Shown: piece after piece, positions 1 through 63,180 of the stretch
Position numbering within the stretch: the first letter of the stretch is position 1
Layout of the letters: the number at the start of each line of letters is the position of its first letter
NCBI GenBank assembly: GCA_017400135.1
Contig: JAFPVJ010000008.1
Span: 1 to 63,180 of the forward strand
Direction: 5' to 3'
DNA from: Bacteroidales bacterium
GTDB taxonomy: Bacteria > Bacteroidota > Bacteroidia > Bacteroidales > UBA932
DNA length: 63,180 nucleotides
The notes under the pieces: model-generated
Databases searched by the model: none
The model's input: the letters and a program-made list of their open reading frames with translations, nothing else
Told to the model about the DNA's origin: nothing
Position numbers and translations under genes: made by a program

Positions 1-2
1 AA

Positions 3-170
3 ATTCTATCGGACAAATCCTCTTCAAAAGAGGTGATATCCGTGAAATGTATAATCAACCTTCCTTCCCTGTTATTGTCCCGGAGGCACCGTATGGAAGG
101 CAACTTACGCTTTGGTAAAATTTCTCCGGACAGCTATGAATTTGAAAATAAAATAGAATTAGATAAGTAG
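3..170 (+). other. Possible 3' end of a plus-strand gene cut by the window edge
   Basis: One plus-strand frame is open from the window edge to a TAG at 168-170 (about 55 residues, ending GKISPDSYEFENKIELDK). It would converge on the minus-strand pyruvyl transferase gene. I do not recognise a family, and a second frame is also open for about 38 codons, so this could be chance in AT-rich DNA. The remaining bases up to 243 hold nothing I can name. Confidence 0.2.
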
Positions 171-243
171 AAATAACGACAGATTCGATTTTTGATAATC
201 GAAATAAAGTGCATAGCTGTTGCCATTAATTGAAAACAATAAA

Positions 244-1374
244 TTATTCTCCTAAAGAGTTAGAGTTGAGATGGGCTGAGGCATCATCAATTATTCTTTG
301 CAACGTTGAGATAGAATCAAATCTTAGCCTCTCAACTAATAACGGATCACAGTTATAATAGGTTTGATAATCATGATTAAAACATAAAACCTTATCATAA
401 GGAATGAGTGATCTATCTCCGTTAACATTGCGCCGCAAATCCGTTATTCTCGAGTCTCTGTTCTTATCATTTATTAGGGCAATCATTGGAATTGAAAACA
501 GAGTAGAAAAAACAGATCCATGAAAAGAGTCAGTAATAACGAAACTGGCGTTTTTTATATAATAAATTAAATCATATGGACCAACGCCTTTAATAAGATG
601 AGTAAATCCATTAACTAAATCAGATACTCCTCCATCAAAGAAATACACCGGAATGCCAATTCCTTTTTTTACCTCATTGATTATCCTATAAACTGCTGGA
701 CGTGGGTTATACATGTATCCAACAATATAAACTAAAATATAGGCGCCCTTTATTGGGTGGGTCTTATGATCAGCTAAAGAAAGCCACTCTTCATTCTTAA
801 GAAGCAAAGTTGGATCACACACAGATAACACATTCTTATTAATTAGAGTGCGTATTATGTTAATTCCACTATCCTCTCTTACAGTTATACTTGTATACTT
901 TGATAAATAACTTGAGAACCGGCTATAATATTCCTTTGGAATAGAATCCAGAGCGAAACTGGAGGCATAAGAAATTTTTGGAGATGAATCGGGAACGAAA
1001 TCCAGAAAAAAAGTCATATCGTTGCCGATATGCATTGGATTCCAAACCTGATCACTACCTGTACAGTAGATATCAAATATAGGAGGATCTGCTTTCAATT
1101 CTTCCGCATTATTATATTTCCGAGTTAAAAATAAATGACTACTTATGAATTCATTTAGCTTGCCTCTTTTTTTATGATTAGGACGGCCTTTAAGCAAATC
1201 CAACCCCCAGCGTAATGCTCTTATGTGTAAAGGGATTAACTTCTTTTGTGGAAAGACATAATCTATTATAGTCGCTCGATATCCTAATTGGTTAATTGTA
1301 TGTTGTAGTGCATATGCTTGTAATACGGATCCCATATTGGGAACTCTATGCATAGTGATGATACCAATTGTCAT
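244..1374 (-). CDS. Polysaccharide pyruvyl transferase family protein
   Basis: This 376-residue protein resembles the WcaK/CsaB polysaccharide pyruvyl transferases, which add a pyruvate ketal from phosphoenolpyruvate to sugars of surface glycans. Visible family features are the N-terminal GIITMHRVPNMGSVLQAYAL, GSDQVWNP near residue 107, SYASSF near 136, VREDSG near 166, and the C-terminal ITDSFHGSVFSTLF near 280. The start codon overlaps the stop of the upstream F420-hydrogenase-beta-like gene by 4 nt (ATGA type), so the two are translationally coupled. The same pair is common in Bacteroides capsule loci. It is AT-rich like the rest of the first 7 kb. The family call is secure; the sugar acceptor cannot be read from sequence. 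Confidence 0.85.
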   Translation of the reverse strand: MTIGIITMHRVPNMGSVLQAYALQHTINQLGYRATIIDYVFPQKKLIPLHIRALRWGLDLLKGRPNHKKRGKLNEFISSHLFLTRKYNNAEELKADPPIFDIYCTGSDQVWNPMHIGNDMTFFLDFVPDSSPKISYASSFALDSIPKEYYSRFSSYLSKYTSITVREDSGINIIRTLINKNVLSVCDPTLLLKNEEWLSLADHKTHPIKGAYILVYIVGYMYNPRPAVYRIINEVKKGIGIPVYFFDGGVSDLVNGFTHLIKGVGPYDLIYYIKNASFVITDSFHGSVFSTLFSIPMIALINDKNRDSRITDLRRNVNGDRSLIPYDKVLCFNHDYQTYYNCDPLLVERLRFDSISTLQRIIDDASAHLNSNSLGE

Positions 1375-2546
1375 ATTTGAAATACTCTTTTTATCTTAGT
1401 AATAACTCTTTGGGAAAGTAGGATGACCCTAATGATGAACCCATCAAGAGGAACTCTTTTCTTTAGAAAGAATTGGATTAAAGACGAGAGCTCTTTTTGG
1501 TGACAATTCTGCTTTAATTGACCTTCTGCGACTACATCAAAAGGATGATTCATCAAAGTAACAGTATTCATCTGAGAGATTACTTTCGCACCTTTCTCTG
1601 TAAAAGCTACGACAGCACTTACTCCTTGCTCGTTGTCAATATAGGTGTCTCCCCAAAGATCCCCTATCCTTATGTCTGCTGCAGAAGAATCGAATTTATA
1701 CTTACAGTTGTGTACACAATGGGGCCCGCTACAAAACTCCCCAAGAAACAATCTATAAAAAAGATCTCCTCGCGTCATCCTAGAATATAGGACTCCATCA
1801 TCGCCTTGTTCTAGTAAGGAGGCAGCTTTAATGGGATTAGTACCAATAAAGCCCATCGTCAAACTATCATGCCAACCGTTACATTTTTTGTTTCGCCACG
1901 AAACATTGATAAGTGGCCCGACAAAGGATTCGATATATTCTACATATGCCTTCCATACGTTCATTGACGGAACTCCGTGACAAAAGAAATCTAATAAGAC
2001 AAAATTATCTTCAACCCCCTTTTTTTTAATCAGTCGTCGGAAAGAATCTATTTGGCAAGGCGTCCCAGTAATAAGGTAGCGCTTATTATAATTGATTAAT
2101 CGAAAGGCATCTTTCGTATAGCTTTGAATATATTTACTTCCCATAGAGGGAAGGTACTCATCAAGAGAATTAGCAATAAAATGGACCGCTCTATGTTGGG
2201 ACATCTCATATTTGCATCCAACTGCAGAGTAACCCTGACTCAAAAGCATCTTAGCAACTTCAAATCCAAATCCTCCGGAAGAACATTTCTCCCTAGTTGC
2301 AGGATCATTGCTCCAAGCAGCCCAACTCCCCATTACCCTACTTTCAGACAAGGAAACACTCGAATGACTAAAAGAACAAACATCCATACAAAGGCCACAA
2401 TGGACACAGTCTTTTTTATTAAGGACTGGCTCATAAAAACCATTTGAATTAAGTTTAATAGAGATTATATCCTTAGGGCATGCTGCAGCGCATACTCCAC
2501 AACCATAACAGTTCTGTATATCTCCGATGTTCTTTCTAGTTTTCAT
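1371..2546 (-). CDS. Coenzyme F420 hydrogenase/dehydrogenase beta-subunit-like ferredoxin protein
   Basis: This 391-residue protein starts with two 4Fe-4S ferredoxin motifs (CYGCGVCAAACP and CVHCGLCMDVCSF, roughly residues 14-60) followed by an FrhB-like domain (TGTPCQIDSFRRL near 160, DFFCHGVPS near 185, IRIGDLWG near 290). Bacteroidales do not make F420, and homologues in capsule loci usually accompany polysaccharide pyruvyl transferases, as here, so a redox step in glycan modification is the reasonable inference. I chose the ATG at 2546; a longer frame begins at a TTG at 2573 but adds only a hydrophobic stub before the conserved Cys cluster. The downstream pyruvyl transferase overlaps by 4 nt. 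Confidence 0.8.
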   Translation of the reverse strand: MKTRKNIGDIQNCYGCGVCAAACPKDIISIKLNSNGFYEPVLNKKDCVHCGLCMDVCSFSHSSVSLSESRVMGSWAAWSNDPATREKCSSGGFGFEVAKMLLSQGYSAVGCKYEMSQHRAVHFIANSLDEYLPSMGSKYIQSYTKDAFRLINYNKRYLITGTPCQIDSFRRLIKKKGVEDNFVLLDFFCHGVPSMNVWKAYVEYIESFVGPLINVSWRNKKCNGWHDSLTMGFIGTNPIKAASLLEQGDDGVLYSRMTRGDLFYRLFLGEFCSGPHCVHNCKYKFDSSAADIRIGDLWGDTYIDNEQGVSAVVAFTEKGAKVISQMNTVTLMNHPFDVVAEGQLKQNCHQKELSSLIQFFLKKRVPLDGFIIRVILLSQRVITKIKRVFQI

Positions 2547-2588
2547 GATAATGAGAGAAGAGAAGAAAAACAAGTATGGGATAGCATT

Positions 2589-4115
2589 CTATAAAAAACT
2601 TTTTATCTTCCCTAATACCACAGCCTGTTCATGTTTGGTAAGTCCAAGAAAAAAGGAAGAGCAAAATGTACAAAGTAATGCTGTAATTGTAACTAGAACA
2701 AACCGCCCCCATCCTTCAGATAGATTTAAATACACAAGTGTAGGGATAGCTGGAGCTGTAACAGAAACTAAAACAATGGGAAAGATGACGTTTCTACAAT
2801 AAGAGAGTACCGAAAAACTGACTAATTTATGTGAGATTATTATATTACTGATAATAGCAATAATTTCAACAATGAGGTAAACATAGAAAACCACCTGGAC
2901 TTTCCCCCCGTTTTGAAGGAGGAAGTAAGAAACAGGAAGAATAGAGAGCCGTAAGGAACATGCAACCAGTTCAAATGTCTTTATTCTTCCAGATGCTTTT
3001 GCGGCGACTGATAATGCATTGCTAAAACAGTTTATTAGGGCTATGATTAAAATGATTCGGGTAAAAAATAAAGTATAATCGGGGACTGTTGAAAGCCAGA
3101 TATTTAGAAGGAAGCGAGCCTCAATGAAAATAGGGATAAGGGGAAGGAGCATTAGAAAAAACGAGAATTTTGTCCCGCGGAAAATAAGGGCGTGCATACC
3201 TGATAAATGCCCAGATGCATACTGTTTTGTAATCTGGGGATTAATTGCAGTCTGAAAACTTTTTGCGAACTGTTTAACCCCAGATTCAATTTGTGCTGCA
3301 AGCCCTCTAGCGGCATTGATGGCGGGAAGAAAAAACATGCCAAGGAGAAGATTGATACCTTGAGTAATACAAACATAAGCAAGATTCCCAATTATTGTCC
3401 AGGTTGCAAATCCTCCCATGTCTTTTGCAAGATTCCAATCTATTTCCAACTTGACATTAGATTCGGGAAAGTGATTCCGACAATAAAATACGTATAGAAA
3501 GCGAAGTCCAATCTGAAATAAGACCATAAGCGCCCCATATAATATAAGGCGATCAAATCTCGAATGACAAGTAATAACAAAAGCAATAAGAAGTTTCCCA
3601 AGTGCATCAACAATAGAAAAGCCAGCAAATGCCTTCATATGTTCATGAGCTATAATCATAGCATTATATGGAACACTAATGATCATAAAGAACAAAGAAA
3701 CAACAGAGAAATGAAAAATCCATTCACTTGCAATGCTTCTATCCGCAGGAATTAATAACTTGTTATGTAGAAACCAAAGGCCAATAGGTTCTGCAATTAT
3801 TACAATGAAAACACCAAGTAATAAATGTAGTATAATGCTCGTTGAGAACACAATTGCTATTCGATTGCCGGACAAGTTTCCTAATTCAAATGTAATATAA
3901 CGCTGTGTTGCATCAGCTAAAGATCCGTTTAATACTTGGAAAAAAGCAACAATCCCACAAACGAGGTTATAAATGCCATAATCCTCAACACCAAGTGCTT
4001 TAAGCAGCACTCGCGATGTAAACAAGGAGATAAACATCACAAGTATCATACGAACATACAAGAATGCTGTATTTTTTGCAATTGTTCTATTGATACTCGA
4101 AGTAATAGTGTTCAT
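2589..4115 (-). CDS. Lipopolysaccharide/capsule flippase (Wzx-like, MOP superfamily)
   Basis: A 508-residue polytopic membrane protein with about 12-14 hydrophobic segments spread over its whole length, as expected for Wzx/MVF-type flippases of the MOP superfamily. These move undecaprenyl-linked oligosaccharide units across the inner membrane. The N-terminus (NTAFLYVRMILVMFISLFTS) and the segment LGVEDYGIYNLVCGIVAFF are typical of Bacteroidales oligosaccharide flippases. It lies 42 nt upstream of the ferredoxin-like gene in the same direction and belongs to the glycan assembly set. No polymerase (Wzy) or ordinary glycosyltransferase is visible in this window; those should lie beyond the left edge. 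Confidence 0.85.
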   Translation of the reverse strand: MNTITSSINRTIAKNTAFLYVRMILVMFISLFTSRVLLKALGVEDYGIYNLVCGIVAFFQVLNGSLADATQRYITFELGNLSGNRIAIVFSTSIILHLLLGVFIVIIAEPIGLWFLHNKLLIPADRSIASEWIFHFSVVSLFFMIISVPYNAMIIAHEHMKAFAGFSIVDALGKLLIAFVITCHSRFDRLILYGALMVLFQIGLRFLYVFYCRNHFPESNVKLEIDWNLAKDMGGFATWTIIGNLAYVCITQGINLLLGMFFLPAINAARGLAAQIESGVKQFAKSFQTAINPQITKQYASGHLSGMHALIFRGTKFSFFLMLLPLIPIFIEARFLLNIWLSTVPDYTLFFTRIILIIALINCFSNALSVAAKASGRIKTFELVACSLRLSILPVSYFLLQNGGKVQVVFYVYLIVEIIAIISNIIISHKLVSFSVLSYCRNVIFPIVLVSVTAPAIPTLVYLNLSEGWGRFVLVTITALLCTFCSSFFLGLTKHEQAVVLGKIKSFL

Positions 4116-4196
4116 TATTTGGCATTAGTAATTAGTCAAGTCTGCTAAGACCCGCCTACGCGGCCACTGCAATAAAAAGGGAATCCTCAAGTGTTC

Positions 4197-4802
4197 TTAC
4201 GATTGAAAGGACATTAGAGATGGACAGGCTGTCGTTTCGGATTCGAAAATAGTTTCACGTTCAAAGACCGCTTTTGATAGATCTGACGAGTACGAAGCAG
4301 ATTTGATGACATCCAGCGTTGTGCCGTCGTCAAGCCGTGCGGATGCCGCAGCCGCAGGATTCTTTGAACGCGACATTGTGGCAGAGATGCCGGTATCGCT
4401 ATGGACAATCTTGAGCGCATCAGAGGGACACCATGACTGAAGGGCAGGGATGTGAATATTGGCTTTAAAGAATGCCGCATCAGAGAGGGATGAAATATGG
4501 ATTCCAATTAGGACGTAGGTACAGTTAAACCGAATGAGAGGAAAGTTGCTGGAGAAGTTAAGTGTTGCGGCCGCAAAACAGTCAAACAACGTGATATCTT
4601 TCATGTTGTTCTGCGGATCATAACAACGCCCCCAGATGACCTTCTCATCTTTATCAAAGATATCGATAGGCTGGTCCTCAGCATCAAAGGATCCGAAAAT
4701 CTCCAACTGTGTTTTCCCGGAGACTTCAACCGTCAGCACCCCTGCGACCTCCTTCTCCGAGCCCGCCCGCTGCCAATATCCTTTGTATAGTCTCGATGTC
4801 AT
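4197..4802 (-). pseudogene. Truncated ApeA-like protein (N-terminal domain only)
   Basis: This 201-residue frame resembles the ApeA N-terminal domain of HEPN-type anti-phage proteins: YKGYWQRAGSEKEVAGVLTV, then LEIFGSF, KDITLFDCFAAATLNFSS and CTYVLIGIHI, a beta-rich module normally followed by a C-terminal HEPN nuclease. Here the frame ends at a TAA (4197-4199), before any HEPN domain, and only about 80 nt separate it from the flippase start, so the catalytic half is gone. ApeA proteins are usually 450 residues or more. The base composition is richer in GC than the flippase next to it. I read this as a remnant of a defence gene cut by recombination at the capsule locus; a stand-alone domain with a new role is possible but less likely. 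Family assignment is from memory of the motif pattern. Confidence 0.55.
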
Positions 4803-4890
4803 TATGGGGTTACTTCAGGTCTGCTGTTTTTAAGCTCACCGCGAGCCTTCATGGATTTCCATAATAGCTATTAGGGGCTCAGATCGGCGT

Positions 4891-5814
4891 TTAAATCTTA
4901 TTCTTGTCAACATCTAAACCAACGGCTTTCATCTCGTCGGCAATTAAATACTTCCAGGCTCCCGCTGTATCTAAAGGTTTATAAATAACCCCTTTCAGGT
5001 CTCCTGGTTGCTCCACCCCGTCTTCAAGCAAAGCACAAACATGCGTTCTACCTAAATAAGCACACATAAAGCCATGCTCAAATACTACATTCTGTCTGGC
5101 GCGTGGTTTTAGGTCTGAATCATTCTTATCTTTACCTAAGTCACAAGAGGTATAAATAACTATTGCGTAACACACATCTTTAGCCTCACGTTCGATTTTT
5201 TCTATGATAGTATCTCCTTTATCCGCACGTTTGCAAAGAATAATAGGCTCATAACCAATGCTGCGTACAAATAATTCTACTTCATTACGCACGTTTGTGT
5301 CGTGACCATGTACCACAAAGACACGCTTTTTATCCTTAATAACTGCCTTTGATTGAGCTGCAATGTCTTCTGTATTGGGTTTTGGCACTACACATCGAAT
5401 AAGGTCTATTCGCTCTATGTCTGTTTGCATCTGATTATTCAGACGGGCGATGTCATCTTTATAGTTCTTGATGATATCCACAATAATTAAATGATCCAAT
5501 TTCTTTTTCTCATAATCGTGGAAATAGATACTATTAGGGTCTGAGAATGAAGCTCGATATATTTCCTTATTACGTTCATGCCAACGGGTAAATGAAGCCA
5601 GAAAATCATTCTGTGCAGTTTCATCATAGTATACCCTATCGCTTGAGAGATGAGTATAACCATAGGGATCACGCTGTCCTGCAATAGGAACGGAAACATC
5701 TAACAAGGCCTTACCCTTCTCTATCTGTGTCGTAAGTAGTTCAACGAATTCCTCTCTAGGTATCACTAAAGGAACGGCTGGATAGACTGGATCTTCGTTA
5801 TGTTTTTTTGCCAT
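4891..5814 (-). CDS. Stand-alone TIR-like nucleotide-binding protein (PF10137-type)
   Basis: The C-terminal half (about residues 160-290 of 307) matches the TIR-like domain described in CBASS/Pycsar effectors (Cap12/PycTIR type): KKRVFVVHGHD, then GYEPIILCKRADKGDTIIEK, an AIVIYTSCDLG strand and ARQNVVFEHGFMCAYLGR. In this family the Glu of TIIEK and the FEHGF segment form the NAD-cleaving site. The N-terminal 150 residues contain no domain I can name. There is no transmembrane segment and no cyclase gene nearby, so this is not a complete CBASS or Pycsar operon. It sits between the ApeA remnant and the DUF3990/DUF3791 pair, which suggests a defence or abortive-infection role. A 357-nt gap precedes it; a TATTTTTG box on the minus strand (5938-5945) is a weak promoter candidate. 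Confidence 0.7.
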   Translation of the reverse strand: MAKKHNEDPVYPAVPLVIPREEFVELLTTQIEKGKALLDVSVPIAGQRDPYGYTHLSSDRVYYDETAQNDFLASFTRWHERNKEIYRASFSDPNSIYFHDYEKKKLDHLIIVDIIKNYKDDIARLNNQMQTDIERIDLIRCVVPKPNTEDIAAQSKAVIKDKKRVFVVHGHDTNVRNEVELFVRSIGYEPIILCKRADKGDTIIEKIEREAKDVCYAIVIYTSCDLGKDKNDSDLKPRARQNVVFEHGFMCAYLGRTHVCALLEDGVEQPGDLKGVIYKPLDTAGAWKYLIADEMKAVGLDVDKNKI

Positions 5815-6037
5815 AATACTCTTTATTCAAATTGAAAATAATGGGGATGCTTCTATTAAATATCACGTTATTATATCAATGTCCTTTTCACACGGTTGAA
5901 ATAATAACGGCTATTACCTAACTATCATATTGGCAATCAAAAATAGGACTGAATGATCTAGACTACTTGGGTCAATACAATCCCACCGTTAATTATCAAA
6001 GATTTGTCTTGGAAGAAGGCCATAAGATGGTTTTAGT

Positions 6038-6068
6038 TTTGATTATTCTGTTGTCAGTCGTATCTTTG
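6038..6068 (+). promoter_or_regulatory. Plus-strand promoter in the TIR/DUF3990 gap
   Basis: TTTG at 6038-6041, a 19-base spacer and TATCTTTG at 6061-6068 match the Bacteroidetes -33/-7 consensus exactly. Both neighbouring genes run the other way, so this promoter serves neither. It points into the candidate small RNA described next. Confidence 0.6.
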
Positions 6069-6074
6069 CAAAAG

Positions 6075-6153
6075 CATCAGAGATGCAAGATTGACAAGAA
6101 GCTTTGTTATTTTAGGGCATTCGACCCCGCGAGGGCGAGAATGCCCTTTCTTT
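6075..6153 (+). ncRNA. Candidate small RNA with its own promoter and terminator
   Basis: Downstream of the consensus promoter at 6038-6068 the predicted transcript is about 80 nt. It has a small hairpin (GCATC-AGA-GATGC), then a 9-bp terminator stem (AGGGCATTC at 6114-6122 with GAATGCCCT at 6139-6147) followed by TTCTTTTG. The only plus-strand open frame across it has no coding character. It lies opposite to the flanking TIR and DUF3990 genes and ends about 20 nt before the DUF3990 stop, so it could also be an antisense-type regulator of that operon. Boundaries are inferred, and no known RNA family is recognised. Confidence 0.4.
6114..6153 (+). terminator. Rho-independent terminator (plus strand)
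   Basis: A 9-bp perfect stem (6114-6122 with 6139-6147), a GC-rich 16-base loop and a T-rich tail (TTCTTTT). It closes the candidate small RNA and may also slow transcription coming from the DUF3990 gene on the other strand. Confidence 0.6.
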
Positions 6154-6171
6154 TGACTAGGGCAAAAGAAA

Positions 6172-6651
6172 TCAAACCTCAAAAGCTTCTATGAATGTTA
6201 ATGACCTAATTGCCTTCTCTGTATGGAAGGAGAGTTGATCATATGTCTTATATGCTTTCAGCTGAAGTATAGCAGCCTCGGCACTCAAGACCCCACTTTC
6301 AAAGAGGTTGACGGTCGTAAACACTTTATCATTGGCTACCGGACCTTGAACTAGGTCATAGTCATGCCTGCGTGATTTTCGGCAATCGGTCACAAAATAA
6401 AGCCAGGCTTCATCAGCGCCGGTAAAATGACGGATGTTCCATCCGGCACTCTCAAGAAGAGTTTCGTCAAACTCATAGACGCTGACAACGGCGCGCGTGC
6501 TTTTATCCCTTTCTCGCTTGATATTAGCCCAGCGTACGGCCTGCTCCAGATTGGTCGTCGTATAGAACCCCTTGCCAAAATCGGCATTCGAACGTCCGGG
6601 TCTTAAAGATGGCTTTCGTACAGCCACTGTTGATCCGTGATAGAGTATCAT
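6172..6651 (-). CDS. DUF3990 protein, putative ADP-ribosyltransferase-like toxin
   Basis: This 159-residue protein matches the DUF3990 family: it begins MILYHGSTVAVRKPSL, then has FGKGFYTTTNLEQAVRWA near residues 25-42 and a downstream W-Y-V segment. The YHGS...GFYTT pattern recalls the His and Tyr motifs of ADP-ribosyltransferase folds, so an NAD-using toxin is a fair inference but not shown. Its start overlaps the stop of the upstream DUF3791 gene by 4 nt (ATGA), the tight coupling expected of a toxin-antitoxin pair. DUF3990 and DUF3791 genes often co-occur in Bacteroidales and Firmicutes. No signal peptide or membrane segment is visible. Confidence 0.75.
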   Translation of the reverse strand: MILYHGSTVAVRKPSLRPGRSNADFGKGFYTTTNLEQAVRWANIKRERDKSTRAVVSVYEFDETLLESAGWNIRHFTGADEAWLYFVTDCRKSRRHDYDLVQGPVANDKVFTTVNLFESGVLSAEAAILQLKAYKTYDQLSFHTEKAIRSLTFIEAFEV

Positions 6652-7073
6652 TTCTTTGTCCTGTTTATAAAGTGCTGGATGTCATCATACACATATTCCA
6701 TCCCTTGGGTGTGAAGGAGGTCGTAGTTATTGATGATATAATCGTCGGCCCCCGTTTCTTTAAACGTAACCCAGGCCTGCATACCACTTACTCGCTTACG
6801 TGTTGCAAAGTATTCCACACAATAGGTGTAGAATTCAAACACTTCTTTCGACACAGCCCGACTTTGACGGGTACGCCATAACTCGAATTCCTCGTAGAGA
6901 GCCTCTGTACTTAAATACCACCACTTGGCTTGCTCATCATAGAGTCGCTTATACATAGGGTTGATATAGATGTACACCAGGGCATCGTCTTGAGAAATCC
7001 TCTTCATCTTGGCCACATACTCCGCCAAATGTGCAATCTTGATAGGAATGATATTGTCTTCGTAAACACCCAT
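6648..7073 (-). CDS. Tandem DUF3791 protein, putative antitoxin
   Basis: This 141-residue protein appears to contain two DUF3791-like halves in one chain. Residues about 9-66 (IIPIKIAHLAEYVAKMKRIS onward) resemble one subtype. Residues about 75-141 (SKEVFEFYTYCVEYFATRKR, then WVTFKETGADDYIINNYDLL and HTQGMEYVYDDIQHFI) resemble the other. In many genomes these are two separate small genes flanking DUF3990, so this looks like a fusion. It is the first gene of the pair and overlaps the DUF3990 start by 4 nt. It also marks the last AT-rich gene before the GC-rich capsule export genes. The antitoxin role is inferred from gene order only. Confidence 0.7.
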   Translation of the reverse strand: MGVYEDNIIPIKIAHLAEYVAKMKRISQDDALVYIYINPMYKRLYDEQAKWWYLSTEALYEEFELWRTRQSRAVSKEVFEFYTYCVEYFATRKRVSGMQAWVTFKETGADDYIINNYDLLHTQGMEYVYDDIQHFINRTKK

Positions 7074-7120
7074 GATGGTAAATATTTATGATTGTCAAAA
7101 GAAAAGCTAAGTATAATCTG

Positions 7121-7705
7121 TCAGTGGACAGTATATCTTTTTTCTATCACAGCCCAGTTGAGGATTTGCCAGAGGGCGGTGAGGTGGGCGGGGCGGCGGT
7201 TTTGGTAGTCCAGGTAGTAGGCGTGTTCCCAGACGTCGAAGGTCAGGAGGGGCTTGAGGCCGCGGGTGACGGGGTTGCCGGCGTTGGGTTCCTGGGTGAT
7301 GACCAGAGAGCCGTCGGGTGCGGCGGAGAGCCAGACCCAGCCGGAGCCGAAGAGGCCGACGCCTTTGGCGACGAACTCGTCCTGGAAGGCTTCGAGGCTG
7401 CCCCATTGCTTTACGATCTGCTTGCAAAGAGGGCTCTCGGCCGCCAGGGCCCGTCCGCCGGGACAGAACTGCGTGAAGTACAGTTCGTGGTTGAGTACCT
7501 GGCCGGCGTTGTTGAAGAGGGCGCCGGAGGCTTTCGCTACGATCTCTTCGAGCGGCAGCTCTTCCAGGCCGCTGCCGGGCAGCAACTTGTTGAGATTATC
7601 CACATAGGCTTGCAAATGCTTGCCGTGGTGGAAGGTCAGGGTGCGGGCGCTGATGACGGAATCCAGGGCGTCCAGGCCATAGGGGAGGGTGATCAGGGTA
7701 AACAT
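7121..7705 (-). CDS. sodB: Superoxide dismutase, Fe/Mn family
   Basis: This 194-residue enzyme dismutates superoxide in the cytoplasm. The metal ligands are visible: His in TLTFHHGKHLQAYVDNLN, His in LNHELYF, and Asp/His in TFDVWEHAYYLDYQNRR. Its size fits the Fe/Mn SOD family. I chose the ATG at 7705 because the protein then begins FTLITLPYGLDAL, close to the usual SOD N-terminus; the open frame extends further upstream only as a shadow of the preceding gene. It follows the small exported protein with a 4-nt gap, so it is probably transcribed at the end of the capsule operon, an unusual place for sodB. It is the last GC-rich gene before the AT-rich region. Confidence 0.93.
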   Translation of the reverse strand: MFTLITLPYGLDALDSVISARTLTFHHGKHLQAYVDNLNKLLPGSGLEELPLEEIVAKASGALFNNAGQVLNHELYFTQFCPGGRALAAESPLCKQIVKQWGSLEAFQDEFVAKGVGLFGSGWVWLSAAPDGSLVITQEPNAGNPVTRGLKPLLTFDVWEHAYYLDYQNRRPAHLTALWQILNWAVIEKRYTVH

Positions 7706-7709
7706 GGGG

Positions 7710-8210
7710 TTATTTCTTTTTCTTTTTGAGCTTGTTGTTGAGCAGCTGGCCGACAGGGAGGCCTTGCTTGGTGTAGGTCCGGGTATGGCCCTTGGCATCG
7801 CGGATGTTCATCGACAGGTCGCCGGTGTATTCATCGGGGTCGAAGCTGACCATGCAGCGCAGGACGGTCCAGAGGCTGACGCTGTCGCAGAGCCGGACGG
7901 TGCCGGTGGGACGCACGGTAATGGTGCCCTGGGGGACGTATGTGTCGTTGCAGACGCCCTCGACAAAGGGCCTCCCATTGCGGTATACGATGCCCTGGAT
8001 GTCGGACATCGTGAACGCGGTCGTGTCGTTGGAAAGGGTCACCTCGACGGCGCCCCTCACCGAACGGAAGCCAGTGGGTACGACGGAAGTGATGCGGTAG
8101 TTGCGGAAATGCAGGCGCGAGAGCTGGGCCCGGGCCGGCTGGGCCCAGAGCAACGGGACCAGCACGGCCAGAGACAGCCATAGACGCTTGAAAAACACAG
8201 GCTTACGCAT
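7710..8210 (-). CDS. Small exported protein, LEA-like fold possible
   Basis: A 166-residue protein with a clear signal peptide (MRKPVFFKRLWLSLAVLVP, then a cleavage region around AQPARAQ) and a beta-rich body (VEVTLSNDTTAFTMSDIQGI, GTITVRPTGTVRL) resembling LEA-14-type periplasmic domains. It ends in a lysine run after GQLLNNKL. I do not recognise a named family. The ATG at 8210 overlaps the wzc stop by 8 nt, so it is coupled to wzc and probably works in the envelope beside the polysaccharide export machinery; that role is inference from position. Confidence 0.65.
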   Translation of the reverse strand: MRKPVFFKRLWLSLAVLVPLLWAQPARAQLSRLHFRNYRITSVVPTGFRSVRGAVEVTLSNDTTAFTMSDIQGIVYRNGRPFVEGVCNDTYVPQGTITVRPTGTVRLCDSVSLWTVLRCMVSFDPDEYTGDLSMNIRDAKGHTRTYTKQGLPVGQLLNNKLKKKKK

Positions 8211-10638
8211 CCTTTTCAGACCCGTAGGAGCCATAGGATGACCCGTACTTGCCGTAGGCGTAGCCGTATTTGTAGCCGTACTTGTAGCCGTAGCGGCCGG
8301 CGGACTCGGTGCCGTTGAGCAGGAGGGCCATGTTGTTGTACTTCTTGGAGGTATAGTACTTCTCGACCTGGCCGAGCATCGAACGCTCGAGCAGGCCGGC
8401 GCGCACGACGAAGAGGGTGATGTCGGCGAGCGGGGCGATCAAGTCGGCGTCGGTCACGATCTCGATCGGCGGGCAGTCGAGGAAGATGTAGTCATAGCTG
8501 TCCCGGAGCTCGGTGAGCAGCGTAGCCAGGCGCGGCTCGGCGAGGAGCTCAGCCGGGTTCGGGGGCATGGTGCCGACCGGGAGGACGTCCAGGTTGTTGC
8601 CTCCGACCTGGTGGACGACCAGGGACTGCCAGTCGTCGGCCTGGCCGCCGAGCCAGTCGGAAAGGCCCTTCTTGGGCTGTCCGGCGAGTTCGCTCAAGGA
8701 ACGCTTGCGCAGGTCGAGGTCGAGGATGACGGTCTTCTTGCCCTTGATCGCAAGGGCCGTGGCGAGGTTGGCGGAGACGAAGGTCTTGCCGGATCCGACG
8801 TTGAACGAAGTGACCATCAGGACCTTGCTGCCCGGATCCTTTCCGCGCATGAACTCGAGGTTGGTGCGCACGACGCGGAAGGCTTCGTTGATGACGTTGC
8901 GGCTGTGGGGCTTGACGACGATCTTGCGGTCCTCGGGATTGTCGGTGATGCGGATGTGGTCGAAGATGTTTTTCTTCTCATAGATGGAAGGCAGCTCGCC
9001 GAGGAAGGGGGCGGACATGTTTTCCAAGTCTTTTCGCCCACGCACGGAGGTGTTGAGGACTTCCTTGAGGTAGAACCAGGCGAAGGGGATCGCGAGGCCC
9101 AGGAGCAGGGCGACGAGGTAGATCATCTTCTTGTTGGGCGCGATCGGAGCGTTGGAGCCGCTCGGGGAGGCGATGACGCGCGTGTTGTAGGCGGTGAAGG
9201 CCTGGGAGAGCTCGTTCTCCTCGCGCTTCTGGAGCAGATAGAGGTACAGAGCTTCCTTGACCTTCTGCTGGCGCTCGTCGGAGAGCAGGCGGCCGGCCTG
9301 GAGCGGGATGTCGCTCACGCGCGCCTGGGAGGAGCGCTGGGCCTGCTGCGAGGAACGGATCTGGATGCCGATGGACTTGATGTAGTTGTCCAGGGAGGTC
9401 AGGATCGAGCTGCGCAGGGAGGCGAGCTGCTGGTCCAGGTCCTTGACGAGGAGGTTCTCTTCGGAGGAGGACTCGACCAGGCGGTTGCGCTGGAGCATCG
9501 TCGTGTTGTACTGGTTGATCTGGCCCTGGGTGCTGGCGTCGTTGATGCCCACGTTGGCGGGCAGCAGAGTGCCGGGGGCGGCGGAGGAGATGTCGGACTG
9601 CAGGAAGCGGGCGATGGAGAGTTGGTTATTGAGCTCCATCAGGTGCTTGCCGGCCTCGGCGCTGAGCTCCATGTCCATGCGGGCAGCCGCACTGTAGTCA
9701 GGGATGCGGTGCTCGGATCGGTAGGAGGTGATGGTCTTGTCCACGGAGCCGAGCTCCTGCTCGATGACGCGGAGGCGGTCGGCGATGAATTCGTTGGTGC
9801 TCGTGGTGATCTGGTTTTTGTCCTTGATCCAGTTCTCGTTGTAGACGTTGATGACCATGCGCAGGACATCTTCGGCCCGCTGGGTGTTGACGTCCTTGAA
9901 GCCGAGGTTGATGACGGTCGTGTTCTTGTCGCTGAGGGTGGCGGAGAGACGGGAACGATAGCGGCGCGAGGTGGCTTGGAAGCCGGAGCGGTTGACGAAA
10001 ATGGGTTTATCCCATTTGGCTTGATCGGCGTATTGCGTTGGCGTGACGAGGATCTTCCCCAGGGGGGTGTCGGTCGTGTCATCGAAAGCCATCGTGACTT
10101 TCTTGCCCTTGACCTTGTCGCCCCGAAGGGTGAAGTCGGAGAGAACGAAGGTAGATGAATCCTTGAGATTGAGCTTGAGGCCCGCAGACTCGTTGCGGCC
10201 GAGGTCGAGGAATTCGACTTGGACGGGGAGGCTGGAGCCGTAGATCGTATACTTGTAGCGGCGGCCCTTGACTTTGTAGTCGACGTCGAGATGGAGGTTC
10301 TTCACCACTTGCTGCATCAGGTCGGGGGAGAGGAAGTTGATGATCTCGTTGTTGACGTTGACGCGGGTCTGACCGAAGCCGAGGTCGGCGAAGGCTCCGG
10401 AGATGTCGGACGACACAGAGCCGGAGCGACGGTCTTCCTTGATCAGGACGGAGGCGCTGCGGGTGTAGACCGGGACGGTTGTGAGTACATAGTAGGTCGC
10501 GGCCAGCAGGCAGACGGCCAGGGAGATGGCGAACCATTTCCAGTGGTTGACGCACAGGGCCCAGATGTCCTTGAGGGAGAGGTTGTTGTCTTCCTGGGAG
10601 GAGGTGTCGGGGCGGTTGTAGGTATTGTTGTTGTCCAT
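8203..10638 (-). CDS. wzc: Polysaccharide co-polymerase and tyrosine autokinase (Wzc-like)
   Basis: This 811-residue inner-membrane protein drives and length-regulates capsule export together with Wza. An N-terminal Wzz domain with a membrane segment (residues about 35-55) is followed by a long periplasmic coiled-coil region, a second membrane segment near 505-525 (MIYLVALLLGLAIPFAWFYL) and a cytoplasmic BY-kinase domain. The kinase shows Walker A NVGSGKT, Walker A' VILDLDLRKRSL and Walker B YIFLDCPP. The tail is extremely tyrosine-rich (GYKYGYKYGYAYGKYG), the expected autophosphorylation cluster. The cognate phosphatase candidate is the CpsB-like gene at 14.4-15.4 kb. wza ends 10 nt upstream. 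Confidence 0.93.
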   Translation of the reverse strand: MDNNNTYNRPDTSSQEDNNLSLKDIWALCVNHWKWFAISLAVCLLAATYYVLTTVPVYTRSASVLIKEDRRSGSVSSDISGAFADLGFGQTRVNVNNEIINFLSPDLMQQVVKNLHLDVDYKVKGRRYKYTIYGSSLPVQVEFLDLGRNESAGLKLNLKDSSTFVLSDFTLRGDKVKGKKVTMAFDDTTDTPLGKILVTPTQYADQAKWDKPIFVNRSGFQATSRRYRSRLSATLSDKNTTVINLGFKDVNTQRAEDVLRMVINVYNENWIKDKNQITTSTNEFIADRLRVIEQELGSVDKTITSYRSEHRIPDYSAAARMDMELSAEAGKHLMELNNQLSIARFLQSDISSAAPGTLLPANVGINDASTQGQINQYNTTMLQRNRLVESSSEENLLVKDLDQQLASLRSSILTSLDNYIKSIGIQIRSSQQAQRSSQARVSDIPLQAGRLLSDERQQKVKEALYLYLLQKREENELSQAFTAYNTRVIASPSGSNAPIAPNKKMIYLVALLLGLAIPFAWFYLKEVLNTSVRGRKDLENMSAPFLGELPSIYEKKNIFDHIRITDNPEDRKIVVKPHSRNVINEAFRVVRTNLEFMRGKDPGSKVLMVTSFNVGSGKTFVSANLATALAIKGKKTVILDLDLRKRSLSELAGQPKKGLSDWLGGQADDWQSLVVHQVGGNNLDVLPVGTMPPNPAELLAEPRLATLLTELRDSYDYIFLDCPPIEIVTDADLIAPLADITLFVVRAGLLERSMLGQVEKYYTSKKYNNMALLLNGTESAGRYGYKYGYKYGYAYGKYGSSYGSYGSEKDA

Positions 10639-10648
10639 GGGGAAGGGT

Positions 10649-11491
10649 TTACTTGAGACGGAAGATCAGGAGGGCGACGGAGGTCGCGAGGGAGCCGACG
10701 GAGATCCAAAAAGAACTGGATCTTACGTTGTTACCATTGATGGTGGACTCGCGGCGGCGCTTCTCGTTGGGCGTAACGTAGATCACGTCGCCCTGCTGGA
10801 TGTAGAAAGCAGGGGAGGCATACAACTGCTTGGTGTTGAGCAGGTTGAGCTTGTAGACGTGGTCCTTCTTGCCGTCGTGGCGGATCAGGGTGACGTCTTC
10901 GCGCTGGCCGTTGATCGTGAGGTCGCCGGCGAGGCCGATGGCGTCGAGGATGGTGAATCGGTCGCGGTCGATCTTGAAGCGGCCGGGACGGTTGACTTCA
11001 CCGAGCACGGAGAAGCCGAGGTTCATGAACTCGACGGTGACGACGGGGTCCTTGATCTGGCGGCTCTCGATGAGGAGTTCCTTGATGTGCTCGGCAGCTT
11101 GCTCTCGCGTGCGGTCGGCGACGCGGACGGGGCCGATCACCGGGAAGTCGATGTAACCGTTGGCGTCCACGGTGTAGCCGGAGATGGCGTTGGAGGTGGT
11201 CAGGGAGGATCCGGTGCCGGCGGTGGAGGTCAGGGTCTGCGTCTCTCCGATACGGGAGGTGTAGTAGGGGAGATTGAACATCGCGGTGACCTGGGGATCG
11301 CGGCTGTTGACGATGACTGAGATCTGGTCCATGGGCTTGAGCCGGATGGGCTGGGCCTTGGCCGGGGTCAGGGTCGTGTCGTTGACCGCGTCCTGGAAGT
11401 AGGCGACGTTGGTCGGCGTGGCGCAGGAGGCCAGGGCGGCGAGGCCGAGGGCCAGGAGGGCGAGCCGGAGGGTGATTGTACGTGCTTTCAT
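10649..11491 (-). CDS. wza: Polysaccharide export outer-membrane lipoprotein (Wza-like)
   Basis: This 280-residue protein carries a lipoprotein signal (MKARTITLRLALLALGL, lipobox LASC), then the polysaccharide export domain (NVAYFQDAV, DQISVIVNSRDP) and SLBB-type repeats (SVLGEVNRPGRFKIDRD, TILDAIGLAGDLTINGQRED). It ends with a short hydrophobic segment. Wza-type proteins form the outer-membrane exit channel for capsule polysaccharide and couple to Wzc, whose gene follows directly. I used the ATG at 11491; the open frame continues upstream only as a shadow of capD. The gap to capD is 35 nt, and the order UpxY-CapD-Wza-Wzc is a coherent operon. Confidence 0.92.
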   Translation of the reverse strand: MKARTITLRLALLALGLAALASCATPTNVAYFQDAVNDTTLTPAKAQPIRLKPMDQISVIVNSRDPQVTAMFNLPYYTSRIGETQTLTSTAGTGSSLTTSNAISGYTVDANGYIDFPVIGPVRVADRTREQAAEHIKELLIESRQIKDPVVTVEFMNLGFSVLGEVNRPGRFKIDRDRFTILDAIGLAGDLTINGQREDVTLIRHDGKKDHVYKLNLLNTKQLYASPAFYIQQGDVIYVTPNEKRRRESTINGNNVRSSSFWISVGSLATSVALLIFRLK

Positions 11492-11526
11492 TGTGTGTAT
11501 TTGTTTTGTATTATTTCCGTTGGAGG

Positions 11527-13413
11527 CTATTTGCGTCGGGAGAAGTCGGTGGTGCAGTTGTATTCGGGCACCGTGTTTTTCATCAGCTCGATCATGTCGG
11601 GGATGTTGACGTCCCGGGCGAGCTGGGTCATCCGGTGTAGCACGCCGTCGATCTCGTCGAAGGCGTATTCGCGCACCTGGGCGATGCGGATGCGTTTGTG
11701 GAAGGAGGGGAGGGTGTTTTCCTCGTTGGCGAGGACTTCCTCGTAGAGTTTTTCGCCGGGTCTGAGGCCGGTGTATTCGATCTTGATGTCGCGGTCGGGC
11801 TCGAAGCCGGCGAGGCGGATCATGCGTCGGGCCAGGTCGGCGATCTTGACGGGCGTGCCCATGTCGAAGACGAAGATCTGGTTGCCTTTGCTCATCGTCG
11901 CGGCTTCCATCACGAGGCGGCACGCCTCGGGGATGGTCATGAAGAAACGGTTGATCTCGGGGTGCGTGACGGTGACGGGGCCGCCTTTGGCGATCTGCTC
12001 CTTGAATCTAGGGATGACGCTGCCGTTGGAGCCCAGGACGTTTCCGAACCTTGTCGTCACGAATCTTGTTTCGTTTGTTGACAGGCCCAGACTCTGGACG
12101 TAGATTTCGGCCAGGCGTTTGGTGCAGCCCATGACGTTGGTCGGATTGACGGCCTTGTCCGTGCTGATCATCACCATCGTCTCCACCCCATACTCAAGAC
12201 ACTTCTCAGCGACGTTGCGCGTGCCGTACACATTGACCAGCACCGCCTCGCAGGGATTCTCTTCCATCAGCGGCACGTGCTTGTCGGCTGCCGCGTGGAA
12301 CACCGTCTGGGGCCGGTGCGTCCGGAATGCGAAATCCAGCCGCTCCGGATGGCGCACGTCGCCGATGATCGGCACAAAATTCAACCTCGGGAAATGCTCC
12401 TCCAGCTCCAGGCGCAGGTTGTGCATCGGCGTCTCGGCATTGTCGAAGAGGATCAGTTTGCCCACGCCGAATCCCGCCAGCTGCCGGCAGAGCTCGCTTC
12501 CGATGGAGCCCGCGGCGCCCGTGACCAGTACCGTTTTCCCCCGGAAGTTGTCTTCGATCGAGGAGAGGCTGATCTTGATCTCCTCGCGCCCGAGCAGGTC
12601 TTCGACCTTGATTTCGCGGGGGCGGAAGAGGGCTTCGCCTTCGACGACCTCGTCCACGGTGGGGACGATGAGGGTCTTGATGTTCTTCTGGGAACAGAAG
12701 TGTATCAGGTGGTTCTCTTCGGCCTGGGCCTCCTTTTCCGTGGGGAAGAGGATGGCGTCGATGCGGTTCTCGATGAGGGCCTTTTCCATGCCGGCTTCGG
12801 TCTTGGGGCTGAAGACGGGGAGGCCTTCGATCGTGCGGCCCGAGGCGCCCTGGTCCAGGAAGCCGATGACCTTGTAGTGGGGCGACTTCTGGAGGCGGAT
12901 GATGGTGGCCACGCTTTTGTCGGAGGTGCCGTAGACCATCACGCGCTTGTATTCGTATTTCTCTTGGATGCGGCGGTTGAAATGCTCCCAGACGAGGATC
13001 ATCAGGACGCGCACGGCGACGAGGAAGCCGAGGGTCAGGAGGGCGTCGAAGCCGAAGATGAGCAGGAGGGTGGGATTGTAGCGCTGGGAGATCAGGGTGG
13101 AGAGCAGCAGGAGGGCGGCTTTGAAGAGGGCGGCGCCGAGGAAGAGGGCCAGGTCGCGCACGGAGAGGTGGCGGATGATGATCCGGTAGGTGCGGAAGAT
13201 CAGGAAGGCCACGAAGGAATAGAGGGTGGCGCCGATGAGGTAGGCCGCATGGAAGCCCCTGGAGGCCGAGAGGGGGAAGAGGGCGGACCCCAGGAGGAGG
13301 TTGATCAGGATGAGGACGAGTCCTGAGGCTAACACCGACAGGACGAGGTCCATCACGAGGACCAGGCTCTTGCTGAGGTAGGTATTTCGGAAGCGTTGGA
13401 GGAAGGAGGGCAT
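11527..13413 (-). CDS. capD: Nucleotide-sugar epimerase/dehydratase (CapD/WbpM/FlaA1-like)
   Basis: This 628-residue protein has four N-terminal membrane segments, a CoA-binding-like Rossmann domain (KRVMVYGTSDKSVATIIRL) and a C-terminal SDR domain with the NAD motif VTGAAGSIGSELCRQLAG and the family signature ISTDKAVNPTNVMGCTKRLA. Such enzymes convert UDP-GlcNAc to a 4-keto-6-deoxy sugar (4,6-dehydratase, sometimes 5-epimerizing), the first committed step to deoxyamino sugars of capsules. Full length, with no lost motif visible. It starts 13 nt after UpxY and is the first biosynthetic gene of the operon. Confidence 0.92.
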   Translation of the reverse strand: MPSFLQRFRNTYLSKSLVLVMDLVLSVLASGLVLILINLLLGSALFPLSASRGFHAAYLIGATLYSFVAFLIFRTYRIIIRHLSVRDLALFLGAALFKAALLLLSTLISQRYNPTLLLIFGFDALLTLGFLVAVRVLMILVWEHFNRRIQEKYEYKRVMVYGTSDKSVATIIRLQKSPHYKVIGFLDQGASGRTIEGLPVFSPKTEAGMEKALIENRIDAILFPTEKEAQAEENHLIHFCSQKNIKTLIVPTVDEVVEGEALFRPREIKVEDLLGREEIKISLSSIEDNFRGKTVLVTGAAGSIGSELCRQLAGFGVGKLILFDNAETPMHNLRLELEEHFPRLNFVPIIGDVRHPERLDFAFRTHRPQTVFHAAADKHVPLMEENPCEAVLVNVYGTRNVAEKCLEYGVETMVMISTDKAVNPTNVMGCTKRLAEIYVQSLGLSTNETRFVTTRFGNVLGSNGSVIPRFKEQIAKGGPVTVTHPEINRFFMTIPEACRLVMEAATMSKGNQIFVFDMGTPVKIADLARRMIRLAGFEPDRDIKIEYTGLRPGEKLYEEVLANEENTLPSFHKRIRIAQVREYAFDEIDGVLHRMTQLARDVNIPDMIELMKNTVPEYNCTTDFSRRK

Positions 13414-13426
13414 TATCTTTTTCGTT

Positions 13427-14038
13427 TTAGTTCTGATTATCTATTCGCTCCAGGAAGCGGGCGGGGACGTTGGAGACGGCGACCACGACGACACCCTGGA
13501 TGGCGACCAGCAGCTTGCGGTCCTTTTTGATCCGCTTGATGATGCCTTCTGCGCCTTTGAAGGGGCCTTCGGTGACGCGGACCTTTTCGCCGGGCTTGAA
13601 GTTGAAGGCCTTGGTGTCGGGGCCCATGAGCTGTTCGCTGATGAGGTCTACGTCGCGGCCGTCGGTCGCCGAGGTGACCAGGATGAACATCCGCATTTCC
13701 TCTTCGGGGATGGGGGCCGGGTCGGTGCTGTCCGCGCGGCGGTAGACCATCAGCTCGGTGAAGTGGGCCTGCTTGAAGTCCTGCAGGGCTTCTGGGGTGG
13801 TCCGCACGAAGAGGAGGGAGGGGGCTAGCTGGAGTTTTTTGACCGTTTTCGTTGGTTGGGTTGTTGTGCTGGTCGTTGGTTTGGTCGTTGGTTTGGGTCC
13901 GGGGGTCTGGACCGTTTTCATGGCCATATAGGTCCGGGCGCCTTTTTGCTCCAACTCCTCTTTGATCCGCAGGATGCGGTTGTTGAAGACTCGCATGGCG
14001 AACCATTTTACTTCACTGCTGTCAGAGTCGGCTTTCAT
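13427..14038 (-). CDS. upxY: UpxY-family transcription antiterminator (NusG paralogue)
   Basis: A 203-residue NusG-like protein: an N-terminal NGN domain (VKWFAMRVFNNRILRIKEEL) and a C-terminal KOW domain (KPGEKVRVTEGPFKGAEGII). UpxY proteins head Bacteroides capsule operons and prevent premature termination in the long untranslated leader, and this gene is likewise first and preceded by a leader of about 220 nt. Between residues about 46 and 66 lies a threonine/proline/lysine-rich insertion encoded by short tandem repeats near 13850-13915, not usual in the NGN domain. No UpxZ-like repressor gene follows. Confidence 0.88.
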   Translation of the reverse strand: MKADSDSSEVKWFAMRVFNNRILRIKEELEQKGARTYMAMKTVQTPGPKPTTKPTTSTTTQPTKTVKKLQLAPSLLFVRTTPEALQDFKQAHFTELMVYRRADSTDPAPIPEEEMRMFILVTSATDGRDVDLISEQLMGPDTKAFNFKPGEKVRVTEGPFKGAEGIIKRIKKDRKLLVAIQGVVVVAVSNVPARFLERIDNQN

Positions 14039-14258
14039 TTTGAGAGTTGCTGGAGGCGTTGCCGCGAGGGCACACTTGGAGTGTCGGGGGTCACCTGTGT
14101 GTTCGGCGCCCGACGCCCCGGATTCAGGGTCTTGCTCCTATCCAAGAGCAGGGGCCGAGGATCCGGCAGGACCATCTTTTTGTGGGGGTTAGCGCACGCT
14201 CGCGTGCGGGTTACATGCGAGTTGCGTGCGAGCCACGTGCAAAAATCATAGGTCCTGC
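14039..14258 (-). promoter_or_regulatory. Long leader of the capsule operon with hairpins
   Basis: The transcript from the promoter at 14265-14295 would carry about 220 untranslated bases before upxY. A perfect 7-bp inverted repeat (CGCACGC at 14193-14199 with GCGTGCG at 14202-14208) forms a strong hairpin early in the leader, and a second small stem (TGCTC/GAGCA) lies near 14132-14148. This fits the known UpxY mechanism, in which pausing or termination in the leader is overcome by the antiterminator. No U-tract follows the first hairpin, so pausing is likelier than intrinsic termination. Confidence 0.5.
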
Positions 14259-14264
14259 ATCAGA

Positions 14265-14295
14265 CAAAGATACCGAATATTTATTCAAATACAAA
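14265..14295 (-). promoter_or_regulatory. Capsule operon promoter
   Basis: Read on the minus strand: TTTG (complement of 14292-14295), 19 bases, then TATCTTTG (complement of 14265-14272), an exact match to the Bacteroidetes -33/-7 consensus. The expected start of transcription is near 14258. The rest of the gap up to 14447 shows no gene. Confidence 0.7.
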
Positions 14296-14447
14296 CCACA
14301 GTGTCCCTATTCTTCTATTATTTTGGTTTCCCTGCCCATTTCGGACATTCTTTGCAAAAAAGAGAGAGCATTTTTGGGCAGTTATCCTCGGCCGGGAGAA
14401 AACTCCTCGCCAGCGCTGTTCACGGACAAATGATCTTGCCGATGACT

Positions 14448-15395
14448 TTAACGGTCGGAGGAGTCCATGCGGTCGCGGAGGAGTTGGAGGGCGGCGACTT
14501 CCTTTTTGGTGAGGCAGCGGTCGGTGATGGCGCGTTGCCAGGGGGAGAGGCGATGGAGGTCGGAGCCGGCGTAGTCGTACATACCGTCGAGGAGGAGGCT
14601 GGAGGCTTTTTCGGCGGCATCGTCACCGTACATGCCGACCAGGGACATTAGGTTGAGCTGGAAGCGGACGCCGTTTTCTTTGAGGCGGCGGTAGTCGCGG
14701 CGGCCCATGTAGACGTAGCGTTCGGGGTGGGCGAGAAGGGGGTGGAGGCCTTTGAGACGAATGTCATCGAGGGTGTCTTCGAAGGCCATCGGGGGGCTGA
14801 AGTAGGAGGTTTCGACGAGGAGCATATCGCCGGCGGGGCCGGGGATGATGTCGGTCGGGAAGGTCCTGGGGGTGGTGGCTTCGATGGGGGCCGAAGGGGT
14901 ACCGGGGGTGGAGGGCTCCGACGGGGTTCTGGGGGCGGATGCGACGGTGGCGGCGTCCGTGGAGTGGTGCACCATTGTTAGGAGATCACCTGTCTCGAAA
15001 CGGCGGTCGAAGAGGGTGTCGAGCATGTTCTCGGCGGCGAGGTGGAGGCGGATGGGGGCTCCGGCGGCGAACCGGTCGGGGGCTCCGGCGGCGGGGTCAG
15101 AAGGGGCTCCAGTGGGGGCTCCGGCGGCCTCACCGTGTTGGGCCAGGTAGGCGGCGTGGAGCTCGGCGAAGCGGGTGCGGAGGTCGGCGGGGGTGTTGGG
15201 GACGTCCTCCATGATGTGGGGGGTCAGCCAGACTTCGCGGATGCCGATTTCTTCATAGTAGGCTAGGACTTCGAGGGCTGATTCCATCGAGCGGATGCCG
15301 TCATCGACGCCGGGGAGGATGTGGCAGTGCCAGTCGGTGCCGCCTTCGAGGAAGCCGCTGTCGAGGATGGAGTAGTATTTGGTGAAGGGCCACAT
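14448..15395 (-). CDS. CpsB/CapC-type tyrosine-protein phosphatase (PHP domain)
   Basis: This 315-residue protein is a metal-dependent PHP-domain phosphatase of the CpsB/YwqE type, which dephosphorylates Wzc-like kinases. Metal-binding motifs are DWHCHILPGVDDG near residue 20, LTPHIMEDVPNTP near 55, the late HPERY and the C-terminal GSDLHRLSPW. The family norm is about 240-255 residues; the excess is two repetitive Ala/Gly/Pro/Thr-rich insertions around residues 90-115 and 140-180, encoded by repeated GGGGGCTCCGGCGGC-type units at about 14870-15130. I chose the ATG at 15395, directly after the strong promoter at 15418-15448. Partner of the tyrosine kinase at 8.2-10.6 kb. Confidence 0.85.
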   Translation of the reverse strand: MWPFTKYYSILDSGFLEGGTDWHCHILPGVDDGIRSMESALEVLAYYEEIGIREVWLTPHIMEDVPNTPADLRTRFAELHAAYLAQHGEAAGAPTGAPSDPAAGAPDRFAAGAPIRLHLAAENMLDTLFDRRFETGDLLTMVHHSTDAATVASAPRTPSEPSTPGTPSAPIEATTPRTFPTDIIPGPAGDMLLVETSYFSPPMAFEDTLDDIRLKGLHPLLAHPERYVYMGRRDYRRLKENGVRFQLNLMSLVGMYGDDAAEKASSLLLDGMYDYAGSDLHRLSPWQRAITDRCLTKKEVAALQLLRDRMDSSDR

Positions 15396-15417
15396 AGTCG
15401 CAGGAGGTTTGGGATGG

Positions 15418-15448
15418 CAAAGATACGAATTTCTTACACCCGCACAAA
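15418..15448 (-). promoter_or_regulatory. Promoter of the CpsB-like phosphatase gene
   Basis: On the minus strand TTTG (complement of 15445-15448), 19 bases and TATCTTTG (complement of 15418-15425) match the consensus exactly. The start of transcription should fall near 15411, about 16 nt before the ATG. The -33 box lies inside the last codons of the upstream DUF5009 gene. Confidence 0.7.
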
Positions 15449-16564
15449 GATCTTTTTCTTCATCATGAGGTAGAGGAGGCCCCAGACGAGGAGGCCGTGG
15501 ACGGTGCAGCGGATGAGGCCGTACCAGTGGGGGTCGGGGATGAGATGCTTCAGGCCGCCGACGAGGTGGTTGGAGACGGTGTGGAAGTCGCAGATGAAGC
15601 CGATGAAGTAGATGAAGATGGCGTTGAGGCCGAAGGGGAGGAGCCAGTCGAGGCCTTTCCAATGGCAGCAGTCGACGATCCAGTAGATGACGCCGAGGAG
15701 GAGGAAGGCGATGCCGCTGGTGACGAGGGTCATGGTGCTGGTCCAGATGTATTTGTTGACGGGCATCTGGAGGCTCCAGAGTTTACCGATGCCGAACATG
15801 GCGGCGCCGAGGACGAGGAGCATGAGGGTCTTGTTGTTGCCATTCCCCCTTTTCGCCTTGAGGAGTTCGCCGGCGAACATGCCGGTCATGACGGTGACGA
15901 TGAAGTTGAGGCTGGAGAGGAGCCAGGTGTATTTGGCCTTCTCGAAGTGATAGCCGCCGCCTTCGTCGAGGATGGCGTGGTCGCAGTGGCTGCCCAGGAC
16001 GGTGCGGTCCACCCATTCGCAGAGGTTGTGTTGGCCGAAGTCGCCGCCGCCGAAGCCGTCGGAGGTGCGCACGAACATCATCAGGGCCCAGTAGCCGAGG
16101 AGCAGGGCGGCCGCGATGATCACTTGCGTGCGGGGTTTGCAGTTCATGTAGAAGATGGCGGAGAAGCAGTAGCCGACCGCGATGGACTGGAGGGTGTTGC
16201 TGAACCATTTCAGCTGGGCGAAATCGTATTTGAGGAGGTTGCCCTGGCAGATCATGCCGAGGATCCAGAGGGCGATCACGCGGCGGGCGATGCGCCAGTA
16301 CATCTGGGCCTTGGTGCGCCCCTGGGCTTCATATTTCGCGAAGGCGAACGGGATGGCGGTGCCGGAGCAGAAGAGGAACAGGGGCATGATCCAGTCGTGC
16401 AGGGTGAGGGTGGTGCTGCCGAAGGGGTTGTGGTGCCATTGGGGCTGGAGCCAGTCGAGGCCGGGGACGACATGGCAGAATTCGATCATCCAGGCGGTGA
16501 AGACGGTGAGGAAGAACATGTTGAGTCCGCGGAGGACGTCGAGGGATTTGAGGCGGTCGGGCAT
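15434..16564 (-). CDS. DUF5009 / heparan-alpha-glucosaminide acetyltransferase-like membrane protein
   Basis: A 376-residue polytopic membrane protein starting RLKSLDVLRGLNMFFLTVF, the typical N-terminus of the DUF5009/NagX family related to eukaryotic HGSNAT, which transfers acetyl groups to sugars across a membrane. About ten hydrophobic segments follow, with the conserved HDWIMPLFLFCSGTAIPFAF near residue 55. It starts 6 nt after the esterase gene, so the two are co-transcribed; an acetyltransferase beside an esterase suggests acetylated glycan metabolism. The substrate is unknown. Confidence 0.82.
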   Translation of the reverse strand: MPDRLKSLDVLRGLNMFFLTVFTAWMIEFCHVVPGLDWLQPQWHHNPFGSTTLTLHDWIMPLFLFCSGTAIPFAFAKYEAQGRTKAQMYWRIARRVIALWILGMICQGNLLKYDFAQLKWFSNTLQSIAVGYCFSAIFYMNCKPRTQVIIAAALLLGYWALMMFVRTSDGFGGGDFGQHNLCEWVDRTVLGSHCDHAILDEGGGYHFEKAKYTWLLSSLNFIVTVMTGMFAGELLKAKRGNGNNKTLMLLVLGAAMFGIGKLWSLQMPVNKYIWTSTMTLVTSGIAFLLLGVIYWIVDCCHWKGLDWLLPFGLNAIFIYFIGFICDFHTVSNHLVGGLKHLIPDPHWYGLIRCTVHGLLVWGLLYLMMKKKIFVRV

Positions 16565-16570
16565 ATAGGT

Positions 16571-17920
16571 CTATTTTATATTTTCGAGGAAACTGAAGAG
16601 GGCGTCGTAGAAGACGGTCCGGTAGGGTTCGAGCCGGTCGCGGCCGGCGGTTTCCAGGGTGTTGAAGCCCCAGCCGTGGCCGCCGCTGGGGAAGATGTGG
16701 AGTTCGGCTTTGACGCCTTGGCTTGTGAGGCGCTGGTAGTAGCGGAGGCTGTTTTCGGGGTTGACGCCGTCGTCGATGCTGTGGAAGAGGAGGGCCGGCG
16801 GGGTGTCTTTCGTGATGTGGCGGTCGGGGGCGTAGCGGAGGAGGGCGTTGGCGGGGGTTTGTTCGAGGGTCTGCTCAGGGGTGGTTGGTTTGGGGGTGTG
16901 GGTTGCTTCGGCTGCGGGGATTCCGGCGGGGGTGTGCGGGGTGATTCCTTTTTGTCCTAATTCTTCTGAAGCTTCGCGTATCTGGCTGGGGCTCAGGCCG
17001 GTGAGGCGGCGGAAGGAGCCGATGTGGATGAGGCCCGGGTCGGCCGAGATGACGGGGTAGAAGAGGATGGTGAAGTCGGGGCGCGTCGCGGCGTCGAGGT
17101 AGCGGGTGGAGGCCATCGCGGCGAGGTGCCCGCCCGCCGACATGCCCATGATGCCGATCTGGGAGATGCCCCATTCTTTTGCGTGGTGGCGGCAATAGCG
17201 GAATGCGTTCTGCACGTCTGTGAGGGGGATTTCGCCGTTGCCCGTGGGCATGCGGTAGCAGATGATGCCGACGGTGTAGCCGCGCGCGGTGAGGGCCTGG
17301 GCGGCGTAGGTGCCTTCGCTGCGGAACATGAGTTCGTTGTAGCCGCCGCCGGGGCAGATCAGGATCATTTGGCCGGTGGGGGTCGATTCTGCGGGCCCCG
17401 TTGACCCTGTTTTCGCGGGCCCCGATTCTGCGGGCTCCGTTATTTGGGGCGACCCCTTTTTCGCGGGCCCCGTTTGACGCGGAAAATAAATGACGATCCG
17501 GGCGCTGTCGCCGACGGCGTTGAGGCTCCCGTCCCGCGGCCAATAGAACTCGGTGGTGTCCGTCCGGTTCGCTTCCCCCGGCCCCAAGGTGACCTGCACG
17601 GGTCGGTCGGTCATTCTTTTATCCTTCGCTCCGGATCCCAAGTTGATTTGTGTGGGCTCTGCGATTCCCCGATCGACATGCTGGCCCTCGGGGTACAGGT
17701 GCACGACCAGGTCCGGGGTGAAACCGGCGGGATACTCCGTCACGATCGCGGGGGGCTGTTTGTGAACGGCAAGGTTCTTGGCATGAGTACCAGGGTAAGC
17801 GACGGCTTGGCGGGCTGACCCGCAGCCGTAGAATAGCAATGATCCTAGAATCCATACAAGACACAAAGCCAGGGGCCCTTTGGGGCTCCTCAAGAGCTTT
17901 GGAACGAAGTAGCCATTCAT
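16571..17920 (-). CDS. Lipoprotein alpha/beta-hydrolase (carbohydrate esterase-like)
   Basis: A 449-residue exported esterase of the BD-FAE/acetyl-xylan-esterase-like type. The oxyanion motif is ILICPGGGYNELMF, the nucleophile is in GMSAGGHLA, and the acid and base are in DDGVNPENSL and GGHGWGF. The N-terminus has a signal with lipobox FYGC. I prefer the ATG at 17920 over one at 17941, because a near-consensus -7 box (TATCTTTA on the minus strand) overlaps the earlier ATG. Two low-complexity insertions are present (KKGSPQITEPAESGPAKTGS region and a Thr/Pro/Glu segment near the middle), the first encoded by four copies of a GCGGGCCCCGTT-like unit at 17390-17475. It is coupled to DUF5009. Confidence 0.83.
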   Translation of the reverse strand: MNGYFVPKLLRSPKGPLALCLVWILGSLLFYGCGSARQAVAYPGTHAKNLAVHKQPPAIVTEYPAGFTPDLVVHLYPEGQHVDRGIAEPTQINLGSGAKDKRMTDRPVQVTLGPGEANRTDTTEFYWPRDGSLNAVGDSARIVIYFPRQTGPAKKGSPQITEPAESGPAKTGSTGPAESTPTGQMILICPGGGYNELMFRSEGTYAAQALTARGYTVGIICYRMPTGNGEIPLTDVQNAFRYCRHHAKEWGISQIGIMGMSAGGHLAAMASTRYLDAATRPDFTILFYPVISADPGLIHIGSFRRLTGLSPSQIREASEELGQKGITPHTPAGIPAAEATHTPKPTTPEQTLEQTPANALLRYAPDRHITKDTPPALLFHSIDDGVNPENSLRYYQRLTSQGVKAELHIFPSGGHGWGFNTLETAGRDRLEPYRTVFYDALFSFLENIK

Positions 17921-17950
17921 GTTTTTTGTAAAATTCCCCATAAAGATAGG

Positions 17951-18112
17951 AAAAAACCGCGACCCCGCATTTGAAACGAACGAAAAGAAGGGGAATCGTA
18001 CTCTTCGGTGACGTTATTGTTCTTGAACCGAACAAAATCGTGGGGATTTGTACCTTTCGGGAACATCGTTGTGTTTGAAACGAACGAAAATGGCGAATTT
18101 CGTTCGTTTCAA
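17951..18112 (+). repeat. Left array of 52-bp palindromic repeats flanking a RAYT gene
   Basis: Three degenerate copies of a 52-bp unit lie head to tail; the core TTGAAACGAACGAAAA recurs at 17971, 18023 and 18075, exactly 52 bases apart. The last copy holds a perfect hairpin with 15-bp arms (18075-18089 and 18098-18112) and an 8-base loop. The same 52-bp spacing is seen in the array on the other side of the RAYT gene. These are REP-type elements, probably the substrate of the transposase between them. Bases 18113-18327 hold no gene and nothing else I can name. Confidence 0.75.
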
Positions 18113-18327
18113 GGACGGCATCGTTCAGGGGGCGAGCAAAAACCTGGGAAAACGTTCGGTATGAATGTGGGCGGGAAGGAAAATGGGATTGGAGAGGAAG
18201 AATCTGGTAATTCGCGGGGAGAAGAAGAGTGATGAGGAGGGTAGTAGTGGGAAAAATGCTGAAAAATCGAGCAGATTGCGATGGTAAAAATAGGTCTGGA
18301 CGTGCGTAGAGGGCTGTTTTCGCGGAT

Positions 18328-18356
18328 TATCCGTGTTAATTTTTTTTACACGGATA
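18328..18356 (+). promoter_or_regulatory. Hairpin conserved upstream of both RAYT genes
   Basis: A 9-bp perfect inverted repeat (TATCCGTGT/ACACGGATA, 18328-18336 and 18348-18356) encloses an 11-base loop rich in T. Almost the same stem and loop occurs at 50478-50510 upstream of the second RAYT gene. The role could be a cis site recognised by the transposase or a transcription attenuator. Further downstream are two direct repeats TGTACGACCRGACA (18386-18399 and 18429-18442). Confidence 0.5.
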
Positions 18357-18473
18357 GCTTTTGCCATCTTTGGGCGGTTGAAAGATGTACGACCGGACAC
18401 CGACTTTTTGGGGTTTAAGGTTGGAAGTTGTACGACCAGACATTGAAAGCAGTTCGACTAAACTAAGTATACT

Positions 18474-19505
18474 ATGAGAAATCAGATGAATGAGGAGCAG
18501 AAGGCGGCAGAGAAGTCGTTCCGGGTGCGGCGGGAGGAATACCGTAAATACCCTCATGGTTATTATCATCTTTGCACGGATGGATGGCAGGGGGGACAGT
18601 TGTTTAATCGTTGCGAACAGTTTGTCTGGGGAATGGCGACGATGGCATTGGTGGCGTTGAAATTCAAGGTGCTCATCTATTCTTTCGAGCTAATGTCCAA
18701 TCACATACATATCATCCTGAGCGCCACTGGGGAGGTCTGTGTCGAGTTGTTTGATTTCATCGTGCGGCGAATCAGGAAGCGGCTGAGGGCAGATGGGGAT
18801 CCGCAGTTTCCGGATGATTATGGATTCAAGTTGGTGCCGATTGAGTCACCGGAGGCGTTGCTGCGGCAATTCTTGTATACGGCGAGGAATCCATACGAGC
18901 GTGGATATAGTGTGCCGGGTGGATATATGTGGGGGTCTGATTATCTGGTTTTCAATCAAATAGGACAGTCTGTCCAAGGGGATAGGGTGGATAGTCTGCC
19001 TGTAAAAAAGGTGTGGGAATTGATCGGATCACGAGAGAAACTGCCGGGTCGCTGGGAAGTGCATCCGGAGTTTGGTGTTTTGCCGCGGAATTTTGTAAGG
19101 TTTCGGAAAGTGGAGGAAATGTTCGGGTCGCCGAAGGAGTATGTGACCCGTCTGGTAAAAGACTATGAATCACTTGTCTACGCGGCTAAGGAATTGGGAG
19201 AGGACGGGTGTCTGACCGTTGAGGAGGAAAAGGAACTTGTTCGGAATGAGGTGACACGTCTTTTCCAGGGACGGGATGTTGGGGAGTTAAGTACGGAGGA
19301 AAAATACCGGATGGTGACTTCTTTATGTGTCGGCTTGCATTTGTCGGAGGAAGGCGTGGCAAAAGGCTTGGGTTTGCCGGAACGGGTGGTCCGTCAGGTA
19401 TTGACATCCAAGGATTTCGGTGTCCGCCGGTCCGGGAACGCTGGCGTGTTTGAAACGTACGAAAAGGCGGGAAATCGTACGGTCCGGGAACGCTGGCGTG
19501 TTTGA
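18474..19505 (+). mobile_element. RAYT (REP-associated tyrosine transposase, Y1_Tnp), apparently intact
   Basis: This 343-residue protein has the Y1-transposase HUH motif SNHIHIIL (residues about 76-83) and the catalytic tyrosine region RQFLYTARNPYERGY (about 130-145), followed by a WGSDYLVF segment equivalent to the WSS region of the family. RAYTs are single-copy, domesticated IS200/IS605 relatives that act on REP palindromes. Here it is flanked by 52-bp repeat arrays, the expected arrangement. The final residues (GNAGVFETYEKAGNRTVRER) are encoded by the first two repeats of the right array, so the original stop was probably replaced by repeat sequence. ATG 18474 is used; an in-frame ATG at 18486 is an alternative. 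Confidence 0.82.
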
Positions 19506-19590
19506 AACGTACGAAAAGGCCGGATTTCGTACGGTCCGGGAACGATGCGGTATTTGAAGGGGACGAAAGCGGGGGAAATCGTGCTTTTCG
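19431..19590 (+). repeat. Right array of 52-bp palindromic repeats overlapping the RAYT 3' end
   Basis: Three tandem 52-bp units (starting 19431, 19483 and 19535): the first two are nearly identical, the third degenerate. Each holds GGGAACGCTGGCGTG, TTTGAAACGTACGAAAAG and a closing ATCGTACG that can pair with the inner CGTACG. The RAYT reading frame stops inside the second unit. Confidence 0.75.
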
Positions 19591-19603
19591 GGCGGGACCC
19601 CGT

Positions 19604-19663
19604 GGGGGGCGAGATTGGGTTTGCCGGCCCCGGGGGGGACGAGATTGGGTTTGCCGGCCCGGG
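19604..19663 (+). repeat. 30-bp GC-rich tandem repeat
   Basis: Two copies of a 30-bp unit with the core GAGATTGGGTTTGCCGGCCC begin at 19611 and 19641. They lie just downstream of the lepA stop (minus strand) and next to the REP array. No function is evident; the G/C runs could form a stable structure at the end of the lepA transcript. Confidence 0.6.
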
Positions 19664-19676
19664 GGATGGGGTCCGG

Positions 19677-21464
19677 TCAGTCGAGCTTGAGGACGGCCAT
19701 GAAGGCGGATTGGGGGACTTGGACGGTGCCGATCTGGCGCATGCGCTTTTTGCCTTCCTTTTGTTTCTCTAACAATTTCCGTTTGCGGGTGATGTCGCCG
19801 CCGTAACATTTGGCGGTGACGTCCTTGCGGACTTGCTTGACGGTTTCGCGGGCGATGATCTTGGCGCCGATGGCGGCTTGGATGGGGATGTCGAACTGCT
19901 GCCTCGGAATCAGATCCTTCAACTTGACGCACATCTTCCTACCAAAATCGTAGGCGTTGTCTTCGTGGATCAGGGATGACAGGGCGTCGGCGGGCTCGCC
20001 GTTCAGCAAAATGTCCAGGCGGACCAGCCGGGCGGGACGGTATCCGGTGATGTGGTAATCGAAGGAAGCGTACCCGCGGGAGACGGTCTTCAAATTGTCA
20101 TAAAAGCCAAAAACGATCTCCGACAGCGGCATATCGTAATTGAGCTCCACGCGGTCGGCCGTGATGAAATGTTGGCCGACCAGGGTGCCGCGGCGGTCCA
20201 GGCAGAGCTTCATGATCGCACCGAAATAATCGGCCTTGGAGATGATCTGGGCGCGGATATAGGGCTCCTCGATGTGGTCGATCAGGGTCGGGGCGGGCAT
20301 GCCGGACGGGTTGTGGACATCCATCACTTCGCCCTGCGTCGTGTAGACTTTGTACGAAACGTTGGGCACCGTCGTGATGACATCCATATTGAATTCTCGG
20401 AACAAACGCTCCTGCACAATCTCCAGGTGCAACAGTCCCAGGAAGCCGCATCGGAAGCCCGATCCGAGGGCCAGCGAGGATTCCGGTTCGTAGACGAAGG
20501 AGGCGTCGTTGAGCTGGAATTTCTCCAGGACGGCGCGCAGTTCCTCGAACTTGGAGGCATCGACGGGATACATACCCGCGAAAACCATGGGCTTGACTTC
20601 CTCGAAACCCGCGATGGCGGACAGACACGACGGTGACGCGTGGGTAATGGTATCACCCACCTTGACCTCGGTCGCGCTCTTGATGCCGGAGATGATGTAG
20701 CCCACGTCGCCGCAGCCGATCTGCTCGCGCGGCTGGAGCCGCAACTTCAGCACGCCGACCTCGTCCGCCTCGTAATCCATCCCGGTGTTGAAGAACTTGA
20801 CTTTGTCGCCTTTTTTCAAATTTCCATTAAAAATCTTGAAGTAGGCGATCACGCCGCGGAAGGGGTTGAAGACGGAGTCGAATATCAAAGCCTGGAGGGG
20901 GGCGGAAGGGTCTCCGGACGGCGCCGGAATCTTCTCTACAATGGCGTCCAGGATGGGCGGTACACCTTCGCCCGTGCGTGCGGAAACCTTATATATTTCT
21001 TCCGGCGAGCAGCCGATCAGGTCGCAGATTTGGTCAGTCACCACGTCGATTTGCGCAGCTTCCATGTCGATCTTATTCAAAATCGGGATGATCTCCAGGT
21101 TGTGGTCGATGGCAAGGTAAAGATTGGAGATTGTCTGCGCCTGGATGCCCTGTGTCGCGTCCACCACGAGCAGCGCGCCTTCGCAGGAAGCGATGGACCG
21201 GGAGACCTCGTAGGAGAAGTCCACGTGCCCGGGAGTGTCGATCAGGTTGAGCAAATACTTCTCCCCATGATAAAGATACTCCATCTGGATCGCGTGGCTC
21301 TTGATCGTGATGCCTTTCTCGCGCTCCAGGTCCATGTCGTCGAGGACCTGATTCTCCATATCCCGCTCGCTCAGCGTGCTGGTCAGTTCGAGCAGGCGGT
21401 CCGCCAGCGTGCTCTTGCCGTGGTCGATGTGGGCGATGATACAGAAGTTGCGTATGTGTTTCAT
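19677..21464 (-). CDS. lepA: Elongation factor 4 (back-translocating GTPase LepA)
   Basis: A 595-residue translational GTPase of full family length. The G motifs are [14 protein letters not shown] (P-loop), [15 protein letters not shown] and NKIDME; the LepA-specific C-terminal part ends with [19 protein letters not shown]-like residues. It binds the ribosome and is thought to help under ionic stress and during 30S maturation. Start ATG at 21464; a TATATTTG box on the minus strand (21486-21493) lies just upstream, back to back with the transketolase promoter. Confidence 0.97.
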
Positions 21465-21485
21465 ATCGTTTTCCCTTCAACCCTG

Positions 21486-21515
21486 CAAATATAATCGTTT
21501 TTTTTCGTAGCTTTG
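21486..21515. promoter_or_regulatory. Back-to-back -7 boxes for lepA and transketolase
   Basis: TATATTTG on the minus strand (complement of 21486-21493) faces lepA, and TAGCTTTG on the plus strand (21508-21515) faces the transketolase genes. The -33 boxes are not clear on either side, so strength cannot be judged. Confidence 0.45.
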
Positions 21516-21544
21516 TATGATGCGAAAATTCAACTTTATTTAAT

Positions 21545-22390
21545 ATGGCAAACATCGAAAAATTGACTGAAATCGCTTCGCAGGTGCGCAGGGACATCGT
21601 CAGGATGGTGGGTGCCGCCGGTTCCGGACATCCGGGCGGATCGGTGGGCAGCACGGACATCATGACCGCCCTCTACTTCGAGGTGATGAAGCAGGATCCC
21701 AAGACGTGGACCCGCAGTGCGAAGGGCCAGGATGCGTTCATCCTTTCGGCCGGACATCTCGCTCCCGTATTATATTCCGTGCTCGCGCGCGCCGGTTATT
21801 TCCCCGTGGAGGAACTGGGCACGCTGCGCAAATTCGGTTCCCGCCTGCAGGGCCACCCGTCGATCGAGAAGGGCCTGCCGGGTGTATTCCAGCCTTCGGG
21901 TTCCCTGGGACAGGGGCTGAGCGCCGCGGCCGGATTCGCCCTGGGCAAGAAACTGGACGGCGAGGACACGCGCGCCTACGTGCTCTGCGGCGACGGCGAG
22001 AGCGAGGAGGGCCAGATCTGGGAGGCCGCGATGTGGGCGGTGCACCACAAGCTGGGCAACCTGGTCGCCATGACAGACTGGAACGGGCAGCAGATCGACG
22101 GCCCGACCACCTCGATCACCGCCATCGAGGCGCTGGACGCGAAGTGGACCGCCTTCGGCTGGAATGTCATCATTGCCGACGGCCACGACTTCAAATCCAT
22201 CCTGAGCGCCTTTGAGCAGGCGAAGACGAACGTGGCGACGGACCGCCCGACCATGATTCTCTTCAAGACGGAAATGGGCCACGGCATCGACTTCATGGCC
22301 GGTACGCACAAGTGGCACGGCAAGGCGCCGAAGCCGGAAGAGGTCGAGGCGGCGCTGCAGCAGCTGCCGGAAACATTGGGTGACTATTAA
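21545..22390 (+). CDS. Transketolase, N-terminal (thiamine-diphosphate) subunit
   Basis: A 281-residue half-enzyme: the ThDP-binding part with the transketolase start HPGGSVGSTDIMTALYF, the GDGESEEGQIWEAAMWA metal/ThDP motif and the MGHGIDFM region. Split transketolases, with the N- and C-terminal halves in adjacent genes, are usual in many Bacteroidetes and anaerobes; the two chains act together in the non-oxidative pentose phosphate pathway. The C-terminal half follows 12 nt later. No frame disruption joins the two; they are separate genes by design. Confidence 0.95.
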   Translation: MANIEKLTEIASQVRRDIVRMVGAAGSGHPGGSVGSTDIMTALYFEVMKQDPKTWTRSAKGQDAFILSAGHLAPVLYSVLARAGYFPVEELGTLRKFGSRLQGHPSIEKGLPGVFQPSGSLGQGLSAAAGFALGKKLDGEDTRAYVLCGDGESEEGQIWEAAMWAVHHKLGNLVAMTDWNGQQIDGPTTSITAIEALDAKWTAFGWNVIIADGHDFKSILSAFEQAKTNVATDRPTMILFKTEMGHGIDFMAGTHKWHGKAPKPEEVEAALQQLPETLGDY

Positions 22391-22402
22391 TACTTGCGCA
22401 TT

Positions 22403-23356
22403 ATGAAGAAATACATCGATACAGGCAAAATCGACACCCGCAGCGGTTTCGGCGCGGGTCTTCTCGAAGCCGGAAAGCAGGACGAAAGGGTGCTGGCGCT
22501 GACCGCGGACCTCAAGGGCTCGCTCAAGATGGACGCCTTCGCCAAGGAATTCCCTGAAAGGTTCATCCAGTGCGGCATCGCCGAAGCGAACATGGTCGGC
22601 GTGGCGGCGGGACTGGCGCTGACGGGCAAGATTCCGTTCTGCGGCAGCTTCGCGGAATTCGTCTCCGGACGCGTGTATGACCAGATCCGCCAGGAGGTGG
22701 GTTACGGGCACACGAATGTGAAGCTGGCGTCTTCCCACGCGGGTATCACGCTGGGCGAGGACGGTGCGACGCACCAGACGATGGAGGACATCGCGCTGAT
22801 GCGGGCGATCCCCGGGATGGTGGTGATCAACCCTTGCGACTTCAACCAGACGAAGAATGCGACGATCGCGGCGGCGAAGTATGTCGGCCCGGTCTACCTG
22901 CGTTTCGGACGTCCGTCGTGGCCGAATTTCACGGGCGCGGACGAGCCGTTCGAGATCGGCAAGGCGTATGTGATGAACGAGGGCACGGACGTGACGCTGA
23001 TCGCGACGGGCCACATGGTGTGGGAGTCGCTGCAGGCGGCCGAAGCGCTTGAGGCTGAGGGGATTAGCGCCGAGGTGATCAATGTGGCGACGATCAAGCC
23101 GCTGGATGAGGCGGCTATTCTGGCTTCGGCTGGGAAGACTCGTTGCGTCGTGGTGGCTGAGGAGCACAATGTCGCCGGCGGTCTCGGCGAGGCGGTGGCG
23201 GCTGTGCTGGCCGGCGCGTGTCCCGTTCCGATGGAGTTCATCAACGGACAGGACCGCTGGGGTCAGTCGGGCACGCCGAAGGAGCTGCTGGCAGCTTACG
23301 GGCTGGATGCGGCGCATATCGCTGCGGCGGCTCGGAAGGCTGTGGGCCGGAAATAG
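22403..23356 (+). CDS. Transketolase, C-terminal subunit
   Basis: A 317-residue partner of the preceding gene, holding the pyrimidine-binding domain (DLKGSLKMDAF, then QCGIAEANMVGVAAGLA with the catalytic Glu, and SSHAGITLGEDGATHQ) and the C-terminal domain (EEHNVAGGLGEAVA). The ATG at 22403 begins MKKYIDTGKIDTRSGFGAG; a TTG at 22394 is also in frame but unlikely. A strong terminator follows at 23374-23417. Confidence 0.95.
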   Translation: MKKYIDTGKIDTRSGFGAGLLEAGKQDERVLALTADLKGSLKMDAFAKEFPERFIQCGIAEANMVGVAAGLALTGKIPFCGSFAEFVSGRVYDQIRQEVGYGHTNVKLASSHAGITLGEDGATHQTMEDIALMRAIPGMVVINPCDFNQTKNATIAAAKYVGPVYLRFGRPSWPNFTGADEPFEIGKAYVMNEGTDVTLIATGHMVWESLQAAEALEAEGISAEVINVATIKPLDEAAILASAGKTRCVVVAEEHNVAGGLGEAVAAVLAGACPVPMEFINGQDRWGQSGTPKELLAAYGLDAAHIAAAARKAVGRK

Positions 23357-23373
23357 GCTGATTTTGATGGTTT

Positions 23374-23417
23374 GGCTGGCCGGAGGGATTTTGAAAGCCT
23401 TCCGGCCAGCCTTTTTT
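23374..23417 (+). terminator. Rho-independent terminator after transketolase
   Basis: A 14-bp stem (23374-23387 with 23398-23411, one G:T pair), a 10-base loop and six T. It separates the transketolase operon from the ECF sigma operon. Confidence 0.85.
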
Positions 23418-23458
23418 CTGCTAAACTTTTCGGCACGGGGTTTGTCTAATTTTACGTG

Positions 23459-23992
23459 ATGTCCGGAGAGGAGATAATGAGTTTGTATCGGGCGGGGGAC
23501 CGGGAACGGGCCTTCGGCGAGCTGGTGAAGTCGTTCAGCGAGCGGCTTTACTGGCACGTGCGCGGACTGGTGGGGAGCCACGAGGATACGGACGATCTGC
23601 TGCAGGACATTTTCGTGAAGATATGGAATGGGCTGGCGACTTTTCGCGGTGATTCCCAATTATTTACGTGGGTTTTCCGGATCGCAACCAATGAGGCGCT
23701 GAACTTCCTGCGGAAGCAGTCTTTGCGGGCTACGTTTGGATTGGAGGAGGCGGAGCGCGTGGTGGATAATGATTCGTATTTTGGTGGGAATGAGATGCAG
23801 CGGCTGCTGGCGGTGGCGATCTCGAAGCTGCCGCCGAAGCAGCGGGCGGTATTCAATCTGAGGTATTTCGACGAGATGCCGTACGAGCAGATGTCGGAGG
23901 TGCTGGGGACGAGCGTCGGGGCGCTGAAGGCGTCGTATCATTTCGCGTACGAGAAGGTGAAGGAGTACCTGCTGCAGCACGGGGTGGAGTGA
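23459..23992 (+). CDS. ECF RNA polymerase sigma factor (sigma-70 family)
   Basis: This 177-residue protein has region 2 (DTDDLLQDIFVKIWNGLATF and FTWVFRIATNEALNFLRKQ) and region 4 (SKLPPKQRAVFNLRYFDEMP, then EQMSEVLGTSVGALKASYHF). ECF sigma factors answer envelope or oxidative signals. It is followed by a small single-pass membrane protein that could be its anti-sigma factor and by an Spy/CpxP-like periplasmic protein, which suggests an envelope-stress module. I start at the ATG at 23459; a GTG lies 3 nt earlier and another ATG at 23477. Confidence 0.88.
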   Translation: MSGEEIMSLYRAGDRERAFGELVKSFSERLYWHVRGLVGSHEDTDDLLQDIFVKIWNGLATFRGDSQLFTWVFRIATNEALNFLRKQSLRATFGLEEAERVVDNDSYFGGNEMQRLLAVAISKLPPKQRAVFNLRYFDEMPYEQMSEVLGTSVGALKASYHFAYEKVKEYLLQHGVE

Positions 23993-24045
23993 TTTTTTGA
24001 TGGATTTTAAACCTGGCGGGCGGTGGCCTGTCTAAGAGAGTGCAA

Positions 24046-24450
24046 ATGGATAAGAAACGAGACATATTGGAGCGCGAAGAGTTGCGGCAGCGGCCGTACT
24101 CGGTGCCGGATGGATATTTTGACGCGTTGCAGACGCGGCTGAGTGTCATTCCCCAGCGGGAAGTGGCGTCCCGGACCTGGATGCGTCCGGTGTTCGCTTT
24201 CGCTACAGGTATCGCTGCGGTGCTTGTCGCGTGTGTCATCCTGTTCCACCCCTCCGGCGAATTACCGGATGCAATGACAGACATCGTGTCTTACGAGCAG
24301 ATGGCGTATGCGGATCTGATCCCGCGGACGGACCCTTATATCTATTATGGGGATGAGACGGAGCAGCCGGCCGATCCGACGGAGGAGGAGATGATGGACT
24401 ATTTGTTACAGAATCAGAATATATTGACCCTAAACGACTTACAAAAATGA
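24046..24450 (+). CDS. Small single-pass membrane protein, putative anti-sigma factor
   Basis: A 134-residue protein with a charged cytoplasmic N-terminus (MDKKRDILEREELRQRPYSV, including the PxGYF motif often seen in Bacteroidetes anti-sigma-like proteins), one membrane segment near residues 48-66 (PVFAFATGIAAVLVACVILF) and an acidic periplasmic tail. Its place between the ECF sigma factor and an Spy-like protein, with a 4-nt overlap to the latter, supports an anti-sigma or sensing role. There is no recognisable zinc anti-sigma motif, so the function is inferred. Confidence 0.6.
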   Translation: MDKKRDILEREELRQRPYSVPDGYFDALQTRLSVIPQREVASRTWMRPVFAFATGIAAVLVACVILFHPSGELPDAMTDIVSYEQMAYADLIPRTDPYIYYGDETEQPADPTEEEMMDYLLQNQNILTLNDLQK

Positions 24451-25103
24451 AACGAGTGATTGTGATGATCGCGGCCGTCATGGCTTTGTGCCTGTCCGCG
24501 AATGTGTTTGCCCAAGACCAGGACCAGCAGAGGCAGGACCGCGGTGAGCGGGGCGCCGGCTGGATGGAGAAAATGAAGGCCGCCCGCGTGGCGTTCCTGA
24601 CCAATGAGTTGGATCTTTCCACGAAGGAGGCCGAGGCTTTCTGGCCGGTGTACAACCAGGCCCAGGAGGAGAAGGATGCGGCTTACAAGGCGACCCGTGA
24701 GGCTTATCGCGCCCTGACGACCGCCATCAAGGAAGGGAAGTCCGACAAGGAGGTTTCCGCTTTGCTGAAGGCTTACCTGAAAGCGTCGAAGGTCCAGACT
24801 CAGCTGGACGAGGAGTATGCGCCTGAATTCCTGAAGGTGCTGCCGGCCACGAAGGTGGCGAAGCTGTACATCAGCGAGGAGAAGTTCCGCAAGATGCAGT
24901 TCCAGAACATGCAGGGCCCCGGCCGTGGCCAGGGTGGTCCCGGCGGTCCGGGTATGCGTGATGGCAACCGCGGCCAGTGGAACCGTGACGGCCAGGGCGG
25001 CAACCGCGAGGGCTTCCGTGGCCAGGGTGGCCGGGAGCGCGGCAACCGCGAGGGGAATTTCAACCCTTGGCCGAAGGAAGGCGGCGAGGGCACTGACCTT
25101 TAG
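24447..25103 (+). CDS. Spy/CpxP-like periplasmic protein with Gly/Arg/Asn-rich tail
   Basis: A 218-residue protein with a signal peptide (MKRVIVMIAAVMALCLSANV, then AQ) and an alpha-helical middle part (TNELDLSTKEAEAFWPVYNQ; LYISEEKFRKMQFQNM) like the LTXXQ fold of Spy and CpxP, periplasmic chaperones of envelope stress. From about residue 155 to the end runs a tail of GPGRGQGGPGGPGM- and NREGFRGQGGRE-type repeats. It is translationally coupled to the preceding gene (ATGA overlap). A likely target of the ECF sigma factor at the head of the operon. Confidence 0.7.
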   Translation: MKRVIVMIAAVMALCLSANVFAQDQDQQRQDRGERGAGWMEKMKAARVAFLTNELDLSTKEAEAFWPVYNQAQEEKDAAYKATREAYRALTTAIKEGKSDKEVSALLKAYLKASKVQTQLDEEYAPEFLKVLPATKVAKLYISEEKFRKMQFQNMQGPGRGQGGPGGPGMRDGNRGQWNRDGQGGNREGFRGQGGRERGNREGNFNPWPKEGGEGTDL

Positions 25104-25125
25104 TTTTTGAGCTTTTTTAACGAAG

Positions 25126-25161
25126 GAAGCCGGGGAATTGGATCCTCCGGCTTCTTTTTTT
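25126..25161 (+). terminator. Terminator between the sigma operon and tRNA-Pro
   Basis: An 8-bp stem (GAAGCCGG at 25126-25133 with CCGGCTTC at 25147-25154) followed by seven T. Because the tRNA gene ends about 7 nt away on the opposite strand, the same stem may also terminate it. Confidence 0.75.
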
Positions 25162-25167
25162 GTCCTG

Positions 25168-25240
25168 TCGGGAGTAAGTGACTCGAACACTCGACCCCCT
25201 GGTCCCAAACCAGGTGCGCTACCAACTGCGCCAACTCCCG
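25168..25240 (-). tRNA. tRNA-Pro (anticodon TGG)
   Basis: On the minus strand a full cloverleaf is present: acceptor CGGGAGT/ACTCCCG (7 bp), D-arm GCGC-AGTTGGTA-GCGC, anticodon stem CCTGG/CCAGG around loop TTTGGGA (anticodon TGG), variable GGGTC, and a T-arm with loop TTCGAGT. Discriminator A is at 25168. The CCA end is not encoded. C1-G72 is typical of bacterial tRNA-Pro. Confidence 0.95.
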
Positions 25241-25334
25241 CTTGCCTTTGTGCAGGACAGTCGCCTGTGCCCGCAAAAGGACTGCAAATGTACGGCCCTT
25301 TCGGAAAACCGCCAAATATTCGAAGGATTTTTTC

Positions 25335-25342
25335 TATCTTTG
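25335..25342 (+). promoter_or_regulatory. -7 box directly before lolD
   Basis: TATCTTTG ends 7 bases before the lolD ATG, so the transcript would start at or within a base or two of the start codon (leaderless). No clear -33 box is seen. Confidence 0.5.
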
Positions 25343-25349
25343 GACTGCC

Positions 25350-26009
25350 ATGATCATCGAAGCAAAGAACATCGAAAAATCCTTCGGCAACCTGAAGGTA
25401 CTCAAGGGAATAGATTTCAGCGCCGAGCCCGCGGAGGTCGTGTCCATCATGGGCGCGTCGGGCGCGGGCAAGTCCACGTTGCTCCAGATTCTGGGCACGC
25501 TTTCGACGCCGGACGCCGGGTCGTTGACCATCGACGGGGTGGACGTGCTGCACCTGGGGAGCAAGGAGCTGTCGGCTTTCCGCAACCGCAAGATCGGATT
25601 CGTCTTTCAGTTCCACCATCTGCTGCCGGAATTCACTTCGCTGGAGAATGTGATGATCCCGGCGTTCATCGCGGGTCGGCCGGAGAAGGAGGCGCGCGCG
25701 GCGGCGATGGAGCTGCTGGAGGAACTGGGTCTGAAGGACCGGGTCACGCACAAGCCGTCGGAGCTGTCGGGCGGTGAGCAGCAGCGGGTTGCGATTGCGC
25801 GGGCGCTGGTCAACCGGCCGTCGATCTTGTTTGCGGACGAGCCGTCGGGCAACTTGGATTCGGTGACCAAGGCGGATCTGCACCGGCTGTTTTTCGAGTT
25901 GCGGGACAAGCTGGGGCAGACGATCGTGATCGTGACGCATGACCCGGAGCTGGCGGCGATGTGCGATCGGAGCCTGTTTATGCGGGACGGTCTTTTTGTG
26001 AATGAATAG
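25350..26009 (+). CDS. lolD: LolD-type ABC transporter ATP-binding protein
   Basis: A 219-residue ATPase of the LolCDE/MacB class: Walker [11 protein letters not shown]-loop in [19 protein letters not shown], signature [15 protein letters not shown], Walker B ILFADEP and switch His in VTHDPELA. LolD powers release of outer-membrane lipoproteins from the inner membrane. The membrane partner is not adjacent, which is common in Bacteroidetes. The ATG at 25350 gives the usual start [12 protein letters not shown]. Confidence 0.88.
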
Positions 26010-26085
26010 GACCGGGCGCCTGTTCACGGGGGCCGGTCTTTTTGAATAGGACCGGGGCTGCGGACGGGCGGACCGGGATGGGACT

Positions 26086-26373
26086 ATGGGACAGACGACT
26101 CGAATACCGGACGGAGAGGACCGCGGTGCGCGCCGCGGGTGGCTGCCCACGCTCAAGAAGATTCTGGCTTTTCCCTTTATCCTGCTGATCAAATTCTACC
26201 AGCTCTGCATCTCGCCGCTGAAGCCGGCGACCTGCCGGTTCACGCCCACCTGCTCGCAATATGCCCTGGAGGCTTTCCGAAAGTACGGGCCGTTGAAAGG
26301 ATTTTGGCTTTCTTTCAAAAGGATTATGCGCTGCCACCCCTGGGGCGGCTCCGGTTATGATCCCGTGCCTTGA
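26086..26373 (+). CDS. yidD: Membrane protein insertion efficiency factor YidD
   Basis: A 95-residue YidD/Hlpa protein with the diagnostic segment [20 protein letters not shown], then [16 protein letters not shown] and the C-terminal [14 protein letters not shown]. YidD sits at the inner membrane and assists YidC-dependent insertion. Its 3' end overlaps the 3' end of rnpA by 19 nt in convergent orientation. In most bacteria yidD lies just downstream of rnpA on the same strand, so the local order is rearranged here. Confidence 0.93.
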
Positions 26374-26795
26374 CGGTGGAGGTCGGTTAGGATGGTGGCG
26401 ACGGCGGCGCGGATGTCTTCGTAGGGGAGGACGTTGGGGGCGACGTAGGTCAGGAGGAGGTCGTAGCGACGGGGTGGCCGGCCGGGGCTGGTCATGACGG
26501 TGGAAGAATCTCCGGCGGGGCCTAGCAGCAGGGATTTTTGGAGGCGGTAGGCTTCGCGGATGCGGCGCTTTAGGAGATTTCTTTTGACGGCGCGCTTGAA
26601 GTATTTCTTTGGGACTGAGACCAGGAGCCTGACTTCGTCTGTTTCTTTTTCCACAGGGGTGATGAGGCAGCAATAGCGCAGGCAGCCGGAGCCGCCGCGG
26701 CGGCCGTGCTCCATCAGACGGGCGATGTCCGACTTGCCGCAGAGCTTTTCGCCCTTTGGAAAGGAGAAGCCAAGCGTATGTTCGCGCTCAATCAT
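26355..26795 (-). CDS. rnpA: Ribonuclease P protein component
   Basis: A 146-residue RNase P protein that assists the RNase P RNA in 5' maturation of tRNAs. The RNR motif is present as [19 protein letters not shown], with the N-terminal [19 protein letters not shown]. The ATG at 26795 is used; a TTG lies just before it. It converges on yidD with a 19-nt overlap. hemD lies 22 nt upstream in the same direction, so rnpA probably ends the SUI1-DUF4271-hemD operon. Confidence 0.9.
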
Positions 26796-26817
26796 CAAGA
26801 TATAGTATATCAGCGAA

Positions 26818-27558
26818 TTAGCGGCTCAGGTAGACCTCGATCGCCTTGGCGGCGGAGGGGACTTCCGGGGACGGGGCCTGGATCTCGATCGACAGGCCGG
26901 CTTCCTCCATCGCCTTGACGATGGATTTGCCGTAGGAGATGAACTTCAGCGAGCCCTGCTGGAACTCCGGGAAATTCTCGAACAGAGACTTGACGTCGGC
27001 CGGGTTGTAGAGGACGGCGAGCTCGTAGGCGCCGAAATCCACGTCGTGAAGGTCCTGTGACACGCTCTTGACGAAGACGGCCGTCGTGTAGGAAAGCTTC
27101 TTCTCGTCGAAAAGACGGGTCAGGGGACCGCTGTTGGAGTTGTCGGAAGTGACGATCAGGAATTTCTCGCCGGCGTGCTTGGGACCGATCAGGGCCACCA
27201 CCGAAGCGGGGGTGCCGTCGCCGAAGAAAATCTTGCGCTTGCGGTAGACGATGTGCTTCTGGAGGTACATCGCGACCGCTTCCGTGGTGCAGAAATATTT
27301 CATCGTCTCGGGGACCTTGACGCGAAGCTCTTCGCACAGGTGGAAGAAGGCGTTGATGGCGTGGCGTGAAGAGAAGACGACCGCGGTGTAGTCGAGGATG
27401 TTGATACGCTGCGTCCGGAATTCGCGGGAGCTCAGGGGCTCGACCACGAAGAAGGGCTTGAACTCGATCTCAACTCCGAATTTCTCGGTAAGGGCCTCGT
27501 AGGGGGCCATGTTGTGCGGCGCGTTCTGCGAAACAAGTATCTTTCTGACAGTTCCCAT
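26818..27558 (-). CDS. hemD: Uroporphyrinogen-III synthase
   Basis: A 246-residue HemD-family protein of the tetrapyrrole pathway (hydroxymethylbilane to uroporphyrinogen III). Sequence conservation is low in this family; the recognisable parts are VRKILVSQNAP, the VVFSSRHAINAFF segment near residue 70 and the late LKFISYGKSIVKAMEEAGL. Its position next to DUF4271 is the typical Bacteroidetes arrangement and supports the call. ATG 27558 gives MGTVRKILVSQ; an upstream in-frame ATG at 27582 would add eight residues. Confidence 0.82.
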   Translation of the reverse strand: MGTVRKILVSQNAPHNMAPYEALTEKFGVEIEFKPFFVVEPLSSREFRTQRINILDYTAVVFSSRHAINAFFHLCEELRVKVPETMKYFCTTEAVAMYLQKHIVYRKRKIFFGDGTPASVVALIGPKHAGEKFLIVTSDNSNSGPLTRLFDEKKLSYTTAVFVKSVSQDLHDVDFGAYELAVLYNPADVKSLFENFPEFQQGSLKFISYGKSIVKAMEEAGLSIEIQAPSPEVPSAAKAIEVYLSR

Positions 27559-27597
27559 ATCTCCAAAAATTGGGGCCAACAAACGCGGTCAGGACCC

Positions 27598-28338
27598 TCA
27601 CAGGCACAGGCCGGCTGCGACCAGCATTCCCAAAGGCAGGAATTCAAGGGCGCAAAGATACAAAAATGTTGACAATGGAGAAAAAGAAGAGGATAAAATT
27701 TGAAATTTCCGCACCAAAAACACCAGATAAACCAGTCCCATCGTGACGAAGAGCACGATGCGGATGGTCTCCTCGGCCGCGCGGAAAGCATACAGCACGC
27801 CGACGACGGCGAAGAGAAAAAAAGTCAAGATGACGAAGTAGTTGCGCTCGGCGTGACGGGCCGTCTGGAAGGTCGAGAGATGCGAGGCGCGGGCCTCGGC
27901 GGCGAGGTAGAGCAGGCTGCGGATGAGGTACCAGGCCAAAAAGACTCCGATCACGGCGAGGGTCCGCCAGGTCTCCGGCACGCGCCCGAAAAACGCAGGG
28001 TCGAAGAGCCGGAAACGGCTGACGATCAGGCAGAACGGGACGATGCTCAACAAAGCGATGCTGTCGCGCGTCCGGGCCAGCTGGAGGCTGGCTTCGATCG
28101 TGAGGTTCCATCTCCAGCGGCTGAAACATTTAAAAATATGCGGAATGATGCGGTAGAGGCTGGGAATGCTGAACGCCAGCGCGAGGGCCGAGGCGATCAC
28201 GAGGCCCCAGTTGAGGGGAATGTCGCCCCAGGAGACCGACAGAGCCTCGCCGGCGCGCCGGGCCTCGTCGCCCATCAGCAGCGTGCCGGAACGGAAGGCC
28301 TCTTCCATCGGCCGGAACAGTTCCCCTTGCAGCAACAT
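27598..28338 (-). CDS. DUF4271 membrane protein
   Basis: A 246-residue membrane protein with about six to seven hydrophobic helices and the DUF4271 signature WYLIRSLLYLAAEAR, then RNYFVILTFFLFAVVGVLYA. The function is unknown; the family is restricted to Bacteroidetes and usually sits beside hemD, as here. Its start overlaps the SUI1 stop by one base, and hemD follows after 39 nt. Confidence 0.8.
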   Translation of the reverse strand: MLLQGELFRPMEEAFRSGTLLMGDEARRAGEALSVSWGDIPLNWGLVIASALALAFSIPSLYRIIPHIFKCFSRWRWNLTIEASLQLARTRDSIALLSIVPFCLIVSRFRLFDPAFFGRVPETWRTLAVIGVFLAWYLIRSLLYLAAEARASHLSTFQTARHAERNYFVILTFFLFAVVGVLYAFRAAEETIRIVLFVTMGLVYLVFLVRKFQILSSSFSPLSTFLYLCALEFLPLGMLVAAGLCL

Positions 28339-28682
28339 CAGTTCCCCCGTTTCGCGTTATAGCCCATGCCCTGCAGCAAAGCGGTCACCTTGTCGCGCAG
28401 GTCGCCCTGGATCGTGATCTCGCCGTCCTTGGCGGTCCCGCCGACGCCACACTTGACCTTCAACTCCTTGCCCAGCGCCTTCAGGTCCTCCTCGGAACCG
28501 ACGAATCCCTTGACGAGCGTGACCTGCTTGCCGGCCCGCTGGCGGCGGTCCAGCGCGACGATGAGCCGCTGCTTCGACGGCGCGAGGGTCTCGACCTGGG
28601 GTGTCTCCCCGGTGTCGAAGTGGAAGTCGGGATTGGTCGAATAGACCATGCCCAGGCGTTTTTTCCAGTCGTTATCTGCCAT
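28338..28682 (-). CDS. SUI1/eIF1-like translation factor (YciH family)
   Basis: A 114-residue protein with a C-terminal SUI1 domain (QVTLVKGFVGSEEDLKALGK, then CGVGGTAKDGEITIQGDLRD). Bacterial YciH homologues bind the small ribosomal subunit and influence start-codon selection. The ATG at 28682 (MADNDWKKRLG) lies close downstream of a -7 box (TATCTTTG on the minus strand, complement of 28701-28708). Head of the operon SUI1-DUF4271-hemD-rnpA. Confidence 0.88.
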   Translation of the reverse strand: MADNDWKKRLGMVYSTNPDFHFDTGETPQVETLAPSKQRLIVALDRRQRAGKQVTLVKGFVGSEEDLKALGKELKVKCGVGGTAKDGEITIQGDLRDKVTALLQGMGYNAKRGN

Positions 28683-28696
28683 CTCTGCGCATGTTT

Positions 28697-28730
28697 TTTG
28701 CAAAGATAAGGAAATCCTTTCGTATCTTTG
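28697..28730. promoter_or_regulatory. Divergent promoters for SUI1 and DUF2723
   Basis: TATCTTTG on the minus strand (complement of 28701-28708) points to SUI1, and TATCTTTG on the plus strand (28723-28730) points to the DUF2723 gene. For the plus promoter a TTTG at 28697-28700 sits 22 bases upstream, slightly longer than usual. The two promoters overlap, so they may compete. Confidence 0.6.
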
Positions 28731-28751
28731 TCCGAATAGATTCAGAATTCA

Positions 28752-31700
28752 ATGGATAAAAAGAAGTTCAATCTCTGGAACAAGGTGACCGCCGCCGTCG
28801 TATTCGCCATTTCGGCTTTCACCTACCTGTCCACCATAGAACCCACGGCGTCCTTCTGGGACTGCGGAGAGTTCATCGCCTCCTCCTACAAACTGGAAGT
28901 GGGACACCCGCCGGGAAACCCGGTTTTCCAGCTTTTCGCCCGCTTCTTCACGATGTTCGGGGACAAGATGCACGCGGCCGTGCTGGTCAACGCGATGAGC
29001 GCCCTGTGCTCGGCGCTGACCATTTTCCTGCTGTACCTCACGATCGTGTTCCTGGTGAAGCGCCTGGTGCCGAAGGGTGAGAACGGGGAATGGACCCCTG
29101 CCGGTGCGGTGGCCATCTTCGGGAGCGCCGCGGTCGGCGCCCTGGCCTACTGCTTCTCGGATACCTTCTGGTTCTCTGCCGTGGAAGGTGAGGTGTACGC
29201 GATGTCGTCGCTCTTCACCGCCCTGGTATTCTGGGCGATGACGCGCTGGTACGAGGTGGCCGACGAGCCTTACGCCAACCGATGGATCGTGCTGATATCC
29301 TTCCTGATGGGCCTGTCGATCGGCATCCATCTGCTGAACCTGCTGACCATTCCCGTGCTGGTGTTCCTGTATTATTACCGCAAGCGCGAGAACGGACAAT
29401 ATACCCTCTGGGAATGCGTCAAGATCATGCTGGTGTCAGTCGTGATCCTGGCCGTGATGGTGTTCTTCCTCATCCCCTGGCTGCCGAAGGTTGCGGCGTA
29501 CGTGGACCTGTTCTTCGTGAACACCCTGGGTCTGCCGTACAACAGCGGAGCGGTGTTCTTCATGCTCGCGCTGCTGGCGCTGTGCTTCTGGGGCCTGTTC
29601 GCCACGCTGAAGAAGGAGAAGGTGTTCTGGAACACGGCGCTCCTCTGCCTGACGACGATCGTGGTGGGCTTCTCGCTGTTCAGCATCGTGATCATCCGTT
29701 CTTCCGTGAAGACCCCGACCAACGAGTACCAGCCCGACAATCCCTTCACCCTGGTGCGCTACCTGTCCCGCGAGCAGTACGGCAGCACGCCGCTCCTGTA
29801 CGGGCAGTATTTCGATGCGCCCTACGACCTGGAGAGCAACACCTACTGGGCGCCGCTGGACGGCAAATACAAGAAGGTGCAGGGCCCCGTGGACGCGAAC
29901 TACCATGCCTCCGGCAAGATGCTCTTCCCGCGTATGTGGAACAGCGATCCGAAGGCCATCGAGTTTTATGAGAGCTATATGGGCGGCAAGGGACGCCGGG
30001 TCGCCGGCGCCGACCACAAGAAGCCGACGATGGGGGCCAACCTGGCGTTCTTCTTCGACTACCAGATGAACTGGATGTACTGGCGTTATTTCATGTGGAA
30101 TTTCGCCGGCCGGCAGAACGACATCCACGGGCAGACGCCCGGAGACATGTTCTTCGGCAACTGGGAGAGCGGCATCCGGCCGCTGGACGAGCTGCGCCTG
30201 GGCGACCAGCACCTCGCGCCTTCCACCCTGCGCAACAACAAGGGCAAGAACCATTATTACCTGCTGCCGCTCCTGCTGGGGCTGCTGGGCCTGTTCTTCC
30301 AGTTCGCCCGCGACAAGCGGGGCTGCTGGCTGGTGTTCCTGCTCTTCTTCATGACCGGCATCGCGGTGGTCCTGTACCTGAACCAGCCGCCGTACCAGGT
30401 GCGTGAGCGGGACTATGCCTATGCGGGCTCGTTCTATGCGTTCAGCATCTGGATCGGCATGGCGGTGGCTGCGATCGTGGGCTGGGTCACGAAGGGCCTG
30501 AAGAAGAAGGAGAGCATGGCGGTGGCGGCCGTGGCGACGGTCGCGTGTCTGTGCGTGCCGGCGCTGATGGCGGCCGAGAACTGGGACGACCACGACCGGA
30601 GCAACCGCTACACGGCGGTCGAGATGGCGCGCAACTACCTCAATTCGGTGGGCCCGAACGGCATCCTGATCACCCACGGCGACAACGACACCTTCCCGCT
30701 CTGGTATGCCCAGGAGGTGGAGGAGGTGCGTCCCGACGTGCGTATCTGCAACACCTCGCTGCTGGGCACCGACTGGCACATCGACCAGATGACCTGGGCG
30801 TGCAACCAGTCCGCGCCGCTGGACCTGAGCATCCCGCACAGCATGTATCTCTACGGTACCAACGAGTACGTCTATATCTATGATACGAAGAATCAGCCGA
30901 TGATGCTGAAGGATGTGATGGACATCTTCCGCCACCCGGACATCAAGGTCTCCCTGGCCGGCGGGCGGAAGGCGGATTTCATCATTTCGCGCAAGATCGT
31001 CATCCCGGTCAATAAGGAGAACGCCCTGAAGTCTGGCATCGTGCCGGAGAAGTTCGCCGACCTGATCCAGGACGAGATCACGCTCCAGATTCCGGAGGGC
31101 AAGAATTACCTGACCAAGCCGGAGCTCTTTATGCTGGACCTGCTGTCCAACTATCAGTGGGACAGGCCGATCCACATGCTGAACTCGGGCGGCGACCTGG
31201 ACATCGGACTCAAGGATTATCTGATGTATGACGGCTTCTCGACGCATCTGATCCCGTTCCGCAACAAACCGGGCAGCATCTCTCCGGGCAAGGTGGACAC
31301 GGACCGGCTCTACCACCAGATGAAGGAGGTCTACAGCTGGGATGCGCTGAAGCGGCAGGATTATTTCGTGGATTACCAGAACCTGATCACGCACCTGGGC
31401 GTGCTGGCGCAGCGGAGTATCTTCCTCAATGCGGCCAACGCCTGCATGATCGATCACCAGTATGACCGGGCGAAGGAGATGCTGGATATGTGCCAGGAGT
31501 GCATTCCGGCGGAGACCTATCCGCTGGAGTCGCTGTGCCTCGGTTTCTCGGCCAACGATTACATGGTGATCCAGATGGTGGACGACTATCTGCTCCTGGG
31601 CGAACGGGAGAAGGGCTTGAAGCTGGCGGCGGAGCTGGCGGACCAGATCCTGACGTCGGCGCGCTTCTACAAGCAGTTCTACCCTTATGAGAAGCAGAAT

Positions 31701-31871
31701 CTGGAGTCCTGCGCCAATTATGTCTATTATCTGATCAATGCGCTGAAGGACGACGGCGAGTCGAGCTTCGCCGGAATGATCGAAGAGAATCTGAAGAAGG
31801 TCCTGTCCGGCCAGACGGTCATCGAGGACGATGAGCCGGTGGCGACCCCTCAAGCGGCGCCGGCCAGTTAG
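28752..31871 (+). CDS. DUF2723 polytopic membrane protein (putative protein O-glycosyltransferase)
   Basis: A 1039-residue protein. The N-terminal half has about ten membrane segments and the family signature TASFWDCGEFIASSYKLEVG followed by HPPGNPVFQL, similar to GT-C glycosyltransferases; the C-terminal half is a soluble periplasmic region with helical repeats. DUF2723 proteins are near-universal in Bacteroidetes and have been proposed to glycosylate exported proteins (CAZy GT117 from memory). The substrate cannot be read here. The stop overlaps the stop of the convergent RlmI-like gene by 3 nt. Confidence 0.85.
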   Translation: MDKKKFNLWNKVTAAVVFAISAFTYLSTIEPTASFWDCGEFIASSYKLEVGHPPGNPVFQLFARFFTMFGDKMHAAVLVNAMSALCSALTIFLLYLTIVFLVKRLVPKGENGEWTPAGAVAIFGSAAVGALAYCFSDTFWFSAVEGEVYAMSSLFTALVFWAMTRWYEVADEPYANRWIVLISFLMGLSIGIHLLNLLTIPVLVFLYYYRKRENGQYTLWECVKIMLVSVVILAVMVFFLIPWLPKVAAYVDLFFVNTLGLPYNSGAVFFMLALLALCFWGLFATLKKEKVFWNTALLCLTTIVVGFSLFSIVIIRSSVKTPTNEYQPDNPFTLVRYLSREQYGSTPLLYGQYFDAPYDLESNTYWAPLDGKYKKVQGPVDANYHASGKMLFPRMWNSDPKAIEFYESYMGGKGRRVAGADHKKPTMGANLAFFFDYQMNWMYWRYFMWNFAGRQNDIHGQTPGDMFFGNWESGIRPLDELRLGDQHLAPSTLRNNKGKNHYYLLPLLLGLLGLFFQFARDKRGCWLVFLLFFMTGIAVVLYLNQPPYQVRERDYAYAGSFYAFSIWIGMAVAAIVGWVTKGLKKKESMAVAAVATVACLCVPALMAAENWDDHDRSNRYTAVEMARNYLNSVGPNGILITHGDNDTFPLWYAQEVEEVRPDVRICNTSLLGTDWHIDQMTWACNQSAPLDLSIPHSMYLYGTNEYVYIYDTKNQPMMLKDVMDIFRHPDIKVSLAGGRKADFIISRKIVIPVNKENALKSGIVPEKFADLIQDEITLQIPEGKNYLTKPELFMLDLLSNYQWDRPIHMLNSGGDLDIGLKDYLMYDGFSTHLIPFRNKPGSISPGKVDTDRLYHQMKEVYSWDALKRQDYFVDYQNLITHLGVLAQRSIFLNAANACMIDHQYDRAKEMLDMCQECIPAETYPLESLCLGFSANDYMVIQMVDDYLLLGEREKGLKLAAELADQILTSARFYKQFYPYEKQNLESCANYVYYLINALKDDGESSFAGMIEENLKKVLSGQTVIEDDEPVATPQAAPAS

Positions 31872-32887
31872 CGCCTGAGGCGCACGAAGATGGAGAGCGG
31901 GAGGGCTTTGCCGAAGCGGTCACGCAAGGCGAGCTCCCCGCTTTCCATTTGGTATTCTCCCTTGAGCTTGAAGGCTTCCCGGAGGGTGGTCTCGCCGAGG
32001 AGGGGAGAGTAGCCGTTGGAATAGAGGTTGAGGACGAGGAAGCTGTCTTTGGGCTCGAGGATCTGGGATACGGTCCGGAGCATGTCGAAGAGGCATTCGT
32101 CGAGTTTCCATTTCTCGCCGTCGGGGCCGTGGCCGTAGGCGGGGGGATCGAGGATGATGCCTTGGTAGCGGTTGCCGCGCTTGGCTTCGCGCTTGGCGAA
32201 TTTCATGGCGTCTTCGACGACCCAGCGGATGTCCTGGAGGCCGCTGCGCTCCATGTTGCCGCGGGCCCAGGTGACGACCTGGCGCACGGAGTCGAGGTGG
32301 GTGACGTCGGCGCCGGCGGCCCGGGCGGCCAGGGAGGCGGCGCCGGTGTAGGCGAAGAGGTTCAGCACTTTAGGGCGCTTGACAAGGCGCTCCCCAGAGC
32401 GCCCGGCGGAGACCGGGACGGAGCTGGCGGAGCCGGCGATGTCGGTAGGTCGGGAGCCGCGGGGGATAGTAGGGGGCAGAGCCCCCTCAAATTTGGCGAG
32501 ACCGGAGGTCTCCCGATAGATGAATTCCCAGTTGGGGGCCTGCTCGGGGAATACGCCGACGTGCTTGAAGGCGGTCAGGCCGAGGCGGAGGGTGAAGTCC
32601 AGGCCTTTCTGGGCGCCGGCGTAGCGGATATACCACTGGTCGTCCATCTTGCGGAGGCGCTCCCAGGTGCCGCTGTCTTCCTTGCCTGCCTTGGCGAATC
32701 CGGCGCCGGGCTTGAAGCGGGTGTGGGTGGCTTTGGTCCATTCGGCGCTGCCCATGGAGGGGGTCCAGAGGGCCTTGGGCTCGGGACGGGCGAGGACGTA
32801 GGAGCCGAAGCGCTCAAGCTTTTCGCCGTTTCCGCTGTCGAGGAGTTCGTAGTCTTTCCAGAAGGTGCCGGGGTATTCGATGGTCAT
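31868..32887 (-). CDS. RlmI-like rRNA (cytosine-C5) methyltransferase with in-frame palindromic insertion
   Basis: A 339-residue class I SAM-dependent methyltransferase of the RlmI/RlmK type. SAM motif I is LNLFAYTGAASLAARAAGAD, the acidic partner is THLD and the catalytic motif IV is ILDPPAYGHG. Residues 133-168 (from FEGALPPTIPRGSR to SAGRSGERL) are not part of the family; they are encoded by a palindromic element nearly identical to one inside trmB. The insertion sits in the linker just before the SAM domain, so activity may be kept. The upstream thioesterase gene ends 3 nt before it. Confidence 0.85.
   Translation of the reverse strand: MTIEYPGTFWKDYELLDSGNGEKLERFGSYVLARPEPKALWTPSMGSAEWTKATHTRFKPGAGFAKAGKEDSGTWERLRKMDDQWYIRYAGAQKGLDFTLRLGLTAFKHVGVFPEQAPNWEFIYRETSGLAKFEGALPPTIPRGSRPTDIAGSASSVPVSAGRSGERLVKRPKVLNLFAYTGAASLAARAAGADVTHLDSVRQVVTWARGNMERSGLQDIRWVVEDAMKFAKREAKRGNRYQGIILDPPAYGHGPDGEKWKLDECLFDMLRTVSQILEPKDSFLVLNLYSNGYSPLLGETTLREAFKLKGEYQMESGELALRDRFGKALPLSIFVRLRR
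32384..32491 (-). repeat. In-frame palindromic repeat inside the RlmI-like gene (copy 1)
   Basis: A 108-bp element read in frame as 36 codons. It contains two strong hairpins, AGGGGGC-TCT-GCCCCCT and GGCGCTC-TGGG-GAGCGCC. By hand alignment it differs from the copy at 48571-48672 by about seven substitutions and one 6-base indel, and both copies use the same orientation and reading frame of their host gene. Confidence 0.85.
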
Positions 32888-32890
32888 GGC

Positions 32891-33619
32891 TTAGAAGGTC
32901 ATTTTGCAGATGAAGATCTGGGCGTCGGCGACGCGTCCTTCGACGAAGTGGGCGCCGTCGGCTTCGGCGTGGAAGAGGGAGACGGTCTCGCCGGGCCGGG
33001 CTTCGCGGTTGAAGTTGATTTCGATCTCTTTCAGGGAGTGGTCGAAGGTCAGGGAGTCGGGGAGGCAGTCCATCGCCCAGGCGGTGTAGCGGGTGTTGTT
33101 GACGTGGTGGTTGGAGTCCACGTCGGAGTAGCGCACGGGGTGGTCGGCGACCTTTTCGAGGGCCGTGCCGCGGGGGATGACGATCTTCTGGGCGGGGGTC
33201 TCGATGGCGTGGCCGGGCTGTTGGGGATCCGGGGGAATGATGTCGGTCAAGCCGTCGGGGCGCAGCATCCGGCGGGCGTCTTTTTCCATGATGACCCAGG
33301 AGCTGGTCGCGTCGATGAGGTCGTTGCCTTGCTCGTCGCGGACGCGGTAGTCGCGGAGGAAAAAGACGGAGCTGATGCCCTTGTGCCAGGTCTCGAGGGC
33401 GATTTTCTCGTAGCGGACAGGCATGCGGAGGAAGCGCACGTGCATCCGGGCGAGGACCCAGACGGCGTTGTGGGTGGCGACGGTGACGCTGTCGTCGAAG
33501 TGGAGTTCCTGGGCGCCGATGGTGGCGATCTCCTGGGCGATGTCCATGAAGGAGACGGGGCGGAGGAGGTTGCGGACGTCGGCCATGTAGGTCGTGACGG
33601 AGAGTTTCTGGACGGGCAT
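32891..33619 (-). CDS. Acyl-ACP thioesterase
   Basis: A 242-residue double-hotdog thioesterase of the FatA/FatB-like bacterial family, releasing fatty acids from acyl carrier protein. The first hotdog holds the N-terminal helix FMDIAQEIATIGA, and the second holds the catalytic DxNxHVNN pattern as DVDSNHHVNNTRYTAWAMD (residues about 157-175). The ATG at 33619 follows a TACCTTTG box on the minus strand (complement of 33636-33643). The next gene begins 3 nt after the stop, so the pair is one operon. Confidence 0.88.
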   Translation of the reverse strand: MPVQKLSVTTYMADVRNLLRPVSFMDIAQEIATIGAQELHFDDSVTVATHNAVWVLARMHVRFLRMPVRYEKIALETWHKGISSVFFLRDYRVRDEQGNDLIDATSSWVIMEKDARRMLRPDGLTDIIPPDPQQPGHAIETPAQKIVIPRGTALEKVADHPVRYSDVDSNHHVNNTRYTAWAMDCLPDSLTFDHSLKEIEINFNREARPGETVSLFHAEADGAHFVEGRVADAQIFICKMTF

Positions 33620-33649
33620 GTCGGCTCTGTTTTTTGCAAAGGTAGCAAA

Positions 33650-33681
33650 TTTTGAGAAACGGGAATAAGTTGTTACTTTTG
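33650..33681 (+). promoter_or_regulatory. pgk promoter
   Basis: TTTG at 33650-33653, a 20-base spacer and TACTTTTG at 33674-33681. Transcription should start near 33688, giving a leader of about 26 nt to the ATG at 33714. Confidence 0.7.
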
Positions 33682-33713
33682 TAGGCTTGATTGTAAATAC
33701 AATTTCTGATTAT

Positions 33714-34967
33714 ATGCAACAGTTTATCGATTCCTACGATTTCACCGGCAAGAAAGCCATCGTCCGCGTGGATTTCAACGTCCCGCTCAATGAGAATTTC
33801 GAAATTACCGACGACACCCGAATCCGGGCTGCCATCCCCACGTTGAAGAAGGTCCTGGAGAAGGGCGGCGCCCTCATCATCATGTCCCACCTCGGACGTC
33901 CGAAGGGCGTGGATGCGAAGTTCTCCCTCAAGCATATCGTGGACCACGTGTCCGAGAAGCTGGGCGTGCCCGTCCAGTTCGCTCCGGACTGCCAGAAGGC
34001 GGATGCGCAGGCTGCGGCTCTGAAGCCGGGCGAGGCGCTCCTGCTGGAGAACCTGCGTTTCTATGCGGAGGAGGAAGGCAAGCCCCGCGGTCTGGCGGAG
34101 GATGCTTCCGACGAGGAGAAGAAGGCGGCGAAGGCGGTCGTGAAGGAGAGCCAGAAGGCGTTTACCGCCAAGCTCGCTTCCTACGCGGACTGCTATATCA
34201 ACGACGCGTTCGGCACGGCTCACCGCGCCCACGCTTCGACCGCGCTCATCGCGAAGTATTTCCCGAACGACAAGATGTTCGGCTATCTGATGGAGGGTGA
34301 GATCAAGGCGATCGACAACGTCCTGAAGAACGCTGAGCGCCCGCTGACGGCTATCATCGGCGGTTCGAAGGTGTCTTCCAAGCTGGCGGTCCTGAAGAAC
34401 CTGGTCGGCAAGGTGGACAACCTGATCATCGGCGGCGGCATGGGTTATACTTTCATCAAGGCTACGGGCGGCCAGATCGGCCTGTCTCTGCACGAGGATG
34501 ACCTGATCCCCGATGCGCTGGCGATCCTGGAGGCTGCGAAGGCTCAGGGCGTGAACGTGAGCATCGCGCAGGATGCGGTCTGCACGCAGGAGTTCTCGAA
34601 TGAGGCGAAGACGAAGGTGTTCCCGTCCCGGGAAATTCCCGCCGACTGGGAGGGTGTGGATGCCGGTCCCGAGACCCTGAAGGGTTGGAAGGGCATCCTG
34701 GATGCTTCCAAGACGATCCTGTGGAACGGCCCCGTGGGCGTGTTCGAGATCGATAAGTTCGCGAACGGCACGCTGACCGTGGCGAAAGATCTGGCCGAGG
34801 TGACGGCGAAGGGTGCTTACACCCTGGTCGGCGGCGGCGATTCGGTCGCGGCGGTGACGAAGATGGGTTTCGCGAAGAAGGTGAGTTACGTTTCCACCGG
34901 CGGTGGCGCCATGCTCGAGGCGATCGAGGGCAAGGAGCTGCCGGGTATCGCGGCAATCCGCGAGTAA
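33714..34967 (+). CDS. pgk: Phosphoglycerate kinase
   Basis: A 417-residue glycolytic enzyme (1,3-bisphosphoglycerate plus ADP to 3-phosphoglycerate plus ATP). Signatures include [14 protein letters not shown], the substrate loop [20 protein letters not shown], and the nucleotide site [15 protein letters not shown] with the late GGGDSVAAV. Full length. The ATG at 33714 gives [15 protein letters not shown]; the longer open frame begins at a non-ATG codon inside the predicted leader. lgt follows after 3 nt. Confidence 0.97.
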
Positions 34968-34970
34968 GCC

Positions 34971-35855
34971 ATGTTGTTCGTGCATTGGCATGTGGATCCG
35001 GTGATGTTCCACATCGGGAGCCTGGAGATCCGCTGGTACTCGCTGCTGTTTGTGGCGGGGTTCATCCTGGGCTGGTATATCTTCAAGTGGTTTTTCAAGC
35101 GGGAGGGGATCCCGGAGAAGCTGCTGGATCCGTTGCTGTACACGCTGTTGGCGGCGACGATCGTGGGGGCTCGGCTAGGGCATTGCTGCTTTTATCAGCC
35201 GGATTATTATTTCGGGAGCTGGAAGGGTTTCTGGGAGATTTTCATGCCTTGGAAGGGGGGTCTGGCTAGTCACGGCGGGGCGATCGCGCTGCTGCTGGCG
35301 ATGTGGTGGTTCGCGCATCATTACGGGCGGAAGCATGATTTCGATTATCTGTGGATCATGGATCACCTGTGCATCGCGGTGGCGTTTGCGGGGTGTTTCA
35401 TCCGCTTGGGGAATCTGTTCAATTCGGAGATTTACGGGGATGTGACGTCGCTGCCGTGGGGGTTCTTCTTTGACCGGCGGGGAGAGACGGAGCCGAAGCA
35501 TCCGACGCAGTTGTATGAGGCGTTGAGTTATCTGATCCTGGGGCTGGTGATGGTGTGGATTTATTGGAAGCGGTTGGATAAGGTGCACCGGGGGTTCTTT
35601 TTCGGTTTGTTCCTGGTGGGGTGTTTCGGGATGCGTTTCCTGATTGAGTTCATCAAGGAGCCGCAGGTGGATTTCGAGAGGACTATGGCGCTGAATATGG
35701 GGCAGTTGCTGTCGATCCCGTTCGTTCTGGCGGGGGTGGCGCTGCTGGTCTGGTCGTTCGTTTCTAAGACGCCGGCGCGGGCGGTGCATCCCGCTGAGGC
35801 GCCGAAGCAGAAGGCCGCACTCACGCATTACGCCAAGAGTCTGAGGGACAACTAA
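34971..35855 (+). CDS. lgt: Prolipoprotein diacylglyceryl transferase
   Basis: A 294-residue inner-membrane enzyme that attaches diacylglycerol to the lipobox cysteine. Conserved Lgt elements are visible: an early YSLLFVAGFILGWY helix, the catalytic SHGGAIALLLA segment, and the signature AFAGCFIRLGNLFNSEIYG. About seven membrane helices are present. It is coupled to pgk by a 3-nt gap. It would process the many lipoproteins seen in this window (Wza, GldH, BACON proteins). Confidence 0.95.
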   Translation: MLFVHWHVDPVMFHIGSLEIRWYSLLFVAGFILGWYIFKWFFKREGIPEKLLDPLLYTLLAATIVGARLGHCCFYQPDYYFGSWKGFWEIFMPWKGGLASHGGAIALLLAMWWFAHHYGRKHDFDYLWIMDHLCIAVAFAGCFIRLGNLFNSEIYGDVTSLPWGFFFDRRGETEPKHPTQLYEALSYLILGLVMVWIYWKRLDKVHRGFFFGLFLVGCFGMRFLIEFIKEPQVDFERTMALNMGQLLSIPFVLAGVALLVWSFVSKTPARAVHPAEAPKQKAALTHYAKSLRDN

Positions 35856-35869
35856 TCTAGCTAATCTAA

Positions 35870-36029
35870 GGCAGGAGGGTGCGGGGGCGCGGGGGACTCC
35901 GCTCACTTCGTTCGCTCCGGACCCTCCCACCGTTTCCTGCGCGGTCTTCGACCGCTTGTCTCCGGCGGGCCCCTCCCGCTTCCCGTGAGCGCGGGAGCTC
36001 ACGCCCCCGCACCCCCGCACCCTCCTGCC
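35870..36029. repeat. 160-bp palindromic element with perfect 18-bp terminal inverted repeats
   Basis: The ends GGCAGGAGGGTGCGGGGG (35870-35887) and its exact complement (36012-36029) enclose inner hairpins GCGGTC-TTC-GACCGC (35941-35955) and GTGAGC-GCGGGA-GCTCAC (35985-36002). There is no coding potential. It resembles a small non-autonomous mobile or structural element downstream of lgt. I see only one copy in the window. Confidence 0.75.
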
Positions 36030-36101
36030 CTGAGACAGACGCCGTCGTGCCTTTGTCACCGCTTCCTTCGTCGGGCCTCGCTTTTCCTACTGTGGGTAGT
36101 T

Positions 36102-36222
36102 TCGAAGTTGGTCGACAGCAGAATCGGCCTCTGGGGAAAGAAAGTGCTGTTTACCCCTAGGGTGAAGCCTACCCTAAACAGCAGAAATCGCTTTCTGTGG
36201 CCGTAAGTGCTTTCAACTAACT
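36102..36222 (+). repeat. Diverged solo copy of the RAYT2-type repeat
   Basis: This stretch aligns with the two repeats that flank the second RAYT gene: CGAAGTTGGTCGACAGCA at the start, AAAGTGCTGTTTA and CCTACCCTAAACAGCA in the middle, and a degenerate end. An internal 9-bp stem TGCTGTTTA/TAAACAGCA is intact. A further partial echo (CTTTCTGTGGCCTAAAG) occurs near 36357-36374. The remaining bases from 36223 to 36622 contain no gene; only the upstream region of the efflux operon is there, without a convincing promoter. Confidence 0.6.
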
Positions 36223-36622
36223 ATGGTTTTCCTTGAGATTCACGTTCACCAGGGTATTTTCTGGTTGTCATAGAGATTTCTCTCGTCCGCCAGATCGTTT
36301 TCTGGTTGTTGGGGGATTATACTTGTGGGGGGATTCCAATAGTTGTAAGTTTGTAAGCTTTCTGTGGCCTAAAGAGCTTTTCGGTCATCGGGAGGGCTGG
36401 GAGGATTGTTTTTTATGTGTCTTCGAGGGCGGGTGGTATGGTGTAATTTTTGCAGCATTTATTGGCTCGTGCGTGACGTGCGCGTTTTAACGCGGTAGGA
36501 GTCGGGGAGTTGATACGCGATAGGAGACGTGGGGAGGGAGGGGACGAGGTGTTGCTTTGTGTCAGGTTGTGCAGGATGTTTGGATGGTTGATTTTTAGTA
36601 GTGTGTTGATTATAAGCTTTTT

Positions 36623-38299
36623 ATGAGACGATATATTTCGATTGTGGCGGCGATGCTGGTGCTGATGCCGCAAGTGGCGGGAGCGCAGTATAAGCAGAAA
36701 GAGAAGGTGGATCCGGGCGGGTCTAACAAGGTGGTGGACCGGACTGACAGGACGGTCGATCTGACGGGCCGGGCTGCTCTGGAAAACCAGGGAAGTCAGA
36801 CCGGGACCCGAAGTGAGGGGAGCCAGGGATCGCAAACCAGTTCTCCGAGTGATGGGAGCCAGGGAGGACAGACCGGGATCTTGAATTCCGGGAGTCTGGT
36901 GGGAAATATCGGTACCTCTGGGGAGGAGACGCTGGTGCTGACGCTGGAGGATGCGCTGAAGATTGCTTTGAGCGAGAATGTGTCGGTGAAGGTGGCGGAT
37001 AAGGAGGTGGAGCGGGCACAATATGCGCGGAAGGGGACGTATGCGTCGCTGTTCCCGCAGATCGACGGGTCGGCTTCGTATCAGAGGACGATCAAGAAGC
37101 AGGTGATGTACATGGATTTCGACATGGGCTCGCTGAGCGGCATGGCGGAGGGTGGCGAGGAGCAGACGGGTGCGGCGCTGGAAATGCTCAATAATCCCGT
37201 CACGCGGGCTTCCGGACAAGGTTCCGGCAACGGCCGGACGGCGGGAGGCGGTATCGAGGTGGGCCGTTGGAATACATTCTCGACGGGTGTGTCGGCTTCG
37301 CTGCCGCTGGTGAATGCCCAGCTTTGGAAGAGTCTCGAGGTGGCGGGTCAGGATGTGGAGCTGGCGGTGGAGAAGGCGCGGTCGTCGCGCCTGGCGATGG
37401 TGACGCAGGTCAAACAGGCCTTCTACGGCGTTCTGCTGGCGAAGGAGGCCCTCAAGGTTTATCAGGAAGTTTACGATAACGCGCTCGAGAGTTTCACGCA
37501 GACCGAGCGGCGTTTCAATGTGCAGAAGGCGTCCGAACTGGATTACAACCGGGCGAAAGCCACGGTGCAGAATGCCATTCCGCAGGTCTATGAATCGGCG
37601 AACCAGGTGGCGCTGGCGCTATGGCAGTTGAAGGCGATCCTGGGGATGGACCTGGACACGGAGATCGACGTGGCCGGGGAACTGCCGGATTGGGCGGGGG
37701 AGATGTTCTATGACATTCATTCCCATGACGACGTTTCCCTGGACGACAATACGACGATGCGCCAGTTGGCCATCCAGGCCGAGGAGCTGGCGAATGCGGT
37801 CAAGCTGCAGCAGTATGCCTCGCTGCCGAGCCTCGCGCTGAGTTTCAATTACAGCATCAACGCGATGACCAACGACTTCAATTTCAGCGAGTACCGCTGG
37901 TCGCCGTATTCCTTCGTGGGGCTGAGCCTGCAGGTGCCGATCTTCGCGGGCGGCCGCCGGTATCACGCCGTCAAGCAGGCGCAGGTGCAGCGGGACGAGC
38001 TGCAGATGCAGTTGCGCGACACGGAGCGACAGCTGAAAATCGCCGTGGGCCAGTACCTGAGCCAGATGGAGACGAAGATGAAGAGCTACCAGGCGGCGCA
38101 GGTCGCGGAGGAGACGGCGCGCAAGGCGTACGACATCGCGGCCAAGTCCTACCAGGTGGGCCGGAGCACGATCACGGACCTGAACAGCGCGCAGCTGGCC
38201 TTGACCCAGGCGCAGCTCGCCGTGTCGCAGGCGATCTACGAGTTCGTGCTGGCGAAGGCGAATCTGGAGGAAACGCTGGGCTATGATTTCACGGAATAA
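36623..38299 (+). CDS. TolC-family outer-membrane efflux protein
   Basis: A 558-residue outer-membrane channel of the TolC/OEP type with signal peptide (MRRYISIVAAMLVLMPQVAG, then AQ) and two OEP repeats of long helices (ALKIALSENVSVKVADKEVE; KAYDIAAKSYQVGRSTITDL). It forms the exit duct of the RND pump whose genes follow. A segment of about 60 residues after the signal (SQTGTRSEGSQGSQTSS and similar) is low-complexity and repetitive and is not usual in the family. Start ATG 36623. Confidence 0.9.
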   Translation: MRRYISIVAAMLVLMPQVAGAQYKQKEKVDPGGSNKVVDRTDRTVDLTGRAALENQGSQTGTRSEGSQGSQTSSPSDGSQGGQTGILNSGSLVGNIGTSGEETLVLTLEDALKIALSENVSVKVADKEVERAQYARKGTYASLFPQIDGSASYQRTIKKQVMYMDFDMGSLSGMAEGGEEQTGAALEMLNNPVTRASGQGSGNGRTAGGGIEVGRWNTFSTGVSASLPLVNAQLWKSLEVAGQDVELAVEKARSSRLAMVTQVKQAFYGVLLAKEALKVYQEVYDNALESFTQTERRFNVQKASELDYNRAKATVQNAIPQVYESANQVALALWQLKAILGMDLDTEIDVAGELPDWAGEMFYDIHSHDDVSLDDNTTMRQLAIQAEELANAVKLQQYASLPSLALSFNYSINAMTNDFNFSEYRWSPYSFVGLSLQVPIFAGGRRYHAVKQAQVQRDELQMQLRDTERQLKIAVGQYLSQMETKMKSYQAAQVAEETARKAYDIAAKSYQVGRSTITDLNSAQLALTQAQLAVSQAIYEFVLAKANLEETLGYDFTE

Positions 38300-38312
38300 T
38301 ACAACACAAGAT

Positions 38313-39368
38313 ATGAAACGATTCTTTCAGATTGCCCTGATCCTTGCTGCGGCCGTGACGGTCGCCGCGTGTGCGGGAAAGAACGGAGGAAAGGCCACAC
38401 AGGCCACGCAAAACGCAAAGGCCGCCCCGGCCGGAATGCCGGGAAGCGACGGTCCCGTCAAGGTGGAGATCGCCGTGGCTCAGTACCGCGACGTGCCCCA
38501 GGACGAGGTCTATTCGTCCACGGTCCAGGCATACGCCATCAACAACATCGTCCCCCAGAGCGGCGGGCGCATCAAGAAGATCAACGTCGAAGTGGGCGAT
38601 TTCGTCCGCAAGGGCCAGATCCTGGCCGAAATGGATGCGCTGAACCTCGACCAGGCCCGCCTGAAGCTGGTCAATGACTCGACGGAGCTCAGCCGCCTGC
38701 GCACCCTCCTTCAGGAAGGCGGCGTGTCGCAGTCCGATTTCGAGGCCGTGGAGCTGGCGTACAAGGTCAGCAAGTCCTCCTACCAGAACCTGCTGGAGAA
38801 CACGATCCTGCGTTCGCCGATCAGCGGCGTCGTGACGGCGCGCGGCTATGACAGGGGCGACATGTATGCGATGGGTTCCCCGCTGTACGTGGTCCAACAG
38901 ATCACGCCCGTCAAGCTCCTCGTGGGCATCAGCGAGTCGGAATACACCCGTCTGCACCGGGGCGACGCCGTGACCCTGACGGTCGACGCGCTGCCCGGCC
39001 GGGAATTCACCGGCAAGGTGGGACGCATCTATCCGACGATCGACGCGGCTTCGCACACCTTCACCGCCGAGGTCCTGGTGCCCAACGGCGACTGCGCCTT
39101 GCGCCCGGGAATGTACGCCCGCGTGAAGGTGACCTTCGAGGTGCGGCGCAGCATCGTGGTGCCGGACGTGGCCGTGCAGAAGCAGCAGGGCAGCGGCGTG
39201 CGCGTGGTCTATGTCGTCGGTCCCGAGGAGACGGTCGACATCGTGCCGGTCACGCCGGGCCGCCACATCGGCAGCGAATATGAGATCCTCGAGGGCCTCT
39301 CCGAAGGGGAGCGGGTCGTGGTGAAAGGCCATTCCGCGCTGCGGAACGGCTCCAAGGTCGCAATGTAG
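38313..39368 (+). CDS. RND efflux periplasmic adaptor (HlyD/MFP family)
   Basis: A 351-residue membrane fusion protein with a lipoprotein signal (MKRFFQIALILAAAVTVAAC), a biotinyl-lipoyl-like domain (INVEVGDFVRKGQILAEMDA), a short hairpin, and beta-barrel and membrane-proximal domains (VLVPNGDCALRPGMYARVKV). It bridges the RND pump and TolC. ATG 38313 lies 13 nt after the tolC stop; the earlier in-frame ATG at 38283 lies inside tolC. Confidence 0.92.
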   Translation: MKRFFQIALILAAAVTVAACAGKNGGKATQATQNAKAAPAGMPGSDGPVKVEIAVAQYRDVPQDEVYSSTVQAYAINNIVPQSGGRIKKINVEVGDFVRKGQILAEMDALNLDQARLKLVNDSTELSRLRTLLQEGGVSQSDFEAVELAYKVSKSSYQNLLENTILRSPISGVVTARGYDRGDMYAMGSPLYVVQQITPVKLLVGISESEYTRLHRGDAVTLTVDALPGREFTGKVGRIYPTIDAASHTFTAEVLVPNGDCALRPGMYARVKVTFEVRRSIVVPDVAVQKQQGSGVRVVYVVGPEETVDIVPVTPGRHIGSEYEILEGLSEGERVVVKGHSALRNGSKVAM

Positions 39369-39380
39369 GGAGGAGACGGT

Positions 39381-42300
39381 ATGAGCATCTACAGAAGTGC
39401 GGTAGAGCATCCGGTCACGACGGCGCTGGTATTCATCGCCTTCATGATCTTCGGCATCTTCTCGCTCTCGAAGACCTCGATCGCCCAGTTCCCGGAGTTC
39501 GACTCCAACGTCATCATGGTGATGTCGTCCTACCAGGGAGCGAGCGCCGCGGATATCGAGCAGAACCTGACGAAGCTCCTGGAGAACTCGCTGAACGGCG
39601 TCGCGAACCTCAAGAAACTGACCTCCCGGTCGAAGGAGAACGTCAGCATCCTGACCCTGGAATTCGAGTATGGCATCGACATCGAGGAGGCGACCAACAA
39701 CGTCCGGGACAAGCTGGACGCAGTCAACTCCCAGTTGCCGGACGGAGTGACGGTGCCCGTCATCTTCAAGTTCAGCGCCGACGACATGCCGATCATGATC
39801 CTGTCGGCGACGGCCGAGGAGTCGCTTCCGGGCCTGGACAAGATCCTGGACGACAAGGTGGCGACCCCGCTGGCCCGCGTCAACGGCGTGGGTACGGTGG
39901 GCATCAACGGCGCCCCGACGCGTGAGATCCAGGTGTATTGCGATCCCAGCAAGCTGCAGGCTTACGGCCTGAGCGTCAGCACGATCGCTTCCATCATCGC
40001 GGCCGAGAACCGCAACCTCCCTTCCGGCAACATCGACATCGGCTCCGAGACCTACAACCTGCGCGTGCAGAAGGAATTCAACGACCCCTCCGAGCTGCTG
40101 GACATCGTCGTCGGCTCCGCCGGCGGACGTACGGTCTACCTGCGTGACATCGCGACCGTGCGTGACGGCAAGGAAGAGAAGGAGCAGGAATCCTACACCA
40201 ACGGCACCCGTTCGGCGGGTATCGTGATCCAGAAACAGAGCGGCGCCAACACGGTCAACGTCATCCGTGGTGTCAAGAAGACTCTCGAGCGGATCAAGCC
40301 GACGCTGCCTTCCGATATCAAAATCATCACCGTCGTCGACTCTTCGACCAACATCATCAATACGATCAACACCTTGAAGGAGACCATCCTGATCACCTTC
40401 CTGGTCGTGATGCTGGTGGTATTCCTCTTCCTCGGACGCTGGCGGGCGACCTTCATCATCGTCCTGTCGATCCCGATCGCTTTGCTCGCCTCGCTGGTCT
40501 ATCTCTTCGCGACGGGCAACACGCTGAATATCATCTCGATGTCGGCGCTCTCGATCGCGATCGGCATGGTCGTGGACGACGCCATCGTCGTCCTGGAGAA
40601 CGTTTCCACCCACCTGGAACGCGGCGAGAAGCCCAAGGAGGCGGCCGTCCACGCGACGGGCGAGGTGGGTATCTCCGTCGTGGCTTCCACGCTGACGATG
40701 CTCTGCGTCTTCCTGCCCTTGACGATGATCCGGGGCCGGGCGGGCCTGATGTTCCGCCAGCTGGGCTGGATCGTCAGCATCATCATGATCGTCTCGACGA
40801 CGGCGGCCCTGACCCTGGTTCCGATGCTGTGCTCGCGCATGCTGAAGGCCGGCCCCAAGACCGGCAAGCTGCACAACGCCATCTTCGGCCCCGTCAACCG
40901 GGCCCTGGACGCCGTGGCGCGGGGTTATGCGCGTCTGATCGGCTGGGCCACGTCGCACCGGACGGCGGTCATCCTGGGCGCCACGGTCATCTTTGCGGCG
41001 ACCCTGGCCCTCTGCGTGCCGGGACTGAAGACGGAATTCTTCCCTTACAGCGACGACGGACGCCTGCGAGCGACCATCGAACTGCCCGTGGGTACGGCCC
41101 AGAGCGTCACGGCGGATGTCGCCGAACGCCTGTATGACCGGATCTGTGCCGCGATCCCTGAGATCCAGCGCTTCAATTACACATTCGGTCAGGCGGATTC
41201 GGAGAATACCTTCGCGAGCATGCAGAACAACGGCACGCACGTGCTGACGATGAACATCAACGTCGGCAGCATGGAGGACCGCAAGCGAAGTACGGCCGAA
41301 CTGGCGGACGTGATCCGCGGCATCCTGGCCGACTTCCCGGAAATCCGCAAGGCGAACGTGTCCGAGGGCGGCATGGGCATGGGCGGCATGTCGCGGGTCG
41401 AGGTGGAGGTCTACGGCTACGACTTCGAGGCCACCGACCGGGTGGCGGCGGACCTGCGCGAAAAGATGTTCGCGGATCCCTGTTACACCCAGGTGCTGGT
41501 CAGCCGCGACCAGTATACGCCTGAGTATCAGATCGATTTCGACCGTACCAAGCTGGCGCTCAACGGGCTGAATTCCAGCACGGCAGGCACGGCTTTCAGT
41601 GCGGCGATGAGCGGTGCGATCGCTTCGTTCTACCGCGAGGACGGCGAGGAATACTACATCCGCGTGCGTTATGCGCCGGAGTTCCGGACGAGTGTCGAGG
41701 ACCTGGAGAACATCATCGTCTACAATGCGATGGGCAAGCCCGTCCGGATGAAGGAACTGGGCACGATCGTGGAGACCAAGGTGCCGCCGACCATCGAGCG
41801 CAAGGACCGTGAGCGACTGATCACGGTGACCGGCATCGTGGCGCGGGGCAAGGCCCTGTCGGAGGCGGTCAAGGCGACGCAGAAGATCATCGACGCTTCG
41901 GACATCCCGTCCGAGTTGAGCGTGCTGATCGCGGGCGACTATGAGGACCAGCAGGAGATGTTCTCGGAGCTGATCGTCCTGATCCTGCTGATCGTCATCA
42001 TGGTCTATATGGTGATGGCGTCGCAGTTCGAGTCGTTCATGGCGCCGTTCGTGATCATGTTCTCGGTGCCGTTCGGGCTGGTGGGCGTCCTGCTGGGCCT
42101 GAAGGCGCACGGGATGGCGCTCGGCATGATGGGCATGATCGGCATCATCATCCTGCTGGGCATCGTCGTGAAGAACGGCATCGTGCTGATCGACTACACG
42201 ATCCTGTGCCGCGAGCGCGGAATGGGAGTCGTCGAGTCGTCGGTGACGGCCGCCCGGAGCCGCCTGCGCCCGATCCTGATGACGACGCTGACCACGGTCC

Positions 42301-42494
42301 TGGGCATGGCGCCGATGGCGCTGGGCCGGGGCGAGGGTTCGGAGATGTGGAACGGCCTGGGCACGACGGTATGCTGGGGCCTGTCGGTCTCGACTTTGAT
42401 TACGCTGGTGCTGATCCCGACGGTGTATTGCGCGTTCACGCTGCGTCAGGAGAAGCGCCGGAACAAGAAACTTGCTAAAAAGAGTGAACGATGA
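39381..42494 (+). CDS. RND multidrug efflux permease (HAE1/AcrB-like)
   Basis: A 1037-residue inner-membrane pump with the usual two sets of six membrane helices and two large periplasmic loops. The proton-relay motif of helix 4 is GMVVDDAIVVLENV; the N-terminal VEHPVTTALVFIAFMIFGIF and late GIVVKNGIVLIDYT are typical of HAE1 proteins. The operon adaptor-permease-PG0541-like protein is tight (12-nt gap, then a 4-nt overlap). The substrate is not predictable. Confidence 0.95.
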   Translation: MSIYRSAVEHPVTTALVFIAFMIFGIFSLSKTSIAQFPEFDSNVIMVMSSYQGASAADIEQNLTKLLENSLNGVANLKKLTSRSKENVSILTLEFEYGIDIEEATNNVRDKLDAVNSQLPDGVTVPVIFKFSADDMPIMILSATAEESLPGLDKILDDKVATPLARVNGVGTVGINGAPTREIQVYCDPSKLQAYGLSVSTIASIIAAENRNLPSGNIDIGSETYNLRVQKEFNDPSELLDIVVGSAGGRTVYLRDIATVRDGKEEKEQESYTNGTRSAGIVIQKQSGANTVNVIRGVKKTLERIKPTLPSDIKIITVVDSSTNIINTINTLKETILITFLVVMLVVFLFLGRWRATFIIVLSIPIALLASLVYLFATGNTLNIISMSALSIAIGMVVDDAIVVLENVSTHLERGEKPKEAAVHATGEVGISVVASTLTMLCVFLPLTMIRGRAGLMFRQLGWIVSIIMIVSTTAALTLVPMLCSRMLKAGPKTGKLHNAIFGPVNRALDAVARGYARLIGWATSHRTAVILGATVIFAATLALCVPGLKTEFFPYSDDGRLRATIELPVGTAQSVTADVAERLYDRICAAIPEIQRFNYTFGQADSENTFASMQNNGTHVLTMNINVGSMEDRKRSTAELADVIRGILADFPEIRKANVSEGGMGMGGMSRVEVEVYGYDFEATDRVAADLREKMFADPCYTQVLVSRDQYTPEYQIDFDRTKLALNGLNSSTAGTAFSAAMSGAIASFYREDGEEYYIRVRYAPEFRTSVEDLENIIVYNAMGKPVRMKELGTIVETKVPPTIERKDRERLITVTGIVARGKALSEAVKATQKIIDASDIPSELSVLIAGDYEDQQEMFSELIVLILLIVIMVYMVMASQFESFMAPFVIMFSVPFGLVGVLLGLKAHGMALGMMGMIGIIILLGIVVKNGIVLIDYTILCRERGMGVVESSVTAARSRLRPILMTTLTTVLGMAPMALGRGEGSEMWNGLGTTVCWGLSVSTLITLVLIPTVYCAFTLRQEKRRNKKLAKKSER

Positions 42495-42784
42495 AAGCGG
42501 TATTCATAGCCTTCAACCAGGCTTATAACGACGAGATCGTCGATTTGCTGGAGGCCCGCGGGCAGCGGGGTTTCACGCGCTGGAATGACATCCTGGGGCG
42601 GGGGAGCGTGGACGGGGAGCCGCATTACGGCAACCACGCGTGGCCGGTGCAGAACATGGCGGTGCTGACGATGGTGGAGGATGCGCTGGTCCCCGAGCTG
42701 CTTTCTGACCTGGAGGCGGCGGACAAGGCTTCCCCGGATCTGGGATTACGGGCCTTCGTTTGGGATATTGTCTCGCATTACTAA
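42491..42784 (+). CDS. PG0541-type transporter-associated protein (PII-like)
   Basis: A 97-residue protein resembling the PG0541 transporter-associated family: MKAVFIAFNQAYNDEIVDLL and RGFTRWNDILGRGSVDGEPH, then a small ferredoxin-like half ending FVWDIVSHY. The fold is related to PII signalling proteins and the gene is almost always the last in Bacteroidetes RND operons. It overlaps the permease by 4 nt. A regulatory or sensing role for the pump is inferred. Confidence 0.75.
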   Translation: MKAVFIAFNQAYNDEIVDLLEARGQRGFTRWNDILGRGSVDGEPHYGNHAWPVQNMAVLTMVEDALVPELLSDLEAADKASPDLGLRAFVWDIVSHY

Positions 42785-42798
42785 AATCAGTATATTTG
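42767..42798 (+). promoter_or_regulatory. trxA promoter
   Basis: TATATTTG at 42791-42798 with ATTG (one mismatch to TTTG) 20 bases upstream at 42767-42770. The start of transcription is expected near 42804, 16 nt before the trxA ATG. Confidence 0.55.
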
Positions 42799-42819
42799 TA
42801 ATTCATTAAAACCAATATT

Positions 42820-43134
42820 ATGGCAAAAGTTATTACCAATACCAATTTCGAGGAGCTGGTCGCTGGCGACAAGCCCGTCATGATCGACTTCTGGGCCACC
42901 TGGTGTGGACCCTGCCGTATCCTTTCCCCCACCGTGGATGAGATTGCGGACGAGTATGCCGACAAGATCACCGTCGCGAAGTGCAACGTGGATGACGCGG
43001 AGGAGATCGCGATGCAGTTCCGCATCATGAGTATCCCCACCCTGATCTTCCTGAAGAACGGCGAGGTCGTGGACAAGCGGGTCGGCGTCGTCTCCAAGGA
43101 TGAGATCGTATCCATCATCAATTCCATCGCTTAA
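42820..43134 (+). CDS. trxA: Thioredoxin
   Basis: A 104-residue thioredoxin with the active site FWATWCGPCRIL, the buried Asp in PVMIDFWA and the cis-Pro loop MSIPTLIFLKNG. Cytoplasmic disulfide reductant. It has its own promoter and is followed after 3 nt by a beta-barrel protein, beginning a long co-directional gene run to smpB. Confidence 0.96.
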   Translation: MAKVITNTNFEELVAGDKPVMIDFWATWCGPCRILSPTVDEIADEYADKITVAKCNVDDAEEIAMQFRIMSIPTLIFLKNGEVVDKRVGVVSKDEIVSIINSIA

Positions 43135-43137
43135 AAC

Positions 43138-43737
43138 ATGAAAAGACTTTTGGTCATCGCGGCCGCGTTGCTTTTCAGCGCCACCGCATTCGCCGAGGGC
43201 TTCGGCCTCATCGGCGGTTACACATCTTCGAGCTTGAAGATGAAGGAAATGAGCTTCAAGTCCAGCGCGGGTGTCCACGCAGGCGTCGCTTACAACATCC
43301 CGCTGATAGCCGGATTCAACCTCCAGCCGGAGCTGGTATACAACGTCAAGGGCTTCAACTGGGAGGGCGCCGACAGCGACGTCTTCAAGGATCAGGCGGG
43401 CAAGTTCGGCTATGTCGAGCTGCCGGTCCAGATCCAATGGGGTCCCGATCTCCTGCTGCTGCGTCCGTACGTGCTGGCGGAGCCGTTCGTCGGCTATGCC
43501 GTGACGGGAAAGAAGGTCATCAACAATGGGGAAACCAAGGTGGACTGGGCTAACATGAAGTCCCGCGTAGAGTATGGCGTCGGCGTCGGTGCCGGCATCG
43601 AGATCTACAACCGCGTGCAGGTGTCCTTCAAGTACTATTGGAACTTCGAGGATGCTTCGCAGTGGAGCGACATCACCGACAAGGTGAAGGCGAAGGGCTT
43701 CAGCGGCCTTACCTTCACGGCGGGAATCTTCTTCTAG
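43138..43737 (+). CDS. Outer-membrane beta-barrel protein (porin-like)
   Basis: A 199-residue protein with signal peptide (MKRLLVIAAALLFSATAFA) and alternating strands typical of the small OMP_b-brl family in Bacteroidetes: GFGLIGGYTSSSLKM, GVAYNIPLIAGFNLQPELVY, and a terminal aromatic FTAGIFF required for Bam assembly. No enzymatic motif is visible. It is probably co-transcribed with trxA. Confidence 0.8.
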   Translation: MKRLLVIAAALLFSATAFAEGFGLIGGYTSSSLKMKEMSFKSSAGVHAGVAYNIPLIAGFNLQPELVYNVKGFNWEGADSDVFKDQAGKFGYVELPVQIQWGPDLLLLRPYVLAEPFVGYAVTGKKVINNGETKVDWANMKSRVEYGVGVGAGIEIYNRVQVSFKYYWNFEDASQWSDITDKVKAKGFSGLTFTAGIFF

Positions 43738-43740
43738 CCG

Positions 43741-44271
43741 ATGGAGGGAAAGGTAGCCGTCTTTTTCTGCTCGGCGAGTTTCGACATCGACCCCAAGTAC
43801 AACCAGGCTGCCCGGGATTTTGTCCGTGCAGCTTGTTTGCGTGGATATGCGATCTCTTCGGGCGGCACGACGAAGGGCACGATGAAGGTCGTGGTCGATA
43901 CCGCGAAGGCGTGCGGCGCCCGGACCAAGGGCGTGCTGCCGCGCTTCATGACGGAGGTCGTGCATCCGGATCTGGACGAACTGCTGTGGACGGATACCAT
44001 GGCCGAACGCAAGGAGCGGCTGCGGGACGACGCGACCGTCGTGGTGGCGCTCCCGGGCGGAATCGGCACCTTGGACGAATACTTCGAAACACTGACCCTG
44101 GCCAAGCTGGGTGTATTCCGGGGCAAGGTCATCGCGGTCAACGTGGACGGTTTTTATGACAAATTGAAAGAGTTGCTCGACTTCTATGTGGAGACGGGGA
44201 TGCTGGATGCGCAGACGCGCTCCATCGCCTATTTCGTCGACACGGTCGAGGAATTCGAGGCACTGCTTTAA
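43741..44271 (+). CDS. LOG-family protein (cytokinin riboside 5'-monophosphate phosphoribohydrolase-like)
   Basis: A 176-residue Rossmann-fold protein of the TIGR00730/LOG family that hydrolyses nucleoside 5'-monophosphates to base and ribose 5-phosphate. The signature PGGIGTLDE is present (VVALPGGIGTLDEYFETLTL), with SSGGTTKGTMKVV upstream. The physiological substrate in bacteria is uncertain. It starts 3 nt after the barrel gene and abuts the polyprenyl synthase. Confidence 0.88.
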   Translation: MEGKVAVFFCSASFDIDPKYNQAARDFVRAACLRGYAISSGGTTKGTMKVVVDTAKACGARTKGVLPRFMTEVVHPDLDELLWTDTMAERKERLRDDATVVVALPGGIGTLDEYFETLTLAKLGVFRGKVIAVNVDGFYDKLKELLDFYVETGMLDAQTRSIAYFVDTVEEFEALL

Positions 44272-45255
44272 ATGGATTTCAGAAAGGATCACGCCCGTTT
44301 CCTGCTGGACGACTGGACAGAGGTCAGCCGCCAGATGCGCACCGTGTTGCAGAGCGACATCCGATTGCTCAACGAGGCCAATGAGCGTATCCTTTCCCAC
44401 GGCGGGAAGATGATACGGCCGGCGATGTCCCTGCTGTTCTCCCGCGCCTGCGGGGGGACGGTGTCGGAAGGCGGCCGGAAGGTGGCTGCGGCGGCGGAAC
44501 TGCTGCACAATGCGACCCTCCTGCACGACGACGTGGCCGACTGCAGCGAGGAGCGCCGGGGCATTCCGACGACTTCTTCCATCCTGGGGGCCAACGCGTC
44601 GGTCCTGCTGGGGGATTACTGGCTGGTCAAGGCGATGGAGCTGATCCTGGACTGCGGTCCGTGCAGCGACCGGGTCACGCGCATCTTCTCCAAGACCCTG
44701 TCCGACCTGGCTTCCGGGGAGATGTTGCAGTTGCAGAAAGCGGTGCAGGGGGATACGTCGCGGGAGGATTACTTCCGCATCATCTATTCCAAGACGGCGT
44801 CGCTTTTCGAGGCGTCCTGCGTGTCTGCGGCCCTTTGCGCCGGGGCATCCGAGACGCTGGTGGAGGCGGCCCGGGAGTACGGGGTGCGGGCGGGGATCGC
44901 CTTCCAGATCAAGGATGACATCCTCGATTATACGGCCACCGATGCGCTGGGAAAGCCCGTGGGGCTGGACCTGCACGAGAAGAAAATCACCCTGCCGCTG
45001 CTCGGAGCCTTGCAGCAGGTCGGCGGGGATGAGGACCGGGAGGTCCGCCGGATGGTCTGCGAAATAGACGTCCATCCGGAGCATTATGAACGGATCCGCT
45101 CGTTCGTCTTCGAAAAGGAAGGCATCGCGTATGCGGAATCCGTCCTGGAGGAATATATCGCCAAGGCCAAGGAGGCGCTCGGAGCTTTCCCTGCGGGGGA
45201 GGCGGTGGAGCTGCTGGCGTCCCTGGCGGATTTCATAGGGGAAAGACAGAAATGA
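44272..45255 (+). CDS. Polyprenyl diphosphate synthase
   Basis: A 327-residue all-helical prenyltransferase making long-chain polyprenyl diphosphate, likely for menaquinone. The first Asp-rich motif is LLHDDVADCSEERRG and the second IKDDILDYTATDA, with the isopentenyl-binding HGGKMIRPAMSLL near the N-terminus. Length and motifs suggest an octaprenyl/solanesyl-type synthase rather than a short-chain one; chain length cannot be settled. Its stop overlaps holB by 4 nt. Confidence 0.9.
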   Translation: MDFRKDHARFLLDDWTEVSRQMRTVLQSDIRLLNEANERILSHGGKMIRPAMSLLFSRACGGTVSEGGRKVAAAAELLHNATLLHDDVADCSEERRGIPTTSSILGANASVLLGDYWLVKAMELILDCGPCSDRVTRIFSKTLSDLASGEMLQLQKAVQGDTSREDYFRIIYSKTASLFEASCVSAALCAGASETLVEAAREYGVRAGIAFQIKDDILDYTATDALGKPVGLDLHEKKITLPLLGALQQVGGDEDREVRRMVCEIDVHPEHYERIRSFVFEKEGIAYAESVLEEYIAKAKEALGAFPAGEAVELLASLADFIGERQK

Positions 45256-46328
45256 GGTTTGCCGAGATACAGGGGAATGAGGGCGTGAAGCGCGCCCTGG
45301 CCGGGATGGTGGATGCCGGCAAAGTCCCGCATGCGATTCTCTTTCACGAGGATGACGGCTGCGGGGCGGTGCCGATGTGCATCGCGTTCCTGCAGTACCT
45401 CTGGTGCCCGAACCGGGGGCAGGGCGGAGAGCAGCTGAGCCTGCTGGACGAGCCGGCGGAGGATGCGCTGCCCGATTCCTGCGGCGTGTGCCCGGCCTGC
45501 AACAAGATCTCCAAGCTGATCCACCCCGACGTGCATTTCGTCTATCCGGTGACGGGCGGGTCGCTGATTCCGTCGAGCGCCAAGCCCACTTCGCTCTCGT
45601 ATGTCAAGCAGTGGCGGGAGCTGGTGCTGGCGAATCCTTTCTTCACGGAAAGGGACCTGAACGAGGCGCTGGGAATCGAGGGCAAGTCGTCCCTGATTTC
45701 GGTCGCCGACGCGCGGGAGATCCTGGGCCGCCTGGCGTTCCAGTCGCTCGAGGGCGGCTGGCGGGCGGTGGTGGTCTACCTGCCGGAGAAGATGAATGCG
45801 GACGCGGCCAACCGCCTGCTGAAGTCGATCGAGGAGCCGCCGGAGCGCACGCTGTTCCTGCTGGTCACGCATGCGCCCGAGAAGGTGCTGCCGACGATCG
45901 CGTCCCGCTGCCAGCACATCCGCCTGGTGCCGGTGCGGCGCCCGGATGCGGCGCCCGGCGAGGATGAGGCGGAGGAACTGGAACTGATGGGTTCCCTGCT
46001 GGAGTCTGTCACGGGCAAGGATCTGTCCGCGGCCCTGGAGGCGGGGGAGGCGATCGCCGCCCTGCCTTCGCGGGAGCGGATCAAGGATTTCCTGAAATAT
46101 GCGTCCCGGACGCTGAGGAACGTGTTCCTCGTGCAGCAGGGACTGACTGAGATCGCGGGGGCCTCCGAGGAGGAAATGGCGCTCGCACGGCGTTTCGCTC
46201 CCCAGCTGAAACGCTCTTTTGCCCGGACGATCCTGCCGCAGCTGGACCGCGGCGCGATGCTGGTCGACCGGAATGTCAACGCCAAGATCGTCCTGTGCGA
46301 TCTGGTCAATAAAATGTTCGTGTTATGA
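45252..46328 (+). CDS. holB: DNA polymerase III delta' subunit
   Basis: A 358-residue clamp-loader subunit. The zinc module CGVCPACNKISKLIHPD is clear, as are DAREILGRLAFQSLEGGWRA and EEPPERTLFLLVTHAPEKVL, followed by SRCQHI. The P-loop position reads DDGCGAVPMC and lacks GKT, as expected for delta', which does not hydrolyse ATP. It overlaps genes at both ends by 4 nt (ATGA). Confidence 0.92.
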   Translation: MRFAEIQGNEGVKRALAGMVDAGKVPHAILFHEDDGCGAVPMCIAFLQYLWCPNRGQGGEQLSLLDEPAEDALPDSCGVCPACNKISKLIHPDVHFVYPVTGGSLIPSSAKPTSLSYVKQWRELVLANPFFTERDLNEALGIEGKSSLISVADAREILGRLAFQSLEGGWRAVVVYLPEKMNADAANRLLKSIEEPPERTLFLLVTHAPEKVLPTIASRCQHIRLVPVRRPDAAPGEDEAEELELMGSLLESVTGKDLSAALEAGEAIAALPSRERIKDFLKYASRTLRNVFLVQQGLTEIAGASEEEMALARRFAPQLKRSFARTILPQLDRGAMLVDRNVNAKIVLCDLVNKMFVL

Positions 46329-47500
46329 GCAACGAAAAAGATTCGATACAGTACGACTGCTTCCGCGGCTGCACGGTGACGACGGATGTCGCGACCGGCG
46401 AGCAGGAATGCACGTACCGGCGCGGCTGCTGCAAGCTCCGGGATTACGATTATCTCAAGGGGGTGCCGCAGGCGAGCTACAAGGACCTGTTCGAGGTGCG
46501 TTTCAAGAATACGCGCAAGGGATTCTATACCAATGCCTCCGGCCAGAGCGTCAAGCAGGGCGACCTGGTCGTCGTGGAGGCGGCGACCGGCCATGACCTG
46601 GGCATCGTGACGCTCGAAGGGGCCATGGTGGCGCGCCAGATGAAGTGCAAGGGCATCGATCCTGCGACGACGGAGTTCAAGAAGATCTACCGCAAGGCGC
46701 GGTCGTTCGACATCAACAAGTGGCAGGAGGCGATCGCCCGGGAGCACGAGACGATGATCAAGGCGCGGCAGATCGCGACGGAGATGGGCCTCGAGATGAA
46801 GATCGGGGACGTGGAGTTCCAGGGCGACGGGACGAAGGCGATTTTCTACTACATCGCCGACGGGCGCGTGGATTTCCGGCAGCTGATCAAGGTGTTCGCC
46901 GAGGAATTCCGCATCCGCATCGAGATGAAGCAGATCGGCGCACGCCAGGAGGCGGGCCTGATCGGCGGTCTGGGCGTGTGCGGACGGGAGCTTTGCTGCG
47001 CGAACTATATCACTAATTTCCAGTCGATTACGACGGGTGCGGCGCGGGTGCAAGATTTGTCTTTGAACCCGCAGAAGCTGGCGGGGCAGTGCGGTAAGCT
47101 GAAGTGCTGCCTGAACTATGAGGTGGCGACTTACCAGGATGCGCAGTCGCGGATTCCGCGGGTCAGCGAGCCGCTGGAGTTCGAGGACGGCCTGGCCTAT
47201 CTGGTCAAGACGGATGTGCTGCGGGGGATGATGTTCTTCTCCTATGAGAAGGGGTCGATGACAGACCTGTATGCGCTGACGGCCGCCGAAGTGCAGGAGG
47301 TGATCAAGATGAACCGCAACGGCCTGAAGCCGGAGTCGCTGCGCAGCGAACCGGAGCTTTCGGCGCCGGATTTCATCGATGCCGTGGGCGACGACAGCAT
47401 CACGCGTTTCGATAAGCCGCGCGGAAAGAGCCGGGGCGGTCGCAACCGCAAGAAGGGCAAGGGCGGCAAGGGCCAGAAGGGGAATGGTGATGCGTCGTAG
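46325..47500 (+). CDS. ricT: PSP1-domain protein RicT
   Basis: A 391-residue PSP1 family protein; the conserved core is LGVCGRELCCANYITNFQSI and the Cys cluster GQCGKLKCCLNYE. In Bacillus RicT belongs to an Fe-S containing complex affecting RNase Y and phosphorelay; in Bacteroidetes it is usually followed by gldH, as here. An extra N-terminal Cys-rich segment (CTYRRGCCKLRDYD) could bind metal. The C-terminus is a basic Gly/Lys-rich tail that overlaps gldH. Confidence 0.88.
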   Translation: MSNEKDSIQYDCFRGCTVTTDVATGEQECTYRRGCCKLRDYDYLKGVPQASYKDLFEVRFKNTRKGFYTNASGQSVKQGDLVVVEAATGHDLGIVTLEGAMVARQMKCKGIDPATTEFKKIYRKARSFDINKWQEAIAREHETMIKARQIATEMGLEMKIGDVEFQGDGTKAIFYYIADGRVDFRQLIKVFAEEFRIRIEMKQIGARQEAGLIGGLGVCGRELCCANYITNFQSITTGAARVQDLSLNPQKLAGQCGKLKCCLNYEVATYQDAQSRIPRVSEPLEFEDGLAYLVKTDVLRGMMFFSYEKGSMTDLYALTAAEVQEVIKMNRNGLKPESLRSEPELSAPDFIDAVGDDSITRFDKPRGKSRGGRNRKKGKGGKGQKGNGDAS

Positions 47501-47891
47501 TCTTTTGTTTGGGATGTTGGGCGTGCTGCTCCTCTGTTGGGTGGCTGGCTGCAAGCGTCCGGTGTCGACGGAGCAGTTTGTCTTCGACGACGGGAGCGGG
47601 CAGTTCGATTTCACGGTGGACATGAGCGATTCGCTCTGCACGTACGACCTTTCCTTTTATACGCGGCTGGAGTCGCGGCTTTCGCCGCCGGGCTTTCCGA
47701 TCCGGGTGTATATGACTTCGCCGTCGGGGGCCGTGTACAGCGAGACGCTGTTTTATGACGCGTCGGTTTCGCTGGTGGTGCCTTACCGGGCGGGGCTGGA
47801 GCCGGTGGAATACGGGCTCTGGCAGCTGTCGGTGCGGGCGCGGGCCGAGGGATTGAAGGGAATGGGGCTGATCTGCGGCCGGACGTATTGA
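47484..47891 (+). CDS. gldH: GldH-family lipoprotein
   Basis: A 135-residue lipoprotein (lipobox WVAGC after SLLFGMLGVLLLC) matching the GldH family known from gliding and type IX secretion in Bacteroidetes: FVFDDGSGQFDFTVDMSDSL, PGFPIRVYMTSPSG and a final strand GLWQLSVRARA. Its order after ricT is conserved in the phylum. Candidate starts are ATG 47484, GTG 47487 and ATG 47490, all inside ricT. Without other gld genes here, gliding cannot be inferred. Confidence 0.78.
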   Translation: MVMRRSLLFGMLGVLLLCWVAGCKRPVSTEQFVFDDGSGQFDFTVDMSDSLCTYDLSFYTRLESRLSPPGFPIRVYMTSPSGAVYSETLFYDASVSLVVPYRAGLEPVEYGLWQLSVRARAEGLKGMGLICGRTY

Positions 47892-47910
47892 TTCGTTTAT
47901 TTGGCTCGTC

Positions 47911-48903
47911 ATGGGACACGACAAGCTCAGGAAGTTTGCGGAGAATGAGACGTTCTCCTGCCTGCTGCAGCCTTCGGCTTCGGAGCTGCTGGCGGACGGG
48001 TTTTTCAACCTGCGCGACCATGCGGTGAAGGGGCAGTGGAATGCGACGATGTTTGATGCGCCGCGGCCGATTGTCTTGGAGCTGGGTTGCGGGAAGGGGG
48101 AGTATACGATCGATCTTTCGCGGCGGGAGCCTGGGTGCAATTACATCGGCGTGGACATCAAGGGGGCGCGGCTGTGGAAGGGGGCGAAGTATGCGCACGA
48201 GCACCAGTTGGGGAATGTGGCGTTTCTGCGGACGCGGATCGAGTTCATCGGGGCGTTTTTTGCGCCTTCTGAGGTTTCGCAGATTTGGCTGACGTTTTCG
48301 GATCCGCAGTTGAAGAGTGAGAACAGCCGGCTTACTTCGCCGGTGTTTCTGGAGCGGTACCGTCGGTTTTTGCAGCCGGGGGGTGTGGTGCATCTGAAGA
48401 CGGACAGCCGGTTTTTGCACGAGTATTCGCTGGCGGTGGCGCGGCGGAACGGGCTGCGGGTGCTGGCGCAGACGACGGATTTGTATAGCACGCCGAGAGA
48501 GTCTTTGTTTGATGCCGGGACAGCCAGTGAAGTTTGGGGAGCAGAAAAGAACCCTTCGGGGAATGCATTCTTTGAGGGGGCTCTGCCCCCTACTTTCCCC
48601 CGCGGCTCCCGGGCTACCGACATCGCCTGCGGCTCCGTCCCGCCCTCCGCCGGGCGCTCTGGGGAGCGCCTTCGCCCGCAAGGCGGGCTCAACCCCCTTT
48701 CGACTGTGGATGTAGATGCGTTGTACGAAGTGCAGACGTTTTATGAGCGGATGTTCCGGGCGCAAGGGTACAAGATTACGTACCTGGCGTTTACGCTGGA
48801 CCACGAGGGGCCGTTCGAGCATCCGTCTGAGGAGGAGTTTGACGCGGCTTACTGGCGGAGCGTGGAGGGGCCGCGGCATTTCGCTACGCCGCCGGATGCT
48901 TGA
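47911..48903 (+). CDS. trmB: tRNA (guanine-N7-)-methyltransferase with in-frame palindromic insertion
   Basis: A 330-residue TrmB, longer than the usual 220-250. SAM motif: IVLELGCGKGEYTIDLSRRE; catalytic region: QIWLTFSDPQLKSENSRLTS; C-terminal recognition: TFYERMFRAQGYKITYLAF. Residues 221-254 (FEGALPPTFPRGSR to SAGRSGERL) are encoded by a palindromic element almost identical to the one in the RlmI-like gene. The element lies between the catalytic domain and the last strand pair. The neighbouring residues up to about 270 are also low in complexity. Confidence 0.88.
   Translation: MGHDKLRKFAENETFSCLLQPSASELLADGFFNLRDHAVKGQWNATMFDAPRPIVLELGCGKGEYTIDLSRREPGCNYIGVDIKGARLWKGAKYAHEHQLGNVAFLRTRIEFIGAFFAPSEVSQIWLTFSDPQLKSENSRLTSPVFLERYRRFLQPGGVVHLKTDSRFLHEYSLAVARRNGLRVLAQTTDLYSTPRESLFDAGTASEVWGAEKNPSGNAFFEGALPPTFPRGSRATDIACGSVPPSAGRSGERLRPQGGLNPLSTVDVDALYEVQTFYERMFRAQGYKITYLAFTLDHEGPFEHPSEEEFDAAYWRSVEGPRHFATPPDA
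48571..48672 (+). repeat. In-frame palindromic repeat inside trmB (copy 2)
   Basis: A 102-bp element (34 codons) with the same paired hairpins as the copy at 32384-32491. It is followed at once by another small hairpin (GCCCGC-AA-GCGGGC type, 48673-48690). The frame starts exactly on a codon boundary with TTT (Phe), as in copy 1. Confidence 0.85.
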
Positions 48904-48909
48904 TTGATT

Positions 48910-49698
48910 ATGCCGCATATCCGAATGACAATGCCGGTGGAGCTGCCGGAGCCGGAGGTGATCGATGTACGGTCGCTGCTCTCTTCGTGCCTGTCGGGGG
49001 AGACGGAGATGATCTGCGTGCTGGGGCCGACGGCGTCGGGGAAGACGCGGTATTCGGTTCAGCTGGCTCGGGAGTTGAACCATGGCGTAGAAATAATTTC
49101 GGCGGATTCGCGGCAGGTGTATGTCGGGATGGACATCGGGAGCGGGAAGGACCTGGAGGAGTACGGGGAGATTCCCGTTCATCTGGTGGACATCGCGCCG
49201 GCGGGGAGTAAATATAACGTTTATCGATATCAGCAAGACTTTGCGCGGGTGTATGCGGACATCCGCTCGCGTGGGGGGATTCCTTTGCTCTGCGGCGGCA
49301 CGGGCCTGTACATCGAGGCGGCCGCACGGGGGTATGATTTCGGCAAGGACCAGCCGACAGTGGATCCTTCGCTGTTGCCGTCGCGGACGTTCTTTATCGG
49401 GACGCTGGTGTCCCGGGAGGTTCGTAACGAACGGATTGACAAGCGTTTGCGGGAGCGGCTGGAGCACGGTCTGATCGAAGAGGTGCGCGGCCTGCTCGAC
49501 AGCGGCATCCCCGCCGAGGACCTGATCTATTACGGTCTGGAGTACAAGTTCGTCACCCAGCACGTCCTGGGGATCCTGACCTACGACGAGATGTTCGCCC
49601 TCCTCTCCAACGCCATCCACCAGTTCGCCAAACGCCAGATGACCTGGTTCCGCGGCATGGAGCGCGACGGCGTCACGATCCACTGGGTGGAAGTCTAG
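48910..49698 (+). CDS. miaA: tRNA dimethylallyltransferase (short MiaA)
   Basis: A 262-residue enzyme that adds a dimethylallyl group to A37 of tRNAs reading UNN codons. Motifs: P-loop LGPTASGKTRYSVQLA, SADSRQVYVGMDIGSGK, GGTGLYIEAA and KRQMTWFRGM. It is shorter than typical MiaA (about 300), and the middle segment IYYGLEYKFVTQHVLGILTY replaces the usual tRNA-binding part, resembling the second MiaA paralogue of Bacteroidetes. I use the ATG at 48910. Confidence 0.87.
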   Translation: MPHIRMTMPVELPEPEVIDVRSLLSSCLSGETEMICVLGPTASGKTRYSVQLARELNHGVEIISADSRQVYVGMDIGSGKDLEEYGEIPVHLVDIAPAGSKYNVYRYQQDFARVYADIRSRGGIPLLCGGTGLYIEAAARGYDFGKDQPTVDPSLLPSRTFFIGTLVSREVRNERIDKRLRERLEHGLIEEVRGLLDSGIPAEDLIYYGLEYKFVTQHVLGILTYDEMFALLSNAIHQFAKRQMTWFRGMERDGVTIHWVEV

Positions 49699-49706
49699 TT
49701 TTTTAT

Positions 49707-49714
49707 TATCTTTG
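49707..49714 (+). promoter_or_regulatory. -7 box directly before smpB
   Basis: TATCTTTG ends 8 bases before the smpB ATG, so the transcript would be nearly leaderless. No good -33 box is visible. Confidence 0.45.
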
Positions 49715-49722
49715 CCGCCGTT

Positions 49723-50175
49723 ATGCCGAAAACGAAAAGCAAAATACAGGTGACCAACCGCAGGGCCTCGTTCGACTACGAGTTCCTGGAGACCTACACG
49801 GCCGGGATTGTGCTGGTCGGTACGGAGATCAAATCCATCCGCACCGGCAAGGCCTCCCTGCAGGACGCCTATTGCTATTTCGACCTCTCCGGCCAGCTGT
49901 ATGTCCGCGGCCTCAACATCGCTCAGTACTTCTGGGGCTCCTGGGGCCAGCACGAGCCCACCCGCGACCGCAAGTTGCTTCTGACCAAACGGGAACTCAA
50001 ACATCTGCGGAGTGCCTACACGCAAAAGGGTCTCACCATCGTCGCCGTCAAGCTCTTTGTGGCTGAGAACGGCTACGCCAAACTGGTCATCGCTCTGGCC
50101 AAAGGCAAAAAGGAATACGACAAGCGCCAGTCCATCAAGGAGAAAGACATCCGCCGCGAGCTTGACCGGGGCTGA
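49723..50175 (+). CDS. smpB: SsrA-binding protein SmpB
   Basis: A 150-residue tmRNA-binding protein for ribosome rescue. Motifs: [40 protein letters not shown], and the tail [20 protein letters not shown]. Full length. The ssrA gene is not in this window. A RAYT2-type repeat begins about 70 nt downstream. Confidence 0.96.
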
Positions 50176-50247
50176 TCCCGGCGTTCTTCCCAATTCCCTT
50201 TTCTCCCTGTCTTCCTCTTCTCTTTTCTCCCGTCCCATCAAATGTGG

Positions 50248-50375
50248 AACCGAAGTGGGTGGACAGCACTATCGGCTTTTCAGGGCCAAAAGTGCCGTTG
50301 AGGCCCCGTTTGATTCCTACCCCAAACAGCAAAAATTTACCTCCAGGGCACAAAGTGCGGTCGACCGACTTCGGG
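50248..50375 (+). repeat. RAYT2-type repeat, left copy
   Basis: A 128-bp element with imperfect terminal inverted repeats (ACCGAAGTGGGTGGAC at the left; GTCGACCGACTTCGGG at the right) and an inner CCTACCCCAAACAGCAAAAA. It is about 80% like the right copy at 51533-51662, in the same orientation. Confidence 0.7.
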
Positions 50376-50477
50376 TGACTCCGTTTTATTTCCTTTTTAA
50401 CCTGTTTTTTTCGAAAAATCAGCATTGTTTCGCCGCTGAAGTCGGCTGCCGGCATCGTTCCAGGGAACAAAACGACG

Positions 50478-50510
50478 ATTATCCGTGTTAAGTTTTTTCA
50501 CACGGATAAT
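50478..50510 (+). promoter_or_regulatory. Conserved hairpin upstream of the second RAYT gene
   Basis: A perfect 11-bp inverted repeat, ATTATCCGTGT/ACACGGATAAT (50478-50488 with 50500-50510), with an 11-base loop of TAAGTTTTTTC. It matches the hairpin at 18328-18356 upstream of RAYT1 in stem sequence, loop length and T-rich loop. Confidence 0.55.
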
Positions 50511-50547
50511 CCTACTGAACTTTGCAGCAGCCAATTATAGTTGGATC

Positions 50548-51481
50548 ATGATGAGTGACTGTCAGGAAATGAGATGGCCAGTGGGGAATCCCGAAAGGTA
50601 CTGGAAAGAGGGGCCGGTCGATGGATACTGGCATGTTTATTCAGACGGGAAACGGGCAGACATTCCCTTCCTGACCGATGAGGATAAGATATTTGCGCGC
50701 AATTCGGTGGCTATCTGCGCTTACCAAAGCGGAGTGACCGTTCTGGTTGTTACGGTGAATGACACCCATCTTCATGTATTTATTGGTCTTTGCACAGGAA
50801 GAGAAGGCTTTACGGTTCCGGGATCGTCTGCGTAACCGGATAATCAGGTACCATAAGCTGAACGGACATCCTGACAGAATCGGGGAGGGGTTGTTTTTGG
50901 CCTATGATTCGGTACCGACCTGGCAGAAAGTGAAACAGAAGTTCATGTATGTCTTCCGCAATTGTCTTGATTTTTTCCCGGGTTTGCCAGGTGACTATCC
51001 CTGGGGTTCGGGAAATATCTTTTTCGCACGGCCTAACAGGGAGCGCGGGAAGCGTCTGGGGGCCTATTCCTACAGGGAACAAATTCGGATCCTGCACACG
51101 AATACGCTGTTGCCGCAGGACTGGCGAATTGATGAGTATGGATCGATCTTGCCTACAAGTTTCGTTGATTATCAACACGTTGAGAGATTATTTGTCAGTG
51201 CCCGGGCTTTTATCGCTTTCCTGTTTGTCAAGAGGGAGGACGAGGAGGAGATGAAAAGGGAAACGAATCGCTCCTATCTGGAATACAGGAAGATGGAAGA
51301 ACTGAGGGAGGCGGGAAACATCTTGTCGCTGAGATATGGCAACCATTCCTTGCGGGGAGCTCCGATTGAGATCCGGCTGAAAATCGCGTCGCGGATGATC
51401 CGGAGGGGGATGGCGGGGAAGTCCGAGAGTCTGGCGAAGGCCCTCTATCTGAAGAAAGAAGATCTGGATCGCCTGCTGTGA
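50548..51481 (+). pseudogene. Frameshifted RAYT (Y1_Tnp) transposase
   Basis: The first frame carries the HUH motif (VNDTHLHVFIG near residue 75), then runs off at about 50785 into a stop. A second frame, offset by one base, supplies the rest: EKALRFRDRLRNRIIRYH, then the catalytic Tyr region KFMYVFRNCLDFFPG and WGSGNIFF, ending KKEDLDRLL. The total of 934 bases is one more than a multiple of three, so a single extra base explains the break. A recent inactivating mutation, a read error, or programmed frameshifting are all possible. Flanked by two 129-bp repeats, with a hairpin as in RAYT1 upstream. Confidence 0.7.
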
Positions 51482-51532
51482 ACGGATCGGGCCGGCGATT
51501 GTTTGATAATAGATGGGCTTGAAAAAAGGAAA

Positions 51533-51662
51533 AACCGAAGTGGGTGGACGGCAGAAACGGCTTTTAAAGGGCAAAAGTGCTGTTGAACCCCCGATTGGTT
51601 CCTACCCCAAACAGCAAAAACCTACCTCCAGGGCACATAGTGCGGTCCACCGACTTCGGTTT
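51533..51662 (+). repeat. RAYT2-type repeat, right copy
   Basis: A 130-bp element with terminal inverted repeats AACCGAAGTGGGTGGACGGC and its near-complement ending in CGACTTCGGTTT. With the left copy it frames the RAYT2 pseudogene like a composite element. A strong 8-bp palindrome (ATCCCCGG-CCGGGGAT, 51684-51705) follows, downstream of the convergent metK stop. Confidence 0.7.
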
Positions 51663-51800
51663 TCGTGAGAGTACCGGGAGGAAATCCCCGGTCGGGGCCG
51701 GGGATGATGGTGGTTTGTGTCACGAACGTGATCGGAGGCGTTGTCGGGGCTGGCTTTTCAATCCCCGCGAAAGGATAGGATGATGGCTCAGACCGGGTTT

Positions 51801-53066
<1,266 letters not shown>

Positions 53067-53069
53067 CAT

Positions 53070-53116
53070 TTTAGCATTTTTTAGACGTGGTTGCAAGCAG
53101 TCAAATCTGTCCACGT
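53070..53116 (-). promoter_or_regulatory. SAM-II riboswitch controlling metK
   Basis: On the minus strand the leader shows the SAM-II layout: stem P1 ACGTGG/CCACGT closing a loop with GATTTGAC and TTGCAA, then a purine-rich stretch and the conserved GCTAAA that forms the pseudoknot, a few bases before the start codon. Compared from memory with the Sargasso Sea metX SAM-II, the GATTTAAC, TTGCAA and GCTAAA elements are all conserved. Closeness to the start suggests translational control. Confidence 0.8.
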
Positions 53117-53130
53117 ATGTCAAAGTGCTG

Positions 53131-53138
53131 CAAAGGTA
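53131..53138 (-). promoter_or_regulatory. metK -7 box
   Basis: TACCTTTG on the minus strand (complement of 53131-53138) would start transcription near 53124, a few bases before the riboswitch. No clear -33 box. Confidence 0.5.
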
Positions 53139-53207
53139 GGCAATAATCCCGAAAAACCAAGCGGAAACCCGTGTTGAAAACTATAAGGAAAAAAACTTCA
53201 CGCGCGC

Positions 53208-53239
53208 GTTGTATCCTATCAGAATTTAGACTAATTTTG
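53208..53239 (+). promoter_or_regulatory. Promoter of the first TonB-dependent receptor operon
   Basis: GTTG at 53208-53211, 20 bases, TAATTTTG at 53232-53239, close to consensus. Transcription near 53246 gives a leader of about 45 nt. Confidence 0.5.
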
Positions 53240-53290
53240 CTCCGTTTTTTGTGGGAAACAAAAACAAATCATACTATTTCATTCGTTCTT

Positions 53291-56200
53291 ATGAGAAAAG
53301 CTTTGAAAAGCATCCTGCTCGCAATCGCCACGCTGATTGCGGGCTCGGTCGCCTATGCCCAGGTGACGACTTCGTCCTTGGCCGGATTGATTTCCGACAC
53401 CCAGGGAGATGCGATTCCGGGAGCCACGGTCATCGCCGTGCACGTGCCCTCCGGGACCCAGTACTACGGTCTTTCCAACACGGAAGGACGTTTCAACATC
53501 AACGGTATGCGCTCCGGCGGTCCCTATTCCGTCGAGGTCTCCTGCCTGGGTTATCAGACGGTCAAGTTCACGGACGTGACGCTCCAGCTCGCTGAAGTCT
53601 ACGGCCTGGACGCCTGCCTGACGGACGATGTCCAAGCCCTCAACGAGGCGATCGTGATCTCTTCGGCCGCGTCCAAGTTCTCCACCGAGAAGACCGGCGC
53701 TGCGACCAACATCAGCAACAAGGAGATCGTCAGCATCCCGACGGTCAACCGCAACATCACCGACGTGACCCGCCTTTCCCCTTACGGCGGCAACGGAATG
53801 AGCTTCGCCGGTACCGACGGCCGCACGGCCAACTTCACCGTGGACGGTGCGAACTTCAACAACAACTTCGGTCTGAGTGAGAAGCTCCCCGGTGGCGGCA
53901 ACCCGATCTCCATCGATGCGATCGAGGAACTCCAGGTCGTGATTTCACCTTACGACGTGCGTCAGACCAACTTCATCGGCGGCGGTGTCAACGCCATCAC
54001 GAAGTCCGGTACCAACACCTTCAAGGGAACGGCTTACGTCTACCACCGCAACGAGAACATGCGCGGCAACATGGTCAACGGCGTCGAGCAGGCCGGTGCG
54101 CGCGACATCGACCGCAGCACGACCTACGGCGCGACCCTCGGCGGCCCGATCATCAAGAACAAGCTCTTCTTCTTCGTCAACTTCGAGTATTCCAAGATCC
54201 CGACCGTCGCCAACCGCTGGATGGCATCCACGGACGGCGTGGGCGACGAGGCGCTCCATCTCTCCTACTGTACGGTCGATGACCTGGAGCGTGTCAAGGA
54301 GCACGTCGCTTCCCGTTACGGTTACGACACCGGTTCCTACACCGAGTTCCCGGCCGACCAGAACAACGTCAAGGCCCTGGCCCGCATCGACTGGAACATC
54401 AACGACAAGAACCACCTGGCCCTGCGGTACAACTATACCAACAACCTGGCCTGGAATTCTCCCAACGCTTCTTCGATGGACGGCGGCACCCGTTCTCCTT
54501 ACGCCCGTATGTCCCTGTACTCGATGGCTTTCGCCAACTCGATGTACTCGATGAACAACATGGTCCATTCCGCCTCCCTCGACCTGAACAGCCGGATCTC
54601 CAACAACCTGTCCAACCAGTTCCTGGCCACGGTCTCCAAGCTGGATGACATCCGCGGATCCAATTCCACGGACTTCCCGTTCATCGACATCCAGGACGGC
54701 ACCGGCGGCAATGTCCAGTACATGTCCCTCGGTTACGAGCTCTTCACCTGGAACAATGCCGTGCACAACACCATCGCCAACATCAAGGATGACCTGACCT
54801 GGTATGCCGGCAACCACAAGGTGATGACCGGCGTGACCTACGAGTATCAGATGGCGGACAACCAGTACATGCGTAACGGTACCGGTTACTACCGCTACCG
54901 CAGCGTCGACGATTTCATCAACGGCGCCACTCCGGAGGTCGTCGCCCTGACCTACGGCTATGACGGTGAATTCGCCCCGGCCGCCCGCGTGCAGTTCCAC
55001 AAGGCCGGCATCTACGCCCAGGATGACTGGGCCGTCACGCCGCGCTTCAAGCTGACCTACGGCATCCGTTTCGACGGCCTGTTCTTCGACAACGGAGACC
55101 TTCTCCGCAACCAGGCGATCTACGACCTGACCTATTATCCGAAGAGCTACGGCTACACCGAGCAGCACATCGACACCGGCAAATGGCCCACCGCCAACGT
55201 GACCGTTTCCCCGCGTCTCGGCTTCGTCTGGGACGTCAAGGGTGACAAGAGCCTGAAGGTCCGCGGCGGTACCGGTTTCTTCACCGGCCGCCTGCCCCTG
55301 GTGTTCTTCACCAACATGCCTACCAACGGCGGTCTGGTCCAGTACAAGGGTGCCTGGAGTGCCAAGACCCAGGTCTGGGACGGCAAGAAGGGTATTCCCA
55401 AGCCCGGATATGCCAATTATACCGGCGCTTACACGACTGATGCCAACGGCAACCGTTACATGGACATGAGCCAGTTCGCTGGCGGTGTCCTTGACCGTAC
55501 CGCCCTCCACGACAAACTGATCGGCATGGGCTTCCCGGATACGGTTTCTCCCGAGTCGGGTACCGTTCCTTCCGCCATCGCGGCCGTGGATCCCAAGTTC
55601 AAGATGCCGCAGGTCTGGAAGACCTCCCTGGCCATCGACTGGTCGCTGCCGTTCTCCTTCCCGTTCACGCTGTCCGCGGAAGGCATCTTCGACAAGACCA
55701 TCAATGCGGTCACCATATCCGACTGGAGCATGAAGCCGGTCGAGAGTTTCGCCACCTTCAACGGGGCTGACAACCGTCCGGTCTATCCTTCCGAGTACCG
55801 CAACAACACCAAGGCTTTCGTCCTGGAGAACACGCCTTACGGCTACGGCTGGTCCGGAAGTGTTTCCCTCAAGACTTCCCCGATCCCCGAACTTGACATC
55901 TATGCCGCTTACACCCACGTGGAGCGCTATGAGGTCACGGGCATGCCGGGTTCCGACGCCGAGTCGGCCTTCACTTACGTGCCGACCAGCAAGGGCCCGA
56001 ACAACATCCGCCTGCACAGTTCCCAGTACGTGACGCCGGACCGTGTCATCGCTTCCGTCACGCACAACGACCACAGCGGCAACCACTTCAGCTTCATCTA
56101 TGAGAGCTGGAGGGGCGGCTACAACTACTCCTACATGCTGTCCAACGACATGAACGGAGACGGCTATCAGTACGATGCCCTCTACATCCCCACGGACGAG

Positions 56201-56647
56201 CAGGTGTCCAGCCGCGAGTTCCGTTTCGCCTCCGATGACGACCGTGACCGCTTCATGGCCTACGTCCACAAGGATCCGTACCTCAGCACCCATCAGGGCC
56301 AGTATGCCGAGCCTTACGCCGTCTTCTCTCCCTGGGTCCACCGCTTCGACGTCGCGTACAAGCACGACTTCAAGGTCAACGTGGGCAAGACGGTCAACGT
56401 CCTGCAGCTCAGTTTCGACATCAAGAACCTGGCGAACCTGTTCAACAGCAGCTGGGGCGTTTCCAAGTCGATGCTGTCCGGCCTCAATTCCGGCCGTATC
56501 CTGAAGTTCGAAGGGGCTGATTCCGAAGGATATGCCACCTTCTCCACTCCTTCCGCCGTCAGCGGCAGCACCCAGACCTGGGCTCCGGTCTACTCGATCG
56601 GCCAGTGCTGGTACGCCTCCGTCGGTATCAAGTACATGTTCAACTAA
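53291..56647 (+). CDS. Oar-like TonB-dependent outer-membrane receptor (1)
   Basis: This 1118-residue protein has a signal peptide (MRKALKSILLAIATLIAGSV, then AYAQ), a carboxypeptidase-regulatory-like domain (about residues 28-105: SLAGLISDTQGDAIPGATVI, GRFNINGMRSGGPYSVEVSC), a plug domain (IDAIEELQVVISPYDVRQTN; GGGVNAITKSGTNTFKG) and a long beta-barrel ending in SVGIKYMFN. This is the Oar-like branch rather than SusC; no SusD gene is present. The substrate is unknown. It is followed after 18 nt by a BACON/OB-fold surface lipoprotein, so the two probably form an export or uptake pair. Confidence 0.88.
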   Translation: MRKALKSILLAIATLIAGSVAYAQVTTSSLAGLISDTQGDAIPGATVIAVHVPSGTQYYGLSNTEGRFNINGMRSGGPYSVEVSCLGYQTVKFTDVTLQLAEVYGLDACLTDDVQALNEAIVISSAASKFSTEKTGAATNISNKEIVSIPTVNRNITDVTRLSPYGGNGMSFAGTDGRTANFTVDGANFNNNFGLSEKLPGGGNPISIDAIEELQVVISPYDVRQTNFIGGGVNAITKSGTNTFKGTAYVYHRNENMRGNMVNGVEQAGARDIDRSTTYGATLGGPIIKNKLFFFVNFEYSKIPTVANRWMASTDGVGDEALHLSYCTVDDLERVKEHVASRYGYDTGSYTEFPADQNNVKALARIDWNINDKNHLALRYNYTNNLAWNSPNASSMDGGTRSPYARMSLYSMAFANSMYSMNNMVHSASLDLNSRISNNLSNQFLATVSKLDDIRGSNSTDFPFIDIQDGTGGNVQYMSLGYELFTWNNAVHNTIANIKDDLTWYAGNHKVMTGVTYEYQMADNQYMRNGTGYYRYRSVDDFINGATPEVVALTYGYDGEFAPAARVQFHKAGIYAQDDWAVTPRFKLTYGIRFDGLFFDNGDLLRNQAIYDLTYYPKSYGYTEQHIDTGKWPTANVTVSPRLGFVWDVKGDKSLKVRGGTGFFTGRLPLVFFTNMPTNGGLVQYKGAWSAKTQVWDGKKGIPKPGYANYTGAYTTDANGNRYMDMSQFAGGVLDRTALHDKLIGMGFPDTVSPESGTVPSAIAAVDPKFKMPQVWKTSLAIDWSLPFSFPFTLSAEGIFDKTINAVTISDWSMKPVESFATFNGADNRPVYPSEYRNNTKAFVLENTPYGYGWSGSVSLKTSPIPELDIYAAYTHVERYEVTGMPGSDAESAFTYVPTSKGPNNIRLHSSQYVTPDRVIASVTHNDHSGNHFSFIYESWRGGYNYSYMLSNDMNGDGYQYDALYIPTDEQVSSREFRFASDDDRDRFMAYVHKDPYLSTHQGQYAEPYAVFSPWVHRFDVAYKHDFKVNVGKTVNVLQLSFDIKNLANLFNSSWGVSKSMLSGLNSGRILKFEGADSEGYATFSTPSAVSGSTQTWAPVYSIGQCWYASVGIKYMFN

Positions 56648-56665
56648 TCAAGGAGGAAAGGCAAT

Positions 56666-58660
56666 ATGAAACTGAATTATTTATTCATCGCCCTCGTTTC
56701 TTCCGCGGCCCTCATTGCGGCCTGCGAAAAGGAAGAGCCCACAACTCTCGATAACATCCAGCTCGACAGGTCCTACGTGTCCATTCCCGCCGCCGGCGGC
56801 GATGCCAACCTCGTCATCACGGCGACGGAGCCCTGGGCTTTCGAGAAAGTTGTCTCGATCGAGAACAACGTCTATGTGGAGCTTCCCACCTGGCTCACCG
56901 CCAACACGCTTTCCGGTTCCGCCGGTGAGACGACCGTCCGCTTCCACGCCGACTTCATCGACGGCGGTCGGGAGCAGGAGCTTCAGATCAAGTGCGGAGA
57001 CCATATCCAGTACGTGATGGTCCGCCAGGGTTCCCTGGATGCGGTCAAGGCCTCCTGTGCGGAAGTTATTGCCGGCGCTGACGGCAAGACCTTCACCGTT
57101 TCCGGTGTCTGCACCTCCATCGCCAACACCAGCTATGGCAACTGGTACCTGAATGACGGCACCGGCGAGGTGTACATCTACGGTACCGTGGACGCCGACG
57201 GCAAGTACAACTGGTCCAGCTTCAACATCGAGGTGGGCGACGTCGTGACCGTCCAGGGTCCCAAGACGACCTACAACGGCACCGTCGAACTCGTGGATGT
57301 CTCCGTCGTCAAGGTGGTCAAGTCTCTCCTGAAGGTGGATGTCTCCTCGATGAATTTCCCGAAAGAGGGTGGCGAGTTTGTCGCCAAGGCCGCCTATAAG
57401 GGCAACGGCGTCTTCGTCAACACACCCGACGCATGGGCCCAGCTTGTGAGCATGGATTATGTGAAGGGTGTCCCGACCAAGGTCGAACCCCATCCGGCCG
57501 ATACGGCTGTGATCACTTTCCGCATCCTTCCCAACGAAGAGGATACCCGCACGGGTGTCATTACCCTGACCAGTGCTTCCGGCAACCAGTCTTCCGAGGC
57601 TACGATCGCCATTTCCCAGGCTTCCGGCCTCGCGGCTCAGCCGCTGCCTTACTCCGCGACCTTCCTGGAGAACCAGTGCAGCTGGGAGACCACGGACGTC
57701 GTCCCGGTCGAGGGTGTTGAGAGCATCTGGGTTCAGGATCCGAAGTACGGCATGGTCGCCAAGGCCACCAAGAAGGCCGACTCGAAGGCCGACCTGGTCA
57801 GCCCGCTGATCGACCTTTCCAAGGTCAGCTCCGCCGTCCTCAGCTTCGAACACGTGCAGCGCTTTACCAACTCGACTCCCAGCAAGTACCTCAAGCTCTT
57901 CGTCAGCATCGACAACGGCGAGAACTGGACCGAGGTATTGATCCCGACCTATTCTCCCGGCACTAACTGGACGTATGTCACTTCCGGCGACATCAGCCTG
58001 AAGCCTTTCGTCGGCAACCTGGTCAAGCTCAAGTTCGAGTACACCAGTGATCTGGTCAACTTCGCCACCTGGGAGATCAAGAACCTGAAGATCGTCGAGG
58101 GTGATGCCACGATCGCCAGCGTCGCTTCTCTCATCGATGCCACGGTCACGGCTGAGGCGGCCTGGAGCGGCACCTTCAATGACGCTGTCGTGACGTACGT
58201 CAATGGCAGCAATGCGTTCATCGAGGACGGCACCGGCGGCATTCAGATCTACAAGAGCGGCCACGGTCTCACTGCAGGCCAGACGATCAACGGCGAGGTC
58301 TCCGGCAAGGTGAAGTTGTACAACGGCTTCTCCGAGCTGACCGACCTGGATCTCAGCAAGGCCACCGTCGCCAGCGGTGAGGTTCCGGCTCCGACCGCCA
58401 TGACCCTGGCCGACTTGCTGAAGTGTTACCTGCGCTTCCAGAACTGCCAGGTCAAGCTGTCGGGCGTGACCTTCGATACGCCCATCACCCCTTCCGCCCG
58501 CACCGGCAAGATCAGCCAGGACGGCAGTTCCATCAATGCTTACGCCCAGATCAAGAACACCATTGACATGTCTGGCACCGGTGACCTGATCTGCTGGCCT
58601 ACCCGTTACAACGCCAACCTGCAGGTCGGCGTCTGGGACAACGCACACTTCACCAAGTAA
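56666..58660 (+). CDS. BACON/OB-fold multidomain lipoprotein (1)
   Basis: A 664-residue lipoprotein (lipobox LIAACEKEEP). After a BACON domain (about 30-125; LQIKCGDHIQYVMVRQGS) comes an OB-fold-like domain (about 130-222; NWYLNDGTGEVYIYGTVDAD, then VGDVVTVQGP), a second BACON-like domain (225-330), a jelly-roll-like domain (340-480; LVSPLIDLSKVSSAVLSFEH) and another OB-fold-like domain (DUF5689-like; AFIEDGTGGIQIYKSGHGL). The acidic residues after the lipid Cys suggest surface exposure. No catalytic residues are recognisable; a glycan- or nucleic-acid-binding role is possible. It ends at a strong terminator. Confidence 0.75.
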   Translation: MKLNYLFIALVSSAALIAACEKEEPTTLDNIQLDRSYVSIPAAGGDANLVITATEPWAFEKVVSIENNVYVELPTWLTANTLSGSAGETTVRFHADFIDGGREQELQIKCGDHIQYVMVRQGSLDAVKASCAEVIAGADGKTFTVSGVCTSIANTSYGNWYLNDGTGEVYIYGTVDADGKYNWSSFNIEVGDVVTVQGPKTTYNGTVELVDVSVVKVVKSLLKVDVSSMNFPKEGGEFVAKAAYKGNGVFVNTPDAWAQLVSMDYVKGVPTKVEPHPADTAVITFRILPNEEDTRTGVITLTSASGNQSSEATIAISQASGLAAQPLPYSATFLENQCSWETTDVVPVEGVESIWVQDPKYGMVAKATKKADSKADLVSPLIDLSKVSSAVLSFEHVQRFTNSTPSKYLKLFVSIDNGENWTEVLIPTYSPGTNWTYVTSGDISLKPFVGNLVKLKFEYTSDLVNFATWEIKNLKIVEGDATIASVASLIDATVTAEAAWSGTFNDAVVTYVNGSNAFIEDGTGGIQIYKSGHGLTAGQTINGEVSGKVKLYNGFSELTDLDLSKATVASGEVPAPTAMTLADLLKCYLRFQNCQVKLSGVTFDTPITPSARTGKISQDGSSINAYAQIKNTIDMSGTGDLICWPTRYNANLQVGVWDNAHFTK

Positions 58661-58685
58661 TCCTTCGGATCAGCCTGGAAAAATG

Positions 58686-58718
58686 AGCTCCACTTTCAGT
58701 GGGGCTCTTTTTTTTTAT
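58686..58718 (+). terminator. Rho-independent terminator after BACON lipoprotein 1
   Basis: A 10-bp stem (58686-58695 with 58699-58708, one G:T pair), loop TTC and ten T. It closes the first receptor-lipoprotein operon. A TAGTTTTG box at 58733-58740 just after it can start the next operon. Confidence 0.88.
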
Positions 58719-58732
58719 TCAAAAAATAATTA

Positions 58733-58740
58733 GTTTTGTT
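58733..58740 (+). promoter_or_regulatory. -7 box of the second receptor operon
   Basis: TAGTTTTG; the expected -33 position falls in the T-run of the terminator (TTTT). The transcript would begin about 7 nt before the ATG at 58754. Confidence 0.45.
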
Positions 58741-58753
58741 TCTTGCCATTACC

Positions 58754-61126
58754 ATGCAGACACTGAAACAAATCTGGTTGACAACCCTCGGTCTGGTTTT
58801 CGCGTGCGCGACTGCGCTTGCGCAGGTTACCGGTGCCGGATTGAGGGGTTTCGTCTACGATGAGCAGCGGGCCCCTCTGGCGGGCGCGACGGTGTCTGTC
58901 GTCCACGGTCCGACCGGGACGCATTATGAGACGGTGACCAACGAAAAGGGCCGTTTCGTGCTGGATGGCCTGCGTCCGGGCGGCCCGTACCGGGTGGAAG
59001 TTTACCTGATTGGAAAGAAGGGTGTCGAGGTGGAGGATGTCACGGTGACCCTGGGTGAGGCGGGCGAGATGGAAGTGGTGCTCCAGCCCATTGAGGTGCT
59101 GGGTGAAGTCTATTCCACGGCAGAAGCGCCCGTGGCGCCCGGTGCCGACGGGGGCGGACTTGTGATGGATCGCGGAATGGTCGAATCCGTACCTGTCTTC
59201 ACGCGCAGCCTGGACGATATCCTGGTTTTCGTGCCTCAGACGACAACCGGCGCCTACGGGCTGTCCTTCCTGGCGTCCAACCCCTTGTATAATTCAATCC
59301 GCATCGACGGAGCGCCGACGGGCGATCCTTTCTATCTGCAGGGCGTGAGTCCCGTGTCCCTGGAGCAGATCGAGGCGATCCGGGTCACGACGACTCCCTT
59401 TGACGTGCGGCAGTCCGGATTCACCGGAGGTGCCGTGGATATCGTGACGAAATCCGGCACGAACCGTATCGGCGGTTCGGCTTACACTCATTTTGCCGGC
59501 TCCGGTCTCAGCGCCGCGGATGTGAGCCACAGCGTCTATGGGTTCACCGTCGGAGCGCCCGTGGTCCGGGACAGGCTGTACGTGTTCGCCGGCGGCGAAT
59601 ACGGTGGCGGCGTCCTGGACGGAATGGCTGAGCATACGGCGCATGCCCATGCCCGCGTGGACTGGAACCTCGGCGAAGCGCACGACCTGATGGCCCGTGT
59701 GCAGTACCTGGATTCGCAGGTGGGGGACGCGGTCAGTTTCGTGTCCCGGCTGGATTCCCGCCTGGGCGAGAAGGCTTCCAACGAATTGCTGGCCGGGGGC
59801 ATGATGGTCCTCGGGGGGCGGAATGACTGGTCCCTGACGGACAATTTCTTCCTCCTTTCCGGTCAGCACCGCTTCACGTTCGGCACGCAGGATGCGCTTC
59901 TCGGTCCCGTGCTGAACTTGTCGGCTTACGCCCAGGATGAATGGGCGCCTTCTCCGCGTTTCCTTTTGAGTTTCGGCGTGCGTGCGGATGCTCCGCTCGT
60001 ACTGGGCGAGTCTGCCGGGCGGGTGGATCAGATCCTGCCGTCGGTTTCGCCCCGGCTCGGCTTCCGCTTATATACCGACAGGGAGCGCCGCGCGTTCCTG
60101 CGGGGCGGCGCCGGACTGTATACCGGCCGCCTTCCCTTCGCCTGGCTGCACTTTCCGGGGAAGGGTGCCGCTTCCCAGCCCCGGGTGGCGCGGGCCAATC
60201 TCGGCTACGAGCAGCATTTCCGGGACGGATGGACGATTTCCGTGGATGCGGTGGCCGGCAAGACGCTTTCGGACGTGTTTTTCGAGGAAAACGTCCTGTC
60301 CCGGACGGACAAGGGCTACGCCTATTCCGCTGCCGCCCAGATCCAGAAGCATTTCCGCTGGGGACTGGACCTGCTCCTGTCCTACGCGATCAACCGCTCC
60401 TTCTCTTCCTTTGACGCGCATGATGCAGATGCTCTCGCGTCTTGGAGCCGTCATCTGGGCGTGGATCCGCTGGACAAGACGGAGCTGTCGATGTCGGCTT
60501 TCGACCGGCCGCAGCACCTTTCCTTCCTGGCTTCGTATGTCTCCCCGATCTACGGAATCTGCCGCACGCGCCTTTCCGTCGCCGTGCAGGGCCTGTCGGG
60601 GCAGCATTATTCCTACTCGCTGGATGATTCCGTGATGGATTTCAACGGAGATGGCTGCCCGGGCAACTCCCTGCTGTACATTCCGACGGAGGCCGAACTG
60701 GTCGGCATGAGCTGGACCGATCCCGCCAGCGCCGCGAAGTTTGAGAATTTCATCCGCACGGACGAGTACCTGAGCTCGCACCGCGGGATCTGGACGCGGC
60801 GCAACGCCGGCGCCACGCCGTTCGAGACCCGGGTGGACGTGAAACTGGCGCAGGACTTCTATTTCGACAAGCGGCGCGGCCGCCATGTCGAACTGGTGGC
60901 CGACCTGATCAATGCCGGGAACCTGTGTTCGCCGGCATTCGGCATCTCCTATCTGCTTTGGCAGAGGGAATGCGGAGCTCCGGGGGCGGTGAACGTGTTG
61001 CGCCCGGACGGCAAGGACGGAGATGTGACGGCTTATTCCTTCTCCGCGGATGCCGTGTCGGGATTACTGAAAGACCCGTTGCGTTCAGCCTGGCGCTGCT
61101 CGCTCGGGGTACGGGTTTGTTTTTGA
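58754..61126 (+). CDS. Oar-like TonB-dependent receptor (2), short form
   Basis: A 790-residue paralogue of the receptor at 53.3 kb: signal peptide (MQTLKQIWLTTLGLVFACAT, then ALAQ), the same regulatory-like domain (LRGFVYDEQRAPLAGATVSV; GRFVLDGLRPGGPYRVEVYL), and a plug with TTTPFDVRQSGFTGGAVDIV and TKSGTNRIGG. The barrel is over 300 residues shorter, and the Asn-rich plug segment of copy 1 is reduced. It ends RCSLGVRVCF, with a terminal Phe typical of outer-membrane barrels, so it looks functional rather than truncated. ATG 58754 is used; the frame upstream starts at a TTG inside the promoter. Confidence 0.85.
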   Translation: MQTLKQIWLTTLGLVFACATALAQVTGAGLRGFVYDEQRAPLAGATVSVVHGPTGTHYETVTNEKGRFVLDGLRPGGPYRVEVYLIGKKGVEVEDVTVTLGEAGEMEVVLQPIEVLGEVYSTAEAPVAPGADGGGLVMDRGMVESVPVFTRSLDDILVFVPQTTTGAYGLSFLASNPLYNSIRIDGAPTGDPFYLQGVSPVSLEQIEAIRVTTTPFDVRQSGFTGGAVDIVTKSGTNRIGGSAYTHFAGSGLSAADVSHSVYGFTVGAPVVRDRLYVFAGGEYGGGVLDGMAEHTAHAHARVDWNLGEAHDLMARVQYLDSQVGDAVSFVSRLDSRLGEKASNELLAGGMMVLGGRNDWSLTDNFFLLSGQHRFTFGTQDALLGPVLNLSAYAQDEWAPSPRFLLSFGVRADAPLVLGESAGRVDQILPSVSPRLGFRLYTDRERRAFLRGGAGLYTGRLPFAWLHFPGKGAASQPRVARANLGYEQHFRDGWTISVDAVAGKTLSDVFFEENVLSRTDKGYAYSAAAQIQKHFRWGLDLLLSYAINRSFSSFDAHDADALASWSRHLGVDPLDKTELSMSAFDRPQHLSFLASYVSPIYGICRTRLSVAVQGLSGQHYSYSLDDSVMDFNGDGCPGNSLLYIPTEAELVGMSWTDPASAAKFENFIRTDEYLSSHRGIWTRRNAGATPFETRVDVKLAQDFYFDKRRGRHVELVADLINAGNLCSPAFGISYLLWQRECGAPGAVNVLRPDGKDGDVTAYSFSADAVSGLLKDPLRSAWRCSLGVRVCF

Positions 61127-61137
61127 TATAGTTGAGG

Positions 61138-61494
61138 ATGAAGAGATTGCTGAAACGCTTGGTGATTGTGGCCGCGGCGGTCCTGGTGACGGCCTGCGAC
61201 TTCGAGAACTATCGGGGCCGGGAACTGACGTCTTCGCTGACGGTCAGCCCCCGGGAATTCGCGTTCGAGACAACGGCCCTGACACAGACGTCCTTCCAGA
61301 TACAGGCCGTCGGAGACTGGATCATCATCGCTCCCCAGGCCCTGACCGTCCAGCCCCTTTACGGCTCCGGGGACACGGAGGTGTCCGTCTGGATCCCCGC
61401 TGCGGAGAACGTTTCGGCGATATCGTATACCTTGTATGTCTGTGGAACGGATGTGACGGTGCCCGTTGTCATCCGCCAGGGCACGGAAGAATGA
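61138..61494 (+). CDS. Small single-BACON-like lipoprotein
   Basis: A 118-residue lipoprotein (lipobox VTAC after MKRLLKRLVIVAAAVLV) made of one BACON-like beta-sandwich: SLTVSPREFAFETTALTQTS, FQIQAVGDWIII and the terminal VPVVIRQGTEE, the usual last BACON strand. It starts 11 nt after receptor 2 and 45 nt before the next lipoprotein. A cut-down partner of the receptor is the simplest reading. Confidence 0.7.
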   Translation: MKRLLKRLVIVAAAVLVTACDFENYRGRELTSSLTVSPREFAFETTALTQTSFQIQAVGDWIIIAPQALTVQPLYGSGDTEVSVWIPAAENVSAISYTLYVCGTDVTVPVVIRQGTEE

Positions 61495-61539
61495 AAAAAA
61501 GAATCCTTTGAGATCAATCAATAATTAATAACTCTTTTT

Positions 61540-63180
61540 ATGAGCACCAAACATTTATTCCTGACTTTGCTGGCCGCGTTTTCGCTGGCGTTTGCCTGTC
61601 AAAAACCGGAGGCCAACCTGAGCTATCCGTCCATCGAGATCAGCCTGAGCGAGGCTTCGGTGGCGGAGCCCGCTTCCAGCTTCACCGTCCAGGTGATTTC
61701 CAACCGGGCCTGGCGGGTGACCAGTGACGTGCCATGGATCGCCGTGGATCCGGATTCCGGAAGCGGCTCCATGACCGATACCCCGGTCACCGTCACCGTG
61801 ATGGAAAACACGAGTTTCACACGTTCCGGCCACGTGGTCTTCGACATTGTCTATGACAATGCGACCCTGACCATCGCCCAGGCCGGTAACGGTTCTCCCG
61901 AGGATTACATCATCTTCTTCAACGACTTCGACAAGGAGACGGCGACCCAGTCTTACGGTACCAGCGGCACCAGCTGGCCTTATCTGGACCAGTTCGACGG
62001 CTGGAAGCACGAGTCCGGCGTAGGCATCGCGAACATGACCTACGACTTCTCGAACGTTTCCGCCCGAGCCAACAGCATGTCCAACGGCACCTATTCGGAC
62101 TATGCCGGTTCCGGTGCCAACAACCTGCTGTTCGGCGCCAACGGACACATCGCGGTCAAGAACCTCGACCTCAAGAATTTCAAGAACTTCCACCTGTCCT
62201 TCGGTACCGAGAAGTATGACAACAACGACAAGACCGCTCTCTTCGATCCGGCCGAGATGCCGGTGTACGTGAGTGCGGACGGTGCGAAGTGGATTCCGCT
62301 CAGCTACAGCTACCTCGGCACGGCCGCCGGTCGCTGGAACGTCGCGGAGGCCTACTTCTCCGTCCCGGACGACGTGACGACCCTGAGCATCTATGTCATG
62401 GCGACGATGGCGAGCGCCTACCGTCTGGATGACCTCAAGCTCGATGTCCCTGAGGAGGGTTCCGGCCCTGTGCTCGACTTCAGCAACGGTACCGACCTGC
62501 CGAGCGGCGGCGGTGGCGGTGGCGGCGGTTCCGATTATGAGAACGCCCCTGCCAAGACTGTCCAGGAGTTCATTGCGGCAGCGGACAAGAATACTTATTA
62601 CAAGCTCACCGGTACGGTCAGCAAGTTCAACTCCAACTACTGCAGCTTCGATCTGACCGACGACAGCGGTTCTATCTACGTCTACAGCGTGGACAACAAG
62701 GATGCCTGGTCGTCCAAGATCAAGAACGGCGGCACCGTCACCCTGGCCGGCAAGTACCTCTATTACGAGAAGAACAGCCAGCACGAGGTCGTCAACGCCT
62801 ATATCCTGTCCTTCACGGATGGTGGCGGCGACACCCCCAGCGGCGGCGGCACGCCCAAGGGCACCGGTACCCTGGATGATCCTTACAACCCCGCCGGCGC
62901 GGCGAATGCGGTCAAGAATCTGACCTGGACCAGCAACACCGAGTACCAGAAGACGGAGCCCGTCTATGTGAAGGGTAAGATCGCAAAGATCGCCAACAAC
63001 GGCACCTTCGGCCAGAGCGGCACCTACGGCAACGCCAGTTTCTACATCTCCGAGGATGGCACCGGCGACGGTGAATTCTACATCTTCCGCACGATGTATT
63101 TCAACGGAGAGAAATATACTTCCGGAACGGACATCAAGGTTGGTGACGAGGTCGTCATCTACGGTCCTCTGATGAACTAT
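61540..63180 (+). CDS. BACON/OB-fold multidomain lipoprotein (2), cut by window end
   Basis: The frame is open for 547 codons to the window end. A lipoprotein signal (MSTKHLFLTLLAAFSLAFAC) leads to a BACON domain (SYPSIEISLSEASVAEPASS; PWIAVDPDSGSGSM), a jelly-roll-like domain with FFNDFDKETATQSYG, and at least two OB-fold-like modules (YYKLTGTVSKFNSNYCSFDL; PVYVKGKIAKIANNGTFGQS), with Gly/Ser linkers (a run of nine glycines near residue 326) between. It is the counterpart of the lipoprotein at 56.7 kb, with a different domain order. The C-terminal function, possibly a nuclease or phosphatase domain as in relatives, lies outside the window. Confidence 0.75.
   Translation, partial: MSTKHLFLTLLAAFSLAFACQKPEANLSYPSIEISLSEASVAEPASSFTVQVISNRAWRVTSDVPWIAVDPDSGSGSMTDTPVTVTVMENTSFTRSGHVVFDIVYDNATLTIAQAGNGSPEDYIIFFNDFDKETATQSYGTSGTSWPYLDQFDGWKHESGVGIANMTYDFSNVSARANSMSNGTYSDYAGSGANNLLFGANGHIAVKNLDLKNFKNFHLSFGTEKYDNNDKTALFDPAEMPVYVSADGAKWIPLSYSYLGTAAGRWNVAEAYFSVPDDVTTLSIYVMATMASAYRLDDLKLDVPEEGSGPVLDFSNGTDLPSGGGGGGGGSDYENAPAKTVQEFIAAADKNTYYKLTGTVSKFNSNYCSFDLTDDSGSIYVYSVDNKDAWSSKIKNGGTVTLAGKYLYYEKNSQHEVVNAYILSFTDGGGDTPSGGGTPKGTGTLDDPYNPAGAANAVKNLTWTSNTEYQKTEPVYVKGKIAKIANNGTFGQSGTYGNASFYISEDGTGDGEFYIFRTMYFNGEKYTSGTDIKVGDEVVIYGPLMNY

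Follow-up and report, generated by a model that had tools for sequence, protein, structure and literature searches.

Palindromic repeats inside protein-coding genes of an uncultured Bacteroidales genus

Results

The window, a 63,180-nucleotide stretch of DNA from a Bacteroidales bacterium, contains two genes that each carry a copy of the same short element within their reading frame. The first, trmB (tRNA guanosine-46 N7-methyltransferase; 47911..48903, + strand), has 330 codons, and the second, an RlmI-like SAM methyltransferase gene (31868..32887, - strand), has 339; both frames stay open through the insert. The trmB product matches NCBIfam NF001080 with 233 bits against a cut-off of 132. 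The RlmI-like product matches Pfam PF10672 with 30.9 bits against a cut-off of 27, and the NCBIfam matches from which its label derives fall below their cut-offs. By Pfam, both hosts look like SAM methyltransferases.

The trmB copy (48571..48672, + strand) is 102 bp long and codes for residues 221-254, while the copy in the RlmI-like gene (32384..32491, - strand) is 108 bp long and codes for residues 133-168. An earlier, sequence-only reading had described this pair as near-identical, with about seven substitutions and an in-frame 6-base indel. BLAST (E about 6e-28 within the window) and alignment confirm the coordinates and give 108 columns with 7 substitutions, one 6-nt gap and 88% identity. 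Both copies are sense to their genes and, as that reading also held, begin with TTT on a codon boundary and use a common frame (codon phase 0). The insertion points lie at different places in the two proteins. A covariance model of the element recovers both copies, at E 2.5e-14 in trmB and 3.4e-15 in the RlmI-like gene.

Each copy holds two hairpins, whose sequences are identical between the copies. In trmB, the 5' hairpin (48575..48591, + strand; AGGGGGCTCTGCCCCCT) has the form AGGGGGC-TCT-GCCCCCT and corresponds to pairs 7-26 to 13-20 of alignment A1, which comprises 48 copies. The 3' hairpin (48653..48670, + strand; GGCGCTCTGGGGAGCGCC) has the form GGCGCTC-TGGG-GAGCGCC and corresponds to A1 pairs 123-140 to 129-134. 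Their counterparts in the RlmI-like gene lie at 32471..32487 and 32386..32403 (- strand), and TTTG stands just before the 5' hairpin in both copies. Folding of single copies is only mildly better than that of shuffles (z -0.2 to -2.5).

The case for structure therefore rests on covariation. Across the family, elements measure about 90-135 bp and can fold into a hairpin at each of the 5' and 3' sides, with a long-range central stem between them that bears a variable inner hairpin; a short conserved tag (TTTG, TCTG or TTGTC) precedes hairpin 1 in most copies. In A1, compensatory changes mark 14 of 21 pairs; 120 covariation cells are both-side and 8 one-side. Only 9 of 1006 element pairs are G-U (0.9%) and another 9 are A-C, compared with 49 G-U in 557 pairs (8.8%) for 26 tRNAs from the same loci. 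This Watson-Crick covariation, together with the scarcity of G-U relative to tRNAs, argues that pairing is preserved at the DNA level.

Searching the whole source genome revealed three additional copies, or five altogether, every one inside an open gene. The three are antisense to their hosts, so the shared orientation noted for the two window copies is real but not a rule. By covariance-model search, 71 of 200 genus genomes contain the element, against 0 of 294 further genomes drawn from the order. An exact-core scan of named genomes returned 41 stretches, all with Bacteroidales or Bacteroidia titles and none from Rickettsia or Wolbachia. Roughly one in three of the species sampled in this genus of gut Bacteroidales has the probably mobile family of gene-invading palindromic repeats.

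We placed 109 copies, a non-random set from 40 genomes picked among the best matches, relative to genes. By whole-ORF gene calling, 40 lie within called genes, 49 are intergenic, 14 overlap gene ends and 6 sit at contig edges; the calling is approximate, as one locus called intergenic (L101) has a frame that resembles MiaA by eye. It took the place of a codon test on 240-nt flanks, which was too noisy: 10 of 109 were scored as in-frame and 59 as neither coding, with unmistakable genes like trmB among the latter. The proposed tolerance of coding sequence is supported, but nearly half of these copies lie between genes. Among the 37 genic copies tested for orientation, 27 are antisense and 10 sense, and some element copies sit inside another repeat family.

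Protein matches show the reading frame to be kept: a single NCBIfam stretch spans the insert unbroken in TsaB, DNA polymerase I, PurL, YgiQ and two MtaB proteins. The number of open frames per copy, out of six, is 3.19 inside genes, 2.98 between genes and 2.53 in shuffles. Stops in genic copies are thus not much rarer than in intergenic ones, and we see no sign of adaptation to coding.

RNA-modification enzymes recur among the hosts. They account for 13 of 40 host ORFs, a count that takes in orthologous pairs, two unscanned orthologs (L054, L107) and RlmI, which is below NCBIfam cut-offs, while none is named among 40 neighbours. Counted by gene family, the figures are 8 of 28 hosts and 0 of 40 neighbours (p 4e-4), with one TruA host (L247) identified by a short match (E 3e-5). 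The scans were unequal: hosts were taken at E 1e-5 but neighbours at 1e-15, a level at which 19 of the 40 gave no match; among scanned proteins with a named match, the proportions are 9 of 26 and 0 of 21 (p 0.003).

Orthologs that lack the insert are common in the genus. TrmB matches occur in at least 190 and RlmI matches in at least 196 of 200 genomes, and for both proteins most alignments among the matches listed end at the insertion point or begin after it. Among these alignments, the RlmI insert is shared with one genome only (G164), and one of 27 other TrmB sequences (G139) carries a related element, in antisense; the TrmB insert itself was seen in a single genome. Close relatives of both proteins therefore do not all carry the segment, which speaks against an ancient shared domain. 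In predicted structures of both enzymes, pLDDT is below 50 across the insert regions, and the inserts model as low-confidence loops.

Other sites have been filled, left empty or refilled. At the AroD site, two non-sister species (G171 and G173) carry an identical copy (0/104 differences), and their AroA parts are 82.4% identical. The same site is empty in the nearest relatives of G171 (G084 and G167), and holds a different palindrome in G120 (94.3% to G173) and in G045. Insertion points are linkers at which other species have other repeat families, as the AroD and PurL sites illustrate. Four repeat families were seen in the genus, two of them clearly palindromic. Of the three besides the element, the AroD/PurL family is much more stably folded than its shuffles (z -4.4), and the two remaining families fold weakly (z -1.8 and -1.9). 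Searches for exact ends and target-site duplications gave no firm result at TrmB and RlmI, where linkers are too variable, nor at HemW, TruA, AroD and PurL, nor at a GalM-like gene, where one of two sequences was recovered.

Discussion

The window copies are, we propose, members of a probably mobile, non-autonomous family of small DNA elements. It would spread both inside single species and from one species to another in one uncultured Bacteroidales genus, and persist in genes as in-frame loops. The family occupies intergenic and genic sites alike. It would move as single-stranded DNA through a putative enzyme acting in trans, and selection would purge harmful insertions. Genic copies would persist where a permissive linker takes up the additional loop in frame and free of stops; the host protein would then retain about 35 extra residues and presumably its function. 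Translation would then run through the insert, and the activity of the host enzyme would be normal.

An alternative, which we consider unlikely, is that near-identical orthologous copies are old vertical insertions frozen by strong nucleotide constraint rather than recent arrivals. Among 88 copies, all six pairs at 0.96-1.00 identity do occupy orthologous sites, with every other pair at 0.95 or less, and for RlmI (copies differing at 2/107) and a SAM methyltransferase (4/104) the flanks adjoining the insert have diverged as much as those farther out. However, the copies in RsmA (14/108 by DNA alignment, 35/108 by codon alignment), MtaB (14/108) and FtsK (25/99) did diverge, and the identical AroD copy joins non-sister species with relatives that lack any insert there or carry another family.

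Equally doubtful is a REP/REPIN-like system that RAYT (HUH tyrosine) transposases of the genus itself would mobilise. Tagged hairpins and pairing at the DNA level fit such a system, as do a RAYT-like ORF in the source genome (NF047646, E 3e-9, below cut-off) and RAYT-like genes, none above cut-off, in 157 of 200 genus genomes. Yet as candidates for the mobilising gene, these do not track the element across the 200 genomes: 59 of the 71 genomes with the element have them, as do 98 of the 129 without it (p 0.28), several element-bearing genomes show none (e.g., G105 and G198), and the 16 kb around the source genome's RAYT-like gene, the one examined, contain 0 element copies. Moreover, the 48 aligned copies show no conserved GTAG or CGTC tag at the hairpin foot.

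A functional RNA structure, for instance one spliced out or skipped by ribosomes, is very improbable. The transcript would form strong hairpins and the host genes remain open, but G-U pairs are tenfold rarer than in tRNAs and equal to A-C, copies occur in both orientations, and the host frames do not need removal of the insert. An Rfam search of nine loci at E up to 1 gave 0 matches, with no known structured RNA or group I/II intron. That the copies are artefacts of draft metagenome assembly can practically be dismissed: several lie at contig ends and the TrmB copy was seen in one genome only, but an independent draft (G164) has the RlmI copy in the identical position, which argues against an assembly error there, and both window copies lie in the interior of a 63-kb contig and differ by 12%.

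The closest parallel to the mobile family we favour is found in Rickettsia palindromic elements (RPEs), repeats of 100-150 bp that lie within pre-existing genes with the frame intact and fall into several families (PMC3767692, PMC10969869). There too, which family occupies a given gene site varies from species to species, and the 18 hosts listed for R. japonica include tRNA guanine-N7-methyltransferase (PMC3767692), here named TrmB. Our element shares these traits, being a short palindromic repeat inside pre-existing genes with the frame kept, and its AroD and PurL sites likewise change families between species. Unlike RPEs, it inhabits another phylum, has a GC-rich, modular fold and is intergenic in about half of the copies examined. 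RPE-encoded segments are characteristically solvent-exposed in the host protein; in the two enzymes here the models give low-confidence loops, which may be exposed. In its features the element appears to work as RPEs do. The original likening to RPEs, as a mobile element that tolerates coding sequence, stands as the best reading given the family, the open frames and the empty orthologs.

Other known repeats resemble the element less fully. GTAG- and CGTC-tagged REPs are hairpin DNA repeats, some wholly intragenic, including in tRNA pseudouridine synthase genes, and CGTC repeats are reported in Bacteroidetes; they measure 20-40 bp and are mostly intergenic, and the part of the account drawn on here names no intragenic ones from Bacteroidetes (PMC3733652). 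The element is likewise a partly intragenic hairpin repeat with tRNA-modification genes among its hosts, but it is longer and its copies do not conserve those tags. Bacterial MITEs (ERIC, RUP and others) are short non-autonomous repeats occasionally fused in frame with genes (PMC10969869), and the element matches this description; unlike for MITEs, insertion-sequence terminal repeats and target-site duplication could not be demonstrated.

More tentatively, we can imagine that small DNA repeats with no kinship to one another form a guild in the genus and, in different species, repeatedly reach the same permissive codons of the same proteins, much as inteins home, but without splicing. RNA-modification enzymes might then be a favoured refuge, and paired changes in the stems might set the site specificity of each lineage.

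Discussion of protein-coding palindromes has centred on Rickettsia and Wolbachia, where genome shrinkage might account for them. A well-populated counterpart with several families, living in herbivore-gut bacteria, would untie this coding-palindrome lifestyle from intracellular decay. That trmB is a host both here and among the Rickettsia hosts listed above suggests that common rules may govern where a protein can be invaded. Many species of the genus are available in which sites are filled, empty or refilled, and both the movement of the elements and their possible supply of new protein segments are therefore testable.

Copies in the source genome

The sequence-only reading had claimed near-identical in-frame elements in two unrelated methyltransferase genes, and alignment bore this out. 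The copies in trmB (48571-48672, forward strand) and the RlmI-like methyltransferase gene (32384-32491, reverse strand) were both placed by BLAST and alignment. Compared over 108 columns, they show 7 substitutions and one 6-nt gap, and each begins at codon phase 0. The whole source genome, a 2.31-Mb draft (88.6% complete) of which the window is contig C4, holds three more copies, in tsaB, a GalM-like gene (our own reading; NCBIfam gave no match) and a gene with galactarate dehydratase as top NCBIfam match. Each is antisense to its host gene and leaves the frame open. A covariance model built from 48 copies recovered the identical set of five.

A second family, a 66-bp repeat lying in open frames, has four matches in this genome and is recorded on contigs C9 (L115 4451-4516, 4661-4726, 5248-5272), C27 (L218) and C14 (L220). 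The main element directly adjoins a half copy of this family in the GalM-like gene and, in genome G164, lies within a copy.

Distribution

By BLAST the element was present in 43 of 200 genomes of the genus, the source genome counted (4 candidates scored per genome); the covariance model detected it in 71 of 200 (E 1e-3; 19 candidates scored per genome) and in 28 of 80 in a high-quality subset. Because only the source genome matched, among the matches listed, in an order-wide draw of 295 genomes (E 1e-4; 13 candidates scored per genome), the element looks genus-bound, with neighbouring genera barely sampled: the other 294 took in one genome of the same genus and two from other genera of the family. 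We suspect that the host genus is Candidatus Cryptobacteroides. An exact-core scan of named genomes returned 41 stretches, every one titled uncultured Bacteroidales or Bacteroidia; where titles give a source, it is rumen, omasum or horse faeces. Several copies lie at contig ends (for example at loci L059, L066, L067, L079 and L087), which probably makes copy counts from draft genomes too low.

Pairing and mobilisation

The 48-copy alignment defines 21 pairs, spread over a 5' and a 3' hairpin and a central stem in two parts. Both sides have changed in 14 of the 21, and covariation counts give 120 both-side cells versus 8 one-side cells; differences between aligned copies are mostly either paired changes within stems or located in the inner hairpin. 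Among 1006 element pairs, G-U (9) is as frequent as A-C (9), with 14 other mismatches, while 26 tRNAs of the same loci have 49 G-U in 557 pairs. Since a strand-specific RNA should tolerate G-U, these equal counts match the prediction for pairing as DNA.

No mobilising gene was found. RAYT-like genes (REP-associated HUH tyrosine transposases) are frequent in the genus and show no link with element occurrence. RAYT subclasses of Bacteroidetes are described in PMC6006769. The source genome has a RAYT-like ORF on contig C3 (L113 892-1818, reverse strand; 308 aa, motif NHVH), with an inverted repeat upstream, GCGCCCAATGG/CCATTGGGCGC, unlike the element. Most element copies carry TTTG, TCTG or TTGTC ahead of hairpin 1, a tag that would fit cleavage by a single-strand transposase.

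Host genes and proteins

Across 105 loci from 40 genomes, approximate gene calling placed 40 of 109 merged copies inside genes, 49 between genes, 14 across gene ends and 6 at contig edges. Orientation, tested for 37 in-gene copies, was antisense to the host in 27 and sense in 10. Hosts are named by top NCBIfam match, some under the curated cut-off; in one set of scans 26 of 30 proteins had a match. They include TsaB, TruA (two), TrmB (two), RsmA, RsmG, RsmH, MtaB (two), FtsK (two), HemW (two), DNA polymerase I, PurL, AroD-AroA, YgiQ, RdgB and Fmt. A single profile match spans the insert in TsaB, DNA polymerase I, PurL, YgiQ and both MtaB proteins.

Of the 40 host ORFs, 13 encode RNA-modification enzymes; in a comparison set of 40 random neighbouring genes, 21 with a match, none was named as such (p 8e-5). 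Counted by gene family they come to 8 of 28 (p 4e-4); with only named proteins considered, the figures are 9 of 26 hosts versus 0 of 21 neighbours (p 0.003). Tolerance of insertion could explain this excess as well as targeting could.

AlphaFold models built with orthologs (mean pLDDT 79 for TrmB, 77 for RlmI) place the inserts (residues 221-254 and 133-168) in predicted loops between ordered parts, as low-pLDDT stretches overlap them. Values below 50 cover TrmB residues 210-225, 231-259 and 327-330, and RlmI residues 139-168, but also 106-110, 199-218 and 252-260. FtsK of G171 (L056) and G045 (L084) has an apparently common old insert; in one of the two species many of its Arg and Gly codons have become acidic, as though protein-level remodelling of the segment were under way.

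Empty, filled and refilled sites

The sequence-only reading had likened the element to Rickettsia palindromic elements (RPEs). PMC3767692 reports RPE-4, -6 or -7 in 18 R. japonica genes, a tRNA guanine-N7-methyltransferase among them, with solvent-exposed RPE-encoded segments and different RPE families by species at orthologous sites; PMC3733652 describes intragenic REPs with tRNA pseudouridine synthases among the hosts. Among the open-access matches listed, none reports protein-coding palindromes in Bacteroidales.

For most of the TrmB and RlmI matches listed, alignment ends at or begins after the insertion point, and the TrmB linker is hypervariable among 28 aligned proteins. The RlmI copies may reflect vertical descent. 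HemW carries the element at different positions in two species, as TruA probably does. The linker of an unnamed SAM methyltransferase holds a complete element in G084 and G173, its last third in G167, nothing in G171 and a different repeat family in G057 and G064. Within the genus, loci for SAM methyltransferases and TrmB often carry a fourth family, which folds only slightly better than shuffles (L275 1759-1830; L272, L273, L274, L278, L158, L161, L162, L171 and others).

Several members of the genus carry a third, strongly palindromic family (z -4.4) in AroD, PurL and RlmI (L294 1975-2052; L193 2592-2660; L293, L307, L308, L309, L316). In PurL the main element is identical in G170 and G171 (0/100 differences); relatives of the different palindrome found in AroD (below) occupy the site in G045, G098, G120 and G167, and G199 has none. 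In AroD the element is identical in G171 and G173 (0/104 differences), whose AroA parts are 82.4% identical. The AroD site is empty in G084 and G167, the closest to G171, and holds a different palindrome at the same position in G120 (94.3% identical to G173) and G045. Divergence is seen among the copies in RsmA, MtaB and FtsK, so constraint by itself does not freeze the sequence. In the AroD and PurL flanks, the first 30 bases are somewhat less diverged than those that follow. The element may have reached AroD by transposition to the site, or short-tract recombination may have carried it there; we read it as a recent arrival, in separate species, at a site that was already permissive.
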